Virus record (IMG/VR): IMGVR_UViG_3300033182_000980 | Coordinates: 248,001-312,000 of that record | Source of the DNA: a virus | DNA length: 64,000 nucleotides | Reading direction: 5' to 3' (one strand) | In this document: one piece after another, positions 1-64,000 of the stretch | Position numbering within the stretch: position 1 is the first letter of the stretch | Layout of the letters: each line of letters opens with the position of its first letter | Program-made: the position numbers and the translations under genes | Notes under the pieces: model-generated | Database searches by the model: none | What the model was told of the DNA's origin: nothing | What the model saw: only the letters and a program-made list of their open reading frames with translations

Positions 1-1406
1 GGTGCTTCGGAAACAGAGATTGTTCCTGCTTGGAGAGTCCTAAAACGCACACCTCCACCAGAGATGATCTGTCCAATAGGTACGATGAGGTCAAAAGTAG
101 GTAAAGACCTTGAATAGAAAGTTGCTTCCCCTCTAGCTACTTGTCCAGATAGTCTGACGATCCCTAGATTAGAAGCCAAGCGATCAAAACAGATGTCGAT
201 AAGGTTTTGTACCTGTGTGTCTGTATCGAGGAAATAAGCCTCTTTTAAGAGCTGTTTATAGCTAGAGTTCGATACATAGATGGACTCACCCAATCCTGTG
301 GGGTCGTCTATATCGTTGAGGGAGACAAAGTTAGTCGCCTTGTAGCAGAAATCTAAGAGGACTCTGATGCGAGATACTTCGGAGACAACAGGATCAATGA
401 ATAAGTCTCTTATAGCTGAACCAGCTTGAACACTCGCTGTGGGGTCAGCATCGTAGATTGCCGAGATCATGCTCTCTGTAAGCTGTGAGTCAGTCACATT
501 AGGTAATGTCGTGTTGATGAGCTGTAGGTTGATAGGTGCTGACCCGACCTCAACACTAAAAGCAGACTCTACGGATTGGTTGTCTACAACCTTGACCGCT
601 GTGATGACATAATAAAGAGGAGTGTTCACATTGAGTGAAGCAAACTCGCCTATCTCGATTGTGTTCGCAGAGTTAGGGTTGGTTCGATTGTGTTTGAAAG
701 ATACCTTTGTCTCCAACTCGATTGCGGATACATTTGTTGCGACTCTTAATCGACCCACGCTCTCTGCGATCTCCTGTGTTCCCACATCACTCTCGGTGGT
801 GTTCTGTAGGGCTTTTATAGTGAGAACATTCGGATCTTCTCCAATGGCTTCAATGTCGCTAGATAAATCTACTATTGAGGAGACTTTTTCTGACTTAAAG
901 CCATAGGTGATAGGGTCGATTGGGATCTTGTTGATCTGTTGATAACCATTTCCACCACCACCACTTACAGTTGAAGCGTACACATTATAAGAGCTGATCT
1001 CGGAGTCGGTATGTACCCAACTAAGAACGACATTATCATCAGCTCTCTCGGCTTTTATGTTGATGGGTGGTTGAGGTTTAGCCGTATTTGAGTCTAGGCT
1101 AGAGATAACAATCAGCGTTAAAGATGTTGTATTTATTCCGTCTGTTGCCGAGATAAGGAAGCTGTTAGCTCCTTGATTTAAGTCGATCCCCTCGGATGTA
1201 TTTGGAAATACCCATGATCCATCAGCGATTGTGATGTCTGCATCTACACCCACGGATGTAAATGTCTCGTCTAAGAATGACACTGTGATTTGGTCATACC
1301 CTTCAACAAGACCATGAATGAATACTTCTTCTTTGTCGGTTGAATAACTAGTTGATGTTGAGGAGCTGACTCCATCTGGCTTTACGATTTTTAAGCTATA
1401 ACTCAT
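1..1406 (-). CDS. Baseplate wedge protein, baseplate J-like, with FN3-like N-terminal part (partial, runs off left edge)
   Basis: The frame stays open from ATG 1406-1404 to base 1, about 468 codons. The N-terminal ~85 residues are beta-rich and Ig-like. An FN3-like segment follows, starting near PQPPINIKAERADDNVVLSW. The later part contains SAIRDLFIDPVVSEVSRIRV, which resembles the N-terminal signature of the baseplate J / T4 gp6 family, where the protein forms the baseplate wedge ring. The start forms an ATGA overlap with the stop of the upstream gp25-like gene, so the two are translationally coupled; gp25 and J/gp6 genes are adjacent in many contractile phages. The C-terminus is missing from the window. 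The family call rests on pattern recognition by eye. Confidence 0.8.
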   Translation of the reverse strand, partial: MSYSLKIVKPDGVSSSTSTSYSTDKEEVFIHGLVEGYDQITVSFLDETFTSVGVDADITIADGSWVFPNTSEGIDLNQGANSFLISATDGINTTSLTLIVISSLDSNTAKPQPPINIKAERADDNVVLSWVHTDSEISSYNVYASTVSGGGGNGYQQINKIPIDPITYGFKSEKVSSIVDLSSDIEAIGEDPNVLTIKALQNTTESDVGTQEIAESVGRLRVATNVSAIELETKVSFKHNRTNPNSANTIEIGEFASLNVNTPLYYVITAVKVVDNQSVESAFSVEVGSAPINLQLINTTLPNVTDSQLTESMISAIYDADPTASVQAGSAIRDLFIDPVVSEVSRIRVLLDFCYKATNFVSLNDIDDPTGLGESIYVSNSSYKQLLKEAYFLDTDTQVQNLIDICFDRLASNLGIVRLSGQVARGEATFYSRSLPTFDLIVPIGQIISGGGVRFRTLQAGTISVSEA

Positions 1407-2443
1407 GTCAAACTCCCATCTAATGAAATGCTACCTGGTACTTCAAAAACTATATTTACGCTCACTTGGCGATTAGCACCACTACGAACGACCACATTAC
1501 ACAATAATGCGGTCGCATTGCCATTGAGTGCTGAAACTTCCACAGATTGAACGCTCACTAATCTTTCTTCTTGGCTGAGGTATTGTACCCTCTTGAGGTC
1601 TTGTTGCATCTTTTGCAACTTATCTAGTGCTTGTTGGACGCTCATTCTTAATGCGACCCCTACCGAAGCATTGTTCTTTTGACCGATGAGTCGGTTAGCG
1701 TTTGAACCGTACCAAGGGTGATATGGGTTAGACCCGATCTCTGTTAGTAGGGTCTTAGCTATATTCTGATAGAGCAGGTCTGTGTCTTGTACCTTTTGAA
1801 GATCTCCGTCAGTACCGAACCTAAAGTCGTTCTCTACCCCTGTGCCACCACATCGTCTACAGTATATCTTTTCAGTCGTGTAAGAGATTTCTAGCAAGCC
1901 CTCTGGTTCTAGTTTGCTCTTGAACTGTATATCGTTTCCGTTGAGCCGTGAAACCAACCCCCAAGCAGGAGTGGTCTTTTTAGTCTTAACGACTTGCTTT
2001 TGCTTAGTGAACCCTAGTGCTTTTAAGAGGCTTCCTGTGAGGGTGAACCCAATACCAAGTTTTCGATCAGAGAACCTCAACGCTTTTGATGTAGTCTCTT
2101 CAACGCTGATCGCTCCGATTTGGCTTTGTATTTCGGAGATGAGGCTCTGTGTGTTGTATATCTTTGTGGGTAAAGTGATTGTGTTCGAGTACCCCTCTGT
2201 GGTGGTGATTGTAAGCACATTAGATGTGCTTCTCACTCTAAAGGGAGACACATTAGGAGTGGTGATAGTAGCCTCTCGGTTATTGCCTTGAGGTTCGAGT
2301 ACGACACCATCTCGTTTAATCACTACAAGACCAGCACCATTGATCGGTGATGCTGGTATAATGTAGATACCATTTTGTAGCCCGACCCTCTCATAGCGAA
2401 TATAATGAGGGCAAGCATAAGAAATCTGTAGATCTTCGCTCAT
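1403..2443 (-). CDS. Baseplate wedge protein with gp25/GPW-like C-terminal domain
   Basis: 346 aa. The last ~140 residues contain LLTEIGSNPYHPWYGSNANR followed by a helical stretch, which matches the GPW/gp25 lysozyme-like fold family used in baseplate wedges of contractile tails. The N-terminal ~190 residues are an added beta-rich region. A CRRCGG pair near residue 195 may be half of a metal site. The SD (GGTGA) lies inside a long leader hairpin at 2446-2489, directly downstream of a late-type promoter. The stop overlaps the next baseplate gene by ATGA. The baseplate role is well supported by order and motif; the function of the N-terminal extension is unknown. Confidence 0.75.
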   Translation of the reverse strand: MSEDLQISYACPHYIRYERVGLQNGIYIIPASPINGAGLVVIKRDGVVLEPQGNNREATITTPNVSPFRVRSTSNVLTITTTEGYSNTITLPTKIYNTQSLISEIQSQIGAISVEETTSKALRFSDRKLGIGFTLTGSLLKALGFTKQKQVVKTKKTTPAWGLVSRLNGNDIQFKSKLEPEGLLEISYTTEKIYCRRCGGTGVENDFRFGTDGDLQKVQDTDLLYQNIAKTLLTEIGSNPYHPWYGSNANRLIGQKNNASVGVALRMSVQQALDKLQKMQQDLKRVQYLSQEERLVSVQSVEVSALNGNATALLCNVVVRSGANRQVSVNIVFEVPGSISLDGSLT

Positions 2444-2445
2444 GT

Positions 2446-2506
2446 TATCACCAGTAGTCTAGTGGGTTAATACTAGACTACCGATGATAAATAAACTAAC
2501 GATTAA
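2446..2506 (-). promoter_or_regulatory. Late-type promoter plus SD-sequestering leader hairpin for the gp25-like gene
   Basis: On the minus strand the motif TTAATCGTTAGTTTATT occupies 2506-2490. It is followed at once by an 18-bp stem (arms 2489-2472 and 2463-2446, two or three G-U pairs) with an 8-nt loop. The inner ten base pairs, GTAGTCTAGT/ACTAGACTAC, are perfect. The 3' arm includes the SD GGTGA of the gene starting at 2443. Confidence 0.65.
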
Positions 2507-4887
2507 CCTAAGTGAACAAATGCCTCATACAGCTCGGTTCCTGGTTCGATACCGAACTCTTGGAATACCTTTGTGACTGCGTTTCTCGCGGTGAGTTTCT
2601 TCTTTATAAAGAACTCTTCTCTTGCTTTTAGAGCCGACTGAACTTCATTCGCCCAGTTTGGTAAGATAAACTGATCGTAAGCCTCGCTCTTAACCTCGTT
2701 TAACTCTTTTGTAGGAATAGGACCGACAAGGTATCGGACACGATTATCACAGTCAGCATTACCTAGACCCTTTGGTAAGTTAGCCCCTTCGGTCAGACCA
2801 ATGTCGAGGTAGAAACGATAGCGAACAAGCTCACTAGCGATGCCACTATAGAAGCCTTTAAGTTTACCGCCACTGTTTGTGACAGTTTTATGTGCTTGAC
2901 CTGCTTTCGCAGGTACCGATTTGTAGCTTGGGTTATTGGCAATAGTAATGATGTTATTCAAAAAGTCAGACATCTTATAATCTAAACCTTTTGGTCTATA
3001 CGGAGCGATAAGATCTTCGAGGCTTTTCGTGATCTTTGCAACCTCAGCGTCAGAAGCCACCATAAGTGCGTTTACTAAACCTTTGTAAACAGAATTAGTG
3101 ACTTTGAAGAAACTTAATTTTCCTACTTCAATCTTGTGAGACTTCCCACCTGCTTTTACAGTTGTAAATCCACCGTTTAAGACGAGGGCTAACTCAAGAT
3201 ACCAACCTAGAGTTCCTTTATTGCCACCAATAAACTTTTTGACCAGAGCTTGATCCATACAGTTATCAGCAAACTCTTTGATAGCTATTATCTTTGCTTT
3301 GTCAGCAAAGACAGCAGAGTTAAAGATGTGCTTTAATCCAAGAGGCAAAAGAGGCTCTTGATGTTCTTCGATAGTGTCTTGGATCGCTCTCAAGGCTTTA
3401 GGGTCGGACTCTCTAAGAGCTAAAGACCATTCTGTATCATCGAGATACAGGTTAGCATCAAGCATCCAACTGAAACCGTCATCGGTGAACATCTTTGACA
3501 GCTTTTTCATGTGCTCTAGCGTTAGATTAACTTTAGCTAGTTCAGCGATCACTTCTCCAATTTTACCTTCTGGTAAGCTCAGACCACTTACAGCGACATT
3601 TGCCATCTGGTTGGCTTGACCCTCGATCATCTGGACAGCTTCTTCGGCCTCCACAGAGACTTCGATGTTATCAATCATCCAACCGTCATTAACAAGGTCA
3701 TACTCTGCATCGAGGCGATCAAGCTCATCGAGTTCACCCGAATGGTAGCTTCGGATAAGCTCTTCAAGCTCATCTGTGATAGGATTTCCTGTCATCTCAA
3801 GGAGTTTTCTAGCGAGAGTATTTGATTCGACACTATCATATACACCAGCAAAGAAATCTGGCTTCAAGGTGTCAGAGATCAGAGCATCATCATTACTAAT
3901 GTGGTCGGACAACAAAAGCATCTCTAGCCCTGTGAGCCACTTTAATGGTTCGTTATCCAAACTCCCGTCAGTTAAAAGACCCTCAATCTTATCAAGATCT
4001 TCTTCGCTAAGACCTTTTTCTTCTATGTATTTCTCGGTGTTGGCTTTACCGAGGTTATTCTCAATATGACCCTCGGCGGATAACTGATCGAGTCTGCTAT
4101 ATTCCTCGCCTTCAGAAGATTGACCTTCTGTTGACTCTTGTCTCAGTTTTACCCCTTTTGCGATCTCATCCATTCCTAGCTCTCTTCTTTCTTGAAGAGT
4201 TAGGTAGCGACCTTTAGATGCCATTGCACTGAATACACCTTTACGAATAGCCCCCATAACTCTCTCAGCGATAGAGCTTCCCCCTCCTACATTTTCAGTA
4301 ATTCTTTTCCAAGGGGTGACATCTGTATCTCTTACAGCATTGTCTCTTTTACCAGTCACAGCCCACATAGTGGCCCTCTGCCAAAGGTCTTCAAGGATGT
4401 CGTTACTTAGTCTCGTATACTCTCGGTTGTTATTAACAAAAGCACCATAGGTACTGTTGATGCTTTTAGTGAGAGCAGGTTTGATTTGCTCATAGAGACT
4501 GTTCAAGAAGTTTGCGTATCTTGCAACGCTTGCTTGTCGCCTTCTTCTTCTCATTCGATTCGCAAAGCTACCAACTCCACTAAGTTGGTTTAGGATCTTT
4601 GTCCCATACTCTGTGGGGGAGTCAGCACCAACATCTGGGATAGTCATTCCCTGTAGTGCTGGATCACCTGTCATCTGAGAAAGAGCGGCACTTGCCCAAT
4701 AGAAGAAGATCTTCTTAAGATCAGTGTCACTTTGTAGGTACAACCTCAGATCAGCTTGTTTTTTCATACCCGCTGATTTGATGTACTGCTCAAGCTCTCT
4801 TACAAGCTCTTGAGCAACTTTGGTCTTGGTGTGGAGGCCAGATTTCTTGATCTGATCCAGCATCTGGTTCGCCTGTTTTATGTTCAT
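2503..4887 (-). CDS. Unknown 794-aa late protein
   Basis: I recognise no family. The protein is largely helical and acidic. An Arg-rich patch, RMRRRRRQASVARYANFL, lies near residues 110-127; its ASVARYA part weakly resembles the RVASRYM peptide on other late proteins here. A long Glu/Asp-rich segment spans about residues 250-420. It starts after a GAGAGA SD and is preceded by a late-type promoter motif at 4933-4949. Position next to baseplate genes and a late promoter suggest a structural or virion-associated protein, but this is inference only. Confidence 0.6.
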   Translation of the reverse strand: MNIKQANQMLDQIKKSGLHTKTKVAQELVRELEQYIKSAGMKKQADLRLYLQSDTDLKKIFFYWASAALSQMTGDPALQGMTIPDVGADSPTEYGTKILNQLSGVGSFANRMRRRRRQASVARYANFLNSLYEQIKPALTKSINSTYGAFVNNNREYTRLSNDILEDLWQRATMWAVTGKRDNAVRDTDVTPWKRITENVGGGSSIAERVMGAIRKGVFSAMASKGRYLTLQERRELGMDEIAKGVKLRQESTEGQSSEGEEYSRLDQLSAEGHIENNLGKANTEKYIEEKGLSEEDLDKIEGLLTDGSLDNEPLKWLTGLEMLLLSDHISNDDALISDTLKPDFFAGVYDSVESNTLARKLLEMTGNPITDELEELIRSYHSGELDELDRLDAEYDLVNDGWMIDNIEVSVEAEEAVQMIEGQANQMANVAVSGLSLPEGKIGEVIAELAKVNLTLEHMKKLSKMFTDDGFSWMLDANLYLDDTEWSLALRESDPKALRAIQDTIEEHQEPLLPLGLKHIFNSAVFADKAKIIAIKEFADNCMDQALVKKFIGGNKGTLGWYLELALVLNGGFTTVKAGGKSHKIEVGKLSFFKVTNSVYKGLVNALMVASDAEVAKITKSLEDLIAPYRPKGLDYKMSDFLNNIITIANNPSYKSVPAKAGQAHKTVTNSGGKLKGFYSGIASELVRYRFYLDIGLTEGANLPKGLGNADCDNRVRYLVGPIPTKELNEVKSEAYDQFILPNWANEVQSALKAREEFFIKKKLTARNAVTKVFQEFGIEPGTELYEAFVHLG

Positions 4888-4932
4888 ATCTCTCTCGCTT
4901 TCCGATAGACAAGTTTTACAGAAGATACCAAG

Positions 4933-4949
4933 TATAAACGATCTACAAA
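4933..4949 (-). promoter_or_regulatory. Late-type promoter motif upstream of the 794-aa gene
   Basis: The minus strand reads TTTGTAGATCGTTTATA, which fits TTNRTAG-N4-TTTATA. Downstream, TATCTT (within 4927-4920) can pair weakly with GAGATA at the SD (six pairs, one G-U), so the leader hairpin seen elsewhere is only marginal here. A weaker copy of the CCCCTTAT motif lies at 4963-4976 on the same strand. Confidence 0.5.
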
Positions 4950-5064
4950 TCGTATAAAAGAGGGATAAAGGGGTTGCTCCATTGGTCTATGTGTGATAAG
5001 GTGGGGTCTGACTTGGATAGATGTCCAATAAGTCAGCCTTTAACCCGATCAATCGGAGACACAA

Positions 5065-5934
5065 ATGAATAGAATAATCAAGGGTTTACCATACCCTATT
5101 AGGAGTGGTGCGAATATCCACTTCGACATGATGTTTGAGGTGTCGGCAGACGACCACTTCAATATGATCTTCTCATGTACACAACCCAAAGAGGCAAAGC
5201 CTGCTGTGGTGCGTAATGAGACTGAAACTTGGCTCTATGACTCACGATGTGAAAACTATGAGCGTGTGCTTGAGATGGTTCAGAGAAGAACCCCATATAA
5301 CAAGCGTTTCACGCTACCCGAAGATCAGATCGTAAGCTACTTCCACAGCTTCCTCACCGAACACTTCATCGAGAAAAATCAGCTCAAGAAGGAGCTTGAT
5401 AAAGGCAAGTCTGTGAAGCCATCGGTGGTGTATGAGTGGTTCTTGCAGTATGTGGTGCGTGAAAAGTACCAAGAGGGCCAAGACGCTCTACAACGCACTC
5501 GTGGTGCGAGGACTCAATCAGAGGTGACAAAGATCAAGGCATACGAGACAAAGCAGACTAAGAATGCGTATACTCCAGTCCACCATATCAAGAACCTTGA
5601 GTCAGAGGGGTGGCAAGTCGCTCAAGTCGTATCTAAGATGGACGCAGAGACTGGACAACAAGTAGGAGAACCCGACTACTATATCAATGAAGATGCGTAT
5701 AGTAGCCTTGAAGAGCGTTCGGAAAATGCGTACATGAAAGAGCTGTTGCTTGATCGCTTCGGTCAAGACAAGCTGAATATGTACTACTCGCTGTGGCTTG
5801 AGCTTCGCTATGCCGAGTATGAGAGCAAGAAGAAATGGGCTTCGGCTCGTAAGGTATCTTACAAGGTCTTGTCCTCTCAGATCGAGCAAGTACAAGATGT
5901 CTTTAGGGATAACCTTGAAGCCTTTGGCTACTGA
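5065..5934 (+). CDS. Unknown 289-aa protein, possible regulatory factor
   Basis: This is the only rightward gene among leftward late genes. It has its own upstream region (4888-5064) and an SD GGAG seven bases before the ATG. The protein is soluble, helical and charged. The stretch EGQDALQRTRGARTQSE near residues 138-154 looks like a conserved basic motif. The C-terminus is a helical region rich in Tyr and Lys. I cannot assign a family. Isolation and orientation would suit a regulator, for example a divergent phage transcription factor, but no sigma region can be aligned by eye. The stop overlaps the convergent gene's stop by a few bases. Confidence 0.6.
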   Translation: MNRIIKGLPYPIRSGANIHFDMMFEVSADDHFNMIFSCTQPKEAKPAVVRNETETWLYDSRCENYERVLEMVQRRTPYNKRFTLPEDQIVSYFHSFLTEHFIEKNQLKKELDKGKSVKPSVVYEWFLQYVVREKYQEGQDALQRTRGARTQSEVTKIKAYETKQTKNAYTPVHHIKNLESEGWQVAQVVSKMDAETGQQVGEPDYYINEDAYSSLEERSENAYMKELLLDRFGQDKLNMYYSLWLELRYAEYESKKKWASARKVSYKVLSSQIEQVQDVFRDNLEAFGY

Positions 5935-6689
5935 TACCTAACTCGCCCATAGACCTCTTGGAGTGTACGCTTGTCGGCACTCTCCTTTGGCTCAAAAGGT
6001 CTACCCCTCTCAAGCTCAAACTCTTTGACTAATCTGACAAGGTAGTCATCGGGATCTCTATGTAATCTTATCGTCCTACTATGTCTCGCCAAAGTCATGT
6101 AGAAATCGACCTCTAAACCGAGTCGGTATGCTTTAAGCATGGGTATGAGTTGATCTATCACAGAAGCTTCTCGAATAGCTTTCTTGAGGTCTGCTTTAGG
6201 TAGGGTATGGCCATACCTCAAAGCGAATAGGATGTTGCGTAAAACAGCTCTAGGTCGATCATCAGAGGTCATGCCTACACTAAAAGAACAGGCACTACGC
6301 TTTGCTTCATTGGTGAAATATAACCCTTCTTGACCAAGAAGGACTTGGTTGAGGGTGTTGTCTCTACTCTTAAAGTATTCTTCTACGCTCCAATGCCTTT
6401 CGACATCACCTAGCTTGTGTAGTCGATCAAACTCGTCATATTGCTCATCATTAAAGATGACTTCTTCCTCCCCATATCCGTCATCCCATTCGACATCATC
6501 CCCAAAGACTACAAAGTCAAAGTCCATATTTGGCTTTGTTGCTCGTGCGACATATTCTGGTGTGAAATGGTTAATCAAAGCATCTCTAGCCACTCCACCC
6601 TTGAAGTAGGAATAGGGCTTGAGCGTCTTTAATATACTCATCACTTTAGAGTCTAGTCCGAGCCTCTTTAGTGGGACAAATTGGATCAT
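5928..6689 (-). CDS. Nucleotidyltransferase-like protein (tRNA CCA-adding / poly(A) polymerase head fold)
   Basis: 253 aa. YFKGGVARDAL near residues 28-38 is the GG-x-x-RD signature of class II nucleotidyltransferases, and DFDFVVFGD near residues 56-64 supplies the catalytic D-x-D. An RAVLRNILFALRYG stretch near residue 147 resembles the RP-R-RAVRFA region of the neck. It is shorter than cellular CCA-adding enzymes (about 400 aa) and lacks most of the body and tail. It overlaps the upstream nuclease gene by ATGA. Its substrate may be tRNA or another RNA; none can be read from the sequence. It is a separate, more divergent relative of the fused pair at 9901-12660. Confidence 0.7.
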   Translation of the reverse strand: MIQFVPLKRLGLDSKVMSILKTLKPYSYFKGGVARDALINHFTPEYVARATKPNMDFDFVVFGDDVEWDDGYGEEEVIFNDEQYDEFDRLHKLGDVERHWSVEEYFKSRDNTLNQVLLGQEGLYFTNEAKRSACSFSVGMTSDDRPRAVLRNILFALRYGHTLPKADLKKAIREASVIDQLIPMLKAYRLGLEVDFYMTLARHSRTIRLHRDPDDYLVRLVKEFELERGRPFEPKESADKRTLQEVYGRVRYQ

Positions 6690-7057
6690 CGTTTTCCACC
6701 ATCATAAGCGACAGCATGACCCATTCGGATCATCTCATCATTAAGAGACTCCCCTAGTTCTTCCATGCCCTCCTCATAGAGCCATATGACACCAAGCCAA
6801 CGACCAAACTTGCCCTTCTTAACTGTGTTGATGACGATGGTCTTACCCTCGATACGAGACTTGAGGTAGTCCTTAGCGGCGTAGCCTCTAGCTTTCTCTT
6901 CAAGGTCTTTGGTTCGTATCTCTGGTGTGTTGATCCCCACCATACGAACCTTGACTCTCGCAAAGTGCTTCATGCCTTGGTCGATCATAACTGTAATGGT
7001 ATCTCCGTCATATACGGATAAGACTTCTGCTTTGTAGTGATATAAATTAAGACTCAT
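6686..7057 (-). CDS. Staphylococcal nuclease-like (SNase) domain nuclease
   Basis: 123 aa, a single SNase domain. It opens with VLSVYDGDTITVMID, the usual calcium-site start of the family. RVKVRMVGINTPEIR carries the first catalytic Arg and the INTPE motif. The region GKFGRWLGVIW matches the second catalytic Arg region. No signal peptide is present, so it probably acts in the cytoplasm or in the virion. It lies between a fibre-like gene and a nucleotidyltransferase gene in one leftward operon. Likely role: nucleic acid degradation or processing during infection. Confidence 0.85.
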   Translation of the reverse strand: MSLNLYHYKAEVLSVYDGDTITVMIDQGMKHFARVKVRMVGINTPEIRTKDLEEKARGYAAKDYLKSRIEGKTIVINTVKKGKFGRWLGVIWLYEEGMEELGESLNDEMIRMGHAVAYDGGKR

Positions 7058-7063
7058 ATTTCA

Positions 7064-8362
7064 TTACCCTTTGATGCTGTATGTAATACCAATGTCGGTA
7101 GCATTTCCGTTGTTTGTGATGTCGAGTGAGACTGTGAACTGATTGTTGTTTCCGTCAATCTCTGAAACCCAGGGTGTCTTAGTGACAGTAAACTGACCGC
7201 CAACACCCCCTACAAACATAAGACTTACAACGATTGAGCTACCACCATTAACAAGACCTGCAACGGGTACTGTCACTGTCACAGATGTTAGATTTTGAGC
7301 GTTAGCGACATTGACGATTTCTTTACCTTGATAGAAGTCGGGGGCGAAGTCAGAGCCTGTACTCTTAACAGCACCACCTACCATGTGGAGAACACCATTC
7401 CCTAAGTGGTCAATGATAAGCTCACCCTCTGTTGCACCATTAGCACCCCCCCCAACAACAAGCTCAATGCTACCACCTGCGTTGCCATTACCATCACCTC
7501 GACCTGCATTTAAGTAAATGCCACCACCATCCGAGTCAGAGTCCGAGCCACCTGCGTTCAAGTAAAACTCGCCCCCAGTATCTCCATGTCCTGTTCCAAG
7601 ATCAACATTAAAGTCACCTCCACTCCCACCAAAGTCTCCACCATTTCCTGTGTTAAAGTGTACAGACCCACCTTTTGTACCCTCATTCTCTTGAGCGTTA
7701 GAAACATAGCCTTTGCCTGTGTAGACTCTAAACTCACCTCCACTTGCATAGTCAGTTTCGGGATCTCCATCATTCTGAAAGCCCTCTAACTTATAGCCCT
7801 CTGCGGTATTGATGTAGATGTCAGCGTCATCTGCGTCTGGACCTCCGTCATTAGGTCCATTACCCTCAAAAACTTGATCTGTGGGTGCGTGGCAGACGAT
7901 TCTTAGACCAGATACGCTACTGTCATAGAACATATCCACATAGCCATTATTCACACCCTCTTTCCCACTTATACGGAATCCTTGGTCATTTTCATCTCCA
8001 TCAAGGTCTACTCCATCATGTTGATCCCTACTCCAAAGACTTGTACCCTCAACCGAGTTTACAGCACCCTTAAGAGTAGCCGTTAGGTGTCCACTTGCAA
8101 TGAGCTTAGAGATAGCACCAGCGTTGTAAGATTTCTCTACAAGATCAGTCATCTCAAGAGTAACTGTATTCTCACCACCTACTCTATAAGTGAGCTGTGT
8201 GGGTTGTGCTTGAGATCGTGTATTCTGAGAGTTATCAAGATCACTAGCAACATCTGTGAAATAGACTGTGAAGCCATCTGTTGCTTGTAGGTTCGTTTGG
8301 GTTCTTGGGTCAAGTGGTCCAAGACCTGTATGAGTTAGAATTAATTTAGAAATAGTAGCCAT
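7064..8362 (-). CDS. Glycine-rich tail fibre / adhesin-like protein
   Basis: 432 aa. The N-terminal ~70 residues (LTHTGLGPLDPRT...) are clearly homologous to the next gene upstream. Residues ~170-310 are rich in Gly and Asp with repeated GG-x-F/I-x units such as GGEFYLNAGGSDSDSDGG. The C-terminal ~100 residues form a beta-rich domain also shared with the neighbour. Glycine-rich repeats between conserved ends resemble polyglycine-type phage adhesins and fibre tips; this is a structural analogy, not a proven homology. It follows the upstream gene by 18 bases with SD AGGAG and has no promoter of its own, so it is co-transcribed. Confidence 0.6.
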   Translation of the reverse strand: MATISKLILTHTGLGPLDPRTQTNLQATDGFTVYFTDVASDLDNSQNTRSQAQPTQLTYRVGGENTVTLEMTDLVEKSYNAGAISKLIASGHLTATLKGAVNSVEGTSLWSRDQHDGVDLDGDENDQGFRISGKEGVNNGYVDMFYDSSVSGLRIVCHAPTDQVFEGNGPNDGGPDADDADIYINTAEGYKLEGFQNDGDPETDYASGGEFRVYTGKGYVSNAQENEGTKGGSVHFNTGNGGDFGGSGGDFNVDLGTGHGDTGGEFYLNAGGSDSDSDGGGIYLNAGRGDGNGNAGGSIELVVGGGANGATEGELIIDHLGNGVLHMVGGAVKSTGSDFAPDFYQGKEIVNVANAQNLTSVTVTVPVAGLVNGGSSIVVSLMFVGGVGGQFTVTKTPWVSEIDGNNNQFTVSLDITNNGNATDIGITYSIKG

Positions 8363-8380
8363 AGTTTATCTCCTAGTAGA

Positions 8381-9847
8381 TTAAAGACCGATAGAAGCGT
8401 TAAAGACTTGATAGACGATTGTGATAACCCTTTGAGCATTTGCAGTATTGGTCACATCTAGTCCGACTGTGAAAGCGTTGCCACCTACATTGATTGCTTT
8501 GAGATGTGGGGCGACAGCAACTGTGATGTCACCTGGGTTATCGACAACACTTAGAGTAAGCATGACAAGAGCTTGGTTAGATAAAGCACCTGCTAAACCA
8601 TTGTCGTTAATGACGACCTCATTAAGACCTACGAGTGCCCCGATTGTGAAGTTGGCTTTACCAACCCTCATGTCTGTGCTTCTAAGACTATTCCCAGCTA
8701 CATGGAGCAAGCCATCTGCATGGTCGGGGAACTTGATTTCTCCAGCTGTTGCACCATTGTGTCCGACACCAGCTTGAATGATGACATCACCACCTTGAAA
8801 GCCACCATTTCGACCAAAGCCACCTTCAATCGTGACATTACCACCATTACCCCTCGCACCCCCTGCGTTCTGCCAAGGTGAGCCACCTCTAAGAAGAATA
8901 GCACCCCCTGTTGAGTCAGCTGGGTTTAAGACTGTGCCACCATAGATGTTTACAGAGCCTCCCTCTTTATTTGATGCCCAACAGTATCCACCATAAATAG
9001 AGAGATCACCACCATTCTGAGTGCGAGAGCCACCCCCGCCTATATTAACACCACCACCATTACCTGTGCTGTTATCCCAAGCAATCCCACCATAAATACT
9101 TACCGAGCCACCTCTAGTCCCACCAGCGTTGGCATTACCCGCTTGGAAAGTAAACCCACCACCACTTGAAGCATTAGAAGCCCCGCCAGAAAAGTAGACC
9201 CCACCACCACCGTCTTGAGTGCTTGCACCACCAATGAAAGAAAAGCCACCACCATTACCTTGAGTGCCTGCCCCACCCCTCAGAGTAAAGCCACCACCTT
9301 GTCTCTCACCATTTCCTGCTGTGAAAGTGAAGTCTCCACCATCGGATTGGTTTGTGCCTCTACCAGCACCTGTGTAAACCTCAAAGCCACCACCGTCTCC
9401 ACCAAACTCACCACTATTTCCAGAGGTGAAAATGAAGTTAGCTCCATCAGTTCCTGCGAAGTCTACATTGTTTGAGTCAAAGCCTTGTCCTGATGTAAAT
9501 CTTACGACTGGAGCGTTTTCTCCCTCAACTGCATTGTCGGCAACCTCTTCAATGTTATTTGTCTCTTGGATATATCCGTCAATATAACCACGATCAATAT
9601 ACGATCTGATAGACCCATGATTGAACGAGTATTCCACTCTAGCGGTGTATTCTAGTTCAAAGGTATGCTCACCATTAGCGTAATAGGTAAAACTCGATCT
9701 AGGGGCAATAGAGCGTGTGTACTGACTTTGATCTAGCCCATCTGTGAGATCGTTGAAATAAAGGGTACTCCCCTCTGCCGAAAGCTCTTGGTTTGTGCGA
9801 GGGTCGATTGGACCTTTGCCTGTATGTGTTAAGACGAGTCTTGCCAT
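8381..9847 (-). CDS. Glycine-rich tail fibre / adhesin-like protein, paralogue of the next gene
   Basis: 488 aa. The N-terminal domain (VLTHTGKGPIDPRT...) and the C-terminal domain match the downstream 432-aa protein. Between them, residues ~120-370 contain about 20 irregular copies of a GGG-[FV]-x-[FI]-x-GG-[AG] unit, for example GGGFTLRGGAGTQGNGGG. This could fold as a multilayer glycine sandwich or a beta-helix. It is the first gene after a late-type promoter with an SD-masking hairpin (9850-9904). Likely a host-recognition structure. The repeat region is a natural site for recombination and host-range change. Confidence 0.6.
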   Translation of the reverse strand: MARLVLTHTGKGPIDPRTNQELSAEGSTLYFNDLTDGLDQSQYTRSIAPRSSFTYYANGEHTFELEYTARVEYSFNHGSIRSYIDRGYIDGYIQETNNIEEVADNAVEGENAPVVRFTSGQGFDSNNVDFAGTDGANFIFTSGNSGEFGGDGGGFEVYTGAGRGTNQSDGGDFTFTAGNGERQGGGFTLRGGAGTQGNGGGFSFIGGASTQDGGGGVYFSGGASNASSGGGFTFQAGNANAGGTRGGSVSIYGGIAWDNSTGNGGGVNIGGGGSRTQNGGDLSIYGGYCWASNKEGGSVNIYGGTVLNPADSTGGAILLRGGSPWQNAGGARGNGGNVTIEGGFGRNGGFQGGDVIIQAGVGHNGATAGEIKFPDHADGLLHVAGNSLRSTDMRVGKANFTIGALVGLNEVVINDNGLAGALSNQALVMLTLSVVDNPGDITVAVAPHLKAINVGGNAFTVGLDVTNTANAQRVITIVYQVFNASIGL

Positions 9848-9849
9848 GA

Positions 9850-9904
9850 TATATCTCCTTTGTTTGTTTATTTACTTACAGAGGAGATATAAAGAAACTA
9901 TTAG
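9850..9904 (-). promoter_or_regulatory. Late-type promoter and SD-sequestering hairpin for the fibre genes
   Basis: The minus strand carries CTAATAGTTTCTTTATA at 9904-9888. A perfect 10-bp inverted repeat, TATATCTCCT (9891-9882) and AGGAGATATA (9859-9850), has a 22-nt loop. The 3' arm is the SD of the gene starting at 9847, so a transcript from further upstream would mask it. Confidence 0.7.
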
Positions 9905-12660
9905 TGTCTTAAACCAATGTCCGAGAGTGTCTTGTCAACGAGCTTGCGAACCACTTCAAGATCATCTGTCTTTTTGACCACTCGACCATTGACCTCTACG
10001 ATTAAGTTTTTGTAGTCATAGCCCGATCCACTAGACTTGAAACCACTAATAGAAATCTTAGTGTTTGGGGCTTCAATCTTGATGACCCTCTCTCCTTTTC
10101 GGTCAAGTACACCAGTGACTTTGTGTTGCCCCTTCTTGAACATCCACTGTAGCTGTTTTTCAAATCGGCTGAGATCTTGCCACCCAATGTGGTTGCTAAG
10201 TAGTCCAAACAAGCGAGCTTCCATATAGCGAGAAGCGACTCGAATGGCTGGTAAGTCAGACATAAGGTTCTCTTTGACTTGCTCCTTGTCATAGATGATG
10301 CTTGGGTTTGAGAGATACATATTCCTTAGTTTTGAGGACACAGACATCATAAAGTCTTTCATCCCTCGACCAGAGAATCCTTGATTTCTTGCGAGAGTAG
10401 GCAACAAGCTACGATCTTTTAAAATGGAACTTGGGGATCTCAACGCTTCGACTAACTCTCTTTGTTCTTCTGGAGTCAGTTCAAGAGACAGTTCTTCCAT
10501 TCGCCTTAGTTGTTCACGACTAAGTGTGCCGAGATCATGTTGAAGGTTGAAGCCTCGATTCACGAGGTTGATGAAAAACATATAGGGTAGCTTTCTGCTG
10601 TGCGTAGATAAAGCCGCCCTAAATGATTTATGCTCTCTAGCTATCTCCACGAGAACTTCAATAACACCTAGTTTGTCGAGTGTAAGAAGTGCGTCTTTCC
10701 ATGTCTTGGACTTAAAGATATGGAGTAATTCTCGGTAGACACGATCTGGACTCTGATCCTTTAACTTGTGCTTGTTTCTCTTGATCGCTTGGGCTGTATC
10801 TTTGGGGATAGTCAGACCATATTTGACCACAAACTTAACTGCACGAATGATGCGTGTAGGATCTTTCGATAAGGTCTTATCAGCATCTAGGAAACACCTT
10901 GCTTCACCTGCTTCTAAATCCCTAATGCCGCATCCTGTCATGTCGATGATTTCTGCTTTATCTGGACCATCAGCTAAGTCAGATAGTCTCCACATAAGCA
11001 TATTAAATGTGTAGTCTCTGTTTGTTAGGGAGGTGTAGAGATTTGATCCTTCTAACTTCTCTTCTTCGGGGTATTCCTCAACATCTCTAATCTCGATAGC
11101 CGCATCACCATCTTTTGAGAACTCGCTAAGATCAACACCGTCTACGATCCACTCGGAGTTTACCCAAATGTGTGTGCCATACCAGTCAGTCATCACATGG
11201 GTCTGTGCGGGGATCATGTCTACAAGGTTATTAGCAACCCACTCGGCATCCCTTCCTAGATTTTCAGCGTCTACTACAACATCTACATCTTTCACAGGCA
11301 CATCAATCATAAAGTTGCGAATCGCACCACCTGCGACATAAATGTTTTCTGCCACTCCCCGACCCATAGATTTAGTTGCCCTTGAGAGCCACTTCATAAG
11401 GGCAGTTGAGTGAGCGTTTGAGACAGCTAGTTTCTTTCTTCTGGCCATTTTAGAAATCCTTCTCTTGATTAGATTTGGGTCATTTATGATTGATGGATCA
11501 GAGACATACATCTCTCTTAGTTGATCCATTTTGCGAGACATAAAATCTCTCATGTTCGACTTTCCGACACCCTTATGTCTAGCAAGGGTGGGGAGGAAAG
11601 ATTTGTCTTTAATTGCACCACCAGGAGACTTTATGTATTTAACAAGATCTCTCTGTTCCTCGTCCGTTAAGGCGAAGGCTTTTTCCTCTAGCCTAGCGAT
11701 CTGATTTCGATCTAAGACCGACAGGTCATGTCGAAGGGAGATACCTAAGTTGAGCATCCTAATGAAGAACCTATAGGGTAGCTTCTTCGCTTCTGTACTT
11801 AGTGCCGCTCTGAAGCTAGGTTCTTCTTCGGCTATGTCGGCAAGCACCTCAATCAGACCTAACTCTTCAAAGGTATCTAAAACGCTCTCCCATGTTCTCT
11901 CGGATAGGATGCCTCTAATCTCACCATAGATGCGGTTCGGGGGGACTTTGGTTAGAGCGTATCTCGTCTTTAGGATAGCCCTCTTAGTCTCATTAGGGAT
12001 GTTCAGACCATATTTGACTAGGAACTTAACAGCCCTAAGAATACGAGTAGGGTCATCATAGAATGTTTTTTCGGGGTCTAGTGGACACCTTGCTTCGCCT
12101 GCTTCTAAGTCAGCTAATCCACAGCCTGTCATATCTACGATTTCTGCTTGGTCTGGACCATCCGCTAAGTCAGCTAACCTCCACATAAGAGTGTTGAAGG
12201 TAAAGTCTCTACGATAGATGTCCTCTCGAATAGTGGATTTGGTGATCGAGGGTTTGTACCCACCCCCTGTGTCATCAGAGTAAGTCTCTGATCTAGCGTC
12301 CACGATCTCAATCGCCGCATCACCTTCTGCACTAAACTCACTAAGATCAAGACCGTCTACTATCCATTCAGACTTAACGAAGATCTTAGCTACACCATAC
12401 TGATCGCTCACAGTTTCAGTTCGAGCAGGAATCATGTCTGCCAGCTCGTCAGCGAGCCAAGCCGAGTTCTCCCCAAGAGCTATGGAGTCAAGCACAAGGT
12501 CTACATCTTTAACTGGCTTATTGAGCTTAAAGTTGCGTATAGCTCCACCTACTACATAAGTGTTTTCAGCAACATCTCTACCTAGTCTCTTGGTGGATCT
12601 TGAGAGCCACTTCATTAGAGCTACCGAGTGTTCATTAGATACCATTGCTGACTTAATCAT
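9901..12660 (-). CDS. Fused tandem tRNA-nucleotidyltransferase-like protein with a tagged C-terminal module
   Basis: 919 aa from ATG 12660 (SD AGAGG nine bases before; 8-base overlap with the upstream gene). Two homologous units follow each other: residues ~5-400 with VVGGAIRN and DVDLVLD, and residues ~405-800 with VAGGAIRN and DVDVVVD. Each has the GG-x-x-R and D-x-D catalytic signature of class II nucleotidyltransferases and an RI-RAVKF neck motif. The last 120 residues are unrelated and begin MSDLPAIRVASRYMEAR. Internal ATGs at 11448 (SD AAGGA) and 10263 mark each junction, so shorter products are possible. Cellular CCA enzymes are single units of about 400 aa. Whether both units are active, and on what RNA, is unknown. 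Confidence 0.8.
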   Translation of the reverse strand: MIKSAMVSNEHSVALMKWLSRSTKRLGRDVAENTYVVGGAIRNFKLNKPVKDVDLVLDSIALGENSAWLADELADMIPARTETVSDQYGVAKIFVKSEWIVDGLDLSEFSAEGDAAIEIVDARSETYSDDTGGGYKPSITKSTIREDIYRRDFTFNTLMWRLADLADGPDQAEIVDMTGCGLADLEAGEARCPLDPEKTFYDDPTRILRAVKFLVKYGLNIPNETKRAILKTRYALTKVPPNRIYGEIRGILSERTWESVLDTFEELGLIEVLADIAEEEPSFRAALSTEAKKLPYRFFIRMLNLGISLRHDLSVLDRNQIARLEEKAFALTDEEQRDLVKYIKSPGGAIKDKSFLPTLARHKGVGKSNMRDFMSRKMDQLREMYVSDPSIINDPNLIKRRISKMARRKKLAVSNAHSTALMKWLSRATKSMGRGVAENIYVAGGAIRNFMIDVPVKDVDVVVDAENLGRDAEWVANNLVDMIPAQTHVMTDWYGTHIWVNSEWIVDGVDLSEFSKDGDAAIEIRDVEEYPEEEKLEGSNLYTSLTNRDYTFNMLMWRLSDLADGPDKAEIIDMTGCGIRDLEAGEARCFLDADKTLSKDPTRIIRAVKFVVKYGLTIPKDTAQAIKRNKHKLKDQSPDRVYRELLHIFKSKTWKDALLTLDKLGVIEVLVEIAREHKSFRAALSTHSRKLPYMFFINLVNRGFNLQHDLGTLSREQLRRMEELSLELTPEEQRELVEALRSPSSILKDRSLLPTLARNQGFSGRGMKDFMMSVSSKLRNMYLSNPSIIYDKEQVKENLMSDLPAIRVASRYMEARLFGLLSNHIGWQDLSRFEKQLQWMFKKGQHKVTGVLDRKGERVIKIEAPNTKISISGFKSSGSGYDYKNLIVEVNGRVVKKTDDLEVVRKLVDKTLSDIGLRH

Positions 12661-13228
12661 CTGACTTAACCTCTTCTGGTTCGGGTGTGGTTTCGACACC
12701 AAGTGATTTCTTAACCTTTGCTTTGAACATCTTGATAACGAACGCATTTAAAGCACCCGCACTCGCACCCATATAGACATCAATCATCATAAATGGCTTT
12801 GATAAGGTGACTGCAATACCCGCTCCTGTTAAAACAGCAACAAGTCGGATCACAGCGTCAGCCTTCTCTTTACAGGTTTTGAAGATGAAGGGCTTAATGA
12901 TCTGAGTGATCGCTAGGCTCAAGATAGCGGCGTTGACTACAAGATACACATGACCCATAAAGACATCATGTGTTTCACGACCTTCAGCTTTCCAAGGAAT
13001 ATACTCCATATACTGTGTGCAGGCTACACCCTCTTCGTATATTTTACATTCTTGGTTTTCTTCACCACATAGAAGATCATTACCCTCTATGATTTCGCAC
13101 AGCCTCGGTTCAGACTCCCCATCTTTATTCATGGTTTGACAGAGGATTGTATGAACATCAACAAACTGACAATGGTCTGGTAATGCGTGTAGTGGCTCTG
13201 CACTTATAGGTATGTTATGTTTAGCCAT
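12653..13228 (-). CDS. Holin-like membrane protein with Cys-rich N-terminus
   Basis: 191 aa. The N-terminal ~75 residues are polar and contain seven Cys. Residues ~90-165 hold two to three hydrophobic segments (VYLVVNAAILSLAITQIIKP, VIRLVAVLTGAGIAVTL and a third starting MMIDVYMGASAG). A Lys-rich and then acidic tail follows. Size and arrangement of the membrane part resemble phage holins, which form the lysis pore in the inner membrane. No endolysin gene is adjacent, so the lysis role is inference. It is the first gene after a late-type promoter with a masked SD. Confidence 0.5.
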   Translation of the reverse strand: MAKHNIPISAEPLHALPDHCQFVDVHTILCQTMNKDGESEPRLCEIIEGNDLLCGEENQECKIYEEGVACTQYMEYIPWKAEGRETHDVFMGHVYLVVNAAILSLAITQIIKPFIFKTCKEKADAVIRLVAVLTGAGIAVTLSKPFMMIDVYMGASAGALNAFVIKMFKAKVKKSLGVETTPEPEEVKSDD

Positions 13229-13231
13229 GAT

Positions 13232-13282
13232 TCACCTCGCTTCTTTTTATTTAATAAAGCAAGGCGATAAACAAACTATTAA
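13232..13282 (-). promoter_or_regulatory. Late-type promoter and SD-sequestering hairpin for the holin-like gene
   Basis: The minus strand carries TTAATAGTTTGTTTATC at 13282-13266. The next bases form an 11-bp stem (13267-13257 with 13242-13232) that contains two G-U pairs and covers the SD GAGGTGA. The stop codon of the upstream gene is inside the promoter motif. Confidence 0.65.
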
Positions 13283-13620
13283 GTGATAGAGATGCTATGG
13301 CTACTAGACTTAAACCTTCGAGCTAAAGAGTCCCACACCCTCAATGCGGACTCGCTCGTCTTACCCTCATAGAGATAGTCTGGTATAAACTGAAAGGGTT
13401 GCCCCTTGCTTTCAACCTTACCCTCTTTGACCACCTCAAGGTATAACCGAGTACCAATCCCTCGCCCTCTGTATTGGTCTTTAAGCTCACTTTCAAGCAA
13501 GACGAGGGTTTGGGTATTGGGTAAGTAAACAGCGTGAGCAAAACCTACCTCTACGCCCTTATCGAGAGCAAGGATATAGAACCGATCTCTTGTATCTGGC
13601 TCACGCTTAAAAGAAATCAC
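13279..13620 (-). CDS. GNAT-like acetyltransferase-fold protein (1 of 3 tandem paralogues)
   Basis: 113 aa. QYRGRGIGTRLYLEVV near residues 48-63 fits the Q/R-x-x-G-x-G/A acetyl-CoA pyrophosphate loop of GNAT proteins, and a matching ALRVWDSLARRF helix lies near the C-terminus. It shares the order [GNAT loop]-FIPDY-ALRVW-SL with the next two genes. It is the shortest of the three and lacks the N-terminal tag peptide. Overlaps its upstream neighbour by ATGA. The acceptor (protein, small molecule or nucleotide) cannot be deduced. Confidence 0.65.
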   Translation of the reverse strand: MISFKREPDTRDRFYILALDKGVEVGFAHAVYLPNTQTLVLLESELKDQYRGRGIGTRLYLEVVKEGKVESKGQPFQFIPDYLYEGKTSESALRVWDSLARRFKSSSHSISIT

Positions 13621-14156
13621 AGGTGGGGCATCTTATCTATGACGATGACATCACCCTCCGAGTGATACTTCTTAGCAAATGATTTCCATACCCTTAGAGC
13701 CTTATCCGAGGTAGACCTATTGTGGCAGTAGTTAGGCATGAACAACAAAGGCAATCTACCATGTTCAAGCCACGCTTCTTTGACTAACTCAACATACATT
13801 TGAACTCCACATCTCTGACCTTGTAGAGACTCATGGAGATAGGAACTAATAACTTCTACAACAAGAATAACTGGTTCATCTCCATCTTCATATCGAAGCA
13901 TTTCGTCCTCAAACCAATACTCTTCGGATAGCTTCTCAATGTCATCTGCACAGGCAAAATGACCTCTACCCATTTCTTCTAGTGTATAGAAAGCTACATG
14001 GGCTTCACAATGCCCCTTGTATTCACCATCAACTTGAAGCTCAACACCAAGATTAGCATTTCTATCGTCATAGTCAGTGGAGACATCAATGGTGATGTTG
14101 CCCTTTTGGTAATTGGCTTTCATGTAGCGACTAGCTACTCTTTCATAGGATTTCAT
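13617..14156 (-). CDS. GNAT-like protein with N-terminal RVASRYM tag (2 of 3)
   Basis: 179 aa. The first residues, MKSYERVASRYMKA, carry the short peptide that recurs on several late proteins here. The C-terminal half has a degenerate acetyl-CoA loop (LQGQRCGVQMYVELVKE) and the shared LLFMPNY ... ALRVWKSFAKKY pattern. The loop differs from the canonical Q-x-x-G-x-G (Cys replaces the second Gly region), so catalysis is uncertain. Coupled by ATGA overlaps on both sides. N-terminal tagging suggests delivery into the particle, which is inference. Confidence 0.6.
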   Translation of the reverse strand: MKSYERVASRYMKANYQKGNITIDVSTDYDDRNANLGVELQVDGEYKGHCEAHVAFYTLEEMGRGHFACADDIEKLSEEYWFEDEMLRYEDGDEPVILVVEVISSYLHESLQGQRCGVQMYVELVKEAWLEHGRLPLLFMPNYCHNRSTSDKALRVWKSFAKKYHSEGDVIVIDKMPHL

Positions 14157-14650
14157 CTTGTACTCCCATCATATACAATAACATCACCAGACGATGGGAG
14201 CTTACGAGACAGTGATTTCCAGACCCTTAAAGCGGAGTCTGATGTTTCGTCTTGAACACTCTCACAATAGTTAGGGATAAATAGAAAGGGTGCCTGAACC
14301 ATAGAGTAGGTGTGTTCCAGAAACTTTAGGTACATTTCTATTCCGTAGCCTTTACCTCTTGAAGACTTAGCGATCTTACTATCCTTAATAGAAACGATAT
14401 ATATTTTATCCCCTTTAACTAATTTTGGATAACGATCGATGAGTTTATACATATCCTCATAGCACAAATAAGTATCCCCAATGAATTCGGGTTCGATTTC
14501 GTCTTGTTTAACTTTTTCAATCCTACCACTAATGTTTCCTATCAAACTCCCACTGAGGTAGGCATAGCCTTTAGGGTTGCGAGAATGGTTGTTAAAGTTA
14601 AACACCATTTCACTAGCATATCTTAATGCGACTCTCTGATATGGCTTCAT
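14153..14650 (-). CDS. GNAT-like protein with N-terminal RVALRY tag (3 of 3)
   Basis: 165 aa. Starts MKPYQRVALRYASE, a variant of the shared tag. The C-terminal half contains SSRGKGYGIEMYLKFLEH, a good GNAT acetyl-CoA loop, then FLFIPNY and ALRVWKSLSRKL as in its two neighbours. It is the first gene of this small operon, behind a late-type promoter and masked SD. The three genes look like successive tandem duplications with diverged middle regions. Confidence 0.65.
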   Translation of the reverse strand: MKPYQRVALRYASEMVFNFNNHSRNPKGYAYLSGSLIGNISGRIEKVKQDEIEPEFIGDTYLCYEDMYKLIDRYPKLVKGDKIYIVSIKDSKIAKSSRGKGYGIEMYLKFLEHTYSMVQAPFLFIPNYCESVQDETSDSALRVWKSLSRKLPSSGDVIVYDGSTR

Positions 14651-14656
14651 TTTTTG

Positions 14657-14702
14657 TACTCCTTTAATAAGTACAATAGGAGCATAATAAACAATTTATT
14701 AA
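14657..14702 (-). promoter_or_regulatory. Late-type promoter and SD-sequestering hairpin for the GNAT operon
   Basis: The minus strand reads TTAATAAATTGTTTATT at 14702-14686. TGCTCCT (14684-14678) pairs with AGGAGTA (14663-14657), seven pairs with one G-U, covering the SD. Confidence 0.55.
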
Positions 14703-14705
14703 AGG

Positions 14706-15089
14706 ATGGATATTATGGGTGCTGGAGTAATGCTTTTATGCAATAACAAAACGCTAATACTTAAAAGAGCGAACTACAAACATGATCGCTTTTCAGGCTA
14801 TTGGAACTTTCCTGGTGGTCAAGGAGAGCCAAACGAAACGACTTATCAGACAGCCCTAAGAGAGACTGAAGAAGAGACAGGTATCAAACCCGATCAATAT
14901 AAAGTAGTAGACCATGTAGACGACAAGATTTACACGATGTATGTCGGGGTGTGTAAGGAAGAGATCGTGCCTGTCCTAGATCACGAGCATACAGAGTGGG
15001 AGTGGGTTGTCATCTCTAAGATCCCTAGCATGACTCGTGAGATGCACCCCAAGGATTGGCGAGGGTTCAAGAAGTATTATCGGCTTTAG
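14706..15089 (+). CDS. Nudix hydrolase
   Basis: 127 aa, one Nudix domain. The Nudix box lies at about residues 38-60: G38, E44, then RETEEETGI, giving the G-x5-E-x7-RE-U-x-EE-x-G pattern with its metal-binding Glu residues. Nudix enzymes hydrolyse nucleoside diphosphates linked to another group; in phages they can clean nucleotide pools or decap. ATG 14706 has its purine run directly against it, so ATG 14715 (MGAGVMLL), with AAAGG nine bases upstream, may be the real start. Divergent from the GNAT operon. Confidence 0.85.
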   Translation: MDIMGAGVMLLCNNKTLILKRANYKHDRFSGYWNFPGGQGEPNETTYQTALRETEEETGIKPDQYKVVDHVDDKIYTMYVGVCKEEIVPVLDHEHTEWEWVVISKIPSMTREMHPKDWRGFKKYYRL

Positions 15090-15092
15090 AAA

Positions 15093-16175
15093 TCACCACA
15101 CTTGGAAGTGAACCCCTAAAGACCAAGTGTTTGAACCGTCAGCACCGATAACCCAACCAAGACCTGGAGCTATGTTGAGGCTCTTACCCATAATGTAAGG
15201 ATGCCATGTACCCATCACCCCTAGATACTGATTGGACTCGGTTAGAGCAAAGTTAGCTCCTAAGCGATAATCGCCCTTAGCAAAGTTGATAAAGCTACCC
15301 CCAATAGACAACCCAAACTCACCACCTTGAAAGGTTGACCCTACAAGTAAGCTCGGCTCGAACATTCTAAGACCAAGACGAACCGAAGTTGCTGGTGTCG
15401 TTGGGATGTAGACGAGTTGTGAATCGAGGTTAGGGTCGCCTGCCATGAGGATACTTTCAAGACCCTCTAGGGGTACAAACTTCCCTTGCTCATCAGTGTA
15501 CCCTCCATATATGTGAATACCTTGGTTTTGAACAGCTCCAGAACCCAAACTATCACCCTCACCATAAGTGATAGCAACAACCTTAAATGCGAGGTTGAAG
15601 TCTATGTGGTTGTCTAGTTCAGCCCAAAGATTTCTACTCCGAAAGGTATATGCTGGCCTACCATTAAAACTAAAAGGAGATCGCCAACTAAACTCAAATG
15701 GCTCACATCTTTCGGGGTGGTCGGAACACCTGTGCCTATCCTCCCTAGAAACACCAGGCCAACTCTGAGGTGGTGCAGGTGTTGGTTCTCTGCCACTTCT
15801 AAGGGATGAGATACCTCTGTTAAGTTTGCCCTCCATACGAACAAATCTTTGACTGATAGCTCTTATCTCTGCACCTGTCTCGGATTTGAAATCGCTTATG
15901 GCTTGCTGTGTTCTTTGGTCAAGACCGCTGATGATCGCATTCGCTCTTTGTTCAAGAGTGACTCGGTCAACCATATGAGACTGAACTGTACCTAGAGTGG
16001 TTTCAATCGCAGAAATCTTCTGTGCGTTCTCGGACAAGATGCCCTTCATTTGATTTTGGATCGTATCGTTCATTCTTTGCATCTTGTAGACAGACCAAGC
16101 GTTGCCTCCTACAGAAATCAAGAACAGGCTCAAGAGTGCGTAAGCTCCATATTTGATGTTCGCCAACTCAATCAT
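15093..16175 (-). CDS. Membrane-anchored protein with coiled coil and beta-rich C-terminus, unknown
   Basis: 360 aa. One N-terminal membrane segment (YGAYALLSLFLISVGGNAWSV, residues ~10-30, too uncleaved-looking for a clear signal peptide) is followed by a coiled coil to about residue 125. A Pro/Arg-rich linker with two Cys comes next, then a 190-residue beta-rich domain with alternating hydrophobic strands (RLGANFALTESNQYLGVMGT, and an end in VW). The C-terminal part looks like outer-membrane barrel strands. An envelope role in lysis or host surface change is possible; I cannot name the family. Confidence 0.6.
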   Translation of the reverse strand: MIELANIKYGAYALLSLFLISVGGNAWSVYKMQRMNDTIQNQMKGILSENAQKISAIETTLGTVQSHMVDRVTLEQRANAIISGLDQRTQQAISDFKSETGAEIRAISQRFVRMEGKLNRGISSLRSGREPTPAPPQSWPGVSREDRHRCSDHPERCEPFEFSWRSPFSFNGRPAYTFRSRNLWAELDNHIDFNLAFKVVAITYGEGDSLGSGAVQNQGIHIYGGYTDEQGKFVPLEGLESILMAGDPNLDSQLVYIPTTPATSVRLGLRMFEPSLLVGSTFQGGEFGLSIGGSFINFAKGDYRLGANFALTESNQYLGVMGTWHPYIMGKSLNIAPGLGWVIGADGSNTWSLGVHFQVW

Positions 16176-16208
16176 AGTAAATCTCCTTTCTTTGTTAGGA
16201 GATACTAT
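16174..16208 (-). promoter_or_regulatory. SD-sequestering leader hairpin
   Basis: On the minus strand ATAGTATCTCCT (16208-16197) pairs with AGGAGA-TT-TACTAT (16187-16174), a stem of about 12 bp with a 2-nt bulge that covers the SD and touches the start codon at 16175. No good late-promoter motif lies directly upstream, unlike the other hairpins. Confidence 0.45.
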
Positions 16209-16254
16209 ACCATGACCGAGCTAGTCCACCTTCTTCTTAATCTGATCCGATCTC

Positions 16255-16446
16255 CTATTCTTTATCTTCTACAACTACGATCTCTCGTGTCGTCTTACCT
16301 GTGCTGTAGTCGATGTTCTCACGAACCCGAAAGACAGGTGGTGGTTCGGGTTGTGGTGGTCGGCTGTAGTAGCGAACTTCATTTTTCCACTGACCTCCGA
16401 CTTCGACCCACACTCGCTCTCCATTTTCCATTCGCTTGTAAGGCAT
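16255..16446 (-). CDS. Small unknown protein (63 aa)
   Basis: 63 aa, basic start, Pro-rich middle (RPPQPEPPPVFRV) and acidic end. It has an SD AAAGGAG. No family recognised. It sits between two other small leftward genes. Confidence 0.5.
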   Translation of the reverse strand: MPYKRMENGERVWVEVGGQWKNEVRYYSRPPQPEPPPVFRVRENIDYSTGKTTREIVVVEDKE

Positions 16447-16461
16447 TGTATTTCTCCTTTG

Positions 16462-16692
16462 TTAAAGTGTTTTGATAACTTCCCACCAACCTGGTCCACA
16501 TTGTTCGGTACGCTGTAGGACTAAGGTTTGTGAGCCTAGAGGCTCAAGAAAGTCTCTGTGTGTTTTGTCGTATCCATCGCCCCCTTTGGACTTTAAGAGA
16601 GCGTCTGCTGAACAGACAAGCATCTCGTTAAGTCCAAAGTATTGAGCACCGAACAGACCACATTGATCGACATCTGTGTAGACCATCATCAC
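16462..16692 (-). CDS. Small unknown protein (76 aa)
   Basis: 76 aa with three Cys and a TLVLQRTEQCGPGWWEVIK end. A GGGG-rich SD lies upstream, and three consecutive ATG codons make the exact start unsure. Leftward, same orientation and tight spacing as its neighbours. No family recognised. Confidence 0.45.
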   Translation of the reverse strand: MMMVYTDVDQCGLFGAQYFGLNEMLVCSADALLKSKGGDGYDKTHRDFLEPLGSQTLVLQRTEQCGPGWWEVIKTL

Positions 16693-16702
16693 CCACCCCC
16701 CT

Positions 16703-17098
16703 TTACTTCTGAAGCATTGAGAGGGGCAACTGCTGGATCACTTGGAAGATACACTCGTTAAAGTGTTCGACCACAAACTCGGTATCGTTGCGACTTGATG
16801 CTGAGGGTTGGATGATGACCACGACATCTCCGTCAGAGAGGCTGACATTGCCACCGACACACTCAGATTTGGTGAGTCCTTGAGCGAGGGCGACAGTGGA
16901 CTCATGTCGGGGGTTGATTGCGTTCTCGAACGCAATGTTCGAGGCACTTTCTGCAAGGGCAACGAGTGCCTTTGCGTCCTCGACAGAGATACTGCTCTTG
17001 TGTACAAGAGCGTTGGTGTCTGTCAGCATACGATTGCTGAAGGCACTTGAGAGGACGACACGGGTGGTAGGTGCTTTGAGGATGTTTGCGATAGTCAT
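16703..17098 (-). CDS. Unknown 131-aa protein, first gene behind two CCCCTTAT-type promoters
   Basis: Starts at ATG 17098 (MTIANILKAPT), with SD AAAGGAGA eight bases upstream; the longer frame start lacks an SD. The protein is acidic and soluble. SLSDGDVVVIIQPSASSRND near the C-terminus may be a beta-hairpin. Two copies of the CCCCTTA(T) promoter-like motif precede it. No family recognised. Confidence 0.55.
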   Translation of the reverse strand: MTIANILKAPTTRVVLSSAFSNRMLTDTNALVHKSSISVEDAKALVALAESASNIAFENAINPRHESTVALAQGLTKSECVGGNVSLSDGDVVVIIQPSASSRNDTEFVVEHFNECIFQVIQQLPLSMLQK

Positions 17099-17138
17099 AT
17101 TAGGTTCTCCTTTCAAGAGATTGAGTTGATGACATTGG

Positions 17139-17158
17139 TTATATGATTAAGGGGTTAC
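17139..17158 (-). promoter_or_regulatory. CCCCTTAT-type promoter motif (proximal)
   Basis: The minus strand reads GTAACCCCTTAATCATATAA, about 40 bases before the start at 17098. It shares GTAACCCCTTA with four other sites that each precede a gene in the same orientation, and its end resembles a -10 box. Confidence 0.5.
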
Positions 17159-17211
17159 AGGGGGCGAGGGTTGCTCACTCACAGTGAGGATTGCTCCTCG
17201 GTACACAATCT

Positions 17212-17228
17212 TATAGATAAGGGGTTAC
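17212..17228 (-). promoter_or_regulatory. CCCCTTAT-type promoter motif (distal)
   Basis: The minus strand reads GTAACCCCTTATCTATA, identical over 17 bases to the site at 31118-31134. It forms a tandem pair with the proximal copy 54 bases downstream. Confidence 0.5.
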
Positions 17229-17229
17229 G

Positions 17230-17250
17230 CTTTGCCCTTTCTCATATAAT
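17230..17250 (+). promoter_or_regulatory. Probable promoter of the DNA polymerase gene
   Basis: CATATAAT ends at 17250, a near-consensus -10 box, with a CTTTGCCCTTTCT stretch just upstream like the pyrimidine-rich block of the CCCCTTAT family. It lies 38 bases before the polymerase start. CATATAA also occurs upstream of the genes starting at 34853, 45137 and 49172. Confidence 0.5.
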
Positions 17251-17287
17251 ATGCGTGTGAGCATTTACTTATAAGGAGGTGCAACTG

Positions 17288-20020
17288 ATGTTTGCCGATA
17301 TGCTTGAGACATTAAGACGACCCGATATAAAGCCCAAGCTGTGGATGAAAGATTGCGAGCTGATCTTGGGTACGAAAGAAAACCTAGATCAGTGCATTGA
17401 TGAGTGTATCAACAGCGTTGCGTATGGGATTGACCTTGAGACAACAGGTCTTGATAATCGTGTGTTCAATGGACGCACACGAGATACGATTGTAGGGGTC
17501 TGCTTGTCAGCCCATAAGGATAAGGGGTACTACTTCCCTGTCGGTCATCAAGAGGGTGTAGAACATAACATCCCTTGGAGGTTGATGTATCCAGCTCTTG
17601 AGCGTCTGTTTGATCTCTCTGTGAAAGCAGAGCCTGTCTTTCACAACGCCGCTTTCGACCAAGAGTTCTTGGAGTTCAACGAGTACAAGTCGGGTCTTGG
17701 TGAGGAGCGTTGGGATTCGTTCAAGTGGCATGACACCTATATCATCCAGTATCTCTTGAACCCTCGTGAAAAGGGAGGTCGAGGACTCAAGCATTTAACG
17801 AATGTTCACCTTGAGCGTGAGATGATTGAGCTGTCTGATCTCATGCCCGATGCCCCCGACAAAAACTACTCTAAGCTCGATGTGAGCTGGGAGCCTTGTG
17901 TTTGGTATGCCGCTAGTGATGCGATGTGTACGCTTGGTCTTTGGGAAATCCTTTATAAGAAGTACACCGAGGCTAAAGAGCATACGCTCTCTATGTATGT
18001 GTTAGAGCGTATGTGTCTGCTCTCAACCCGATGGATGCACAGAAATCGTGTCTACATTGATCGGGACACAGCGTTAAAGTACAGCCAGCAAGGTCAGAAG
18101 TTATGGTTTGACTCTCTGATTGATGTCTATGACGGAGCAAAAGAAATCTTAGGTCGAGACATTACCCCTAACTATGTTCGAGTCCTTAAAGGCGAGTTGA
18201 AGGGCGAGAACAAGTTTAACCACATGGAAGTGGAGGGGATGAGCTATAAGACTCGTGTAGACGAAGCTCGTAAGGAAGCGACTCGTTTATATCCCGATGA
18301 AAAGGGAGTAGTCACTAAGGCTGTGAAGATCATCGGTAAGAGTGCAGGTACAGAGGAGATTGAGTTTCCTTTGACCTATGACATCTTATCCCCTCAAAAG
18401 CTCGGCTTGTTGTTTAGAGAGTTGAGTGTACCAGGTCTTAAGGCGAGTGAAAAGTCGGGGCAAGTCGTAACCTCTAAAGACATTCTTGAAGAGGTCATTG
18501 AGAAGGCATCTGATGACTTTCCATTCATGGCTAAGGTTAAGACCTTTCGTGAGCTTGGAAAGGCTATGGGTCAATACCTCATTCCCTTTGTAGAGGATGT
18601 CGGACAAGACGGTACTCTCAAGCCCAAGTTTGATCAGTTTGCCGCTGACACAGGACGCTTTTCATGTAAGACAAACAGCAAGCCTTGGAAGGTCAAAGAC
18701 GGTGGGTGTCGTGTACCATTTCAAGGTATACCAGCTACCTACGATCCGACTAAGCCCGAAGCTGTGGCTAAGATGCGTTCTTGCGTGGCAGTGCGTGATG
18801 ATGATTGGTGGTTAGCGGCCATTGACTATGCAGGTGTAGAGCTTCGGTTAGTCACAAACTTGAGTCTTGAGCCTAAGTGGATTAAGGCTTTCTTTGAGTG
18901 TTCCGAGTGTGGCACATCTTACCCACAAGAAATCCAAGAGGATGGGTTCGCCAAAGCACCTCCGTCTAACTGTACGAACTGTGGCTCTGATAAGATTGGC
19001 GACTTGCACACGATTACAGCGGTGGCGTTTTATGGTGAGAGTGCTAAGAAGCGTGATGATTGGAAGGCGTTGAGAGGTAATGGTAAGGGTTGCAACTTTG
19101 CTCTGTCTTACGGTGGTACAGGTAAGGCTGTTCAGCGTACCATTGGTTGTTCAGCCGAAGAAGCAGAGGAGAAGTTCAAGAAGTTCACCTCGACTTATAG
19201 TGAGCTGACGAAGTGGTGGTCTAAGCAACACAACTTTGGTCGTAAACATGGTTATGTCAAGACAGGTATGGGTCGTGTTCAGCCATTGCCCGACATCAAC
19301 TCTGATGATTTTAGGTTCAAATCCAAAGATGAGCGTAAGGCTGTTAATGGGCCAGTACAGGGTACGAGTGCAGATGTAACCAAGTTGGCGATGAGCTTCA
19401 TCTACCAAGAGACTAAGAAGCGTGGGTGGCAAGACAAGCTGATGATGATCTTGACCGTCCATGACGAAATCGTCTTTGAGATCCATAAGTCGATCTTGAA
19501 AGAGGCGATTGATATGATCTCCGAGATGATGACTCGCAACAAGGTGATTAAGCGTCTAGGTTGGCGTGTGCCTTTGCTTGTAGATGTTGAGCTTGGTAAG
19601 GATTGGACTGTTCCTTTTGATGTGAAAGATGTAATCGCAGGAGAAGCTGGCGACAAGATCATCAATGCCAAGTACAAGTGCAAGGATTGTGAGGAAAAGA
19701 CACCTCGTGATCCTAAGCCTACGGTTTGTATGCACTGTGGCTCTAGCAACATTAAGTGTGATTACACAGATGAGTTTATTGCCAAGATCAAGAAGCAGAC
19801 CGAACAGCTTTATGCAGACTATGGGGTGAATCCCGATGAGATTGTTAAAGAGGAAGAGGTACCCAATAAGGTTGAGGAAGCTCCCCCAAGCAAGCCTACT
19901 TTCATGCTAGAGTCTTTGACCGAAGATACTGCTAAAGAGCTTGCTGATTGGATTAAAAATCAAGATGGTGAGTATGATGTAGTATATCAAGGTCGTAGTA
20001 TAAATGCTTTACTAGATTGA
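17288..20020 (+). CDS. Family A DNA polymerase with two zinc-ribbon insertions
   Basis: 910 aa from ATG 17288, seven bases after SD AGGAGG. An N-terminal DnaQ-like 3'-5' exonuclease domain starts with GIDLETTGLDN and includes FHNAAFDQEF. The polymerase domain has motif A (AIDYAGVELRLVTNLS), the O-helix (RGNGKGCNFALSYGG, with Phe at the residue-762 position) and motif C (LTVHDEIVFEI), so the catalytic Asp pair is present. There is no 5'-3' exonuclease domain. Unusually, a C-x2-C ... C-x2-C ribbon (CSECGTSY ... CTNCGS) is inserted just after motif A, and a second (CKDC ... CMHCGS) lies near the C-terminus. It is the likely replicative enzyme. The methyltransferase gene follows after 8 bases. 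Confidence 0.95.
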   Translation: MFADMLETLRRPDIKPKLWMKDCELILGTKENLDQCIDECINSVAYGIDLETTGLDNRVFNGRTRDTIVGVCLSAHKDKGYYFPVGHQEGVEHNIPWRLMYPALERLFDLSVKAEPVFHNAAFDQEFLEFNEYKSGLGEERWDSFKWHDTYIIQYLLNPREKGGRGLKHLTNVHLEREMIELSDLMPDAPDKNYSKLDVSWEPCVWYAASDAMCTLGLWEILYKKYTEAKEHTLSMYVLERMCLLSTRWMHRNRVYIDRDTALKYSQQGQKLWFDSLIDVYDGAKEILGRDITPNYVRVLKGELKGENKFNHMEVEGMSYKTRVDEARKEATRLYPDEKGVVTKAVKIIGKSAGTEEIEFPLTYDILSPQKLGLLFRELSVPGLKASEKSGQVVTSKDILEEVIEKASDDFPFMAKVKTFRELGKAMGQYLIPFVEDVGQDGTLKPKFDQFAADTGRFSCKTNSKPWKVKDGGCRVPFQGIPATYDPTKPEAVAKMRSCVAVRDDDWWLAAIDYAGVELRLVTNLSLEPKWIKAFFECSECGTSYPQEIQEDGFAKAPPSNCTNCGSDKIGDLHTITAVAFYGESAKKRDDWKALRGNGKGCNFALSYGGTGKAVQRTIGCSAEEAEEKFKKFTSTYSELTKWWSKQHNFGRKHGYVKTGMGRVQPLPDINSDDFRFKSKDERKAVNGPVQGTSADVTKLAMSFIYQETKKRGWQDKLMMILTVHDEIVFEIHKSILKEAIDMISEMMTRNKVIKRLGWRVPLLVDVELGKDWTVPFDVKDVIAGEAGDKIINAKYKCKDCEEKTPRDPKPTVCMHCGSSNIKCDYTDEFIAKIKKQTEQLYADYGVNPDEIVKEEEVPNKVEEAPPSKPTFMLESLTEDTAKELADWIKNQDGEYDVVYQGRSINALLD

Positions 20021-20028
20021 GGTTAAAT

Positions 20029-21255
20029 ATGTTTTTTGAGTATGAAAAAAAGAAGTACAACGGAATAGACGATTACACTTGGGTGAGTGGAGGTAAATTA
20101 TTCACACCTGCCCATGAGCTGTCCGAGATCAAATCAAAGTTTACAAGATATGAGATCATACTCAAAATCTGTCAGGTGATATATGACCACCAAATACCAT
20201 TCCCCTATAAAGAGCACAGCGTATCTAAAGCTAAAGGTGAGTTATCTAAGCTCTTTAATACACATTTCCCTGCTGATGAAAGAGAATGGTATTCAGACTT
20301 ATGCGAAGGCATCAAGTGCTTTAAATATAGGGGGGGCTATCTGCGGATAAAGACCAACCACACAGGCACTTATGTCTCTGACCTATTTTGTCATCGTACT
20401 CGATTAAAGGCACAAAAGAAAAGGTACGCTGATGATCGTCTAGGAATGGTAGGTCTTTGGGAGTATCTTTTATCTTACAGGTGCGAGGAGGAGTCTGATA
20501 TAAATACGGTCATGTATATGTTTATCAATGGTATCTTTCACTTTAGCGATAAGATTGACCATACAGCGGTTTACACTTCGGGGAGATTATCTATTGGTAC
20601 TGTAAGTCAATTTAAACCCGCTAGTGCTAAGGCTCTGTACGATTTATTTGGAGCTAAGAATGTACTCGACTTTTGTGCTGGATGGGGGGATAGGCTAGTA
20701 GGATTTCATGCATCCAATGCCGAAACATATATCGGAATTGACCCTAACTCTGATTTGCACCCTCAATATGAAAAGATACATGAGTTTTGTGGCACTGGAA
20801 AAGAAGCAAAGTTCATCTGTTTGCCCGCAGAAGATGTAGATTATTCAGAACTCCGATATGACTTTGTTTTCACATCTCCACCATACTTTGATCTGGAAAT
20901 ATACAATGGAGAAGAGACTCAATCCGTGAAAAGATACCCTAAGATCGACCATTGGTTAAAGGGGTTCTTGTTCAAATCTTTGAGTAAGATTTATGAGTAT
21001 CTAGAAGATGGTGGTAGAATAGCGGTCAATATATCAGACAGTCCAGCAGTGAACATTTTTGTTTGTGAGTCTATGCTAGAGCACATGGAGTCGATAGGTG
21101 CTACTTATGAGGGTACTATAGGTTATGGCCTTGCTCGTAGACCTACCGAGAGTGGGCATAATTATTTAAAAGAAAAGTCTGAGCCTATTTTTATTTGGTC
21201 TAAGGGTGTTGCTCCCGATCCAAATCGACAAACAGATAATTTTTTTGGAGTCTAG
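20029..21255 (+). CDS. SPPY-type amino-methyltransferase-like protein, paralogue A
   Basis: 408 aa from ATG 20029 (MFFEYEKKK); SD GAGG lies at the polymerase stop. The C-terminal half has the SAM-binding motif DFCAGWGDRLVGFHASNA with GIDPN, and the catalytic motif FTSPPYFD, typical of DNA N6-adenine/N4-cytosine methyltransferases. The N-terminal ~190 residues are variable between the seven paralogues and may recognise the target. It is closest to paralogue G (46356-47570), sharing the HFSDK...VYTSGRL / VYTAGRL region. It is the only rightward copy. Its C-terminus, DNFFGV-stop, also encodes the SD (TTTGGAGTC) of the next gene. Confidence 0.8.
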   Translation: MFFEYEKKKYNGIDDYTWVSGGKLFTPAHELSEIKSKFTRYEIILKICQVIYDHQIPFPYKEHSVSKAKGELSKLFNTHFPADEREWYSDLCEGIKCFKYRGGYLRIKTNHTGTYVSDLFCHRTRLKAQKKRYADDRLGMVGLWEYLLSYRCEEESDINTVMYMFINGIFHFSDKIDHTAVYTSGRLSIGTVSQFKPASAKALYDLFGAKNVLDFCAGWGDRLVGFHASNAETYIGIDPNSDLHPQYEKIHEFCGTGKEAKFICLPAEDVDYSELRYDFVFTSPPYFDLEIYNGEETQSVKRYPKIDHWLKGFLFKSLSKIYEYLEDGGRIAVNISDSPAVNIFVCESMLEHMESIGATYEGTIGYGLARRPTESGHNYLKEKSEPIFIWSKGVAPDPNRQTDNFFGV

Positions 21256-21256
21256 T

Positions 21257-21856
21257 ATGAAGCCCAATAAAGATTTCTTTATCGAGTGCAATGAAGGTGG
21301 GATGATGAGTCCACCAGAGTTTGAACGCACTTTTTGTAATCAATGTAAGAACCGACAATGTGTTCGAGCTAACTGGGCTTTTAGTGCTTGGGATAAGCGA
21401 ATCCTTACCCAAGTGGACCGCTTATTAACAAACCCTAACATTGTGCTTCAATCAGAGGCGAGTCGGTGGGAAGGGGTGTCCGACTTTGAGGGCTTTCAAG
21501 AGCCACAGGTGATCGAGGTTTGGGGTGTACCAGAGGAGCAACCACAAGCTCCTCTGATTATAGGTGATGAGAGGGAAGAAGCAGACACAGTACCAGCACC
21601 TCCTGTCGATCCTCCAGAGATTGAAGAAGAAGATGCTGTGATGACTTCTGCCCCTAAGATTGAGTTAGAACCTCAACCGATACCTCAACCCCAACAGGTG
21701 TATCAGAATCCTTTGAACACACCCCCACAAGAAATCACGATAGGTGAAGCTCCTAAGCCTGCTCAACCACAGTCTCGCCCTAAGAGGTTTCAAGCAGACC
21801 CTTGGGCTGTGTCCGAAACGCTACCTGTAGGTGGCAAGTTTAAGATGGGGAAATAA
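21257..21856 (+). CDS. Unknown Cys-cluster protein with Pro-rich tail (199 aa)
   Basis: Start is ATG 21257 (MKPNKDFFIECNEGG), using the GGAG encoded in the end of the methyltransferase gene. CNQCKNRQC near residues 29-37 is a probable metal-binding knuckle next to a second Cys upstream. The C-terminal half is Pro/Gln/Glu-rich and probably disordered. No family recognised. Its place directly after polymerase and methyltransferase suggests a role in DNA metabolism (inference). Confidence 0.65.
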   Translation: MKPNKDFFIECNEGGMMSPPEFERTFCNQCKNRQCVRANWAFSAWDKRILTQVDRLLTNPNIVLQSEASRWEGVSDFEGFQEPQVIEVWGVPEEQPQAPLIIGDEREEADTVPAPPVDPPEIEEEDAVMTSAPKIELEPQPIPQPQQVYQNPLNTPPQEITIGEAPKPAQPQSRPKRFQADPWAVSETLPVGGKFKMGK

Positions 21857-21858
21857 GA

Positions 21859-22062
21859 ATGATTGAACTTGTAATCTGTAATCACATCAATAATGGTTAT
21901 AAGGTTGTGTTGCCTAAGAACATGAGTGTAAAGGTCTTACCTAAGTACAACAAGGGGATCGTATCTAGCCCCTCCGATTTGAAGCCTAATGACAAGATTA
22001 AGTTTGTCGGGTGGGTGACAGCTTCAAATGATGATCGCTCATTATGGCGAGATTATCTTTGA
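21859..22062 (+). CDS. Small unknown protein (67 aa)
   Basis: 67 aa, basic and beta-rich, two bases after the previous stop and overlapping the next gene by 19 bases. The previous gene's end (GGGGAAATAAGA) provides the SD. No family recognised. Confidence 0.55.
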   Translation: MIELVICNHINNGYKVVLPKNMSVKVLPKYNKGIVSSPSDLKPNDKIKFVGWVTASNDDRSLWRDYL

Positions 22063-22412
22063 AATATGAGCGTCTTGTTAAGCCCTCTAAGGTACTCCCT
22101 CCCGACCTTATAAGAGGCTATTATGAACAAGACCCTAAAACCCTTAAAGAGATAGAGGCTTGGCTTTCTAAGAATGGGCTGACCATATTATTTACGCTTG
22201 GAGAAGCCTATGGTAATGAGAGGGTTTATCTAGGCAAAGATAATCGTGTCTATATAGGTACTGAAAAGATCCCTCGCATAAGCTGGCTTAAGAAACAGCT
22301 CTTGAGAGTAAGTACAGAGCTTTTACAGCGAGCGATTAGGGAGGGCTGGACTCGCAAAAAAATGTTTGAGGCACTTAAAAAAAAGTCTGAAGAAGAGCTT
22401 GGAATAGTATAA
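22044..22412 (+). CDS. Unknown 122-aa basic protein
   Basis: 122 aa, Lys/Arg-rich and helical at the C-terminus (RKKMFEALKKKSEEELG). Overlaps the previous gene by 19 bases, consistent with translational coupling. No family recognised. Confidence 0.55.
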   Translation: MARLSLKYERLVKPSKVLPPDLIRGYYEQDPKTLKEIEAWLSKNGLTILFTLGEAYGNERVYLGKDNRVYIGTEKIPRISWLKKQLLRVSTELLQRAIREGWTRKKMFEALKKKSEEELGIV

Positions 22413-22473
22413 TAAGCGTGTTGGGTGGGCGTTCTACCCATAAACTCAAACCATACACTACAGGAGAATCACT

Positions 22474-22662
22474 ATGAGTGGTATCGCTGATCGTATTGCA
22501 AATCTCAAACAACTCCTCACCGACCTTGAGTCTGACGCAACTAAGACTGACAGTGGCAACAAGGCCGCAGGCACTCGTGTTCGCAAGACTCTTCAAGAGG
22601 TTGTCAACGAGTCTAAAGAGATTCGCAAGGCAGTCATCGAGGCTCGTAATAGCGACAGCTAA
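22474..22662 (+). CDS. Histone H1-like Hc1-family protein
   Basis: 62 aa. The core GNKAAGTRVRKTLQEVVNES closely resembles the GNKAA-x-RVR-...-LEK core of the chlamydial histone H1 homologue Hc1 as I recall it, including the preceding LLTDLESDA helix. It lacks the Lys-rich C-terminal tail that gives Hc1 most of its DNA compaction ability. The SD is CAGGAG. Likely a small DNA-bending or nucleoid-associated helical hairpin. A short inverted repeat (GGTCTA AC TAGACC) and a CA repeat follow in the spacer 22663-22728. Confidence 0.65.
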   Translation: MSGIADRIANLKQLLTDLESDATKTDSGNKAAGTRVRKTLQEVVNESKEIRKAVIEARNSDS

Positions 22663-22728
22663 TCGACCCTCTCGGTCTAACTAGACCAAACACACACACA
22701 CATCACACACACAGAAAGGGCATGACCC

Positions 22729-23043
22729 ATGTCTAAGTTAAAAGGCGACCTCGCCCCCAAACCCACCAAGACACCTTATGAAGTTCGTCTTGAGATTTTA
22801 CATCTCGCTCAACACATCGTTGAGGATAAAGCCGAAAAGACAATGCACTATTTACAAACTCAAAGCGACATTGCTCATAACTTCCTCCACAGGGATTATG
22901 AAGAAGAAGCTACGAGTGAAGAAGCAGACGCTCTGGTTCGATCAGCTAAGGCGAACATCAATCAGATGCCTATGCCACAGATGGGTATTGATGAGGTTTT
23001 GAACATTGCTAAGAAGTTGAACGATTTTGTCTCCAATGGGTGA
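22729..23043 (+). CDS. Conserved-looking unknown phage protein (104 aa)
   Basis: 104 aa, helical. PYEVRLEILHLAQHIVEDKA near residues 16-35 looks like the start of a family seen in T4-like cyanophages; I cannot name it. SD AGAAAGGG. It is the last rightward gene before the terminator at 23082-23123. Confidence 0.6.
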   Translation: MSKLKGDLAPKPTKTPYEVRLEILHLAQHIVEDKAEKTMHYLQTQSDIAHNFLHRDYEEEATSEEADALVRSAKANINQMPMPQMGIDEVLNIAKKLNDFVSNG

Positions 23044-23081
23044 CAGATCATATAACTAAAGCATATTCATTTGTGTCGGAG

Positions 23082-23123
23082 AAACCCTCGATTGCCCTAG
23101 TGGTAGTCGGGGGTTTTTCTTTT
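23082..23123 (+). terminator. Rho-independent terminator, possibly bidirectional
   Basis: A 14-pair stem (23083-23096 with 23102-23115, with G-U pairs) and 5-nt loop CTAGT is followed by TTTTTCTTTT. An A-rich stretch precedes it. It lies between convergent genes ending at 23043 (+) and 23122 (-). Confidence 0.8.
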
Positions 23124-24366
23124 AGTGGGCCAGAGACATATATCGGGAAGCAACCCTTGAAGCGGCTCGTGCCATTTGTAGGTTATCTACGAGATCGGGA
23201 TTTCTTTTAATGTCTTTCATTTTAAGGAAATCACCTTGCATAGTCTTTACGAACATATCCTTTTCCGAGGTGAGGTTATTAACTTCTTTAACGACATGGT
23301 TTTCAACTTTCTTTCCTCCAAACCATGACTTCCAGACCTTACCAAACTTCTTTGCCATTTTCTTAGCGAGAACTGATTTGAGTACGCCTGCTAAAGCACC
23401 TTTTGTGAGTAAGGTATAGATAATGCCACCACCAAGAACAGCAGAGACTACTTTTGTTCCTAATAAAGTCGCTAGGATAATTTTGAACCCTGCGTAGGCG
23501 GCCCCAACAAGCAAAGCACCTGTACCAGCGGCAAACGCTTTCATTGTGCCACCTTCACCGTCACCCATTACTTGCTTCCAAGTGTCTTTCATAGCTGGTA
23601 TCAAAGATAGTGGGTTCAAGAGGGCGTTAAGCTCTTTGAGGATTGCTCCGACAACTTTCACACCCATCTCTTTCTGGACGATTTCTTGAGCAGACTGCTT
23701 GATGCTTTTCATGGCTGAATCTGGCATCTTCATTCTTCTAGGGTCTGCCTTTTTCCCACGCTGTTCTTCTAATGACTTTTGTACTCTTGGGTCTGGATTT
23801 TTGATTAACTCGTCATAGTACATCCAGCCCTCTAAATAAGAGTCAAAGTGGAACGCAAATACCTCATTGGTGAATGGGCTACTAAAGTCTTGAGTGTTCC
23901 GATCTTCATCTGTTTGAAACCATCCACTTATAAGCTCACCTGTGTTATAATCCTTATCTTGATCGGTGTCCCACTTAAACTTTCTTTCAACACACCCTTG
24001 CCACCAAGACCAGTAGTTGCCTTCAGCGACTTTACCTATGATGGATTTTTGCAGACCTTCGGTCATCAGATCTACAAAGGGAGTGTCTACAATAAACTTT
24101 TGTAGGAGTTCATAGAAGGTCTTTACAAACTTCTCTTTCAACCCTTTGACCCACGCAAGACCCGTATTGATTGTGTTTGAAATCCAGTTCTTGATCTTAC
24201 CAAAGAAGCCTGTTTTTTGGTACTCAAGCTGTGCGACTCTAAGCTGTAAGAGTGCAATCTTGACCATTTGAGGTTCATCCACCATAGGTAAGCGACTTGC
24301 TCTTTTAGTCCTGTAGTGAGCTTGGAAAACATCTGGGTCTGCGAGTAGATCAAAAGCGTATTTCAT
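23122..24366 (-). CDS. Unknown late membrane-active protein with C-terminal RVASRYM tag
   Basis: 414 aa. Hydrophobic Gly/Ala-rich segments lie at about residues 270-335 (AGTGALLVGAAYAGFKIILA and ILATLLGTKVVSAVLGGGII). A basic stretch (KKMAKKFGKVWKSWFGGKK) follows. The protein ends ...MARAASRVASRYMSLAH, so the shared tag is at the extreme C-terminus, again directly after a Met. The late promoter, masked SD and membrane-active segments suggest an internal virion or ejection protein, which is inference. Confidence 0.6.
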   Translation of the reverse strand: MKYAFDLLADPDVFQAHYRTKRASRLPMVDEPQMVKIALLQLRVAQLEYQKTGFFGKIKNWISNTINTGLAWVKGLKEKFVKTFYELLQKFIVDTPFVDLMTEGLQKSIIGKVAEGNYWSWWQGCVERKFKWDTDQDKDYNTGELISGWFQTDEDRNTQDFSSPFTNEVFAFHFDSYLEGWMYYDELIKNPDPRVQKSLEEQRGKKADPRRMKMPDSAMKSIKQSAQEIVQKEMGVKVVGAILKELNALLNPLSLIPAMKDTWKQVMGDGEGGTMKAFAAGTGALLVGAAYAGFKIILATLLGTKVVSAVLGGGIIYTLLTKGALAGVLKSVLAKKMAKKFGKVWKSWFGGKKVENHVVKEVNNLTSEKDMFVKTMQGDFLKMKDIKRNPDLVDNLQMARAASRVASRYMSLAH

Positions 24367-24375
24367 TGTTCCATT

Positions 24376-24421
24376 CCTTTACAAATTATTTAGTAAAGAC
24401 AACCTATAAATAGTCTACAAA
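24376..24421 (-). promoter_or_regulatory. Late-type promoter and SD-sequestering hairpin
   Basis: The minus strand reads TTTGTAGACTATTTATA at 24421-24405. TCTTTAC (24399-24393) pairs with GTAAAGG (24382-24376), with one G-U, covering the SD AAAGGA of the gene starting at 24366. Confidence 0.6.
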
Positions 24422-24763
24422 CTCTCCTTCCCAATCAGTATATGTGACTTTGACCACACCAGATTTGTGTATGTGCCTTCGGCAATACTTACAAGGTCGA
24501 GCCATTGTCATCGTACCGTCTTTGAGAAATCTAACGACCTCAAGGCGATCTCCTTCTTGGGTGTGTCTAAGAGCGTCCATCTCTGCGTGTAGGCAAGACA
24601 CAAGTGTTCCGTCTTTGACCCTCCGAGCAAACCTTAAGTCTTGTTTGCTTGAGTTGACTCCAATGTAGACGGGTTTCTTTTTTCGGTAGACTATGCAAGC
24701 GACATGGTACTTTTCACCATTAGACAATGCCATTCTCATAGCTTGTTTATAAATGCGTTTCAT
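24404..24763 (-). CDS. Cytidine/dCMP deaminase-fold protein
   Basis: 119 aa. SCLHAEMDAL supplies the HAE zinc ligand and catalytic Glu, and ARPCKYCRRH the PC-x2-C zinc ligands. The length suits a free-standing deaminase domain. The substrate (dCMP, cytidine or a modified base) is not determined; a role in pyrimidine pools would fit the thymidylate-synthase-like enzyme further along. The start is unsure because no SD precedes ATG 24763. The N-terminus MKRIYKQAMRMALS loosely resembles the RVASRYM tags. Confidence 0.75.
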   Translation of the reverse strand: MKRIYKQAMRMALSNGEKYHVACIVYRKKKPVYIGVNSSKQDLRFARRVKDGTLVSCLHAEMDALRHTQEGDRLEVVRFLKDGTMTMARPCKYCRRHIHKSGVVKVTYTDWEGEFVDYL

Positions 24764-24778
24764 TATAGGAGGTGCATT

Positions 24779-24847
24779 ATGTGTTATTATGATCCGGTGC
24801 TTCTGATGTGTATCTGTGAGATACTAGAGGAGCTTTTAATAGTTTGA
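24779..24847 (+). CDS. Possible 22-aa microprotein
   Basis: A strong SD (TAGGAGGTGCATT) precedes ATG 24779. The peptide, MCYYDPVLLMCICEILEELL plus two residues, is hydrophobic and Cys-rich. It overlaps the convergent gene's end at 24836. The SD is the main support; no coding statistics are possible at this length. Confidence 0.3.
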   Translation: MCYYDPVLLMCICEILEELLIV

Positions 24848-25261
24848 TTTATCTAGGGCGTTCTCTAACGCCTTGGTGTTGAATCCATAGTCTTGGTACT
24901 TCTTGTGTACTCGCATGAGGTATTCCTCATCGGGTGCTACAAGATTTTTGTTCTCTGTGTAATAGACATGAGCTGTTACATATTCTCCATTATCACACAT
25001 GACATCCATGATTGAACAAGAGCACCCTTCAAACGGTTCGGGTAGCTCCCAATGATCGACCGTATAGAGGACACCCTCTAAGTAGTCGTCCATCTTTCCA
25101 GCTACCATAGAGCAGAATCCGATTTCTCCCTCGCTTTTGTTCGAGAAGATCAGCTTGAACCCTTTGATGAGGGCAAACTTATAAAATCGTGCAGAGGGGT
25201 AGTTATCTACCATGCTGTGTTCTTCAAGGCTCAAGCCATAAGCGAAATAAAGTGCTTTCAT
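24836..25261 (-). CDS. Gamma-glutamylcyclotransferase-like protein
   Basis: 141 aa from ATG 25261 (MKALYFAYGLSLEEHSM), SD AAAGGA. The YFAYG-x-x-L-x-x-x-M opening, the G-FKLIFSNKSEGEIGF strand region and the VEGVLY-like LEGVLYTVD strand match the GGCT/AIG2 fold (substrate loop YGSN-L is YGLSL here). A conserved Glu is expected about 80 residues in; E87/E88 could serve, but I could not align it with confidence. Such enzymes cleave gamma-glutamyl peptides. Role in this phage unknown. Confidence 0.65.
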   Translation of the reverse strand: MKALYFAYGLSLEEHSMVDNYPSARFYKFALIKGFKLIFSNKSEGEIGFCSMVAGKMDDYLEGVLYTVDHWELPEPFEGCSCSIMDVMCDNGEYVTAHVYYTENKNLVAPDEEYLMRVHKKYQDYGFNTKALENALDKSNY

Positions 25262-25272
25262 CGCATATCCTT

Positions 25273-25593
25273 TTAGTTGTGTACGATAAGGGCAGCCGCC
25301 CCACAGAGACAAAGTGCTAGAACACCTTTCCAGTTGAAACCGAAAAAGTAGCAGTTAAGGATAAGGTCTATTGTTAAGCTACACAAGCCCCAAGTGACCC
25401 CTGCCTTCCACACATCGCCCATCTCAATCAGTTTCCACCAAGCGTACAGGGTCATATAGTTGGTGAAAAGGCTCGTGTAGAGCCACCATTTAAAAGGCGA
25501 CCACTCGAAGCCATAGATGACTTTGGCATTGCCTTTAAACCAGAATACTACATTGGCGAGGCACAACAGGCTCACAGGGATCACATAGTTCAT
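25273..25593 (-). CDS. Small multi-pass membrane protein (106 aa)
   Basis: About four hydrophobic segments (VIPVSLLCLANVVFWF, WWLYTSLFTNYMTLYAWW, AGVTWGLCSLTIDLILNCYF, GVLALCLCGAAALIV). No family recognised. It is packed between the cyclotransferase-like gene and the next upstream gene, with the start directly at the upstream stop. Confidence 0.6.
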   Translation of the reverse strand: MNYVIPVSLLCLANVVFWFKGNAKVIYGFEWSPFKWWLYTSLFTNYMTLYAWWKLIEMGDVWKAGVTWGLCSLTIDLILNCYFFGFNWKGVLALCLCGAAALIVHN

Positions 25594-26049
25594 TTAATGC
25601 ACCACATATTCTTCTTCAAAGTCATACCCCAAGAATGAGGGTACGATCTCATGTGGGTCATTCAAAACCGAGGGTTCTGATTGGAACTCGATGTCGGATA
25701 GAAATCCTTTGAACCCTTGCTCTTTAAAATAAGACAGGCCAAAGACGGACTGTCCCCCACTTTTACTATCTTCAATCAAGCACCAAAAAACGAACCCGAT
25801 ACTGTTCTCCACCTCGTGCATCTTTTGGTGTGCGATAAAAGACCAGAAATCTGGACTCACATCTTGTAAGATTTCGGGCAACGAGAAACCGAGCAAGACT
25901 TTATTTTCGTCATGTAAATCTTCGCTTGTCATTACCGAGAGGTGAGGGGGTAAAGTAGATACATCAAGACCGTATTCTCTAGCACCCGATACTGTTGTGC
26001 TTATCATGTTGTAGGCTTCGTTGTGGAAGTCAAAAGGGGAAATGTTCAT
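25594..26049 (-). CDS. Unknown 151-aa acidic protein
   Basis: Start ATG 26049 (MNISPFDFHNEAYN), SD GGAG six bases upstream. Acidic, probably alpha/beta, no motif recognised. Its start codon overlaps head-to-head with the apparent start of the rightward gene at 26048, so one of the two starts may be wrong. Confidence 0.55.
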   Translation of the reverse strand: MNISPFDFHNEAYNMISTTVSGAREYGLDVSTLPPHLSVMTSEDLHDENKVLLGFSLPEILQDVSPDFWSFIAHQKMHEVENSIGFVFWCLIEDSKSGGQSVFGLSYFKEQGFKGFLSDIEFQSEPSVLNDPHEIVPSFLGYDFEEEYVVH

Positions 26050-26302
26050 GTCAACTCCATTAAGATCTGCTAGGTCTATCCAGCAAAAAGTCCTCACAAG
26101 CAAGGAGGCTATCAGATCGGTTATTTCTTATTGTACTTATAGGAAAGACGATAGGGTATGCTCCGACAAAGATTTGGCGAAAAAACTCAAGCAAGTAGAC
26201 AGAGAGCTTGGTAGATTACTAGAGTATGTTCAATCGTTAGAGAGTCAAACTCGAAGAGAACAACGAGAAGAGCGTCTCAAGCAAGAAAGTGAGAAAAGAT
26301 AA
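26048..26302 (+). CDS. Unknown basic coiled-coil protein (84 aa)
   Basis: The frame encodes a Lys/Arg/Glu-rich helix (KKLKQVDRELGRLLEYVQSL, residues ~40-60). It ends TAATG into the next gene, which supports it being real. ATG 26048 has only a poor SD. Upstream ATGs in frame lie inside the opposite-strand gene. Confidence 0.45.
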   Translation: MSTPLRSARSIQQKVLTSKEAIRSVISYCTYRKDDRVCSDKDLAKKLKQVDRELGRLLEYVQSLESQTRREQREERLKQESEKR

Positions 26303-26484
26303 TGCCTACCTATAACTACAGATGTAAAAATGAAGAGTGCAAGCATGAGTTCCAAGCAATGCACAAGATGAGTGAGCCAGCACCACCTTGTCCCGAATGT
26401 AAGACCGAAGAGCCTCAAAAACTTATAAGTAAGAGTAGCTTCGTACTTAAAGGACCAGGTTGGTTTAACTCAGGTGGATATTGA
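26302..26484 (+). CDS. FmdB-family zinc-ribbon protein
   Basis: 60 aa. MPTYNYRC at the start, then C8, C13, C30 and C33, with KLISKSSFVLKGPGW at the end. This is the FmdB / CxxC-CxxC-SSSS zinc-ribbon pattern, full length. Usually annotated as a regulatory protein; biochemical role unknown. Starts in a TAATG junction. Confidence 0.85.
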   Translation: MPTYNYRCKNEECKHEFQAMHKMSEPAPPCPECKTEEPQKLISKSSFVLKGPGWFNSGGY

Positions 26485-26764
26485 CTTACTAAAAGAACTC
26501 GTAGACCACCCCAAGTGGAAATGGGAGACTGGATTACTCTGTTTCCCCTATTTCAAACCCACACAAAGGGTACGCATACTTGGGACAGACAAAGACTCTT
26601 GGCTACCTGCTTTAGATGACCCTATTACCCTCGCTTACTTACACCACCTATATGCGATCAATAATGGGTCTGTAAGGCGAGAGAAGAAGATATGGGTAAG
26701 CTCACATGGGGTTGAGGGAAAAGACTTAGCACAGGTGCTTGTAGAGTCTTTCCTTAATCTTTGA
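26474..26764 (+). CDS. Unknown 96-aa protein (GTG start)
   Basis: GTG 26474 begins inside the end of the FmdB-like gene (11-base overlap). The motif LVDHPKWKWETGLLCFPYF and the Gly/Asp pattern after it look conserved, but I cannot name a family. The stop lies within the late promoter of the next gene. Confidence 0.55.
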   Translation: MDIDLLKELVDHPKWKWETGLLCFPYFKPTQRVRILGTDKDSWLPALDDPITLAYLHHLYAINNGSVRREKKIWVSSHGVEGKDLAQVLVESFLNL

Positions 26765-26813
26765 TAGTTTCTTTATGACTCACTTTATTCAACCATTTGA
26801 AAGTTGGAGTCAT
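26761..26813 (+). promoter_or_regulatory. Late-type promoter and SD-sequestering hairpin
   Basis: TTGATAGTTTCTTTATG at 26761-26777, then ATGACTC (26775-26781) pairs perfectly with GAGTCAT (26807-26813). An inner CAAC/GTTG helix (26790-26793 with 26803-26806) adds stability. The SD GGAG is in the 3' arm; the gene starts at 26815. Confidence 0.65.
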
Positions 26814-26814
26814 T

Positions 26815-27858
26815 ATGAAAGTCATTGAGAACACGAAAGGCTTGGTCTATTTCCATGCCCCCAAGTCTAAAGAAAAGCACATCACCAAGACATTAACCGA
26901 GGATCTTTTTTCCGACATCGGTAATGATATGTACGAGAACAGGCTTACCGACTGGGACGGATTCAGCTGGAGTGGTGAGGAGACTGATGCTTTCTTTGAT
27001 GAATGTATGCCCATTGTTCGTAAGAACATAACACTAGAAGTCTTTCCTCGAAGCAGATATGGGTACGACTGTACGATGTTTCGTTTCCATCTTGACTTTG
27101 CAGGCATGGAGCGAGACTTAGCTCGTAAGATCAGAACTCTAAAGTTAAAGGGTAAGCGTTCATCAAGGGATAGGGTAGAGGGTTGGAGTATCACAGTCCC
27201 TTCACTAGCTTTCAATCATGTGTCCTCTGCTTTAAAGAGCATTGGTATTAAATGGGAGTCATCTAAAACATCTAGCTACAATGGAGAGCTAAACATGAGA
27301 AGATCAGCATCAGAAATCATCAATGACCTTGAATCCCGTATTGCCCGACTTGAGTCGGGAAGTTTCAATGTCGGAGATCAAGTAGAATGTGTTGTGCTTG
27401 GAAAACAAGTCAAAGGGGCTATCAAAGCAGACCACTTTGGAAAGTATGTCTTTGTAGACTTTGGCAGTCAAACTCTAGCTGTGCCTTATGAGGACTGTGA
27501 GCTTGTTAATCAAACGACTGCACCTTGGAATCCCAAAGATATGTTTAGGGATCTAGCTAGGTCTTTCCCTAGTTTACCTAGAGGTCAAGCGTACTCTAAA
27601 AATGGTAGTACCCAAATCATTGTGTCCGACATTGGAAAACATTCAGCTCGGATTAATATAGCTGGTCCTACCTATGGAGTCGCCAAAAAGATCATGGCAA
27701 AGATTAGTAAGTTGCTCGCTAAAAAGTATGGGTTTGAAATGGTGAGGTATGACACCCTAGCACTTAATGATGGGAGCGGATACAAGTATACGATTGAAAT
27801 GAGTTCTATGGGGTCAATCAGTTTCGGTTCTAGTGTAGAGACTATTAGGTTGTATTAA
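26815..27858 (+). CDS. Unknown two-part late protein with internal MRRSASE tag
   Basis: 347 aa from ATG 26815. The first 160 residues are an unrecognised alpha/beta domain. At ATG 27295 the frame continues as MRRSASEIINDLESRIARLE, the same N-terminal tag found on the genes starting at 32933 and 33768. It is preceded by ATGGAGA, the same SD context as those genes. A small beta-barrel-like part (FNVGDQVECVVLGKQVKGAI) and a C-terminal alpha/beta domain follow. So this looks like an in-frame fusion of an upstream gene to a tagged gene, with possible internal initiation giving a 187-aa product. Function unknown. Confidence 0.6.
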   Translation: MKVIENTKGLVYFHAPKSKEKHITKTLTEDLFSDIGNDMYENRLTDWDGFSWSGEETDAFFDECMPIVRKNITLEVFPRSRYGYDCTMFRFHLDFAGMERDLARKIRTLKLKGKRSSRDRVEGWSITVPSLAFNHVSSALKSIGIKWESSKTSSYNGELNMRRSASEIINDLESRIARLESGSFNVGDQVECVVLGKQVKGAIKADHFGKYVFVDFGSQTLAVPYEDCELVNQTTAPWNPKDMFRDLARSFPSLPRGQAYSKNGSTQIIVSDIGKHSARINIAGPTYGVAKKIMAKISKLLAKKYGFEMVRYDTLALNDGSGYKYTIEMSSMGSISFGSSVETIRLY

Positions 27859-28181
27859 AATCTAGGTTCTCTACCTCGACACCATTTGGACTCATCTTCA
27901 GTCCAATAGAGCCTAGCCTTACCACGCTTCTTCTTTAGAGCCATCTCTGCTTTCATGGCTTCTGATCTGTTAGCGTATGTGCCATAGGTACACATCAACA
28001 CCCAAGGTCGGTGCTTAGAGGTGTACTTAGCACCGCCTTTGATTTCTCCATTGTGCTGCCGTAGCCTCCGATTAACATCTGTGGTGCTACCCACATAGAA
28101 GAAACCAGGTAGCTGTTTACCTGTCTTAGCTGATCTTCTGATCTGCTGACTCTGAATGACATATACGACCCATTCGCTCAT
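27855..28181 (-). CDS. GIY-YIG (UPF0213/YhbQ-like) endonuclease-fold protein
   Basis: 108 aa from ATG 28181 (MSEWVVYVIQSQQ), SD AAAGGA. VYVI ... GFFYVGSTTDVNRRLRQHNG gives the GIY-YIG pair (YVI/FYVG) and the Arg helix; KYTSKHRPW follows as in the single-domain YhbQ-like group. A catalytic Glu is expected near EAMKAEMALKK. It could be a homing-type or repair nuclease. The start region overlaps the late promoter of the rightward gene at 28239. Convergent with the gene ending at 27858. Confidence 0.8.
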   Translation of the reverse strand: MSEWVVYVIQSQQIRRSAKTGKQLPGFFYVGSTTDVNRRLRQHNGEIKGGAKYTSKHRPWVLMCTYGTYANRSEAMKAEMALKKKRGKARLYWTEDESKWCRGREPRF

Positions 28182-28182
28182 G

Positions 28183-28228
28183 TTTGTAGTTCCTTTATAT
28201 CTTGTCACATAGCGATTATATGACGAAG
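28183..28228 (+). promoter_or_regulatory. Late-type promoter and SD-sequestering hairpin
   Basis: TTTGTAGTTCCTTTATA at 28183-28199. CTTGTCA (28201-28207) pairs with TGAC-G-AAG (28221-28228), seven pairs with one bulge, reaching the SD AAGGA. The gene starts at 28239. Confidence 0.5.
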
Positions 28229-28238
28229 GAATAATACC

Positions 28239-28689
28239 ATGAGAAATCATAACAAGATGGCAAGTCGGGTCGCATATCGCTACATGAAGCAAGCTGGACT
28301 TTTGAGCAAGATTGTAAACTTCTTCTCGGAGTCTCCTCGTGAGAAAGCAAAGAAGCCAGTTTACGATGTCGCTAAGTTTTGGGTGACCGCAGGGATGTAT
28401 GGCACGACTATGGGAGAGGTTTCTAGGGAGCTAAAAACTCAAAGGCAAAGACACAGCGATTATTGATGTCAATGGTCGTAAAGTTAAGCTCTCTCTTGAG
28501 ATGGATCGTGTTAAGATGAAAGATGACGGAGGCATCAAAGGCAACATCTTCGTTGCGATTTCTCTTACAGGGGTAGACGAGAATGTTCCTAAGAGGGATC
28601 TTGAAAAGATGCTTATGCAGATTGTGAAAGAGACTCGTCTTAGGAATGTGTTTACCTCAACCCCTGTGGAACACCCAAGGATGGGCTAG
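28239..28689 (+). pseudogene. Tagged late protein interrupted by a +1 frameshift
   Basis: Frame 1 (28239-28466) encodes MRNHNKMASRVAYRYMKQAG and stops after 75 aa. Another frame continues directly with LKGKDTAIIDVNGRKVKLSL into the ORF at 28501-28689. Removing one A from the A5 run at 28433-28437 would join them into about 149 aa. The joined product resembles the tagged protein at 32933: tag, then QAGL and FF-SE, then a C-terminal GGI-x-N-x-FV ... LEKMLMQIV region. This may be a recent mutation, a sequencing error, or phase variation at the A run. No classical slippery heptamer is seen. Confidence 0.6.
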
Positions 28690-29270
28690 ACCTCTAAGCT
28701 CACCCCAAAGAGCCGACCTTCCGACACCCTGTCGATCTTAATCGACTTCATACCTTGTAGGTTCAGAGACTCTGTGGACAGCTCACCAATCGTGAGGCTT
28801 GACCCTGTGGTGAGGGTGAACATCAGACCTCCGATGTTCACCTCTTTAGTGTCGGTGTTAGTCGGCTCTGATGGAGGTTCTTCACTAGAGGATGTATCAC
28901 CATTCTCCATGATGCTGTGCATCTGATCCCTAAACTTCTTTGGAAGCTCACAGCCGTACAGCCCTTTAAGGTGGCTATTGAGCTGATTGACCGACTTAAA
29001 CCTGTGGCATACCTTCTTTGAGTATTCGAGGATTGAGGCATGGATGAGGACTTTCTCTCCACCTTGAGCACCCCTTTGAGAAGCGTACCTACGGATCGTT
29101 TTTAAAGCACTCGTAAAAAGCTCTTTATCGACTGACCAATTTGGGTGCTTGTGCTGGTGCAGTACAGTCCAGATGTGGTCTGGACTCACTGGATTCTTTT
29201 GACCATGATCGAGGTCAAGGTACTTCATAGGGTTGTGTAGGATGTCCTTTGCCATTGATGACAGGCTCAT
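28686..29270 (-). CDS. Unknown 194-aa protein sharing a C-terminal domain with its upstream neighbour
   Basis: The N-terminal ~120 residues are helical and unrecognised. After a Ser/Pro/Thr-rich linker, the last ~55 residues (ending KSIKIDRVSEGRLFGVSLEV) match the last 50 of the 408-aa protein upstream in the pattern IGE-x-E-x-[IL]...DR[VI]-x-[EN]-x-L-[FY]GV. SD AAAGG in the end of that gene. Probably partners, with a shared small beta-rich domain. Confidence 0.6.
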   Translation of the reverse strand: MSLSSMAKDILHNPMKYLDLDHGQKNPVSPDHIWTVLHQHKHPNWSVDKELFTSALKTIRRYASQRGAQGGEKVLIHASILEYSKKVCHRFKSVNQLNSHLKGLYGCELPKKFRDQMHSIMENGDTSSSEEPPSEPTNTDTKEVNIGGLMFTLTTGSSLTIGELSTESLNLQGMKSIKIDRVSEGRLFGVSLEV

Positions 29271-29272
29271 GT

Positions 29273-30499
29273 TTAACCTTTCTTGATCTTAACCCCATAC
29301 AGGGTGTTGTTTTCAATGCGATCTACTTCGAGGTTGATGCCACCGTAAATGTGGATTCCACCCTCTAGCTGTACCTCCCCGATACAGATCACATTGTCGT
29401 TGGGAGTGATTTTAAGAGTACCGAGTAGGACATAAGGTTCTGTCGGTGATTGCTCTTGAGTTGAGACAGGAAGCTCAACAGTCGGATCTTCCTCGATGAT
29501 TGGATTTTGAGCCATTAAGTCATCGCATTCCTCTTGAGTCATAGGTACGACCATGTTCTCCTCTGCTGTGGCTTCGACCACTGCAACAAAGGCTTCCTCT
29601 CGCTCTCGCTTGTTCTTCTTAGCTTTGGGGCGTCCAGGCTTTGGGAAGTGTTCGTCTATGACCTCCACAGTTTCGGGAGACAAGCTATCAATGCTCAACC
29701 CGAAGATCAGCTTTAGAGCATAGTTAAGGTTAGACTTACTTTGAAAGTCTCTTAGGTTCGTTCCTAGATAAGCATCACGCACCCATTGGTCAGCGATCAT
29801 TTTCACTTGACCTAGACCCAAGCTACCCTCTTTGAAAGACTTAAAGACCTCGATCAGCTTAAAGTACGGAGACTTGCCTTTATTGACGATATGGAGAGGT
29901 TGAAGAGTTGCCTTTCGCCCTTCGAGTGAAGCCACACGATTGAGCATATTCCGAGTTGTCTCTGAACTCTCTTTAGAGTAGCTGACCCAAAGACGATCCC
30001 ACTTAGCGACCATTCGCTTCTTACCATCACGAACCCAAGGCATACGCTCGTAGGCATCTTTGCCTGTAAAGACCCCCTCATCGTCCATGCCGAGAAGGGG
30101 TAAAACAAAGAAGTGTTCGCCTAGAAACTCGTTCCAAGTCTCATAAAGGTCAAGCTCCTCTTGAGTGGTATCTAGGTCGGTGCTGATGGGTAACTGATAG
30201 CAATGCCTTATGTCTGTCTCGGCTATTGCTGTCTTGTGCGAGCACTCGATAAACTTGACATTAGCCTTAGTAGCCTCTTGTCTAGCCCAGTTTCTTAAGC
30301 TGTGGTTGCAGTTGGATTTGAGGACAAGGACTAGGTCAGTACCAGAAGGTATATCCTCTCTGCGATCTGCCGATTGATCCCAAGTCTTGTGGTTGCCGAT
30401 GACGAGCTGAAGCTCTTTGCCGAAACGCTTGTTAAGGCGTTCGACAAACTTAGAAGCGAACTTGGACTCGCCTCCGATAACGAATGTGTTCTGTTGCAT
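29273..30499 (-). CDS. DUF2325-like protein with C-terminal beta domain
   Basis: 408 aa. The N-terminal ~90 residues (FVIGGESKFASKFVERLNKR, then DLVLVLKSNCNHSLRNWARQ) fit the DUF2325 pattern: a GG-containing Rossmann-like strand, a conserved Asn/His region and a FIECSHK end. The middle is unrecognised. GRPKAKKNKR near residue 292 resembles an AT-hook-like basic patch. The last 50 residues are shared with the next gene. SD AAAGGAG. DUF2325 proteins have no settled function, so none is given here. Confidence 0.65.
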   Translation of the reverse strand: MQQNTFVIGGESKFASKFVERLNKRFGKELQLVIGNHKTWDQSADRREDIPSGTDLVLVLKSNCNHSLRNWARQEATKANVKFIECSHKTAIAETDIRHCYQLPISTDLDTTQEELDLYETWNEFLGEHFFVLPLLGMDDEGVFTGKDAYERMPWVRDGKKRMVAKWDRLWVSYSKESSETTRNMLNRVASLEGRKATLQPLHIVNKGKSPYFKLIEVFKSFKEGSLGLGQVKMIADQWVRDAYLGTNLRDFQSKSNLNYALKLIFGLSIDSLSPETVEVIDEHFPKPGRPKAKKNKREREEAFVAVVEATAEENMVVPMTQEECDDLMAQNPIIEEDPTVELPVSTQEQSPTEPYVLLGTLKITPNDNVICIGEVQLEGGIHIYGGINLEVDRIENNTLYGVKIKKG

Positions 30500-30552
30500 G
30501 GTACTCCTTTGAGAGTGGATTGATAGAGAGGGCTTCCCCCAAGACCCTTATA

Positions 30553-30834
30553 TTATTCAGCCTCGATGGTAGCCGAACAGTTGGTTGCAAAGACGGAGTC
30601 GCCCTCGACGGTCAAGAAAGACCAGATACCCGACCGACCTCCGTAGGAGTTATAAGGGTGTCGCTTGGTCTGATAGTTAGTCCACCCTGTCGGTCCTTCA
30701 CATGAGATGGTGTAGACCTTAGAGGTATCGGACATCTCTCTGTCGGGTCGGGTCGATACTGCGTTCTCATAGCTTGCATTGGGGCTACAAGCTACAGCGA
30801 GTAGGGCTAAGACTGTAAAAGCAATCGCTTTCAT
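30553..30834 (-). CDS. Small lipoprotein
   Basis: 93 aa from ATG 30834 (SD AAAGGA). MKAIAFTVLALLAVAC is a signal peptide with a LAVAC lipobox, so Cys16 would be lipidated. The mature part (77 aa) has two further Cys that could form a disulphide (SCEGP ... TNCSA). Envelope-located, possibly superinfection exclusion or a spanin-like role; the family is not recognised. A CCCCTTAT-type promoter lies upstream at 30886-30902. Confidence 0.7.
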   Translation of the reverse strand: MKAIAFTVLALLAVACSPNASYENAVSTRPDREMSDTSKVYTISCEGPTGWTNYQTKRHPYNSYGGRSGIWSFLTVEGDSVFATNCSATIEAE

Positions 30835-30885
30835 GGTATTGTGTCCTTTCAAGACTGTTAAGAGCAACATCGCTCGATACTAGAC

Positions 30886-30902
30886 GATAGATAAGGGGAT
30901 AC
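30886..30902 (-). promoter_or_regulatory. CCCCTTAT-type promoter motif for the lipoprotein gene
   Basis: The minus strand reads GTATCCCCTTATCTATC, one of a family with 17212-17228, 31118-31134 and 31764-31780. It points at the lipoprotein gene about 50 bases downstream and lies just before the divergent gene at 30907. Confidence 0.5.
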
Positions 30903-30906
30903 AACC

Positions 30907-31140
30907 ATGTATTATGTTCAGAACAAGACCACAGGACAGCCACTCTATTACACGCATAAAGGCAAGGTAGAGAAGGTCTACTCGCTACGCATCGTGGCAG
31001 AAATCGAAGCCGAGAAAGCTGACCAAGCGAACCACTTAAAGACAGCCCGGATTGATGTCGTTGAGCTATCCAAGTCAGCTCGCCTATATATGGAGAACCA
31101 AGCGAGAATGTGTGGCTGTAACCCCTTATCTATACCCTAG
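30907..31140 (+). CDS. Small unknown protein (77 aa)
   Basis: 77 aa: MYYVQNKTTGQPLYYTHKGK start, then a helical middle. SD-like AAGGGG is 8-13 bases upstream but is part of an opposing promoter motif. Its end carries a CCCCTTAT-type promoter (31118-31134) for the next gene. No family recognised. Confidence 0.5.
   Translation: MYYVQNKTTGQPLYYTHKGKVEKVYSLRIVAEIEAEKADQANHLKTARIDVVELSKSARLYMENQARMCGCNPLSIP
31118..31134 (+). promoter_or_regulatory. CCCCTTAT-type promoter motif
   Basis: GTAACCCCTTATCTATA, identical to the minus-strand copy at 17212-17228. It is 55 bases upstream of the gene starting at 31190. Confidence 0.5.
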
Positions 31141-31189
31141 TGTCGAGGGCAATGAAGCCCACCAACCACTCCCACTAAGGAGAACAAAA

Positions 31190-31753
31190 ATGACTGCGAC
31201 AGCAACCCCCACCCACTTTGTATGCGACCCTTGCTATGTCCTTCACACTATCGACCCAGAGGGCACTCCCCACTCTGAGGGTCTTTGGGTCAAGAGCTTC
31301 GTTGAGGCTCTTTGCAATGCCGAAGAAGCTGACGACTTTGACGGACACCTCACTTACATGGGACACCCCATCTTTGTGCATAGCACAGCACATGGTGATG
31401 GCTCATACAATGGGTCAGACGGACGCTCTTACTTTGTTGACGCAGGGATCATCGGAGCAATCCCTGTTGAGCTGATCGAGGACGAGGTAGTCCAAGAGAT
31501 GATCAAACAACCTTATGTCCGAGCTGTGAGCATGACCAAGAGTCAACTCGGTATGGCTGACTACTATGAGGGTACTTTCACCTTCTACACAAGTGAGGGC
31601 CGTCTTGAGATCGAGACTGATCCCGAAGAGGAATACAAGTGCGAGGACTGTGGTGAGGAGATCAGCGAGTATGAGTACAACGATGACGCTGTATGTAAGT
31701 GGTGTCGAGCTGACCGAGAGGAGGAGGAGCGAGAGGAGGAAGATGAGGACTAG
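31190..31753 (+). CDS. Unknown 187-aa protein with C-terminal zinc-ribbon-like motif
   Basis: Start ATG 31190 (MTATATPTHFVCDPCYVL), SD AAGGAG; a longer in-frame start overlaps the previous gene and has no SD. FVCDPCYVL near the N-terminus and FVDAGIIGAIPVELI in the middle look like a conserved phage family I cannot name. The C-terminus has CEDCGEE ... CKWC, a probable zinc knuckle, then a very acidic tail. Confidence 0.65.
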   Translation: MTATATPTHFVCDPCYVLHTIDPEGTPHSEGLWVKSFVEALCNAEEADDFDGHLTYMGHPIFVHSTAHGDGSYNGSDGRSYFVDAGIIGAIPVELIEDEVVQEMIKQPYVRAVSMTKSQLGMADYYEGTFTFYTSEGRLEIETDPEEEYKCEDCGEEISEYEYNDDAVCKWCRADREEEEREEEDED

Positions 31754-31763
31754 GGGAAAAGTC

Positions 31764-31780
31764 GTAACCCCTTACCTATA
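31764..31780 (+). promoter_or_regulatory. CCCCTTAT-type promoter motif
   Basis: GTAACCCCTTACCTATA, one mismatch from the other copies, 56 bases upstream of the gene at 31836. Confidence 0.5.
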
Positions 31781-31835
31781 ACATCCTGTGAGGAACGATC
31801 CTCACCAACTAACTACTCTGACAAGGAGAGCAAAT

Positions 31836-32204
31836 ATGAGCATGGCGATGGATCTTTACCGAGAAGTAATGAGTGAGTTTAATGATGAGAGCCCGTACTA
31901 TCGACCTCACCTCGCTGATCATGGGTATGACTACGAGGACGGATACTGGTTCGCTGTGTTCGTAAACAAAGATGTAGTCGCTCGTAAAGACTACCCTAAG
32001 TTTGGCATCAAGAAAGGCGAGAAGCATCGCTTCATCAAGAGTAAGTACATCTGTGACGAGACAGGCTGTAGCTCTTGGGAAGTGGAGCGTAAAGCTCTTT
32101 CACCCACAGTAAGCCCCACACCTGTTATGTCTGATAGAGACGCTTGGTATGCCGAGGGATATAAATCAAGTTGGACTGGATCTTGGACTCAAAAGGATAA
32201 ATAA
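31836..32204 (+). CDS. Unknown 122-aa protein
   Basis: Start ATG 31836 (MSMAMDLYREVMSEFND), SD AAGGAGAG. Acidic N-terminal half, a KKGEKHRFIKSKYICDET middle and a Ser/Thr/Pro-rich end. Its stop TAA overlaps the ATG of the next small gene (TAATG). No family recognised. Confidence 0.6.
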   Translation: MSMAMDLYREVMSEFNDESPYYRPHLADHGYDYEDGYWFAVFVNKDVVARKDYPKFGIKKGEKHRFIKSKYICDETGCSSWEVERKALSPTVSPTPVMSDRDAWYAEGYKSSWTGSWTQKDK

Positions 32205-32278
32205 TGGCATACGCTTTAATCTGTGGACTGATAGAGGTGTCAATCATAATCACCTTAATAAAGGCATGGAGGTCATAA
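32204..32278 (+). CDS. 24-aa single-pass membrane microprotein
   Basis: MAYALICGLIEVSIIITLIK plus AWRS: one membrane helix with a basic end. It starts in a TAATG junction with the previous gene and ends in another TAATG junction with the next, and the next gene's SD (GGAGG) is inside its last codons. That chain of coupled junctions is the main evidence that it is real. Confidence 0.55.
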   Translation: MAYALICGLIEVSIIITLIKAWRS

Positions 32279-32535
32279 TGAGACAAGTAGAAGCTATCAG
32301 CTATCTGTTAGGGCAAGACCCCCGACCTAACGGATCAAATTTTAACTGGTCGGGTATCACCCATTCGGGCGAACGCCTTAGCCTCTATTACGAGGTCAAC
32401 CGTAAACTTAGTGATCTACATTGGGTGGAGGTCATGGACTCACGAGGCGTACTAGGCTTACCTACAGATGACTTTGGTCTAGTCGGTATCAATATCTCGG
32501 ACTTACCCAAATACTTTAAGCAAGAGGAGAAATGA
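32278..32535 (+). CDS. Unknown 85-aa protein
   Basis: Start ATG 32278 (MRQVEAISYLLGQDPRPNG), SD GGAGG. The longer frame from 32149 overlaps two genes and is unlikely. Beta-rich, no family recognised. The end (GAGGAG) supplies the SD of the next gene. Confidence 0.6.
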   Translation: MRQVEAISYLLGQDPRPNGSNFNWSGITHSGERLSLYYEVNRKLSDLHWVEVMDSRGVLGLPTDDFGLVGINISDLPKYFKQEEK

Positions 32536-32536
32536 A

Positions 32537-32866
32537 ATGGGTTTAGATCAATATGGTTTCGCTCGTAAAGAGGGCAAGAAAGATACACAACTCATGCAAT
32601 GGCGTAAGCACTCAAACCTTGAGGGTTGGATGCAAGAGCTTTACGCTGAAAAGGGTGGCACAGAAATGTTCAACTGCGTTGAGCTATCCCTCACCAAAGA
32701 GGATTTGTTGAGGCTCAAGGCAGAGTACAAGAGTTTAGAGGAAGCATCTGGGTTCTTTTGGGGTACAAGTCAATCCTCGGATGATGTGGACACTGGTCGC
32801 TTTATTGAGCTTGCCCTTGTCGCTTTAGAGGAGGGGTATGAGGTCATCTACACATCCTGGTGGTGA
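32537..32866 (+). CDS. Conserved-looking unknown protein (109 aa)
   Basis: 109 aa: MGLDQYGFARKEG start and EEGYEVIYTSWW end. This looks like a phage family with a conserved MGLDQY start. Its 3' end and the promoter after it are partly repeated at 33666-33770. Function not known to me. Confidence 0.65.
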   Translation: MGLDQYGFARKEGKKDTQLMQWRKHSNLEGWMQELYAEKGGTEMFNCVELSLTKEDLLRLKAEYKSLEEASGFFWGTSQSSDDVDTGRFIELALVALEEGYEVIYTSWW

Positions 32867-32869
32867 CGA

Positions 32870-32925
32870 TTTATATTTTCTTTATAAGATCTCCATTGGT
32901 GCTAACCCTTAACCGACAATGGAGA
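32870..32925 (+). promoter_or_regulatory. Late-type promoter and SD-sequestering hairpin
   Basis: TTTATATTTTCTTTATA at 32870-32886. TCTCCATTG (32890-32898) pairs perfectly with CAATGGAGA (32917-32925), which holds the SD of the gene at 32933; the loop is 18 nt. Confidence 0.7.
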
Positions 32926-32932
32926 ATGACCT

Positions 32933-33670
32933 ATGAGAAGATCAGCATCAGAAGTAATCAGAGAGCTTGAGTCAAGAGTCGATCAGCTTGAAAAACAAGC
33001 TGGTCTATTTGATTTCTTTCGCAGTGAGAAAACGATTCAAACCGAGACTAAAGAGCTTGAGAAGTTAGTCAAGTCTATACGAGGTGTCAGTCGTGTTGCC
33101 ATTGACATCAAAAACCGAGATCGTTGCAAAATGAAAGTAACCTATGAAGGTGAAACCCTTATTCTTAAAGGGTGGTGCAATGATGATGAGTTAGGTATTT
33201 ATGGTAAGGGCAAAAGAGCTGTCTATATACCAGGTAGTCCAGGTGTCGGACTTTTGACAACACACGGCATAAGATCAAGGGGAGGAAGACCTTCATCTAA
33301 AGGGGGGAAGATTAACACTTATGTATTTGGGGGTCAGATAAGACGAGGCAAAGTGATTACAGTCAGTCTCTACACCATGAATGGATCTCGTGTTAAAGAT
33401 ACCAAAGAACTTGAGGCTTTCTTAGATTTGATTTTAGAGGATGCACTCGATGATGGACCTCGCAAGAGGGAAGAAGAAATCGAGAGACAGAGGATTGAGA
33501 AGGAAAGGGTTGAACAGGAGAGGGTACACAACAGAAAGGTGCAGAAGGAGAGGGAAGAGCGTAAGCGTCAAAAGAGGGAGATGTTTGAAAAGAACAGACA
33601 AAAAAAGATGCAGGGTAGGCAAGCCAGCCTAAGCTCAAACCGATTAGTAAAGAGCAGAAGCCATTGGTGA
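32933..33670 (+). CDS. Late protein with N-terminal MRRSASEVI tag and charged coiled-coil tail
   Basis: 245 aa. Opens MRRSASEVIRELESRVDQLE, the shared tag, then KQAGLFDFFRSEK. The middle is an alpha/beta domain related to the frameshifted gene at 28239. Residues ~180-245 are an Arg/Lys/Glu-rich single helix, probably nucleic-acid- or protein-binding. The charged tail and late promoter suggest a virion-internal protein (inference). Function unknown. Confidence 0.6.
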   Translation: MRRSASEVIRELESRVDQLEKQAGLFDFFRSEKTIQTETKELEKLVKSIRGVSRVAIDIKNRDRCKMKVTYEGETLILKGWCNDDELGIYGKGKRAVYIPGSPGVGLLTTHGIRSRGGRPSSKGGKINTYVFGGQIRRGKVITVSLYTMNGSRVKDTKELEAFLDLILEDALDDGPRKREEEIERQRIEKERVEQERVHNRKVQKEREERKRQKREMFEKNRQKKMQGRQASLSSNRLVKSRSHW

Positions 33671-33701
33671 TGGATATGGAGTCATCTACACTTCGTGGTA
33701 G
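33666..33701 (+). pseudogene. Remnant of the 3' end of the 109-aa gene
   Basis: Read from 33666, the bases encode GDGYGVIYTSW-stop, matching EEGYEVIYTSWW-stop at the end of the gene ending at 32866. A late promoter and a tagged gene follow in both places. So the 3' gene end, promoter, leader and tag were duplicated as a block. Confidence 0.7.
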
Positions 33702-33706
33702 TGATT

Positions 33707-33762
33707 TTTATAAATTATTTATAGGTTCTCATAAGTGATCTAACCTTAACCCCTATGGAGAA
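33707..33762 (+). promoter_or_regulatory. Late-type promoter and SD-sequestering hairpin
   Basis: TTTATAAATTATTTATA at 33707-33723. TTCTCATA (33726-33733) pairs with TAT-G-GAGAA (33754-33762), eight pairs with one bulge, over the SD of the gene at 33768. Confidence 0.6.
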
Positions 33763-33767
33763 TGAAC

Positions 33768-34496
33768 ATGAGAAGGTCTGCTTCAGAAGTTATCAGAAAC
33801 CTTGAAATGAGGATTGCTCGTCTTGAGCGAGTTGCGAAGTCAGATGGTCCAGTGCTGAAAGCCATCAATTCTTCAAATGCTTACCATCACCCGCATTATG
33901 GTGGAAGCTACACCACTGCGATGCTTTTTGAGTTAAGATCTAATAAGAGATGGGAAGCAGTCCTTGACGGAAATGTTGTCATCGTATCTCAAGGATTGAT
34001 CGACGGTAAAACCAAGACTACTAAGAAAACCTTTGATGACGGTGTTGATGCTGAACGACACTTTAGGAGAATCTTGGGTAGGAAACTTAATCAAGGTGGG
34101 GTGGATTGGACATCTGCGTTCTATGCAAAAGACGGAGATAAGAGCGAGAGAGGAAGGCATCATGGTCCTTCCGAAATAATGTATGGTCGTTATCCTACCC
34201 CTAATAACCTACAGGAGAGATACCACGCAACCGCTTTACCAGACATTAAATCTGCTCTTGACGAGTTAGAGGGTATGGCTATTCCTGCTCTTATGGAAGA
34301 TGACTTTCATAGCGGGGATAGACATCTACAACACGCACTCGTACTGATTGGTAGCCACAACGGTCATGAAGATTTGTCCACCTCATTATTTGAGGGGATC
34401 TTATCTGCCAAGCAAAACTTAAAGAGTGGATTAGACTCTGATCAAGTAATCAGAGATATATCTGATCTCGTGGATCAGATCAGACGCAAGATGTGA
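33768..34496 (+). CDS. Late protein with N-terminal MRRSASEVI tag, weakly WGR-like
   Basis: 242 aa from ATG 33768; ATG 33762 is in frame, but the paralogue at 32933 supports 33768. The tag MRRSASEVIRNLEMRIARLE is followed by a domain (MLFELRSNKRWEAVLDGNV ... FDDGVDAERHFRRILGRKL) that loosely resembles a WGR domain, which occurs in DNA-associated proteins; this is a weak call. The C-terminal half is helical. The 3' end is 9 bases from the convergent gene. Confidence 0.6.
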   Translation: MRRSASEVIRNLEMRIARLERVAKSDGPVLKAINSSNAYHHPHYGGSYTTAMLFELRSNKRWEAVLDGNVVIVSQGLIDGKTKTTKKTFDDGVDAERHFRRILGRKLNQGGVDWTSAFYAKDGDKSERGRHHGPSEIMYGRYPTPNNLQERYHATALPDIKSALDELEGMAIPALMEDDFHSGDRHLQHALVLIGSHNGHEDLSTSLFEGILSAKQNLKSGLDSDQVIRDISDLVDQIRRKM

Positions 34497-34505
34497 TTAG
34501 ATAAG

Positions 34506-34853
34506 TTAAGATTTCCACCAGTCATCGAACGCTCCCCATTCGATCATCTCATATAGGTCAGTAGGGATCGACCCGACACAATCATGGTGAAACCACTCAC
34601 CATTTTGCCTTATACGCCACTTTTTGAGTTCTTCATGTAGGTGGGCTTCCCTCCACCCTAAACCTTCAAAAGAGGCTATAAGGCGAAGCTCATGTGAAGC
34701 ACCTGTTTGGAGTTGCTTGAGTCTCTTCTTAGGGTGCTTGGATCGACCTATCTTAATCATGCCTGTCTTGCTCGCCTGGATGAAGTACAGATAGTCTCCC
34801 TGCTTTCGTTGCTTTTGCTCACGATTTCTATTTAACATTTCTTCTAAGGTCAT
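34506..34853 (-). CDS. GIY-YIG family (T5orf172/MUG113-like) protein
   Basis: 115 aa. YLYFIQASKTGMIKIGRSKH gives the GIY-YIG-type strands (YFI ... KIG) and KKRLKQLQTG the following Arg helix. EAHLHEELKKWRIR and GEWF complete the T5orf172/MUG113 pattern. Probably a small nuclease. It ends the long leftward operon, with its own CATATAAT element at 34873-34882. Confidence 0.8.
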   Translation of the reverse strand: MTLEEMLNRNREQKQRKQGDYLYFIQASKTGMIKIGRSKHPKKRLKQLQTGASHELRLIASFEGLGWREAHLHEELKKWRIRQNGEWFHHDCVGSIPTDLYEMIEWGAFDDWWKS

Positions 34854-34883
34854 CGTATTACTCCTTGTGTGTATTATATGAGC

Positions 34884-36059
34884 TTAAAAGAAATAATCAT
34901 CCCTAACCCATTTAGGTTCGGATGTTAAACCCTTACTCCAAATAAAGATCGGCTCACAAGTTGGGAGGTCTGTTTTCTGACCTCCTCGCTCGGACATACG
35001 ATAGCCAATCACACCCTCATAGGTCGCTCCTAAGTTTCTCATGTGTTCAAGCATCGGTGTGCAGATGTCCTCACCTTTTTTATCTGCGATGTTGATTGCT
35101 ATCCTACCACCCTCTTTAAGTACCGACCAGCATTTAGTGAGGGTAGCGAGTAAGAAATCGTTGACCCAATCTTTAAGATCTGGATAACGCTTCCACGATT
35201 GAGTCTCCTCTTGGCTGTACCTCTCGATGTCGAAGTAAGGTGGACTCGTAAATACAAAGTCCACCTTAACATCAGATAGATCAGCATCCTCTGCTGGAGA
35301 GCAAATAAATCGAGTGGTCTTACCTGTATCGCAGAGATTGACGATTTGCTGGTAAGGCTCATGAAGGTTCGTATTAGGATCAATCCCGATATAAGACTCC
35401 GCGTTCGAGGCAAGGAAACCGACAAGCCTATCGCCCCACCCTGCCGAGAAATCTAAGACACTTTTGGCTTGGAACAGATCGTAGAGAGCTTTAGCTGATT
35501 CGGCTTTAAACTGACTTGCCATATATGTGTGCATCTTTAAGGCTCTTCTAAGGGTTTGCTTATTGACTCCACCTCTCTCATAGATGTCTCTCTCACAAAT
35601 GCCAAAGAAGCATCTTAAGAATGAGTTGCTTTTACTGGCATTGACCCACTCATCATAGGGTGAGTTTCCTTGAGTTCGATAGCTACATTTCATCCTCTGT
35701 GATTGGGTAAACAGATTAGAGACAGCCTTACCTTTGTAGTAGCTGTTAAGGTAAACATATTTACCTTGATAGGTTGTGTCTAGGGGTGTAGCTTGGCGAG
35801 GTGCGATCCATTCTTCAAATACGAATGGATCTTCCTTTGCTTTAAGATCATTAAAGTCGTTTATTGCCTGTCCTACTGTGTACTCGGAGTAGGGGTAAGG
35901 CAAAGACTCAATGATGGGTGCGATGTGATCTTTGATCTGTTCCTTAGTGTATGTCTCACGAAGCATACTCCACTCATTAGGGAGTATGTGAATATATCCG
36001 TCTTTGATATACTCAATGTCATCTAGCGACTTGAGTGTGGTTTTATAGTCAAAGTACAT
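34884..36059 (-). CDS. SPPY-type amino-methyltransferase-like protein, paralogue B
   Basis: 391 aa. Motif I DFSAGWGDRLVGFLASNA, GIDPN and motif IV FTSPPYFDIERYSQEETQS are intact. Closest to paralogue D (MHTYMASQFK region, and SPYDEW / SPMFEW in the variable part). It starts directly after the stop of the PLP-enzyme gene (GGTGCTTAAATG), so it is coupled to the TS/PP-loop/PLP cassette. It ends KWVRDDYFF, lacking the FFGV end of the other copies. Predicted SAM-dependent; the modified base and site are unknown. Confidence 0.8.
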   Translation of the reverse strand: MYFDYKTTLKSLDDIEYIKDGYIHILPNEWSMLRETYTKEQIKDHIAPIIESLPYPYSEYTVGQAINDFNDLKAKEDPFVFEEWIAPRQATPLDTTYQGKYVYLNSYYKGKAVSNLFTQSQRMKCSYRTQGNSPYDEWVNASKSNSFLRCFFGICERDIYERGGVNKQTLRRALKMHTYMASQFKAESAKALYDLFQAKSVLDFSAGWGDRLVGFLASNAESYIGIDPNTNLHEPYQQIVNLCDTGKTTRFICSPAEDADLSDVKVDFVFTSPPYFDIERYSQEETQSWKRYPDLKDWVNDFLLATLTKCWSVLKEGGRIAINIADKKGEDICTPMLEHMRNLGATYEGVIGYRMSERGGQKTDLPTCEPIFIWSKGLTSEPKWVRDDYFF

Positions 36060-36893
36060 TTAAGCACCTAAATTCCAGAATAGGGTTTTCCCTTTTAACT
36101 TGTATGGATTTTCAGTGATCCACTCCCATGCTTTTTTATCCCAGAGTTTGTTGCAAGGGAATGGGGTTGTGAAGTGATCCATCTCATCGTAGAAATCGTA
36201 CTCGGACTTATAAATCTTGAGGCAAGATGGGACACTTCCTAGATTAGAGATCAGAGCCTTCTCTATAGTCTTAACGCTAGAGGTAGCAACGATTACAATC
36301 TTCTTCCCTTCAAAGTCTGGCTCAAACATAACACCAGCGATGTAGTCAACACCTAAGAACCCTTTAATCAGCCCAACACTTGTAATGCCACTACCCCCTT
36401 CAATGACTAGTGTGTTGTATTCATTCCGAGAGAAGAACTCTTTAGAACGCTCTGTCCAATAGTTGATGTAGACAGGGTGGTTGAACGCATCTGGACACAT
36501 CTGCCAATCGTTTTGAGAAGCTATTTTCTTTGTCTGCGAGGACAAGATAGCTACCATGTTGTGCTTTAAGGGGATCAACTCTCCACCATATAACTCGACC
36601 TTTTTCAGCATCTCTTGAGAGTACGCTTTTGTGTTCGGGTAAGCTATTTTGATGTCATAGCCTAGCTCTTTGCCCCAATAAGCTAACGCCCACCCTGTGT
36701 ACGATCCTCTGACTGTGAGGTGTACAATGGGTTTATCTTTTGTGAAGTAGTCCGAGGCGAGAAGTCTCCTTATGCCTTCAAGTTTCGCCCAAGGGGGGAG
36801 ATCGAGGGAGCCGTTGAGTAGATCATCTCTTTTGACATCGACATTTTTGTGTTTGACTTTGTATGTTTCTACTGGAGTATCAAAGTTTAACAT
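36060..36893 (-). CDS. PLP-dependent enzyme, tryptophan-synthase-beta fold (ACC deaminase / D-cysteine desulfhydrase-like)
   Basis: 277 aa from ATG 36893 (MLNFDTPVETYKVK), SD AAGG; the longer frame start has none. VKRDDLLNGSLDLPPWAKLE includes the conserved KRDD and, at about K37, the expected PLP lysine. HLTVRGSYTGWALAYWGKEL corresponds to the Ser-Asn/Thr substrate loop, and IEGGSGITSVGLIKG to the glycine-rich phosphate loop. Fold-type II members make or break C-N or C-S bonds at the beta position. It overlaps the PP-loop gene by 14 bases, so the two probably act in one pathway. Substrate unknown. Confidence 0.75.
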   Translation of the reverse strand: MLNFDTPVETYKVKHKNVDVKRDDLLNGSLDLPPWAKLEGIRRLLASDYFTKDKPIVHLTVRGSYTGWALAYWGKELGYDIKIAYPNTKAYSQEMLKKVELYGGELIPLKHNMVAILSSQTKKIASQNDWQMCPDAFNHPVYINYWTERSKEFFSRNEYNTLVIEGGSGITSVGLIKGFLGVDYIAGVMFEPDFEGKKIVIVATSSVKTIEKALISNLGSVPSCLKIYKSEYDFYDEMDHFTTPFPCNKLWDKKAWEWITENPYKLKGKTLFWNLGA

Positions 36894-37791
36894 TGAACAT
36901 CGCCTTTTCTTCAAACTCTATGTCTTTGAGTATTTGGTTGTATATCGCTCTAGTGTCTTTATATGAAGTCCCTGCTAATAAGACTCTTCTGTGTAAGCCC
37001 TTTAAGCCTCCACTTTTCCCTGTGGTGTGGAAGTTGGATCTGTTCGTTTTGTGTTTATCAAAGTATTCTTTATGCGTATGTTCGGTAATGAACCATTTGG
37101 GCTGGATCTTATTACTAGCTGGATTGAGCAGTAGCTGATCCCACAGTAGAGATTTACACAAGGACTCTATTCGGGGTGTGCGAAATGGACACAACACTTC
37201 AATACCCTTACTTTTTAAGAACTGTCTTATCACCCACAGGTTGTGAGGGCTTCCAGAAGGGTACTTTTCTTCTAGCTCTTTCTCGACTAAGTTTTTGAAA
37301 TAGTTATCTAGGGCAACCCTAGACCCTCCTTTTTTGTATGCTCCCCAAAGGCTGTTAACTTTCGCTCCGCTGTGAGCAAACATCGTAGTGTAAAACCCTG
37401 TGATCAGATAGGGTGTGGTCATTTGATTTCTCATGTAAGAATAAGCATGACAAACCTGTGTCTCTATATTCCTCGTTGTGCGTGTGGTCTTAATGACTTC
37501 CTTAACTTCCCTTAACAAGTCATCTCGAATAGGGTCAGAGGGGATGGTAGCCACTTTCAAGGGTAGGTCATAATGCTTTGCTATTTGTTGAGCATACTCA
37601 AGGTCTTTGGAATACTCGCCCTCAATCTCAAAGGTGATCAGCTCTTTTGGCGGCCTTCTTAGCTCTATCATTGTGAACAATAGCATGGAAGAATCTATCC
37701 CACCAGAAAACGAGAGACTAATGTCTTGGGGTAGGTTTCTTACCGAGTCATAGATTGCTTCTTTAAATTCCTGTACCCATGTGTGTGTCAT
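36880..37791 (-). CDS. PP-loop ATP pyrophosphatase, asparagine-synthetase C-domain-like
   Basis: 303 aa. LSFSGGIDSSMLLFTMIE carries the SGG-x-DSS PP-loop, which binds ATP and forms an adenylate in Asn synthetase, NAD synthetase and related enzymes. FEIEGEYSKDLEYAQQIAKHYDL fits the following AANH fold. There is no N-terminal glutaminase domain, so it must use another amine donor or serve as an adenylating/ligase module. It starts inside the TS-like gene (29-base overlap) and overlaps the PLP gene. Role in making a modified nucleotide is inference from context. Confidence 0.8.
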   Translation of the reverse strand: MTHTWVQEFKEAIYDSVRNLPQDISLSFSGGIDSSMLLFTMIELRRPPKELITFEIEGEYSKDLEYAQQIAKHYDLPLKVATIPSDPIRDDLLREVKEVIKTTRTTRNIETQVCHAYSYMRNQMTTPYLITGFYTTMFAHSGAKVNSLWGAYKKGGSRVALDNYFKNLVEKELEEKYPSGSPHNLWVIRQFLKSKGIEVLCPFRTPRIESLCKSLLWDQLLLNPASNKIQPKWFITEHTHKEYFDKHKTNRSNFHTTGKSGGLKGLHRRVLLAGTSYKDTRAIYNQILKDIEFEEKAMFNVKL

Positions 37792-38470
37792 ATCTTCTCA
37801 TCAACTCTCTTGAGTTTTTTAACTCGTTGTTTTGAGTCCTTACATGACAAGAATGAGCAAACGAGGTTACGAGTCCGAAATCTAAACAGCCACTCTCTTT
37901 ACAGAGGAAATCGCATAGGTCAACGAGAGCCATGTAGTCAGCATATCCAGACTTGGACACAGCTTGGCTTCTAAAGTTAGCTGTTAAGTTAAGTTTCCCA
38001 CCTCTAGGTTTCAAGTCGATTGTCAGTAAGCAAGGCATACCGCCCATAACCTTTTTACCATCCGACTGAGGATCATATACACCAATGACAATCGTTTTAG
38101 CTTGCTTGTTTTCCCTTAGCCTCTTAATCGCCTGCTCGATTTGATTGAAGCCTCCGTTCCAAGAAATCATTCGCCCCCAATAACTATTCGTCCATTTCCC
38201 CTCTTTGTTCTGCTGATACTCTAACATCTGTGGGAACAACATATTAGGTTCTGGCTTCACAAAGGTAACAGACTTAGCATAGTCGATACGCTCATCTCCA
38301 AAGATGTCTCTAAACTCTTTATCAAACACAGGGCAGACCTCGGAGGATTTGATCTCTATACCCATGTTTAAAATCTCATAAAGACCTCCCATATTCATGC
38401 CTTTGTCAAGGATGTCTTGAGTCGCTTTGACCCATGCTTCTGCACAGTTGTTTGCTGTTATGTGATACAT
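37763..38470 (-). CDS. Thymidylate-synthase-fold enzyme, possibly dCMP-specific
   Basis: 235 aa, a little shorter than ThyA (264 aa). MPCLLTIDLKPRGGKLNLTA includes the catalytic Cys (C147, E. coli C146), and FRSQA gives the phosphate-binding RS at 167-168, though the usual RS-x-D Asp is absent. Aligned from that Arg without gaps, D178 falls at E. coli N177. In T4 dCMP hydroxymethylase an Asp there selects cytosine, so dCMP may be the substrate. The WGRM motif at 98-101 fits the fold. Its SD lies in the FFGV end of the upstream methyltransferase gene. Thymidylate synthase activity itself is the main alternative. Confidence 0.75.
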   Translation of the reverse strand: MYHITANNCAEAWVKATQDILDKGMNMGGLYEILNMGIEIKSSEVCPVFDKEFRDIFGDERIDYAKSVTFVKPEPNMLFPQMLEYQQNKEGKWTNSYWGRMISWNGGFNQIEQAIKRLRENKQAKTIVIGVYDPQSDGKKVMGGMPCLLTIDLKPRGGKLNLTANFRSQAVSKSGYADYMALVDLCDFLCKESGCLDFGLVTSFAHSCHVRTQNNELKNSRELMRRYDTHMGTGI

Positions 38471-38473
38471 ATT

Positions 38474-39679
38474 CTACACTCCAAAGAAGTTGTCTTGATG
38501 CCATTTAGGTTCGGGAGCTTCACCCTTACTCCAGATAAAGATCGGTTCGCAAAACACATCTATCTTCGACAACTCATCGTTTAAGGAATGGTGATTGCCT
38601 GGCCTCTTAGACATACGATAACCCATGACTCCTTCATAGGTTGCCCCTAGTGAGTCCATGTACTCGATCATGGGCTGACATACTCGTATGTCTCCTCTTA
38701 CTTTATCCGAGATGTTCACGCATATACGACCCCCATCTTCTAAAGCGTCCCAACATTTTTTTAGAGTCGGGTAGAGGAAGCCATTAAGCCAGTCATCTGT
38801 ATCTGGATAACGCTTCCATGATTGCGTGTCCTCTTGGCTGTACTTCTCGGTATCAAAGTAAGGTGGACTAGTGAATACAAAGTCTACTTTAACATCGGAT
38901 AGATCAGCATCCTCTGCCGGCGAACAGATAAACCGAGTGGACTTATTCGTAGAACAATAATCAGCGATCTTCTGATAAGGTTCATGGAGCTTAGTGTTAG
39001 GGTCTAGTCCGACATAAGACTCCGCATCCGAGGCTAAAAACCCAACTAACCTGTCGCCCCACCCCATAGAGAAATCTAAGACTCGTTTAGCTCCGAAGAA
39101 GTTATACATAGCCTTAGCTAAGGTAGGCTTAAACTGAGCTGGAATATATCCAGACATACCGATAGCGTTTACAAGTATCTTGCTATTCACACCCTTTGAC
39201 GGATCGTATAGTGTCCATAGAGGTCTAAGGAACGCTCTCTTTTTGGACTTGAGGTCTGTTCGAGTCCATTGCCTCATTGCACTTGGGAACTGCTTATGAT
39301 CAACCTCTAAACGCATAGGCTCACTATATTGGTTAGACACCTTGAGTCCTTTGTTATTAGGGGCGAAGTAAAGATACCTCCCTTGATAGGTATGGGGCTG
39401 ATCTATCTCGCACCGAGGCAACCCCCACTCTCCCTCAATCGGGGTCATGTAATCGGATTGAACCTCTAGCCAGTCTTTCTTGATCTCTTGAGGAGTGTAC
39501 TTAGTGAATGGGTAAGGTAGCCCTTCAATCTTTGCCGACAGGTAGTCTGTGATCTCATCTCTACTAAAGTTATCTACCATCTCTAACCACTGATGCGGTG
39601 GTATAAAGATTTCTTGTCCGCTCACAACAGCATAATCTTCAAGACTATCTTTTTTGGTTTTTTCATAATCAAAGAACAT
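38474..39679 (-). CDS. SPPY-type amino-methyltransferase-like protein, paralogue C
   Basis: 401 aa. Motif I DFSMGWGDRLVGFLASDA and motif IV FTSPPYFDTEKYSQEDTQS are intact. It is nearly the twin of paralogue E (40876-42081), with the same GEWGLPRCEID...HTYQG segment; differences cluster at residues ~120-180 (possible target recognition). SD GAAAGGAT upstream. The end FFGV-stop carries the GGAG used by the TS-like gene. Confidence 0.8.
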   Translation of the reverse strand: MFFDYEKTKKDSLEDYAVVSGQEIFIPPHQWLEMVDNFSRDEITDYLSAKIEGLPYPFTKYTPQEIKKDWLEVQSDYMTPIEGEWGLPRCEIDQPHTYQGRYLYFAPNNKGLKVSNQYSEPMRLEVDHKQFPSAMRQWTRTDLKSKKRAFLRPLWTLYDPSKGVNSKILVNAIGMSGYIPAQFKPTLAKAMYNFFGAKRVLDFSMGWGDRLVGFLASDAESYVGLDPNTKLHEPYQKIADYCSTNKSTRFICSPAEDADLSDVKVDFVFTSPPYFDTEKYSQEDTQSWKRYPDTDDWLNGFLYPTLKKCWDALEDGGRICVNISDKVRGDIRVCQPMIEYMDSLGATYEGVMGYRMSKRPGNHHSLNDELSKIDVFCEPIFIWSKGEAPEPKWHQDNFFGV

Positions 39680-39708
39680 ACTTAAATCCTTTCAAGATAC
39701 TTATAGGA

Positions 39709-40872
39709 TTATACTCCAAAGTAGTTATCTTGATGCCACTTAGGTTCTGGAGCTTCCCCTTTACTCCAAATAAAGATCGGTTCGCAGAATACCTCTCCTA
39801 GATTCATTCCGTTTCGCTTTTGCATCTTGTAGCCAATGACACCTTCATAGGTAGCCCCTAATCTCTCCATGTGGTCAATCATTGGCGAACAGATGTCTAA
39901 TCCTTTTTTGTCGGCTATGTTGATTGCTATCCGACCACCTTCTTCTAACGCTTCATAACACTTAGTAAGCGTGGGTAGCAGAAATGATTTAATCCACTGT
40001 TGAGGATTTCTGTATCGTTTCCACGATTGCGTATCTTCATCGCTATATCTTTCTATGTCGAAGTAAGGGGGGCTTGTAAAAACGAAGTCTACTTTAACAT
40101 CGGATAGATCAGCATCCTCTGCTGGAGAACAGATAAATCGAGTCTCCTTGTTCGTATCGCAGAAGCGTACAATCTGTCCATAAGGCTCATGGAGCTGGGT
40201 ATTAGGATCAATGCCGATATAGGACTCGGCATTGGAGGCGAGGAAGCCAACTAACCTATCGCCCCAACCAGCAGAGAAATCTAAAACCCGTTTAGCTCCG
40301 AAGAAGTTATATAAGGCGAGGGCAGTCTCTGGTTTAAACTGACTTGCCATATAGGTGTGCATCTTTAAGGCTCGGTACAGGACGCTGTTATTAAGCCCAC
40401 TTGCCTTGACCTCATCTTTAAGTATTCCAAACAGACACCTCAAAAATGAGCTTGGCTTGTTTGGGTGTTGCCATTCAAACATCGGGGAGTTTCCGTTATG
40501 GTATCCACAACACATCCTCTGCACTTGAGTAAACTGATTGGAGACTTTTTGACCCTTATTACTTGGCGTAAAGTATAAGGCTCTACCCTTATAAGTAAGC
40601 TCTATTGCTTCTGTTTGTCTTGGTGCGTTCCAAGTACCCAAAGTGTATGTAGGGGTAGCACCTTGAACTTGTGACCAGTCGCCTTGCGTTTCAAGTTCAA
40701 GGTATCTTCGTAGAGGGAAGGGCTTATCTTTTATGATCTCGGTTAAGTGTTGTTTTATCTCTTGGTCAGAGTAAAACTTTTTAAGGGCTTCCCAGTCCGA
40801 TGGTTTGCAGGACACAGTATCTGTGAAATACTCTGATATATCTTTCTTTTCGATCTCATAGTCAAAGAACAT
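39709..40872 (-). CDS. SPPY-type amino-methyltransferase-like protein, paralogue D
   Basis: 387 aa. Motifs DFSAGWGDRLVGFLASNA and FTSPPYFDIERYSDEDTQS are intact. Most like paralogue B. The SD is the GGGG in the end codons of paralogue E (TTTGGGGTATGAGCTATG), so C, D and E are a coupled trio separated by 3-29 bases. Confidence 0.8.
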   Translation of the reverse strand: MFFDYEIEKKDISEYFTDTVSCKPSDWEALKKFYSDQEIKQHLTEIIKDKPFPLRRYLELETQGDWSQVQGATPTYTLGTWNAPRQTEAIELTYKGRALYFTPSNKGQKVSNQFTQVQRMCCGYHNGNSPMFEWQHPNKPSSFLRCLFGILKDEVKASGLNNSVLYRALKMHTYMASQFKPETALALYNFFGAKRVLDFSAGWGDRLVGFLASNAESYIGIDPNTQLHEPYGQIVRFCDTNKETRFICSPAEDADLSDVKVDFVFTSPPYFDIERYSDEDTQSWKRYRNPQQWIKSFLLPTLTKCYEALEEGGRIAINIADKKGLDICSPMIDHMERLGATYEGVIGYKMQKRNGMNLGEVFCEPIFIWSKGEAPEPKWHQDNYFGV

Positions 40873-40875
40873 AGC

Positions 40876-42081
40876 TCATACCCCAAAGTAGTTATCTTGA
40901 TGCCATTTAGGTTCGGGTGCTTCCCCCTTACTCCAAATGAAGATAGGCTCACAGAATATATCTACCTTAGCCAGCTCATCGTTTAAGGAATGGTGATTAC
41001 CTGGCCTCTTAGACATACGATAGCCCATCACCCCCTCATAGGTTGCTCCTAGTGAGTCCATGTACTCAATCATAGGTTGGCACACCCTAACATCTCCATG
41101 TACTTTGTCGGAGATGTTTACACAGATACGACCTCCTTCTTCTAAAGCGTCCCAACACTTCTTGAGCGTTGGGTAGAGGAAACCTTTAAGCCAGTCATCT
41201 GTTTCTGGATATCGCTTCCAACTCTGTGTATCTTCTTGACTGTACTTTTCGGTATCAAAGTATGGTGGGCTGGTAAATACAAAATCAACTTTAACATCGG
41301 ATAGGTCAGCATCTTCCGCAGGGGAACAGATGAACCTCGTTTTCTTATTGGTGTTGCAATAAGCCTCTATCTGTCCATAAGGTTCATGGAGCTTGGTATT
41401 AGGGTCAATCCCGACATAAGACTCTGCATCAGAAGCTAAGAATCCGACTAACCGATCACCCCAACCCATAGAGAAATCTAGCACCCTTTTAGCTCCGAAG
41501 AAGTTATACATGGCTTTGGCTAGAGTAGGCTTGAACTGAGCCGGTATGTAATAAGACATATTAATGGCGTTATAGAGCATCTTGCTGTTAACCCCTTTCG
41601 ACCTATCGTATAGGGTGAAGAAGGGTCTTAGGAAGTATCTCTTGTCGCCCTTCATCCCTATGCGAGTCCATTGAGTGATGGCACTTTTATATTGTAGGTG
41701 GTCAACCTCTAAACGCATAGGCTCGGTGAACTGATTAGATACCTTGAGTCCTTTGTTATTAGGAGCGAAATAAAGATACTTACCTTGATAAGTATGAGAC
41801 TCATCTATCTCACAGCGTGGTAATCCCCATTCTCCCTCAATCGGAGTCATGTAATCAGATTGAACCTCTAGCCAGTCACGATGTACCTCTTGGGGAGTGT
41901 ACTTGGTATATGGGAAAGGCAGACCTTCAATCTTAGTAGATAAGTAAGTGATGATCTCATCACGAGTGAACTTATCTAGCATCTGTGACCATTCGTGAGG
42001 GGGTATAAAGATTTCTTGTCCTCTTACGACTTCATATTCTTCTATGTTGTCTTTGGCTTTCTTTTCATATTCAAAAAACAT
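40876..42081 (-). CDS. SPPY-type amino-methyltransferase-like protein, paralogue E
   Basis: 401 aa, near twin of paralogue C; the C-terminal half is almost the same, including KRPGNHHSLNDEL near the end. Motifs DFSMGWGDRLVGFLASDA and FTSPPYFDTEKYS are intact. It starts within the last codons of the lipoprotein gene (11-base overlap, SD AGGAG). Recent duplication with C is likely. Confidence 0.8.
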   Translation of the reverse strand: MFFEYEKKAKDNIEEYEVVRGQEIFIPPHEWSQMLDKFTRDEIITYLSTKIEGLPFPYTKYTPQEVHRDWLEVQSDYMTPIEGEWGLPRCEIDESHTYQGKYLYFAPNNKGLKVSNQFTEPMRLEVDHLQYKSAITQWTRIGMKGDKRYFLRPFFTLYDRSKGVNSKMLYNAINMSYYIPAQFKPTLAKAMYNFFGAKRVLDFSMGWGDRLVGFLASDAESYVGIDPNTKLHEPYGQIEAYCNTNKKTRFICSPAEDADLSDVKVDFVFTSPPYFDTEKYSQEDTQSWKRYPETDDWLKGFLYPTLKKCWDALEEGGRICVNISDKVHGDVRVCQPMIEYMDSLGATYEGVMGYRMSKRPGNHHSLNDELAKVDIFCEPIFIWSKGEAPEPKWHQDNYFGV

Positions 42082-42907
42082 TCATTCTCCTAAAAATAGT
42101 CCTACATTGAGGCAGACTTTCCCTGCGTTCTTTACAGGTATTATACTTATATTGAAGCCCATTTAACCTGTCTCTTTCTCTCCACAGATCACCCCTCTCC
42201 TCTCTACAAGTTTCGTTTTCTGCTACTTGTTGCTCTCTCTCTTTATGTCTGCCTTCTATATTGGCTTGCAGGACTTGTAGCTCTTCTTTCAATCTAGCAA
42301 GTTCCACTCGTATTTCTTCTTCTTCATCGGGATCGACACTAGACTTGTTTGGTGAGTAAACAGGCATCTCTAGCACCCCGAACCTTTCAGTGAAAACATC
42401 TCTCTGTCCGTTGTAGTAGAGGTTGGTGAAAGACACCCCTTGTCGATCACCGTTAAGGTTGTAGAACCTCACCGTCTCGTCTAAATCTACGATCAAGGCT
42501 TTTTCTTCTCTGAGCCTACCAGTCTGTGTGGACTCAACCTGACCCTCAAAGACCACACCTCTATCTTCGGTATAAGCCAGAACAACTGACACATAAGGGA
42601 GTGAATACTGAATACCCCTATCTGCCTCTTGTGTTCTCACAGCAATATGCTGTTGGAGGTCATCTTCTTGAGTTAACCACCCCATGAGTTCTTCATCATA
42701 AATAATATGTGGCACTCTTGAACAGGACATACTGTCAGCCTGTCTCTTCAGAGATGCGATTTGTTCCGAGAAATCCTCGTGTGTGATTGAGCAATCAACG
42801 CTAGTTCGAGCTTTGGTTCTCTCTACGACATCTCTCCAAGACTTTTCACATCTCTCTTTTAAGGTTGCACACCCAGAAAAGAGGAGGGCGAAAATCAGCA
42901 GACGCAT
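42071..42907 (-). CDS. Lipoprotein with C-terminal coiled coil, unknown
   Basis: 278 aa. MRLLIFALLFSGCATLKERC is a lipoprotein signal with lipobox LFSGC (Cys13). The middle is beta-rich; residues ~195-255 are a Glu/Arg-rich coiled coil. Six or more Cys suggest an oxidised, periplasmic protein. Its place inside a replication and modification operon is odd. It overlaps its neighbours by 1 and 11 bases. Function unknown; a surface-exclusion role is possible but unsupported. Confidence 0.65.
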   Translation of the reverse strand: MRLLIFALLFSGCATLKERCEKSWRDVVERTKARTSVDCSITHEDFSEQIASLKRQADSMSCSRVPHIIYDEELMGWLTQEDDLQQHIAVRTQEADRGIQYSLPYVSVVLAYTEDRGVVFEGQVESTQTGRLREEKALIVDLDETVRFYNLNGDRQGVSFTNLYYNGQRDVFTERFGVLEMPVYSPNKSSVDPDEEEEIRVELARLKEELQVLQANIEGRHKEREQQVAENETCREERGDLWRERDRLNGLQYKYNTCKERRESLPQCRTIFRRMNVF

Positions 42908-44433
42908 TACAGATCCATTAGTGCGTCTAATGGATCATCAAAGACCTCTGTCTTTTTATCCTTGTTCTTGTAGGTGGTGTTCGTTTGGAACTGCAAAGGC
43001 ATATTCATAATGCGACCATAAGGCCAGACGATTTGAGCATCAAACTCCTCAAAGGGAGCTTGGTCACGAGACTTGAGGCATTGATACTTGACCATGCTAT
43101 TCTCACGCTTGTCATCTCCGTACCATGATGAGATAACCACATCTGCCGAACGCTCTGCTTCATTGGCATAGCTCAAGTGCGTGAGGTTGTATGATCCACC
43201 ATTCTTCTCGGCAGACTTGTACCCCTCACGACTGATTTGGAATAGACAGAGGACAGGAATACCCTCACCTCGATTGAAGCCTAGAGCAGTCTTTTTAAGA
43301 TCACGAATGACCTCATTCAATCGGTCTGTAGTCGAGGCAACCCATTTACGAGGAGATACCAAGAGAGCGTGGTCAACAACCATCATCTTGAATGGTGTTT
43401 TCTGATAAAGAAGCTCGGCACGAGTCCGAATGTTCTCTACTGTGAAGTCAAGTACATCTGGATCAGCCACCTCAATATGGATTGACCCATAAGTACCTTG
43501 CTTCATCCCATCGTCAAGGTCTTTGATGACTTCTTTCATAAAGGACATCTCATCCTCGTTCAGCTCACCCTTTTTAATCTTAGAAGGCTCGATACCTGCG
43601 TCTGTTTGCCCTTGTTGGATGCCAAGGGCGATACGCTTCTCTCGGAACTTGGGGTGCATGGAATGGTAGACATAGATGATGCGTCTACATTGAGGATAGT
43701 GCATCTCAAGTGAGAAGTAGAGGGTGCTTGTTCCACCATAGACTGCTTGGTTATACACCCAATTAAGAGATGAGGTTGACTTGAGGTGTCCTGTAAACGC
43801 CGCCATGATGTAAAGCTCTTTACGCTTGAACCCACCGATAGCGTTGTCGATGATCTGTAGACCAGTTTGTGGTCTGATGTCTGTGGTCGCATTTTTAGTG
43901 CGTTCGTATTCCTCCCAAAAGTCTGAACCATCACCTAAGATTTCTCCACCGATACGAGAACCGAATGTCGGGGTGTTGATCTTAGCGATCTCATTTAAGA
44001 GGAAGTTGCCAGCATCTCTTGAGCCTTTGAGGATCTTCTTTTCCCTACCCTCTTTGACCTCTAGTCCTGCACGAGCGATGACTTTAGCATCTGCCATGAC
44101 AGACGCTAGTCGAGTCATGCGTCCTTCTTCTACTCGCCTCTCAATGAGCGAGATGAAGTCTCCTCGATATGACACAGGTCGGTTAGCGATCTGTTGGATA
44201 CGGTCAGCTTCATCAAAAGACTGATTCTCTTCAAAGTGTTCTCGGACAGATTGTTGTGAGGGTAAGTGTCCGTGTTTGAGGGTGAAGTCCTCAACATACT
44301 CAAAGACATTGATCTCGGCGGGTAAGTCAAAGCGTAGTACCGACTCTTTAAGAGCACAGTAGTTTTGGAACATGAGCTTGGGGTCATCCCCTCTAGGTTC
44401 ATCAGGGAGTATGCTTCGTAATATATCACTCAT
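42907..44433 (-). CDS. Replicative DNA helicase, DnaB-like
   Basis: 508 aa. The RecA-like C-terminal domain has an atypical Walker A (AAFTGHLKSTSSLNW, against the usual G-x4-GK[ST]; Leu replaces the Gly before Lys), the FSLEMHYPQCRRI segment after it, Walker B MMVVDHALLVS and the CLFQISREG sensor region. The N-terminal ~170 residues are a helical DnaB-type domain. It overlaps the loader-like gene by ATGA and the lipoprotein gene by TAATG. Probably unwinds DNA for the family A polymerase. Confidence 0.85.
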   Translation of the reverse strand: MSDILRSILPDEPRGDDPKLMFQNYCALKESVLRFDLPAEINVFEYVEDFTLKHGHLPSQQSVREHFEENQSFDEADRIQQIANRPVSYRGDFISLIERRVEEGRMTRLASVMADAKVIARAGLEVKEGREKKILKGSRDAGNFLLNEIAKINTPTFGSRIGGEILGDGSDFWEEYERTKNATTDIRPQTGLQIIDNAIGGFKRKELYIMAAFTGHLKSTSSLNWVYNQAVYGGTSTLYFSLEMHYPQCRRIIYVYHSMHPKFREKRIALGIQQGQTDAGIEPSKIKKGELNEDEMSFMKEVIKDLDDGMKQGTYGSIHIEVADPDVLDFTVENIRTRAELLYQKTPFKMMVVDHALLVSPRKWVASTTDRLNEVIRDLKKTALGFNRGEGIPVLCLFQISREGYKSAEKNGGSYNLTHLSYANEAERSADVVISSWYGDDKRENSMVKYQCLKSRDQAPFEEFDAQIVWPYGRIMNMPLQFQTNTTYKNKDKKTEVFDDPLDALMDL

Positions 44434-45137
44434 AGTTTAACTCGCTTGTGCGATCCCATATTAGATACGCTTTTCTTATTTGTTGATCGAGAGGAGGAAC
44501 GACTCGAAGAAGTCTTTTCATTAAGATTTATACGATCCCAAGGAAGAATGGTGTCCTCTAAAAGACGACTCCACGCAATATGTCCTTCTTCAAGAGGCTT
44601 GTCTGGATCAATAATCAACCAAGTGGGCTTCTTGAGGTGTTCTCGGATCTCGATAGTCTCGGTTACAACCTCGGACATAGCCGCGTTTCGTGCGACTTTT
44701 GTACCAAGCCGAATGACCATCAGATAAGGTGCTTCAGCGAGATCGTCCAAAGAGTAGACCTTTAAGTCTCGCTGAAAGTCTGGATCAGCGATGTCTTTGC
44801 CTTGAATCATCATAGACCCAAGCCAAGCTGACATCAGCGTGTGATCTCCGATGACCTTAACGAACAGGTTTGGGTTTCTCATATTCCCAAGAGCTGATCT
44901 TAGGTGTAGCCTTAGTTGGTCTGTGGTCGCTGTGATGACAAGGTTCTTAGAAATCTTACCATTAAGCATAGAACGCTTTCGTATCGGGGCAACGCTCAGA
45001 TAGTTCCATGCCCTTTCTGCTTGCTCGTCAATCGCTTTATCAATAACGCAATCGCATTGGATGGCTTGAGGCATACCCATGTGTCCGTCATCGGTTTGGG
45101 TGTAGCCTAATCCACCACATTTTTTACATTCACTCAT
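44430..45137 (-). CDS. Helicase-loader-like protein with N-terminal zinc motif
   Basis: 235 aa. C-x2-C-GG near residues 4-8 and C28/C30 form a likely zinc knuckle (DnaJ-like CGGLGY), a feature of some DnaC/DnaI-type loaders. A Rossmann-like region (VKVIGDHTLMSAWLGSMM; TWLIIDPDKPLEEG) follows, but no Walker A is visible, so ATPase activity is doubtful. The Ser/Arg/Lys-rich tail is probably disordered. Direct coupling to the DnaB gene supports the loader role. A CCCCTTAT-like element with CATATAA lies upstream (45166-45186). Confidence 0.55.
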   Translation of the reverse strand: MSECKKCGGLGYTQTDDGHMGMPQAIQCDCVIDKAIDEQAERAWNYLSVAPIRKRSMLNGKISKNLVITATTDQLRLHLRSALGNMRNPNLFVKVIGDHTLMSAWLGSMMIQGKDIADPDFQRDLKVYSLDDLAEAPYLMVIRLGTKVARNAAMSEVVTETIEIREHLKKPTWLIIDPDKPLEEGHIAWSRLLEDTILPWDRINLNEKTSSSRSSSRSTNKKSVSNMGSHKRVKL

Positions 45138-45165
45138 AGTCTTGCTGACCTCCTTTGGTTATTCA

Positions 45166-45186
45166 TTATATGAATAAGGAGGCAAC
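45166..45186 (-). promoter_or_regulatory. Promoter-like element of the CCCCTTAT/CATATAA type
   Basis: The minus strand reads GTTGCCTCCTTATTCATATAA, close to GTAACCCCTTAATCATATAA at 17139-17158. It lies 30 bases before the loader-like gene and starts within 2 bases of the end of paralogue F. Confidence 0.4.
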
Positions 45187-45187
45187 T

Positions 45188-46354
45188 TTATACGCCAAAA
45201 AAATTATCTTGTTGCCACTTGGGTTCGGGGGGGTTAGACCCCTTACTCCAAACAAAAATAGGTTCCGCTACATTCTCCTTTACACCCTGTCGTGGAGATA
45301 GCGGATAGCCAATCGAACCTTCATAGGTTAAACCTAAAGACCTAGCGTGTTCTAAAAGAGGAGTGCTGACCACCACTTTCTTCCCTTTCCACATGAAGTC
45401 GCTGATGTTAATCGCTATCCTCCCATTCTCTTTTAGAGACTCCACTATGAGTGAGACGGTCTTGAGTAAAAACTCATTTAGCCACAGGTCAAAGTCTTGA
45501 TAGCGGGAAGAAGACTGGGTGTCCTCATCGGAGTAAATCTCTAGGTTGAAGTATGGTGGGGATGTGAAAACGAAGTCATACTCAAGCGATGAGAAGTCCA
45601 CATCTTCCGAGGGGGAGCAGAGAAGCCTAACCTCTTTATCGGGAGCATACGCATTATGTATCTGACGATAAGGTTCATGTAGCTTAGTGTTAGGGTCTAT
45701 CCCTATGTAAGATTCAGCATCCGAGGCTAAGAAGCCGACAAGCCGATCACCCCAACCAGCCGAGAAATCTAAGACGCTCTTAGCTCCGAAAAAGTCATAC
45801 AGGTGCTTTGCACAGTTGGGCTTAAACTGTGTGAGCGTTCGTATGGTTCTTTCATTTGAGAAGGCGTGTATGATTGAGCTTCTGCTCAACTTAGGCTTCA
45901 TAAAGAGTCCTGTTAGTCTTGAGAAGTCATTTTCTTTTCTTTTACCTTGTTCCCAGTAATCTATGGGAGATAGGCCATTTGAGTATCTCCCCTCATGTCT
46001 TGCCTTGATCATGTACTTGCTAGACAACCGATTATAAATAGAAGTGTTTGGTGAAAGTTGTAAGTAAGACCCTTTGTAGAGAGGGTCGGTGTCGGAGTAA
46101 AGGCTTACCCAAGGTCCTTTGATGATCTGTGGTTTGTCATTCTTCAAACTGCGGAAGAGGCTGTTTAGGTCGCAGTTGATCTCTGCAAATGGGAAAGGTG
46201 AGTCAAGCTCTATAACCTTGTCTCGTATGAAGACTAAGACATCTTTCCTATCGTAGTTGTCTTTAATGTACTCCCAATCTTCTTTAGGGCAGTATGGGAA
46301 TCCATCTTTTGACCCTATCAATCCCCCAAGGGTTTTATCGACCTCAAAGAACAT
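45188..46354 (-). CDS. SPPY-type amino-methyltransferase-like protein, paralogue F
   Basis: 388 aa from ATG 46354 (MFFEVDKTLGGLIG); the longer frame overlaps paralogue G and lacks the family start. Motifs DFSAGWGDRLVGFLASDA and FTSPPYFNLEIYSDEDTQSS are intact (Asn for Asp after SPPYF). It is the most divergent copy in the N-terminal half. The SD GGGG lies in the FFGV end of paralogue G. It ends DNFFGV. Confidence 0.8.
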   Translation of the reverse strand: MFFEVDKTLGGLIGSKDGFPYCPKEDWEYIKDNYDRKDVLVFIRDKVIELDSPFPFAEINCDLNSLFRSLKNDKPQIIKGPWVSLYSDTDPLYKGSYLQLSPNTSIYNRLSSKYMIKARHEGRYSNGLSPIDYWEQGKRKENDFSRLTGLFMKPKLSRSSIIHAFSNERTIRTLTQFKPNCAKHLYDFFGAKSVLDFSAGWGDRLVGFLASDAESYIGIDPNTKLHEPYRQIHNAYAPDKEVRLLCSPSEDVDFSSLEYDFVFTSPPYFNLEIYSDEDTQSSSRYQDFDLWLNEFLLKTVSLIVESLKENGRIAINISDFMWKGKKVVVSTPLLEHARSLGLTYEGSIGYPLSPRQGVKENVAEPIFVWSKGSNPPEPKWQQDNFFGV

Positions 46355-46355
46355 A

Positions 46356-47570
46356 CTAAACCCCGAAAAAGTTGTCTTGGTTATACTTAGGTTCGGGTGC
46401 TTCCCCTTTAGACCAAATGAAAATAGGTTCAGAAGATGTGTTCTTCTCGCCATTGGGTAAGGGTCTATTTGAAAGACCATACCCTATCACCCCCTCATAA
46501 GTCGCACCTAGCGATTCCATATGTTTGAGTAAATCTTTACAGATGAACACCTTAAAATTAGGGTTGTCTGATATGTTGATCGCAATCCGACCTCCTACTT
46601 TAAGGCTTTGATATACCTTAGTAAGCGTCTTAAAAAGAAACCCATCTAACCACAGATCAAGATTGGGGTATCTGATGATTGATTGAGTCTCTTCTTTTGT
46701 GTAGGACTCTATGTTAAAGTAAGGGGGTGAGGTTAAAACAAAGTCATAATCTAGCTCGGTATAATCGACATCTTCTGCGGGGCTACAGATAAAGTTTGCT
46801 TCTTTTCCGGTGCCACAAAACTCATGTATCTGTTGATAAGGTTCATGTAGCTTTGTATTAGGGTCAATCCCGATATACGAGTCGGCATTAGACGCATGAA
46901 ATCCAACCAAACGATCACCCCATCCAGCACAAAAATCTAAGATCCTCTTAGCCCCGAAGAAGTCATAAATGCCTTTAGCTGTAGAGGGTTTAAATTGAGA
47001 TACCGAACCACAGCCTAGCCGACCCGCAGTATATACTGCATCTTTGTTTAGTTTGTCGTTGAGGAATACAAACGCACTTAAAAAGTTCAGAGTAGGTGAA
47101 TCGTACTGTGAGGGATGAAACTCATCTTGTTTCATGTGATTCCATACACCAACTATACCCTCATACTTACCCGCCCTCCGTTGGTTTTGAGCTTTTAATC
47201 TTTCCTCGTGTGTGAACTGATCAGAGATTTTTGTTCCAGCAACGGCCGAAAAGACCCATTGGTTACCTTTATATGTGAAGTCTTTAATCTCACACTTTTG
47301 AGTGCTCCACTCCCTCTCAACAGGGGAGTAGTAGCTAGACTTTAACTGATTGAACAGAGCTTTGCACTCGATACGAGAAAAGGTCTTCAAAGGAAAGTCT
47401 ATTTGGTGCTCATGGATTAGCTTGTAGATATGAACATATATCTGTTTTCGTGCAAACTTTGCTTTGATCTCATCAAAGTCTTCCTTACAAACTTCAAAGA
47501 ATCCATCTTTTATCCACACATAATCATCTAGGGAGGTTCTTACCTGTTTTTTTTCATAGTCAAAGAACAT
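46356..47570 (-). CDS. SPPY-type amino-methyltransferase-like protein, paralogue G
   Basis: 404 aa. Motifs DFCAGWGDRLVGFHASNA and LTSPPYFNIESYTKEETQS are intact. Closest to paralogue A beside the DNA polymerase. It starts directly after the SNF2 helicase stop (TAAATG), with SD AAGG in that gene's last codons. Confidence 0.8.
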   Translation of the reverse strand: MFFDYEKKQVRTSLDDYVWIKDGFFEVCKEDFDEIKAKFARKQIYVHIYKLIHEHQIDFPLKTFSRIECKALFNQLKSSYYSPVEREWSTQKCEIKDFTYKGNQWVFSAVAGTKISDQFTHEERLKAQNQRRAGKYEGIVGVWNHMKQDEFHPSQYDSPTLNFLSAFVFLNDKLNKDAVYTAGRLGCGSVSQFKPSTAKGIYDFFGAKRILDFCAGWGDRLVGFHASNADSYIGIDPNTKLHEPYQQIHEFCGTGKEANFICSPAEDVDYTELDYDFVLTSPPYFNIESYTKEETQSIIRYPNLDLWLDGFLFKTLTKVYQSLKVGGRIAINISDNPNFKVFICKDLLKHMESLGATYEGVIGYGLSNRPLPNGEKNTSSEPIFIWSKGEAPEPKYNQDNFFGV

Positions 47571-49172
47571 TTACTTAACCTTAATAATGTCTCGTGCGTC
47601 ATCGAGTAGACCATCAAACAGGTCAGCAATCTCGGACTGACCAACCTCAAGTACAGCGTCATCTTCTCCGTCCTCTTTTAGACGCTTACCTAAGACAGCT
47701 TCAATGAGGTTCATCTTAGCCTTAAGGGTTTTCATAACCCTCTCGTCAATGGTCTTGGGGGCACAGATATGGTAGCTATAGACCTTATCGTGAATAGACC
47801 CGATACGAATCATTCTACCGATGATCTGCAAGTAATCACCAGCAGACCAAGGGGTATCGAAGAAGATAACAGCCTTAGCAAGTTGAAGATTTACACCCTC
47901 TGCCGCCGCCATTGTAATGAGGCAAACCTTAGTGTCGCTCTCTGGATCTTGGAAAGCCTTCTGACTTGCAAGCCTTTCTTCTCCAGACTCTGCCCCTGTG
48001 ATACGACAAGTCTTGATCTTCTTGCTCTCGATTTCTGCTTCGAGGATGTCTACCATGCCCCTAAAGCGAGAGAAGATGATGACCTTTTCACCCTCAAGCT
48101 CATTCTCTAAGAGATCAAGCAAGGTTTCGAGTTTACCAGAGTCTCCGTCACAATCGACAAGTGCTGGATGGTTTACGATTTGTTGACAGATCGTGACTGC
48201 TGTGAGCTTGGTTACCTCACGCTCCATCATCTCACCAGTCTCTGGATCAATGTACTCAAGCAACCCCTCAAGAGCTTCGGCATATTTGTTTTTCTGTTGC
48301 TTGCTCAAGTCGCAGTTTACAACCTTTGTTGTAAGAGGGGGCAACTCCTGTGCAACCTCATGCTTAGGGCGACCTAAGAAATAAGGGTCGATGTGTTCCC
48401 TAAATGCTTCGATGTCTCGCTTACGGTGTCCAACTACGATTTGAATACGCCTACGAGAACCAGGGATAGGTTGATCTCTAGTGATGCAATACTCACGCAT
48501 GAAGTGGGTCTTTGTGGAGAACAGGTGAGGTACAGTCACTTTATAGATCGCCCATGCTTCCATGAGTCGGTTCTTAATGATGGTCGCTGATAAAGACCAT
48601 ACACGCTCGGCTGAACCCGCGAGATGCTTACAGACTTGGTGGACTTGAGAGCGATCATTCTTAAAGGCTGTCGCTTCATCAAAGATCATCACATGACCTG
48701 TGATGTCTTGGAGATGTTGGAAATCTTGAACTGCTGTCCGATAACCCATAATGAGAGCTTTAGGGCCTTCATAAGCCTTGAACTCATTGTGGATCTTCTC
48801 ACGCTTCTTCTTTGTGCCTAGACACTTAAAGACTTTAACCCCTGTAGTGAACTTATCGAACTCGGATTCCCATTGTCCGACAGCCGACTTGGTAGTGCAG
48901 ATGAGAGCAGGTATGTCGGGTCGCTTGTCCCATAGGTAAGAGAGTGTAGCGATAGTCTGTAAGGTCTTACCCAGACCAGTATCATCACCAAGCACGAACC
49001 GAGGCATGGCGAGTAAGTGCAACACGCCTTGTATCTGATACTGTCTTAGCTTTAGCTCAACTCCATTAGGGAGATGCGAGTTAAGGATCTTACAGGCTGG
49101 TGGAGTCAGATCATCTTTAACTCTGATCTCCCTGAGCTTTTCAATTGTAGCGAGTAGTTTCTTGTTGTCCAT
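47571..49172 (-). CDS. SNF2-family helicase / DNA translocase
   Basis: 533 aa, both RecA-like lobes. Motif I GDDTGLGKTLQTIATL, motif Ia region ALICTTKSAVGQWESEF, motif II IFDEATAFKN (DEAT), motif III SLSATIIKNR, motif IV KVIIFSRFRGM, motif V AAAEGVNLQLAKAVIFFD and motif VI QIIGRMIRIGS are all present. No extra nuclease or methyltransferase domain, so it is not a restriction subunit by itself. It heads the leftward operon, with CATATAA at 49206-49214 upstream. Probable role: DNA remodelling in replication or recombination, like phage UvsW-type helicases. Confidence 0.95.
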   Translation of the reverse strand: MDNKKLLATIEKLREIRVKDDLTPPACKILNSHLPNGVELKLRQYQIQGVLHLLAMPRFVLGDDTGLGKTLQTIATLSYLWDKRPDIPALICTTKSAVGQWESEFDKFTTGVKVFKCLGTKKKREKIHNEFKAYEGPKALIMGYRTAVQDFQHLQDITGHVMIFDEATAFKNDRSQVHQVCKHLAGSAERVWSLSATIIKNRLMEAWAIYKVTVPHLFSTKTHFMREYCITRDQPIPGSRRRIQIVVGHRKRDIEAFREHIDPYFLGRPKHEVAQELPPLTTKVVNCDLSKQQKNKYAEALEGLLEYIDPETGEMMEREVTKLTAVTICQQIVNHPALVDCDGDSGKLETLLDLLENELEGEKVIIFSRFRGMVDILEAEIESKKIKTCRITGAESGEERLASQKAFQDPESDTKVCLITMAAAEGVNLQLAKAVIFFDTPWSAGDYLQIIGRMIRIGSIHDKVYSYHICAPKTIDERVMKTLKAKMNLIEAVLGKRLKEDGEDDAVLEVGQSEIADLFDGLLDDARDIIKVK

Positions 49173-49219
49173 ATAAGTGAACCCTCCTTTGGGTGTGGGA
49201 TGTACTTATATGATTTTAC

Positions 49220-49969
49220 CTACCCCTCAAATAAGTACCTAAGCAATCTAGTATATTCTACATTGAACTCAACATTATGGAGCGTTAAAAACTCAACTCG
49301 AATGGTACGGATCGGTATGTCTCCCGATGCGACCCATACCTTAGACCACACTTTACTCGACCAGTAAATGTGGCAGTATTTACAGATCTTATAGAGAGTT
49401 TTGTAAGCTACCTTTTCTTCTTGGTAAGTGATGTCCGACACCTTTTCTTCGTGGTGCATTAGTCCAGAAATCTTACCTAAGATGCGAGCTTCTGTGGAAA
49501 TCCTAAACATATATGTGGGGAACTTACCATAGGTGAACATATACCATACGAGCTGTTCTTCACGCTCTGTGGTGGTATTGGACTTAATGATCTTAGTGAT
49601 ATGGTCAAGACCTTTGCTCACAAGCTGATCTAGCTTCCCGCTGATCCTCATTGTCCTTCTTCTGATTTCTTGTTGCTCTTTCTTCGTCCAAGTCGCTTTT
49701 TTCTTCCTACTAGGGAAGTAGTCGTCTGTCTCTTTCTTACAATGAGGTGATCCTGGCTTCTTGTACTTACAATAAATCGACCAAGCCACAGCCCATGCTT
49801 TGCCCTCGTCTTTCTCTTTTTGCTTCTCCATGATCTCCTCTACTTTATCATGGACATAAGCTGGTACATTCTTGTTTCTCTCTTTTTTGTCTGCCGATCT
49901 CTCGGCATTACGCATGGGAGAGAAAGACGAATAACCCCCATAAGATTTCTCATTTGATGTAAATGACAT
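49220..49969 (-). CDS. Unknown 249-aa basic protein with CKYK-GS-HC motif
   Basis: Start ATG 49969 (MSFTSNEKSYGGYSS), SD GCGAGGT. AWAVAWSIYCKYKKPGSPHC near residues 56-75 is a motif I have seen in many phage proteins without assigned function; the Cys/His could bind metal. The rest is basic and helical. It diverges from the tail tube gene. Confidence 0.65.
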   Translation of the reverse strand: MSFTSNEKSYGGYSSFSPMRNAERSADKKERNKNVPAYVHDKVEEIMEKQKEKDEGKAWAVAWSIYCKYKKPGSPHCKKETDDYFPSRKKKATWTKKEQQEIRRRTMRISGKLDQLVSKGLDHITKIIKSNTTTEREEQLVWYMFTYGKFPTYMFRISTEARILGKISGLMHHEEKVSDITYQEEKVAYKTLYKICKYCHIYWSSKVWSKVWVASGDIPIRTIRVEFLTLHNVEFNVEYTRLLRYLFEG

Positions 49970-49986
49970 AGTACCTCGCATAGACT

Positions 49987-50003
49987 TTAATAGTTTGTTT
50001 ATA
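49987..50003 (+). promoter_or_regulatory. Late-type promoter for the tail module
   Basis: TTAATAGTTTGTTTATA, the best match to the late consensus, 63 bases before the tail tube start. The leader has SD AGGAGG and only a 4-bp possible pairing (GTCC/GGAC), so the masked-SD hairpin is absent here. Confidence 0.65.
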
Positions 50004-50065
50004 GTCCGATTATAAATGAATAACAAACTTTCCCTTAGCTCATGTCAATCATCTAGGAGGACATC

Positions 50066-50914
50066 ATGCCAGCAACAAATAAAGATATGAACCCACAGGC
50101 AGGTATTGCAGGTACATCTGCCCTGTACAAGTTCAACTCATCTCCAAACACTCGTGCAGTTGTTTCACAGAAGTGTCGCATCCTCACCCCTGCTTATGGA
50201 AGTGGTGACGGGCTTCTATATCAAATCGGTGTGGTTGCTTCATTCTCAATCTCGGCTTCTTCAAGAGGTGCAGAGCCATATCGTGGTGTCGGTTTCGGTG
50301 ATCAGATCGCTGAACTCGTTCCAAGTGTTTCTGACCCACACAGTGCGTCATTCACTCGTACACTCCTTTACCTCTCAAACGCTCACCAAGCATTTGGTTA
50401 TGCTGGTGGTGTTGATGGTCCAGTTCGTACACTACAACAACACAGATGGCCTTTCGACATTGAGCAACAGCTTGTGTTCTCAACTCTTGCTGACACCGAA
50501 GCACCAGCAAATGGTCCTAATGGTCTTGTGAATGTCGATTTCTCATCTCAAAACGCTACCAATGGTGCTTTGTCTCCCGCACAGCGAGAGGATTTGGACG
50601 CAGGCGAGAGAGATGGTACTCCAGGTGAAGGGGGTTCTCAGAAGCACAAAGCTCTCATCACTTATTGTGAGGGTTGCTGGATCACCTCGATGGATCATGG
50701 CGAGATGTCAGCCGATGGTGGCATCATTCAGCAATCTATCGAAGCTCAGATTACTGATGTGCATGACCTATACTCTACCTATGGTGAGTTCATGGCTACA
50801 GGTAATGATCCGACACTTGGTCAGAACAGCTCACTCCTTTATAATGAGCGAGCGACTACTGCTGTTGAGCGTTCCACAGGAGCGGCAGCAACAGGTGTAG
50901 CACCAGGCGAGTAA
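50066..50914 (+). CDS. Probable tail tube protein
   Basis: 282 aa, Ser/Ala/Gly-rich, beta-type composition, no membrane segment. It is the first gene after the strong late promoter and stands directly before tail assembly genes and the tape measure, the usual place of the tube. ITYCEGCWITSMDHGEMSAD and the IEAQITDVHDLYSTYGEF end suit gp19-like tubes, but no motif proves it. A capsid or sheath protein is unlikely from size. Confidence 0.6.
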   Translation: MPATNKDMNPQAGIAGTSALYKFNSSPNTRAVVSQKCRILTPAYGSGDGLLYQIGVVASFSISASSRGAEPYRGVGFGDQIAELVPSVSDPHSASFTRTLLYLSNAHQAFGYAGGVDGPVRTLQQHRWPFDIEQQLVFSTLADTEAPANGPNGLVNVDFSSQNATNGALSPAQREDLDAGERDGTPGEGGSQKHKALITYCEGCWITSMDHGEMSADGGIIQQSIEAQITDVHDLYSTYGEFMATGNDPTLGQNSSLLYNERATTAVERSTGAAATGVAPGE

Positions 50915-50937
50915 TCTTTAGCCTTACATGGTATTAT

Positions 50938-50955
50938 GAGGGTAGCCGTACCCTC
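50938..50955 (+). other. Intergenic hairpin after the tail tube gene
   Basis: A perfect 7-bp stem, GAGGGTA-GCCG-TACCCTC, is followed by TACAAATAAA, not a T run. It may slow transcription or protect the abundant tube mRNA rather than end transcription. Confidence 0.55.
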
Positions 50956-50983
50956 TACAAATAAACGGACAGGATGAAAATAA

Positions 50984-51523
50984 ATGACTATCAACTTATC
51001 ACAGCTCAAAGAGCTGATGTCTCCTCTTACCCAGCTTTGCCAAAGGGAAAGAGAGGTAGACCTTCAAGGTATTAAAGTTGTCCTCAAGCACCTCACACCC
51101 AAAGAGGAGCTTGAGGTACAAAAGATGTTACCCGAACTCGACTCGGCTACTGCTGTCGAGTTTGCCGATGTGTTTCGTAGAGAGACACTTGCTCGGTCAA
51201 TCGTTCAAGTAGGAGATCTCGATTTACGAGACATGAAAGAAATCGAGACAGGTGAAACCTTACCGAACGGTAAAGCAGTTAAAGTCTCCAAAGAAGAAGC
51301 TGTCGTTCAAGTGATGGACAAGTGGTCTAAGTTTGTACTCGCTAAGTTATTCGAGCAGTACGGGTTTCTATCCGAGGAGATCGAGCAAGGGTTAGATGAG
51401 AGCTTAAAGATCAACATTGAGGACACAGAGGTGGAAAAAGAGAACTTGAAAGCTCGTATTGAAAACCTTGAAGTTTCTCAAAAGTTAGAAAATCTTGAAA
51501 GCAATGAAAAAGAAGTACCATGA
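50984..51523 (+). CDS. Tail assembly chaperone-like protein (first ORF)
   Basis: 179 aa, acidic, helical C-terminus (KENLKARIENLEVSQKLENL). Position between tail tube and tape measure and an overlapping following frame match the gpG/gpT-type assembly chaperone pair. SD AGGA nine bases upstream. Confidence 0.55.
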   Translation: MTINLSQLKELMSPLTQLCQREREVDLQGIKVVLKHLTPKEELEVQKMLPELDSATAVEFADVFRRETLARSIVQVGDLDLRDMKEIETGETLPNGKAVKVSKEEAVVQVMDKWSKFVLAKLFEQYGFLSEEIEQGLDESLKINIEDTEVEKENLKARIENLEVSQKLENLESNEKEVP

Positions 51524-52574
51524 AGCCATACACGACTACATTAAGACAGGTGGTCAAGGCTTAGTAGTCTCTGTTAAAAAGGGGTACACGCTTCGGTTTC
51601 GACTACCTATGCTTGAAGATATTCAGCGTAGTGATGACTATGCTGAATATGAGGTCGAAAAAAGCTCATTCATACTGGCTAGGACTTTACAGTCAGTCGG
51701 TGGGTTTGATGTACCTCAATCTTCCTCGTTTGAGGTTTTGAATCAGTTTTTGTCTTGCCCTCGTTTTACAACGAGGGTGATCAAGTATTACTGGTGTTGT
51801 GTGAAGGAGTCTCAATCTTTTGCGAGTTTCTTTGAGGCTTTTTGCTACACTCAAAAGTCTCGTACTTTATGGGAAGAGTGGAAACAAGCGACACGGTTCG
51901 GAATGGCTTTTACTGCACAGAACTTTCCCCTCACCGACTTACAAATGAGTTGGATCGCCTATAACGAAGCGGAAGATCAGAAGGCAGACATCGAGGACGA
52001 GTGGGGTAGAGCGTTCTTCATAGCTTCTTCAATGAATCCTAAAGGTGTGCAAAAAGCACAGAGAGATTGGGAAGATCGAAAGAAGAAAGAATCAGAGTAC
52101 CGAGCGAGGTTAATCGAAGAAGCTAATAAAGGTGAGTTAGATGAGAAGAAGGCCGAAGATCTTCGAGCCGAGAAATCTGTGCAGGAGCTACAAGGAGAGT
52201 ATTGGGACTGGGTTGACGGCAAAGAGGACGATCACGATAGAGCTGTTCGGGAATATAAAGAGCAGGTGATGAAACACATAGAGGAGAGGAAAGGGTTTTT
52301 GAGTCGTCAAGCTCAAGAGGCTCGTGAAATGGCGATGCAAGTGCAAGAGATGAATAGTTTATCTATGAGTTCACCTATTAGAGCATACACAGATGACGAG
52401 GTGGCTAAGATGACTCAAGGAAGAGAACGAAGCACGATTAACTTTGACGAGGGTCAAGAATACTCGGAACACCTCTCTAAGAGATACTTTAAATCACAGC
52501 AAGTGCCAGGTGGCAAGATGCCTTCTTTACAGGAGCAGATTGCGAATAGACCTTTACCGAAGTTAGAGAGGTAA
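51504..52574 (+). CDS. Second tail assembly protein, overlapping frame
   Basis: 356 aa from ATG 51504 (SD GAAAG weak; TTG 51495 is another candidate). The N-terminal half is aromatic-rich and globular; the C-terminal half is charged and helical. The frame is +1 relative to the first ORF and open only from 51489, so a frameshift would have to be +1 or -2 within 51489-51523. I see no standard slippery site, so coupled reinitiation is simpler. Larger than usual gpT-type products. Confidence 0.55.
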   Translation: MKKKYHEAIHDYIKTGGQGLVVSVKKGYTLRFRLPMLEDIQRSDDYAEYEVEKSSFILARTLQSVGGFDVPQSSSFEVLNQFLSCPRFTTRVIKYYWCCVKESQSFASFFEAFCYTQKSRTLWEEWKQATRFGMAFTAQNFPLTDLQMSWIAYNEAEDQKADIEDEWGRAFFIASSMNPKGVQKAQRDWEDRKKKESEYRARLIEEANKGELDEKKAEDLRAEKSVQELQGEYWDWVDGKEDDHDRAVREYKEQVMKHIEERKGFLSRQAQEAREMAMQVQEMNSLSMSSPIRAYTDDEVAKMTQGRERSTINFDEGQEYSEHLSKRYFKSQQVPGGKMPSLQEQIANRPLPKLER

Positions 52575-52578
52575 TGTT

Positions 52579-55500
52579 ATGGCTAATCCTACAGAGTTAA
52601 CAAGCATATTTGAGACATTAGTTAAAGAGATCAATGAGGCTGGACAATCCGATTTATTAAAGGGTTCGCTAGGGTCTATTAAAGACTTACAAGCAGTCCT
52701 TAAAGAGCAAGATAAACTCATAGACAAGACTCTTAGGGCGGGTGATCAGCAAGCGGCGATGCGTATTCTTAAAGCCGCAAAACAAGCTCAAGAGGCACAG
52801 GTAGAGGCAACGAACAACCTTAGAGATGCAAAGGAAAAACTGTTAAAGTTAGAGCAAGAGGGCAATACAAAAGGGAGAGATGCACAGCTCAAGGTTATTG
52901 GGAAGATCAACCAAGAAATCAATCGCTTGGCTAGAGAAGCCAAACTCATGCAGAAGAACGCCGCCGAGTTTGGTAAGGGTGCAGAGTATAGTCTCTTGCA
53001 ATACTCAAGGGTCTTGGAAAACCGAGAAGAGCGTATCAAAGAGCTTGGTAAGACTGGTGCTCTTATAGAGGAGAAGTTTGCTAACAGATTTGAAGCATCG
53101 GTTAATGCGTTCACATCGGGGGTGGGTGATCTTGAGAGCTTTGGCGATACCTTTGCAGGAAGCCTCAAATCATTAGGTTCTTATTTACAACAGCGAGCTG
53201 GTAAAGCCGCCGAGAAAGCTCAAGCAGGTCAAGGTAGCTTGGGCTTGGCTAATATGCTCGGTACTTTTTCCAAGATAGCGGCGACAGCGGCGGTAGTAGC
53301 AGGTTCTGTTATGATGCTTGTGAAGCTATTTCAGTTCATTGAGGGTAGTGTTCTTGAAGCAAACAAAAAACTTCTCGCACAGGCTTCTATCGCTGATTTA
53401 TCTGCTGTCGCTTTCGGTTCTACAGCAGATAACTTGAAAGCTATGAGGAAAGAGTTTCAACGAGCTGACTTTGCTAATGAGATGAACATCACACTCGATG
53501 AGGCGTTAGAACTCACAGGTGCTTTTAATCAACTGAACCTTGGCGTTAAACAATTTGGGGGAGGTCTTACAGGTATTCGGAATATGAAGGAGGCCATGAA
53601 AGAAGCAAAAGGGCAAAGTTATGCTTTGGGTATCTCAATGGATGAGGCATCTCAATACATGGCAAAGTTTTCTTTCGATTTAGGGGTGGCCGCTAGTGAT
53701 AGCAACTTTTTGTCTATGATGGCAGATGAGTTTGCTTCTATCAGAGATATGGCAATACAGTCGGGGTATAGCACCGCTAACTTCTTCAAGAAAGTGGAGG
53801 AGCTTGCGGGTAGCTTAGAAAACATGAACTATCGCTCTAGGGAAGCAGGGATCTTGTTTTTAAGGTTCTCTAAAGTATTAGGGAAAAGTGGTCTGGATAA
53901 AGCTCTGCAATCTTTATTTTCGGGGTTTCGGGGTGAGGACTATCTTGAGCAATTAAAGCGTAATATGATCTCGAAATCTGGTGAGTTGCGAAGGGCTACC
54001 GAGGTTGAAGCTGTTAGATTCGCTAATAACTTCCAAAGAATGTTTGGAGGAGATCAAGCACAAGCCGCACTTAGAGAAGCGGGTCTTGATTTAGAGGGTC
54101 TAAACTCACAGCAAATCGTGGCGAAAATAGGTGCTTTAAATGAAGCACAAAGACAAGAAATCATGGGTGTTCTCGTAGACGACTCACGAGTCTCTGGAGA
54201 GATGAGAGATCAACTTTATAGTTTTATGAGACTAGCAAGAGGAACGAACGCTAGAGCGAGCACCGCAGAAAAGATAGCCGCACAGGAAGAGTTTTCAGCA
54301 GGTGGTAATCTGAGGGCTAACTTTGCTCGGATGTCCGCATTTCTCGGAGATAGGAACATTAATGACCTAGGCCAAGCAGGTAGAGCTTCACTACTAGCTC
54401 TACCTGGTGTCACAAAAGAAATGGTTCAACAGTTTGCCCAGCTACAGACTAGTTTTAAAGGGCAATTTGAACGCATAAAAGGGATCGCTAGTGGAGACAT
54501 TGCTGTCCCTGGATCAGCAACCGTTAGGGGTGCGGATGGTGAAGAAAGACCAATGACGAAAGCTGAATATATAGCTTCTCTCAATGCTGGTGTGTCATTA
54601 GATGAGAATGGTCAGCTTGTTATGACAGACACACGAATGGCAATCGGGACTTTTACAGATTTCTTACAGGCGAAGCAGTCTGAATCAGCCGACCCCGAAG
54701 CTCAAGCCGAGAGAGAAAAAACCACGAATGAGTATCTTGCGGAAGGTCGAGAAGCAACGCAGTCGGTTTTTGATGTCTTGAATAACAACATCCAAGCTAT
54801 CTTAAGAGACATAGCTGGTGGCATTATGGAGATGGTCACTTGGCTAACAGGGGGTGAGGAGAGTGAAGAAACTAAAAGGGCGAAGCAACAAGTATTAGAC
54901 CAGTATCAAGGGATGATGGAGGAACTTTTAGCTACCGACAGAGATGACGCTGAAAGACTACGAAACAGGAAAAGGGAACTAGCAGTTGTTGAAGCTAGAA
55001 CAGATCTTTCAGCAGAAGAAAAAGCATCTCAAAGGCAATCACTTACTGCCGACATAGCCGCAATAGAAGCTCGTAGAGTACAAACATCCGAACAGAGAGA
55101 AACAATAAGGGCAAGGCAATCTTTCGTCAGAAGAAATAAGTTTTCAGCCACTTCTGCCGGTGCACTTAACAGAGAGGCTACTCGACAAGGTGTCGAACAA
55201 AATCTTGAAGAGTTCATGCCAGCTAATGTCCGAGCAGTAATGGAAGCAGAGAATAGATTTTTCAACGAGCAGTTACCAGACGGTAGAACTGTTGGTGCTT
55301 TAACAGGACAAACAACTTTTGAAGGATTAAAGGCGTGGTTAAATAACACAGATCCAGGAGTTATTTCTGCATCTGGTATCGGACAGGTAATGAGTAAATT
55401 CGGAATGACTGCGATCAAAGTTCACAGTAAAGCACAAGCAACAGGTGCGTCTGCGTTCTCTGGTGTACGCAGTGAAGTAATCGGTAGCCAACAGACAGCA

Positions 55501-56529
55501 AACAGGCAATATGTCACAGATGCTGAAAGGCGAGCTGGTCATAGAGGTCAACAAGGCGTGGCAAGTTTCGATGCATCAGCGGCCCAAGCGTCTTTTGGTA
55601 CTGTTGATGCTGTTTACTTAGAAATGAATGGGTTAGACTTAGGTAGAACTGGTGGTGATACTCAAGTTAGAGCAAATGAAGGGAACATGAGAAGCAGGAG
55701 AGGGAGAGGTCCAGGGTATCAAGGCATGAGCAGAGCAAAAGCGAGCGGTGGTTCGCAAAATACATCAGCAACAGCCGCCCTTCAAGCCCAAGCACAAGAA
55801 CAAGGTAATGCGTCATTAGAGGCTATTAGAACGGCAGTAGAAACCACAGCCGCAGAGAGAAGAAGACTGTCGGAAGAGGATCAAAAAGCGAGAGCAAAGG
55901 AAGCGATAGATCAGCAAAAGCAGGCTTATTTAGAGGCACTAGATCAACAGTCAGAAGATCAGCTACAGGCTGTCGCTACAGCTTTAGGTGCTCAAGGAAC
56001 TTCTCCAGAACAAATAATGAGTGCATTAGACTCGGCTAGTGAGGCTCAAATGGCAAAACTTAGGGGGTTGAGTGCAACAAATGCGGTTGCTCGTAACCTT
56101 TTAGGTGGAGGTGATGCTCCCTATGTGGAAACGCCATATGTGGAAACGCCAGATCCAGAGACGGACGCAGAGATGGCAGCCGGATTAAATGATCCAGAGC
56201 TAGGAGGCCATGTGGGTATGGATGGTCAACCCATAGAGAAGCTACAGGACTTTTGGATTGATAGGAGTGGTAAGATTTGGAAAATTGACCCTCAAGATAT
56301 GCCCTCGCCTTTAGGACCAGGTGGGTCAATGGCTATGACCAAACCTGGAGGTGCAGTACAAAACTATGTGACAGAAGTTATGAACTCCATTCTTGGACAA
56401 GGCGGTATGGGTGGGGGCTTTAGCATCACAGTTAATGTTAATGGTGCTCAAAGTCCAGCAGAGACGGGTAGGGCAGTCGTACAAGAAATCAGAAGAGCAC
56501 AAGAGAGTCTTACAGGGAGGACTAGATGA
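52579..56529 (+). CDS. Tail tape measure protein
   Basis: 1316 aa, the expected type: long, mostly helical, Ala/Gln/Glu-rich, with coiled coils at ~30-130 and ~1120-1180. A hydrophobic segment IAATAAVVAGSVMMLVKLFQ near residue 233 may insert in the host membrane. A short repeat YVETPYVETP lies near residue 1175, and a Gly-rich end. Length would set tail length, very roughly 200 nm by the usual 0.15 nm per residue rule. SD GAGG. Confidence 0.85.
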   Translation: MANPTELTSIFETLVKEINEAGQSDLLKGSLGSIKDLQAVLKEQDKLIDKTLRAGDQQAAMRILKAAKQAQEAQVEATNNLRDAKEKLLKLEQEGNTKGRDAQLKVIGKINQEINRLAREAKLMQKNAAEFGKGAEYSLLQYSRVLENREERIKELGKTGALIEEKFANRFEASVNAFTSGVGDLESFGDTFAGSLKSLGSYLQQRAGKAAEKAQAGQGSLGLANMLGTFSKIAATAAVVAGSVMMLVKLFQFIEGSVLEANKKLLAQASIADLSAVAFGSTADNLKAMRKEFQRADFANEMNITLDEALELTGAFNQLNLGVKQFGGGLTGIRNMKEAMKEAKGQSYALGISMDEASQYMAKFSFDLGVAASDSNFLSMMADEFASIRDMAIQSGYSTANFFKKVEELAGSLENMNYRSREAGILFLRFSKVLGKSGLDKALQSLFSGFRGEDYLEQLKRNMISKSGELRRATEVEAVRFANNFQRMFGGDQAQAALREAGLDLEGLNSQQIVAKIGALNEAQRQEIMGVLVDDSRVSGEMRDQLYSFMRLARGTNARASTAEKIAAQEEFSAGGNLRANFARMSAFLGDRNINDLGQAGRASLLALPGVTKEMVQQFAQLQTSFKGQFERIKGIASGDIAVPGSATVRGADGEERPMTKAEYIASLNAGVSLDENGQLVMTDTRMAIGTFTDFLQAKQSESADPEAQAEREKTTNEYLAEGREATQSVFDVLNNNIQAILRDIAGGIMEMVTWLTGGEESEETKRAKQQVLDQYQGMMEELLATDRDDAERLRNRKRELAVVEARTDLSAEEKASQRQSLTADIAAIEARRVQTSEQRETIRARQSFVRRNKFSATSAGALNREATRQGVEQNLEEFMPANVRAVMEAENRFFNEQLPDGRTVGALTGQTTFEGLKAWLNNTDPGVISASGIGQVMSKFGMTAIKVHSKAQATGASAFSGVRSEVIGSQQTANRQYVTDAERRAGHRGQQGVASFDASAAQASFGTVDAVYLEMNGLDLGRTGGDTQVRANEGNMRSRRGRGPGYQGMSRAKASGGSQNTSATAALQAQAQEQGNASLEAIRTAVETTAAERRRLSEEDQKARAKEAIDQQKQAYLEALDQQSEDQLQAVATALGAQGTSPEQIMSALDSASEAQMAKLRGLSATNAVARNLLGGGDAPYVETPYVETPDPETDAEMAAGLNDPELGGHVGMDGQPIEKLQDFWIDRSGKIWKIDPQDMPSPLGPGGSMAMTKPGGAVQNYVTEVMNSILGQGGMGGGFSITVNVNGAQSPAETGRAVVQEIRRAQESLTGRTR

Positions 56530-57179
56530 TTAAATCACCAATCCCACATAAAGATATAGCCGACTCTAATCTCGGCATCAGACCATTTGTATTCGATATA
56601 GTCGCTCCCGATGGTGTTACATCTTTACTTCCAGATGATATAAAGATGACCCTACATACGAACCCAAAGAACATCTCATTTTCATACGAGAAGAAGCATG
56701 AGATTTCTCCTACGCTGAGTGGGTGGGTGGAATACTATTGGGGAGATAACCCTACGACCATCTCACTTGAAGCATCTAGTGGAGCTTTCATTCGACCATA
56801 TACAGGTTTAAGTGCAGTAACCGGTCCTGTTACTATCCCGAATGAGTTTAATAACTCGGTGTCAAATGGTGAGGGGCAAGCCAGTACCATTGGGGCAAGT
56901 ATCGGAGGTACAAGACGAGATACGATTACTTATGACAAGTACCTCGATCTACTCGCTCTCTTTCATAACAATGGGTCGGTCTATGATCAGACAGGTAGGG
57001 TAGTCGTACAAGGCAAGATCAAGATGATCTTTGACGGTGGGGTGTGGTTCGGGTGGTTTCAGTCATTCAGCGTGACTGATGACGCAAGCACTCCTTATAG
57101 CTTCAATGTGAGCTTGGCTATGCAAATAGAGAGGGAGTATCATGGGGTAAGAACCCAAATGCCATCAGAAAGGTTTTAG
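56526..57179 (+). CDS. Baseplate / tail-completion protein, paralogue 1
   Basis: 217 aa. The core TNPKNISFSYEKKHEISPTL, WVEYYWGDNPTTISLEASSG and ITYDKYLDLLALFHNN align with the next gene's core. Such proteins follow the tape measure and link tube to baseplate. ATGA overlap with the tape measure gene. Exact family not named. Confidence 0.6.
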   Translation: MIKSPIPHKDIADSNLGIRPFVFDIVAPDGVTSLLPDDIKMTLHTNPKNISFSYEKKHEISPTLSGWVEYYWGDNPTTISLEASSGAFIRPYTGLSAVTGPVTIPNEFNNSVSNGEGQASTIGASIGGTRRDTITYDKYLDLLALFHNNGSVYDQTGRVVVQGKIKMIFDGGVWFGWFQSFSVTDDASTPYSFNVSLAMQIEREYHGVRTQMPSERF

Positions 57180-57181
57180 TC

Positions 57182-58279
57182 ATGGCTAAAGCGACAGTAG
57201 ATACAAAACCCTTTGTAGACTTACCAACCACAGAAGAGTTTATTTTATTCCCCGAAGATAATCCAGGGACGATTCCTTTAGAGCATGGACGCTTAGATCA
57301 TTTAAGGTCAATGTCTCCCTTCGTGTTAAGGATCAAGCCCCCTTACATTGGTGAGTACATAAAAAACTCTAGTGGTCGTCCTTTTAGTGGGGTAGCTCGG
57401 TCAAGGGGTAGGATTTCTGCAACACAGAATAAAGAAGTGGCAATGTTCAAGCCTAACTTATCCACTTACGCTTTAAGACCGATAGACGGTGCGAGAAGGG
57501 ATGAGAACAACGAGCTGAGACAAGATGCCGGTATTACAGACCAAGATCAGATTCGTTCAATCATGGCACAGCATAGAAGAATGTTAGATTTGCCTCCTAT
57601 TGTCTTTGCCATCAACCCAACCTCTATACAGTTCAGCTATAACGACAGACAGAGTTATGGAGATGTCACTCGCTATGGTTTTATCTTTCATCGTTGGGGT
57701 GAGGAGCAAACCGAAATCAACATCACTTGTACGATAGGTGCATTTATCGCTGGTCGGGATAAAGTGGAGGTACCAGACTTTGACGGAAACATCCAAGGCA
57801 TATCGGGCTTACAATATGTGAGTCGTAGGGATAGTTTAGCGTTTAGAAATCTAACCTCAATCCTCGCTTTATATCGCAACAGTGCCACCATCGTTGACCT
57901 TCTTGGTAGGTCGAGAGCTTATCATGCTGTGGGTACACAATGTATTCATTATGACGGTCAGACTTGGGAAGGTCGTCTTAAGAGCATGGAGTTTTCTTTA
58001 AGTGAGGATCAACCACATGGGGGGATTGAGTTCAGTTTGAGCTTTACTGTATTCAAGCACACACAAGAGGGATTTGAGTATAAGTCGCAGTTATTCCCTA
58101 TGAAGCCACCTTCAGCGAGTGCCGATCAAGTAGGTAGTATAGATCAGATCCTCAATGATGCAGATAGTATAGGAGACAGTGCAAGCTCGATAGGTAGCTC
58201 AATTTCATCTAGTACATCAGAGGCCCTAAATGCAATAGCCAATAACTTTAGTGGCAATGTTGATCTTGGTGGTTTTTAA
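57182..58279 (+). CDS. Baseplate / tail-completion protein, paralogue 2
   Basis: 365 aa. The core INPTSIQFSYNDRQSYGDVT, FIFHRWGEEQTEINITCTIG and LAFRNLTSILALYRNSATIV matches paralogue 1, with an added N-terminal ~120 residues and a Ser-rich C-terminus. Likely arose by duplication and now forms a different part of the tube-baseplate joint. Confidence 0.6.
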   Translation: MAKATVDTKPFVDLPTTEEFILFPEDNPGTIPLEHGRLDHLRSMSPFVLRIKPPYIGEYIKNSSGRPFSGVARSRGRISATQNKEVAMFKPNLSTYALRPIDGARRDENNELRQDAGITDQDQIRSIMAQHRRMLDLPPIVFAINPTSIQFSYNDRQSYGDVTRYGFIFHRWGEEQTEINITCTIGAFIAGRDKVEVPDFDGNIQGISGLQYVSRRDSLAFRNLTSILALYRNSATIVDLLGRSRAYHAVGTQCIHYDGQTWEGRLKSMEFSLSEDQPHGGIEFSLSFTVFKHTQEGFEYKSQLFPMKPPSASADQVGSIDQILNDADSIGDSASSIGSSISSSTSEALNAIANNFSGNVDLGGF

Positions 58280-58288
58280 GGAGTTAAT

Positions 58289-61200
58289 ATGAAAGTAAGT
58301 GATAGACCATATGCAGGAAACTGGTCAGAGGACTTTGTAAATAAGTACCGAAAGACTCGCTCTTGGACTCCTGATGCCATTGTGACTTTTAATGGTGAGA
58401 CTACGCTACCAGGTTGCCCGACTTGTAGGAACAAGATTGATTTCTCTAGGTTCATCACGAGCGTTAATACAAGTGGGGGGGTAGATGGGTCAAATAGTTG
58501 TGATATAAGTTTAAAGATCCCTTGGGCTTATGGAGACTCTGTATATAAAGACGGTAAGTTTATCCTCGTATCCGGTATCGAGGTTTTCGTTTATTATAGG
58601 GGCTTCTTTCAAGTTAAAGACCTTGCCTTAAAAGCAGACAACATCAACCTAGAAAACGGAGAAGTGTTATCTGCACCTGATGCCGAGATCAGACCTTATT
58701 ACCCTGTCTTTCATGGTGTCATATCGGGTGTAGATGTGAGTCTAACAGACGGAGCATATGAGGTGTCTATCTCCACGAGAAATATGCTCTCGTTTTGGGA
58801 TAATCAGCAGATCAATACACAGCAAGGGTACTTTGCCGCTGACCCAACCATGTCTCGTGGTTCAGTTAATCTTAGAGGTCATGTATACACAGGGATGACC
58901 CCACACCAAGTCATCTACGATCTGTTTTTAGATGCAGGAGGTAGTGCCGAGGGTACAGGGTTTGCTTTGTCAAAGAAGTCGAATGTTAAAGCTCGATCAA
59001 GCACAGGACCACAACTTTATTCTTTGATGATTAGGTACTTAGAGCAACGCTTCAAGAATGGTATGTATGGGCTTCGTATGTATGGTGCATCAGGTCGTAT
59101 GTACTCAGCGATAGAAACACAGATTATTGCGAATAAAGCAGTCACCAAGTCTGAAAACTCGGCAGAGTTCAGAGAGGTGGTAACAAGACAGAATAAACCC
59201 TATTCACAGCCTAAATCGAACGAGATTTCTTTTTCTCGATTGGTCAAGGCGGGACTGATCGCTTTTGAACATAACAACGCTACTGGCGGTCGGGTTCAAA
59301 GGACAATGGACGCTAGATTCTTGGGTAAGGTAACCGAGGAGGATAAGACAGGTTTGAGCGTATTTTCACTCAAGCCTTTCGTGCCGGACTTGGGGTCGTT
59401 TGGTCAGATTGAGTTCTTTGAATCTCAGATGGAGACAAAAAAATCCATTGCTGATCGTGTTTGTCAAGCGACAGGATATGAGTTCTATCAAGACATGGAC
59501 GGAGACTTAGTATTCAAACCTCCGATGTATAACATGGACACATCGGGAGATCGAGTTTATAACATCTACCGAGAAGATTGTATCGACATCAGCTTTACTC
59601 ATGCTGAACCCGAAGCAACTTATATCACTATGAAAGGATCTCACTTTAGGAACTTCAATGGTGTAGCACCGACAGGAGAGTGGGGTGTTAAAGGTGTCTA
59701 TGTAGACTATGCTTTGGTCGCTAAATATGGGTGGAAGGGTCAAGACTTCGACTCGTCTTTTTATAGCAATGGAAGGCAAGCCTATTACGCGGCCGCTGTG
59801 GAGCTAGACAAGCAAAATAAGACGACCGAGGGGTGTAGTGTGACCATCCCTCTCCGCCCCGAAATCAAAGCTGGATACCCTGTCTACATTGAGGAGAACG
59901 ACTGCTACTACTATGTGGAATCAGTCAACCATTCATTCAGTTATGGTGGGTCATGTACGACCTCTCTAACCTTAACCTGTCAGCGTAAGAAGTTTATTCC
60001 ACCAGGAGATGCTTCTGTTAAGTATAGAGATGATCCTTCAAAGGCAGTGGACTTAGGTCGTACCGAGTTGCCCGAACGCTATCTTTACAAGAGGTATGAT
60101 CGCACTGATGAGGGTAGTAGACAGATCAACGCTCAAACACAAGACACAGACATTGCGTACAGGAAGATCACAGGATTTCCTAATGTGGTGATGGCATTTG
60201 ACCATCAAAATGTGAGTCCGAATATGTTGTTCTTCACACCCGACTTACAAAACTTGGGGGGTAAGGGTACAAGAGAGCGAGAGCGATATAGAAACATGAT
60301 TATCAATGAGGGGCTTCGTTTAGGTGTCCTCAATGTCGAGAATGGAAATGACCAGCGTAGAGGTCCTTGGTTCTTAATGGTTCCGCAAGCAGATGGGTCT
60401 GCACCGAGAAAAGTAGTGCTTCCTTTGGACGGAACTGACATTGCGGGTACAGATCAGTTAAGGAGAGTTTCAGAACGATCTCGTAGAGATGCTGAACGAG
60501 CGGCGAAGAGAATAGGTAAAGGGGGTCAAGCGGCTGCTGTTGAGAGAGCGAGGAAGAGGGAAGCTGACCGGTTAGACGCATTACAAGGCAACATTCAGAG
60601 AGCTGTTGGCACAGCAGGTGTCTATGAGGGTTCAGAAGAAACCACAGGTTCATCTCCCACAGCTACGATCCTTGACCTCATTTATCTGATTCAATCACAA
60701 AGAGGTCGCAACCCTGGCAACTCACCTTTAACAAACTTAATGTCAGCTTTGACGGATAAGAAATCGAGCTTTGTGCCTAGAGCACAGGGATACTTTAGAT
60801 ACTATTCATCATCACACCCTAGCCCCGAACATCAAGGACCAGATCTCTTTGAATACAATATAGACAGTGAAGGGGATACCCCCGAACTTGTTTTCAACGA
60901 CAATGTACCCGACACAGTTAGGGATAATGTAGTCAAGGCTAAACCAGATGGGGATGGGGATACAGTTATCTTCGGTAATGACGCAGATGATCGTAGTCAG
61001 ATCGTTCGAGGGTTATTGACAAAGACCATGTATTCTAATGGTTTGGAATATGTGCCGACTAAAGACATCACCTCTTTATCTTTTCAAGTCAGTGGTGATT
61101 TTAAAGTCGGCTACTCTTCTGGGCCAATAGTCAAGCTGTCGGAAGTTTGGTATCAACGAAACTATGAACCAGGTACAGAGTTTTGGGAGATGACATACAG

Positions 61201-62617
61201 ATCAGTAAGAAGATCTCTATCTCGTGCGATTGACAAAGCCACACCGTTTGGGACTTTCTTAAACTTTTTCAATAAGGAAGCAGATGGAGCAATCACGCAG
61301 ATCTCAATGCCCCTTATCAAAAAAGACTTCCCACCTGCGACTTGGGCGAGTGAGGAAGCTGAAGCATATTTTAATGATGAGAACAACTATCCTATAACTG
61401 CTGTTGACACTTTAAGTTTTGATGTCAAAAACCTCAAGTATGACCCAGATGGTACTTCTTCTCGGAGGGGGAGAACCATCACTAACAAAAACACAATAGC
61501 GAGTCATGTGGCATCAGTCTTTTTATATGCCCTTTGGAAGAAATCTAAAGAGGTACACCCTTCTGCATACGACACAGAGAAATGGCAGAGGTTAGTAGCA
61601 GATGTATCTCTTGATTCTATAGCAGAGCAAGAATCACTGATAGGCGGTGTAAGGGCATATGTATATGGTTTGGCTGACTCAACAATGGGACTCCCTATTA
61701 GATCCCTCCCAATCTTAAAGAGTCAGACGACCTTCCAAGTAAAAGAGCGAACACAGACAATCACTCCAATCTTCCCTATCTCTGACGCTAAGGGGTATGA
61801 GGTGTTCGGAGCGTATCAATATGGTAGGGGTCTTACACCAGCTAGGGGTACATTATTTGACGCTCTCTTAAGGCAAGACCCTTCTCAGATCTTTACACCA
61901 GAAGATCTTAAGCAAGCGATGGATAATTTAGACGCGGCTAACAACCAAACCGAGTTTCGAGCGAGGTTGAAGCAAATGTATATACGCAGAGTGACGGACA
62001 TGAGTCCAGAAGATCGAGATCGTCTTAGGGTAGGGTTAGGGTTGGACGGTGAGATACGAGACACCGAAGATAATAGAATCGAAGATGAAGTAAGTGCGTT
62101 AGCAAACAGGCTTATGACTCGTAGTGATGAGCAGGTCATCACGAACATTCCTTCATCTCTTGCCGAGATTTATCCAAGCGAAGATGGGAATGAGGTTTGT
62201 GAATGTAGAATACACAGTACAGACGCAATCTTATTGGAGGGGTCATTAGACTTAGACAACTTCTTAGAGATTGAGAATCCAGCACTTAGAGGTATTAGAA
62301 ACATGACCGAGAAGAAGGCAGTTGAATGGAGAGAGCATCAGACAGCTCTGCGTGGCGAAAACCTTACACGACCAGTACCAGGACAAGGGGGCTTTGCCAC
62401 CTCGTCCTCATTTGGGTCGGACTTTGATTTTAACAATCGTGGCAACAATCGTTTGCTGAACTCGTTTACTAGGGTCAATGAAAACAACGAGCTTGAGTTT
62501 GCGAACCCATTTGCAGGGGCTGTCTCAAGTGCGAGTGCAGGGGCTGATCAGTTAAGCGATCAAGCAAGAGCCATCAAAGCGGCTTCCGAACGATTAGGAG
62601 GAGATGATAATGACTGA
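58289..62617 (+). CDS. Large baseplate hub protein, gp27/gpD-like N-terminus
   Basis: 1442 aa. The N-terminal ~560 residues look like hub domains: FITSVNTSGGVDGSNSCDIS, then YPVFHGVISGVDVSLTDGAY and VCQATGYEFYQDMDGDLVFK, which fit the late-control-D/gp27 pattern, and end in a beta-rich SVNHSFSYGGSCTTSLTLTC part. CPTC near residue 43 may bind metal. The remaining ~850 residues are an unrecognised extension, charged and partly helical. SD AAGGAG. The hub is far larger than T4 gp27 (391 aa). Confidence 0.7.
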   Translation: MKVSDRPYAGNWSEDFVNKYRKTRSWTPDAIVTFNGETTLPGCPTCRNKIDFSRFITSVNTSGGVDGSNSCDISLKIPWAYGDSVYKDGKFILVSGIEVFVYYRGFFQVKDLALKADNINLENGEVLSAPDAEIRPYYPVFHGVISGVDVSLTDGAYEVSISTRNMLSFWDNQQINTQQGYFAADPTMSRGSVNLRGHVYTGMTPHQVIYDLFLDAGGSAEGTGFALSKKSNVKARSSTGPQLYSLMIRYLEQRFKNGMYGLRMYGASGRMYSAIETQIIANKAVTKSENSAEFREVVTRQNKPYSQPKSNEISFSRLVKAGLIAFEHNNATGGRVQRTMDARFLGKVTEEDKTGLSVFSLKPFVPDLGSFGQIEFFESQMETKKSIADRVCQATGYEFYQDMDGDLVFKPPMYNMDTSGDRVYNIYREDCIDISFTHAEPEATYITMKGSHFRNFNGVAPTGEWGVKGVYVDYALVAKYGWKGQDFDSSFYSNGRQAYYAAAVELDKQNKTTEGCSVTIPLRPEIKAGYPVYIEENDCYYYVESVNHSFSYGGSCTTSLTLTCQRKKFIPPGDASVKYRDDPSKAVDLGRTELPERYLYKRYDRTDEGSRQINAQTQDTDIAYRKITGFPNVVMAFDHQNVSPNMLFFTPDLQNLGGKGTRERERYRNMIINEGLRLGVLNVENGNDQRRGPWFLMVPQADGSAPRKVVLPLDGTDIAGTDQLRRVSERSRRDAERAAKRIGKGGQAAAVERARKREADRLDALQGNIQRAVGTAGVYEGSEETTGSSPTATILDLIYLIQSQRGRNPGNSPLTNLMSALTDKKSSFVPRAQGYFRYYSSSHPSPEHQGPDLFEYNIDSEGDTPELVFNDNVPDTVRDNVVKAKPDGDGDTVIFGNDADDRSQIVRGLLTKTMYSNGLEYVPTKDITSLSFQVSGDFKVGYSSGPIVKLSEVWYQRNYEPGTEFWEMTYRSVRRSLSRAIDKATPFGTFLNFFNKEADGAITQISMPLIKKDFPPATWASEEAEAYFNDENNYPITAVDTLSFDVKNLKYDPDGTSSRRGRTITNKNTIASHVASVFLYALWKKSKEVHPSAYDTEKWQRLVADVSLDSIAEQESLIGGVRAYVYGLADSTMGLPIRSLPILKSQTTFQVKERTQTITPIFPISDAKGYEVFGAYQYGRGLTPARGTLFDALLRQDPSQIFTPEDLKQAMDNLDAANNQTEFRARLKQMYIRRVTDMSPEDRDRLRVGLGLDGEIRDTEDNRIEDEVSALANRLMTRSDEQVITNIPSSLAEIYPSEDGNEVCECRIHSTDAILLEGSLDLDNFLEIENPALRGIRNMTEKKAVEWREHQTALRGENLTRPVPGQGGFATSSSFGSDFDFNNRGNNRLLNSFTRVNENNELEFANPFAGAVSSASAGADQLSDQARAIKAASERLGGDDND

Positions 62618-64000
62618 TGTAAACTTAATGAGGGAACAAAACGCAATAGATAACATGAACGCTGACTCAAGCAGAGGCTGGTCAGCTCTTTCGATGTGTA
62701 TTGCTCAGATTGTTGAGATTCATTGGGAGGAGATGAGGTGTACTTTAGAAATCCTTAATGGGAACGGAGCTGACACGAGGGCATTAACAGGGGTGGAACT
62801 ACTGATGCCTTCTATGGGTAATCGCCACTTCATGGGAGGCATACCAGAGATTGGTGATCAATGTGTTGTGGGTTGGTTTGCACATGACACAAGAGCAGGC
62901 ACAGCAGGTAAGACCCCTGCCATCTTAGCGTGGTGGCCTTCAACACCTTGGGTCAGACATGATTGGCACATGACTCAAGGTTTCGACCCCGATGAAAACA
63001 TAATGGAGGACAATGTAAATAGACAGATTGTCCAAAACTTTTATCAGCGTATCCGACATAAAATGAGACACTTCTCTCCTGGCAATATAGGAGCGAGTTC
63101 ATCTCAAGGGTCAGATATGGTTCTTGATGAGAGCGTCTTGTTGAGCAATCGGAGAGCGAATGAGATCATCATAAGAGATCAAGACCAAGCGATCATTATG
63201 AGATCTTTACAGCAGTTTCATGCGATGTCGGGAGCTAGGGTCTATGCTGGTATGGTTCAAAGAGATGCTAGGACTTTACCGAGAGAGATGTTCTCTGATG
63301 GGATCAAATGGGATGCCAACATACAAATAGACTCCGAGGGTAATCCTTATAATCCATTTAGTGGTGGCGAGGGCTTTGAAAACCCTTTAGAGCAAGGAGA
63401 GCTACAGCCTCATCCAGTTTTCCAAAGAGACGAATTTGAGGGAGTCGGTGTAAACATTGAGGGTGAGCGTACCAACTATAAAGGTAGGTTTCCGACTCAT
63501 TTAGACCCTTATGTTTTCTTGTACAACGCAGGGTTTGTGGATGATAACTATGATGAGCTGAACGAAGAAAGCGACATCATTTATGGTGGTAAGTCGATAC
63601 TAAGAGTCGGTAATGAGTTTGGTAAAAATGCGTTTGATAATGGTCAAGCCTTTACCGAGTATCGTATTGAGATGAACCACCTAACAGACGGTATTCTTCC
63701 TGTAACCGAACAGACAGATGGGTTTGACTCTGATAGGGCGAGCAATAGACCTAACGAGAACAGGACTCCTCCATTTATCGAATGGGTGCTAGGAACACCT
63801 GTAGGGAATGATGCGTTTTCAGCTAAGGGCAAAGCTGAATACGGACTACCTGTCGTACCTAGTTTAGCAAATCTTGGAGTGGCGAATGGAGAAACACCTT
63901 TCGCAGATCATGCGGCGACTCTCTTAAGAATCACACCTGTTGTCCCTAACACAGACGACTCTTTTGTGTCATTTACGAAGGGTGGGAAGCTCAAGGCTAA
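62610..64000 (+). CDS. Baseplate spike-like protein with OB-fold N-terminus (partial, runs off right edge)
   Basis: The frame is open from ATG 62610 to base 64000 (463 codons) with 8-base overlap with the hub gene (SD AGGAGG). GGIPEIGDQCVVGWFAHDTR near residues 77-96, then ILAWWPSTPW, matches the OB-fold of gp5/gpV-type spike proteins that sit under the hub (P-x-x-GD-x-V-x-V-x-F pattern). The rest is unrecognised. C-terminus outside the window. Confidence 0.65.
   Translation, partial: MTDVNLMREQNAIDNMNADSSRGWSALSMCIAQIVEIHWEEMRCTLEILNGNGADTRALTGVELLMPSMGNRHFMGGIPEIGDQCVVGWFAHDTRAGTAGKTPAILAWWPSTPWVRHDWHMTQGFDPDENIMEDNVNRQIVQNFYQRIRHKMRHFSPGNIGASSSQGSDMVLDESVLLSNRRANEIIIRDQDQAIIMRSLQQFHAMSGARVYAGMVQRDARTLPREMFSDGIKWDANIQIDSEGNPYNPFSGGEGFENPLEQGELQPHPVFQRDEFEGVGVNIEGERTNYKGRFPTHLDPYVFLYNAGFVDDNYDELNEESDIIYGGKSILRVGNEFGKNAFDNGQAFTEYRIEMNHLTDGILPVTEQTDGFDSDRASNRPNENRTPPFIEWVLGTPVGNDAFSAKGKAEYGLPVVPSLANLGVANGETPFADHAATLLRITPVVPNTDDSFVSFTKGGKLKA

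Follow-up and report, generated by a model that had tools for sequence, protein, structure and literature searches.

What does it mean for a phage gene when the promoter that drives it also supplies one arm of a hairpin over the gene's own SD? A few T4 genes have long served as the standard example of an SD that becomes free when transcription starts at another site. Here the question arises from a 64,000-nucleotide window, the whole stretch analysed, which runs from base 248001 to base 312000 of a virus record 375,691 bases long (a phage, G000) and encodes a phage-type DNA polymerase, a DnaB-like helicase and a baseplate-like protein. An earlier note on this DNA had claimed that nine leaders pair the sequence just after a TTTATA box with their own SD, and that this start-site logic serves to hide late genes on early read-through RNA. 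Our analysis points to a translation lock keyed by the transcript start site, by which a gene would be translated only from its own promoter; we regard such a lock as likely. The TTTATA box and the next ~10 nt would form the 5' arm of the hairpin, and the SD of the gene that the box drives would form the 3' arm. RNA entering from upstream would carry the whole arm, fold and hide the SD, so that the gene would be repressed in the cell, while RNA from the gene's own promoter, which we infer to start around +12 to +14 (counted from the box's first T), would lack the SD-facing part of the arm and leave the SD open. The locked RNA would most likely come from same-class promoters nearby whose transcripts read through, perhaps joined by earlier RNA.

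The TTTATA box proved to be the end of a longer motif, WRTAGTTTNTTTATA, of which TTTAT is present in all nine leaders. Promoter-like copies lie upstream of ~70 genes in the record; at a motif score >12 the motif precedes 67 of the 439 predicted genes, compared with 1 when the motif is reversed. Among co-directional leaders there are 55 with an upstream stop codon whose end is precisely 4 or 7 nt from the start of the box, this stop being either the TAG of TAGTTT or the preceding triplet, and RNA that spans the end of that gene and continues must therefore enter the arm. The average leader is C/T-rich at +7 to +13. A weak YYYATAWG motif is also seen at +11 to +20, for which related leaders may partly account. 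Among relatives, the DnaB protein is found at 92-95% identity in three records, a DNA-polymerase scan added further records at 39-99% identity, and LR745208, a distant member of the annotated collection, gave a DnaB match of 43%. The motif is present in most relatives; exact TAGTTTNTTTAT was not found in LR745208, G016 or G017, the last two being the most distant records. Two of these, LR745208 (485 kb) and G016 (618 kb), were left out, since they lack the motif and showed no other strong upstream motif. The lock-bearing group consists of uncultured huge phages, a lineage unrelated to T4.

Pairing was assessed in 75 leaders of G000 by sliding 12-nt windows over the promoter against the last 22 nt before the start codon, with position 0 set at the first T of the box and the SDs of other leaders serving as the swapped control. 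A clear advantage of the leader's own SD over swapped SDs was confined to windows with a start between 0 and +9 (z -5.8 to -7.3), with windows covering +3 to +18 giving z -7.3 and -7.1 (0 of 1000 permutations); windows starting upstream of the box showed little own-SD excess (z -0.3 to -3.0). Whole-arm pairing was -9.4 with own and -7.3 with swapped SDs (z -7.0). Since the box hardly varies among leaders, its own pairing is beyond the reach of a swap test. A separate test took the 21 helices extending as far as the first post-box base; these continue into the box for a mean of 2.10 nt, against 0.50 expected (0 of 2000 draws). The 5' side of the helix often starts 0-2 nt after the box, and examples run to 19 bp (leader 2443) and 21 bp (at 212878 in G008). 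Some helices lie at +12 to +20 and would be partly retained in RNA begun at +12, which counts against the lock. An Rfam search of the window returned no known RNA family at the leaders, and the idea that the inverted repeats are a shared protein-binding site was rejected since arm sequences differ among leaders.

The consequence of start position for the SD was modelled in 166 non-redundant leaders from eleven records by moving the 5' end relative to the start of the box. The mean cost of opening the SD was 6.2 kcal/mol in long RNA, 5.1 at +6, 3.3 at +12 and 2.9 at +14, compared with 3.9, 3.3, 3.2 and 3.1 kcal/mol in shuffled leaders with the same four 5' ends. Truncation at +12 took real leaders from 6.2 to 3.3 kcal/mol and dinucleotide shuffles from 4.2 to 3.3, the mean drop being 2.97 against 0.91 (sd 0.12). 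The collapse between +6 and +12/+14 falls where a polymerase reading TTTATA as a -10 element would start, and the promoter, as recognized by its motif, lies within or directly before the 5' arm. This geometry, with helices that enter the box and the promoter dependence described below, gives good support to the start-site logic of the earlier note. If the start is as presumed, most of the SD-facing bases would be missing from the promoter's own transcript, and a sequence missing there could act only on RNA arriving from upstream; the argument turns on this point, with the start site as its premise.

The effect is strong in a minority of leaders, roughly a quarter to a third of those with a box, and most leaders are individually unremarkable; the claim that it applies across the late genes was thus too broad. 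Forty-three of the 166 leaders beat all 20 of their own shuffles, where 8 were expected, and about a third showed a drop of at least 3 kcal/mol compared with 10% of shuffles (65% of leaders in G008, 11% in G002). A hairpin masking the SD in long RNA is predicted about a third of the time genome-wide and at 4 of the nine window leaders. These nine were examined singly with 200 dinucleotide shuffles each, scoring the loss of SD masking on truncation at +12 (Table 1). Pairing with the own SD, which holds for the leaders as a set, was borne out individually by the large and significant losses at 2443, 9847, 13228 and 32933, with 26815 borderline; leaders 14650, 24366, 28239 and 33762 could not be distinguished from their own shuffles. 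For two genes the scored start departs from the ORF list or its first codon: 26815 is the ATG used for scoring, the list starting that gene at TTG 26797, and leader 33762 was scored from the in-frame ATG 33768.

Table 1. Promoter and leader features in the window, with SD-opening costs in long RNA and after truncation at +12 (leaders are named by the start of their gene).
Feature	Position	Strand	Box, arms or remarks	Opening cost (kcal/mol), long vs truncated	Single-leader test
TTTATA-class promoter (TGTAGATCGTTTATAC) of gene 2503-4887	4887..4947	-	motif score 14.6; transcript would enter locked leader 2443		
Leader of baseplate-like gene 1403-2443	2445..2491	-	box TTTATC 2491-2486; 19 bp helix	16.5 vs 2.5	0/200 shuffles
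Leader 2443 arms	5' arm 2490-2472; 3' arm 2463-2445	-	5' arm begins inside box; 3' arm with SD		
Leader of 488-aa gene 8381-9847	9850..9893	-	box TTTATA 9893-9888	14.1 vs 1.5	0/200 shuffles
Leader 9847 arms	5' arm 9891-9882; 3' arm 9859-9850	-	3' arm with AAGGAG		
Leader of 191-aa gene 12653-13228	13232..13271	-	box 13271-13266	11.2 vs 2.5	0/200 shuffles
Leader 13228 arms	5' arm 13267-13256; 3' arm 13243-13232	-	3' arm with GAGGTG		
Leader of gene 14153-14650	14657..14691	-	box 14691-14686; 7-bp SD pairing; truncation at +12 gives no relief		drop 0.3, p=0.80
Leader of gene 23122-24366	24367..24410	-	promoter present; lock unsupported		drop -2.0, p=0.97
Leader of gene with ATG 26815	26772..26813	+	box TTTATG 26772-26777; borderline lock	6.9 vs 2.5	p=0.055
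Leader 26815 arms	5' arm about 26775-26786; 3' arm about 26800-26813	+			
Leader of gene 28239-28466	28194..28238	+	promoter present; SD masked in long RNA, no more than in shuffles	7.9 vs 0.7	p=0.30
Leader of gene 32933-33670	32881..32925	+	box TTTATA 32881-32886	8.7 vs 2.1	masking p=0.005; drop 0/200 shuffles
Leader 32933 arms	5' arm 32890-32898; 3' arm 32917-32925	+	5' arm TCTCCATTG; 3' arm CAATGGAGA with SD		
Leader of gene 33762-34496	33718..33761	+	promoter present; lock unsupported		drop 0.6, p=0.20

With most single leaders unremarkable and +7 to +13 pyrimidine-rich on average, the pairing might be a by-product of composition, in which the polymerase favours a start region rich in pyrimidines that looks like an anti-SD by chance. 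We consider this unlikely, as the comparison of own with swapped SDs preserves composition and still gives z -7, dinucleotide shuffles do not reproduce the effect, and the helices, up to ~20 bp long, include loop-proximal and box-proximal bases unrelated to the SD.

The effect depends on the promoter. Leaders of promoter-less genes had mean drops of 0.28 to 1.25 kcal/mol (p=3e-14 versus promoter leaders). It also tracks the direction of the upstream gene, with a mean drop of 3.81 behind a co-directional gene versus 1.48 behind a divergent one, the divergent leaders standing barely above their own shuffles (1.48 versus 0.89, p=0.02); the direction effect has a one-sided p=0.005 over all records and is not significant in G000 alone (p=0.25). 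These controls bear on translational coupling, according to which ribosomes finishing the upstream gene open the hairpin and the overlap with the promoter is incidental. Such coupling would fit the many co-directional cases in which the upstream stop lies in or beside the promoter, but same-strand junctions of 25-120 nt that lack a promoter show much less effect (a mean drop of 1.25, with 15% at least 3, versus 3.55 and 40%; p=7e-5), and a ribosome at those stops, judged from known footprints, would reach about the end of the box and leave most helices intact. We therefore think coupling highly improbable.

The lock requires that the promoter's own transcript begins beyond the SD-facing part of the arm, which makes the identity of the polymerase important. 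No match to PF00562 of multisubunit RNA polymerase was found in G000, and six-frame translations of G000, G008 and G018 showed no DFDGD motif of the beta' type, although a very divergent enzyme could escape both searches. PF00940 matches the T7 polymerase and nothing in G000, G008 or G018; phrog_234 and phrog_12791, for a gp55-type late sigma, were without match in G000, G003, G008 and G018, and a search for sigma70 region 2 found none. A phage-encoded polymerase starting beside the box was accordingly rejected, neither a multisubunit nor a single-subunit enzyme having been found; this favours the host polymerase with ordinary -10 spacing, and our working assumption is host polymerase plus some specificity factor. 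Were transcription instead to start at or right after the box, the gene's own RNA would keep the hairpin as a constitutive 5' stem-loop concerned with stability or protein control. That helices often begin 0-2 nt after the box would suit such a stem-loop, as would the fact that some phage polymerases, such as that of phiKZ, start beside a TAT-type element (TATG, with G as +1; PMC7598289). It would, however, leave the SD of each such gene masked always, and the missing phage RNA polymerase, the running of pairing into the box and the dependence on upstream gene direction all argue against it, so that we judge it very unlikely.

The 19-bp hairpin at 2443 persists in close relatives apart from a few changes of G-U type, and the same gene in G008 (48% protein identity) and in G011/G013 (42%) has a different long hairpin in similar placement. 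Hairpin replacement of a similar kind occurs at 208512 and 97191 of G000. Across 19 close leader pairs, 45 helix pairs had changed, of which 25 were lost and 20 still paired, 19 of the latter through one-sided change and 1 through two-sided compensation; taken separately, leader 2443 shows 5 one-sided changes and 0 two-sided. Pairing kept by G-U and compensating changes, as the earlier note had it, was hence only weakly borne out, and covariation, tried as the main argument, proved weak; two-sided compensation is rare. A test of whether distant relatives keep the lock at particular genes gave a negative result, the strengths of orthologs with unrelated leaders being uncorrelated (rho -0.02, 71 pairs). 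Relatives share the architecture and do not conserve its strength gene by gene. Compared across records, the architecture recurs with arm sequences that are often unrelated, and turns over rather than persisting as a conserved per-gene element.

What RNA would the lock act on? Silencing late genes on early read-through RNA is the explanation given for T4 e and I-TevI (PMC3014915, PMC2988022), and the lock could serve the same end here, keeping late genes silent on read-through RNA of the early or middle phase. Baseplate-like, endolysin/CHAP and amidase-like products are among those encoded behind the box, and the top motif matches include no TTTATA-class promoter for the DNA polymerase and helicase genes of the window. 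From these few gene functions we infer that the TTTATA class is late; searches intended to show this gave no match for terminase and one weak match, below the cut-off, for tail sheath. Yet where an upstream promoter could be detected within the gene run, as for 19 strong co-directional leaders, the nearest one belongs to the TTTATA class itself in 18 and to the other class (GTAACCCC) in 1. In the window, the TTTATA promoters of 13228 and 14650 are upstream of locked leaders 9847 and 13228, as that of 4887 is of 2443. RNA entering locked leaders is thus plausibly contemporaneous, and early read-through is not the obvious target that the earlier note took it to be. For a further 15 strong cases an upstream promoter was not detected, and the RNA entering them may be early. 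Control of timing, which is a sub-case of the lock and shares its probability with it, seems to us doubtful. Protecting a gene from the transcript of its neighbour would explain the lock as well as delay does. On a genome scale this would amount to insulation, with many genes translatable only from their own promoter and locked against neighbouring RNA, including contemporaneous RNA of the same class, a reading that we put forward tentatively.

Reviews describe the freeing of an SD by promoter start for T4 genes, and SD-sequestering hairpins are known for T4 e, soc, 49, I-TevI, I-TevII, I-TevIII and segB and for Aeh1 mobE (PMC3014915, PMC2988022). As a positive control, the same calculation recovered T4 e, 49, I-TevI, segB and I-TevII, the opening cost of e falling from about 12-13 to 2.7 on truncation, and missed soc and I-TevIII. 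Of the two T4 genes named in the earlier note, e is recovered, and soc, which counts against the lock, escapes this SD-only measure, its pairing being predicted beyond the hexamer that was scored. Among 24 T4 late leaders 38% dropped by at least 3 kcal/mol compared with 21% of shuffles (p=0.017), and a stricter set of 14 showed no excess (p=0.49). T4 as a set thus gives mixed results rather than a clean negative control, and its difference from this group is one of degree; T4 itself may use the lock somewhat beyond the named cases. As in T4, the 5' arm occupies the promoter box and the bases directly behind it, and the SD sits in the 3' arm. Unlike T4, these phages have the promoter TAGTTTNTTTATA, unrelated to the TATAAATA of T4 (4 occurrences of the latter in the window, near chance), no detectable gp55 relative, the lock at tens of genes and locked RNA that seems to come mostly from same-class promoters. 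The late promoters of phiKZ and AR9 resemble those described here in being short AT-rich motifs in very large phage genomes, but multisubunit polymerase was not found here, and the excerpted text of PMC7598289 does not report that phiKZ or AR9 late promoters are embedded in SD hairpins.

The mechanism itself is already known; what is new is its scale, its promoter and possibly its purpose. A search of the open literature, with subscription papers and preprints outside its scope, returned descriptions of the T4 and Aeh1 cases and none at genome scale. Use at tens of genes in a second lineage, unrelated in itself and in its promoter, would point to a lock that evolves easily. It would also give a general rule for reading operons in phage genomes, by which a gene behind a locked promoter is not to be taken as co-expressed with the gene before it; if insulation is true, physical operons would act as single-gene units.

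TTTATA promoters in G000, the whole record holding the window, and in related records incorporate the stop codon of the upstream gene, as at window positions 9893 and 13271. Where that gene lies on the same strand, its stop ends exactly 4 nt before the box in 21 cases (the TAG of TAGTTT) and exactly 7 nt before it in 34. Downstream, a weak YYYATAWG motif occurs ∼11–20 nt past the start of the box at a level above that in shuffles, and is possibly the initially transcribed sequence. Among the late leaders of phage T4, SD masking that is relieved by truncation at the start site showed a modest excess over shuffles in a set of 24 (p=0.017); the excess was not seen in a stricter set of 14.

G000 also carries 52 sites of a second promoter-like class, in which GTAACCCCTTATCTATA is followed ∼5 nt on by TAGTGT, with numerous sites at 335–362 kb. 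Downstream of several of them lies a short stem-loop (for example, GAGGGC...GCCC) that leaves the SD outside.

A further single gene and a set of four were noted in the window. The family matches of the 948-aa tRNA nucleotidyltransferase-like protein fall in separate parts (147–305 and 467–684), and it is perhaps a fused or duplicated enzyme; ARAGORN found no tRNA genes in the window. The four phrog_12517 genes are probably a paralogous set.

Features and their coordinates
Feature	Position	Strand	Basis
948-aa gene	window 9901–12747	−	tRNA nucleotidyltransferase families
Second-class promoter-like site	window near 17226	−	GTAACCCCTTATCTATA + TAGTGT
Second-class promoter-like site	window near 31120	+	GTAACCCCTTATCTATA + TAGTGT
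Four genes	window 34884, 38474, 45188, 46356 (span 34884–47570)	−	phrog_12517 and DNA-methyltransferase families
Leaders, examples	window 9847, 33762; G000 162831, 365994		YYYATAWG-type

Many TTTATA-promoter genes open with ATGAGAAGA or ATGAGAAAT (Met-Arg-Arg/Asn), including those at window 32933, 33762 and 28239 and many elsewhere in G000, and some have in common a leader containing CATTGGTGATC...CAATGGAG. These shared starts, together with the shared leader, suggest a family duplicated as gene plus leader.

Follow-up and report, generated by a model that had tools for sequence, protein, structure and literature searches.

A three-gene phage cassette predicted to hypermodify cytosine

Three overlapping genes of a very large, uncultured phage, which encode a thymidylate synthase (TS)-like enzyme, a PP-loop ligase and a PLP enzyme, combine known kinds of enzyme in a new way, with parts from two known phage DNA-modification pathways; genes for DNA-type methyltransferases flank them. 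Our results suggest that this cassette quite probably modifies a nucleobase of phage DNA. To the more specific reading, that it equips cytosine of phage DNA with an amide-bearing, amino-acid-like decoration by the steps proposed below, we assign a probability of roughly one half. The nucleobase-hypermodification reading is supported by the homology of the PLP enzyme and the ligase to phage base-modification enzymes (M6 gp52 and CmoY, respectively).

Gene order and genomic setting

The window, a stretch of 64,000 nucleotides, corresponds to bases 248001-312000 of a 375,691-base viral record (IMG/VR IMGVR_UViG_3300033182_000980). All three cassette genes lie on the minus strand (Table 1). The TS-like and PP-loop genes overlap by 29 bases and the PP-loop and PLP genes by 14 bases, an SPPY methyltransferase paralogue abuts the end of the PLP gene with a gap of 0, and three more paralogues lie upstream of the TS-like gene, the nearest of which ends 3 bases ahead of its start codon. 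These coordinates confirmed the layout described in the first-pass annotation, including the methyltransferase paralogue directly after the cassette and the three before it; its four paralogues around the cassette stand, but the record contains seven in all. The 14-base overlap applies to the PLP ATG start at 36893, while an alternative upstream TTG at 36914 would yield a protein of 284 aa and an overlap of 35 bases; the ATG was favored because a relative (L034) and M6 gp52 start there.

The cassette neighborhood is a replication region, with a DnaB-like helicase near the cassette, a second gene that is helicase-like by sequence and, on the opposite strand, a gene that is DNA-polymerase-I-like by sequence and lies beside one SPPY copy. 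No sugar or arabinosyl genes were seen beside the cassette, and a nucleotide search of cultured phages with the cassette region gave no match. Nine tRNA genes are located elsewhere in the record, approximately 100 kb from the cassette.

Table 1. Cassette genes, SPPY methyltransferase paralogues and neighboring replication genes, in window coordinates.
Feature	Coordinates	Strand	Length	Remarks
TS-like enzyme	37763..38470	-	235 aa	Thymidylat_synt 1.6e-6, over Pfam cut-off
PP-loop ligase, CmoY/asparagine-synthetase type	36880..37791	-	303 aa	Asn_synthase 2.6e-8, over Pfam cut-off
Fold-type-II PLP enzyme	36060..36893	-	277 aa	phrog_7093 6.9e-24, full length; M6 gp52 homologue
SPPY paralogue 1	20017..21255	+	408 aa from ATG 20029	TTG start of the ORF overlaps the end of the DNA-polymerase-I-like gene
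SPPY paralogue 2	34884..36059	-	391 aa	Directly downstream of PLP gene
SPPY paralogue 3	38474..39679	-	401 aa	Next to TS-like gene; AlphaFold mean pLDDT 87
SPPY paralogue 4	39709..40872	-	387 aa	
SPPY paralogue 5	40876..42081	-	401 aa	85% identical to paralogue 3
SPPY paralogue 6	45188..46480	-	388 aa from ATG 46354	430 aa from first ATG, overlapping next gene
SPPY paralogue 7	46356..47570	-	404 aa	Adjoins helicase-like gene
DNA-polymerase-I-like gene	17279..20020	+		By sequence
Helicase-like gene	47571..49172			By sequence

Conservation and recurrence of the cassette

The cassette genes are under strong purifying selection, with dN/dS values relative to the nearest relative (L010) of 0.03 for the TS-like gene, 0.08 for the PP-loop gene and 0.06 for the PLP gene. 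The same gene order was present in five more IMG/VR records, in which identities were 85-98% for the TS-like enzyme, 49-88% for the PP-loop ligase and 70-94% for the PLP enzyme. A search with the PLP alignment returned 79 loci, and profile searches of these loci revealed that many diverged contigs have the order SPPY-TS-ligase-PLP (L036, L038, L043, L051, L053, L058, L062, L063 and L076 among them), while L078 carries the same four families in another order. The cassette order was kept even in viral contigs with PLP enzymes that are just 41-45% identical.

Co-occurrence was assessed in loci flanked by no less than 4.2 kb on the upstream side and 2.7 kb on the downstream side, which were reduced at 90% identity to 14 PLP loci that are not fully independent. 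SPPY genes were found within about 5-5.5 kb of the PLP gene in 13 of these 14, a TS-like gene in 8/14 and a ligase in 9/14. By comparison, M6-type control loci contained SPPY in 0/10 cases and radical SAM in 7/10. The first-pass annotation had named as counter-evidence a trio that turns up in most genomes without DNA-modifying partners, and this was not the distribution observed. No relatives of the TS-like or PLP enzymes turned up when 84,980 bacterial and archaeal species genomes were scanned by pattern, and thus no link to a host emerged; in this analysis, the cassette family was found only in uncultured phages.

The TS-like enzyme has a cytosine-type residue and has lost a folate-binding residue

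The TS-like enzyme kept the catalytic Cys147 (ThyA Cys146), Arg167-Ser168 (ThyA Arg166 and Ser167) and the conserved His at ThyA position 207. At ThyA position 177 it has Asp (Asp178), as do T4 gp42, MilA and RB69 ORF048, whereas ThyA and the uracil-type M6 gp58 have Asn. Asp at this position is the cytosine-type residue, and judging from it the target base is probably cytosine, which narrows the pyrimidine target of the first-pass annotation. The folate-binding Asp169, which is retained in ThyA, T4 gp42, M6 gp58 and MilA, is replaced by Ala in the window enzyme and by Arg in diverged relatives; Gly173 has likewise gone, and position 209 holds Arg, Gly or Phe in place of Tyr. T4 gp42 and MilA share the fold, the catalytic Cys and Asp177 with the TS-like enzyme but differ from it at position 169.

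The losses at 169, 173 and Tyr209 are common to the TS-like enzyme and RB69 (Mosigvirus) ORF048, a member of the TS superfamily that is stated to be a 5-hydroxy-dCMP synthase (PMC13390438) and that was the top-scoring of four references (26.1 bits vs 15.7, 10.4 and 9.1). The TS-fold enzyme had originally been proposed to add a one-carbon group; however, because the folate Asp169 is lost, as in the RB69 synthase, a one-carbon step is doubtful, and we did not retain this proposal. Overall identity to the RB69-type synthase is low, and the enzymes also differ at its conserved Arg126-Arg127 (ThyA numbering), which are replaced by Lys (also found at 126 in MilA) and Thr in the window, making mononucleotide binding less certain. 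The nearest folds to an AlphaFold model of the TS-like enzyme (pLDDT 77) were MilA and the FAD-linked dCMP hydroxylases 9iqc and 9iqu, the PDB titles of which describe a phage dCMP hydroxylase with dCMP and FAD; the best-scoring solved structures were those of MilA CMP 5-hydroxymethylase. No second TS-family gene was found in the whole record.

The ligase and the PLP enzyme are related to phage base-modification enzymes

The PP-loop protein carries an SGGIDSS P-loop and is without a glutamine-amidase domain. In hhalign comparisons, the window PP-loop group matched the CmoY profile with a probability of 99.2 over 252 columns, and the match to the amidase-bearing AsnB group was lower (97.3 over 179 columns). 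Relatives of the ligase in cultured phages include those of Synechococcus S-B43, Pseudomonas PaBG and Staphylococcus vB-SscS-F1, all of which belong to overlapping or adjacent CmoA-CmoY-CmoX sets, and the S-B43 CmoY joins glycine to 5-carboxymethylcytosine in DNA (PMC12783734). Since the window ligase has no amidase domain, the amine is probably not glutamine-derived ammonia, and since its equivalent of the AsnB motif SGEGSDE is degenerate (TGFYTTMF), the acceptor may differ from glycine. In many diverged cassettes, a full AsnB with an N-terminal glutamine-amidase domain takes the place of the CmoY-like ligase, and in Streptomyces phage TurkishDelight the closest cultured relative of this AsnB has CmoX on one side and CmoA on the other. 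Thus, both ligase types of the CmoX world are used in these cassettes. A role for the PLP enzyme as a cysteine desulfhydrase that feeds a thiolation PP-loop enzyme was rejected because the PP-loop protein best matches Asn_synthase and CmoY, with thiolation families scoring lower or not at all. Lysidine-type chemistry was likewise set aside, as the match to TilS was only weak.

The match of the PLP gene to Pfam PALP (2.4e-7) was below the cut-off, and the nearest solved structures were cysteine synthases and ACC deaminases (fold type II). A full-length alignment of the protein with Pseudomonas phage M6 gp52 gave 29% identity, and the two share Lys37, presumed to be the PLP-binding lysine, a glycine-rich loop and the C-terminal motif PFPCNxxxDxKAWxW...FWNxG, which in the window reads PFPCNxxWDKKAW...FWNxG. 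In the PLP tree, a fully supported split sets the M6-type rows apart from the cassette rows.

SPPY methyltransferases are constant partners of the cassette

The SPPY proteins matched PF01555 (N4-cytosine/N6-adenine DNA methyltransferase) over the cut-off, and the SPPY motif is invariant among 22 aligned relatives. Pairs of paralogues mostly have 16-38% identity over the first 180 residues (75% in one recent pair) but 60-93% over the catalytic core, as would be expected if a variable half recognized the target and the core stayed constant. The model (pLDDT 87) shows a class I Rossmann core, for which the nearest Foldseek matches were Trm11 tRNA m2G10 N-methyltransferases; no clear structural relative was found for the N-terminal half. 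Because motif I runs straight into TSPPY and the N-terminal half is without a clear structural relative, these proteins were not classed as classical restriction-modification enzymes, and their target may be RNA.

Comparison with two phage DNA-modification systems

In phage M6, the gp52 gene sits together with those of gp51, gp53, gp54 and gp58. Lee and colleagues are said to have identified gp52 in 2022 as a decarboxylase and gp53 as a radical SAM isomerase, and we take gp51 to be the AADT, gp54 the kinase and gp58 the dUMP hydroxymethylase. The M6 thymidine hypermodification system resembles the window cassette in its full-length PLP homologue with the C-terminal motif and in having a TS-superfamily enzyme in the cluster. 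However, no radical SAM, AADT or clear kinase was detected in the window's record, and the window cassette has the CmoY-like ligase and SPPY enzymes instead. Radical SAM (PF04055) was absent from this record and four long relatives, which are possibly fragments; a gp53 profile (20 sequences) found nothing, and profiles for the gp54 kinase and the gp51 AADT (14 and 19 sequences, respectively) gave a best kinase E of 0.015 and no AADT match. Radical SAM genes occurred in only 3 of 10 related records, and these three are not closely related to the window. One such gene near the L053 cassette was rejected as a cassette member because most relatives are without it.

The cassette shares with the CmoA/CmoX/CmoY 5-glycylcarboxymethylcytosine system of Synechococcus S-B43 a homologous ATP-dependent amide ligase in an overlapping set with a methyltransferase. 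It differs from this system in having PLP, TS-like and N-type SPPY methyltransferase genes and no detected CmoA or CmoX, the SPPC-type C5 methyltransferase. Neither the window's record nor any of ten related ones yielded CmoA, and CmoX had no match in the window's record by tblastn or profile, these records possibly being fragments. A host might still supply CmoA. No separate carboxylate-installing enzyme was identified.

The first-pass annotation had proposed a hypermodification cassette made of enzymes comparable to other phage sets. The idea itself is upheld by the M6 gp52 and CmoY homologues and by the replication region, while the chemistry proposed there is upheld only in part. Likewise, the comparison with other phages holds for the PLP enzyme and the ligase but not for the M6 activating and joining enzymes or the CmoX-pathway enzymes that install the carboxyl group, which were not found. 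In agreement with its remark that no such set was known to it, we found none that combines TS-like, PP-loop, PLP and SPPY proteins.

Alternative explanations

M6 DNA contains 5-(2-aminoethyl)deoxyuridine, which is derived from 5-hmdU via a kinase, so that the M6 pathway begins at a hydroxymethylated pyrimidine (PMC6449724). Together with the presence of a gp52 homologue in the cassette, this raises a 5-hydroxymethylcytosine route, in which the TS-like enzyme would act, as T4 gp42 does, as a folate-dependent dCMP hydroxymethylase, and the hydroxymethyl group would then be decorated by the ligase and PLP enzyme, as in the M6/ViI thymidine pathways. The Asp at ThyA position 177 and the top-ranking MilA structures agree with this route, but Asp169 is kept in the folate-using references and lost here, and the 5-hmdU kinase and AADT were not found; on balance we consider it unlikely. 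Alternatively, the SPPY proteins might be carboxymethyltransferases that use Cx-SAM from host CmoA to carboxymethylate cytosine at N4 or adenine at N6; the ligase would then add an amine to this group, and the base or the amino acid would be the substrate of the TS-like and PLP enzymes. In favor of this, a CmoY-type ligase requires a carboxylate, the SPPY proteins are its constant neighbors, and E. coli CmoA alone can provide Cx-SAM to a phage enzyme (PMC12783734). CmoB matches the SPPY proteins, but these matches are weak and non-significant (E 0.003-0.1) and limited to the Rossmann core. CmoA was not found in this record or its ten relatives, and six contigs have SPPY with the PLP enzyme but no ligase found (L069, L070, L073-L075 and L077), which makes this explanation quite improbable.

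It is similarly improbable that the cassette acts not on phage DNA but on RNA, e.g. tRNA of the phage or its host, or that its product is a free nucleoside compound. The SPPY model is closest to tRNA methyltransferases, the record has tRNA genes, and MilA is a member of a nucleoside-antibiotic pathway. However, the tRNA genes are distant, the cassette and 6 of the 7 SPPY copies lie among helicase genes, with the seventh adjoining a DNA-polymerase-like gene, and the nearest characterized relatives of the PLP enzyme and ligase act on phage DNA. Finally, automatic family names would read as ordinary auxiliary metabolism genes, i.e., thymidylate synthase, asparagine synthetase and cysteine synthase, brought together by chance. 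We regard this as very improbable, because the same neighbors recur in diverged contigs, the proteins belong to specialized subfamilies that are not close to host metabolic enzymes, and the species-genome scan described above found no TS-like or PLP relative.

A proposed pathway to amide-bearing cytosine

For the favored reading, a decorated cytosine in phage DNA, we propose four steps; homologies, residue pattern, conservation and co-occurrence were computed, and every reaction, their order and the substrates are inferred from these. Cys147 of the TS-like enzyme would attack C6 of dCMP, with Asp178 selecting cytosine, and C5 would be oxygenated, more likely by flavin-type hydroxylation, as in the RB69 5-hydroxy-dCMP synthase, than by folate one-carbon transfer. 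The PLP enzyme, as a member of the M6 gp52 family, might then install or reshape an alpha-amino-acid side chain at C5. The CmoY-like ligase could adenylate the side-chain carboxylate and form an amide with an amine other than glutamine-derived ammonia. Lastly, SPPY enzymes may methylate the exocyclic or the added amine, with the N-terminal half, which varies among the seven copies, setting different targets. Several observations speak against this pathway. These include the Lys and Thr at ThyA positions 126 and 127 of the TS-like enzyme, the degenerate SGEGSDE equivalent of the ligase and the failure to identify a separate carboxylate-installing enzyme. In addition, a decarboxylase, as gp52 reportedly is, would remove the carboxylate that the ligase needs unless the two enzymes act on different groups; and the SPPY fold is nearest to that of tRNA m2G10 N-methyltransferases, in a phage with nine tRNAs.

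The cassette would unite the M6 thymidine route and the CmoY amide-ligase route in one cytosine pathway. If this is true, a new modified nucleoside is to be expected, and the cassette would provide new enzymes with which amides could be put on DNA. PMC12783734 asked what other phage amine ligases attach, and the cassette gives that question a concrete case.

A second version of the cassette

In nine contigs (L039, L068-L070, L072-L075 and L077), the PLP gene is accompanied by genes for a 2-oxoglutarate dioxygenase, a 2-hydroxyacid-dehydrogenase-like protein and a glycosyltransferase-like protein, and SPPY genes are present wherever the contig extends far enough. The dioxygenase is Asp/Asn-hydroxylase-like (PF05118); it is frequent in cassettes without a TS-like gene and was never found together with one, an exchange that would fit an oxygenating first step on the base. 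Taken further, the two versions could point to a new class of DNA base, a cytosine with an amide-linked, amino-acid-derived side chain, made by a folate-independent TS-superfamily oxygenase, a gp52-type PLP enzyme and a CmoY-type ligase, with N-methyltransferases of diverse specificity as the constant partner and with the dioxygenase, dehydrogenase and glycosyltransferase-like protein replacing the TS-like enzyme and ligase in the second version; this wider proposal is tentative, and we hold it to be possible rather than probable. In one further contig (L064), the dehydrogenase is combined with AsnB.

Divergence of the methyltransferase paralogues

The SPPY paralogues of the window (PF01555-type N-methyltransferases) lie at 20017-21255 and 34884-47570. 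Between paralogues 3 (38474-39679, minus strand) and 5 (40876-42081, minus strand), identity was 93% over the core and 75% over the N-terminal half; it was far lower among the remaining window paralogues. Because of this pattern, the sequences suggest a recent duplication, possibly with gene conversion of the core.

Genes associated with the cassettes

A sister cassette without the TS-like gene was found in viral loci L039 and L069, both encoding SPPY, a PF05118 dioxygenase, PLP, 2-hydroxyacid-dehydrogenase-like and glycosyltransferase-like proteins; that of L039 additionally encodes a ThiS-like protein. Radical SAM genes neighbor the cassettes of L051, L052 and L053, and are absent from most cassettes. 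The product of the small gene downstream of the window cassette, conserved in L002 and L006, recalls a T5orf172/GIY-YIG-like protein when judged by eye.

Other shared and tRNA-related features

Several proteins of the window and L003 that are otherwise unlike each other share the motif MRRSASEVIxxLExRxxxLE, located at the N-terminus, close to it, or internally in the ORF. The motif could act as a leader sequence for sorting or cleavage. In a 948-aa ORF, a domain with the sequence pattern VxGGAIRNFxxxxPVKDVDxV is present as two tandem copies; it resembles a tRNA-nucleotidyltransferase on visual inspection alone. Nine tRNA genes (Arg x2, Gly, Asn, Tyr, Glu, Lys, Leu and Met) lie in the same viral record (G000), outside the window and ~70 kb ahead of its start.

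Locations of the features described
Feature	Location	Strand	Remark
Motif protein	window 26797-27858	+	
Motif protein	window 32933-33670	+	
Motif protein	window 33762-34496	+	
Motif protein	L003:13667-14044	-	motif reads MRTASEVLRSLEVRLAALE
TS-less cassette	L039:4211-9188		
TS-less cassette	L069:8845-13672		
Radical SAM protein	L053:4746-5525	+	PF04055, 1.9e-9; two genes upstream of SPPY gene
Glycosyl hydrolase family 6 protein	L053:12656-13474	+	PF01341, 1.7e-43; near cassette, phage contig
Small downstream gene	window 34506-34853	-	
948-aa ORF	window 9901-12747	-	
tRNA genes	G000:C1:173376-180001 (L022:2376-9001)	+
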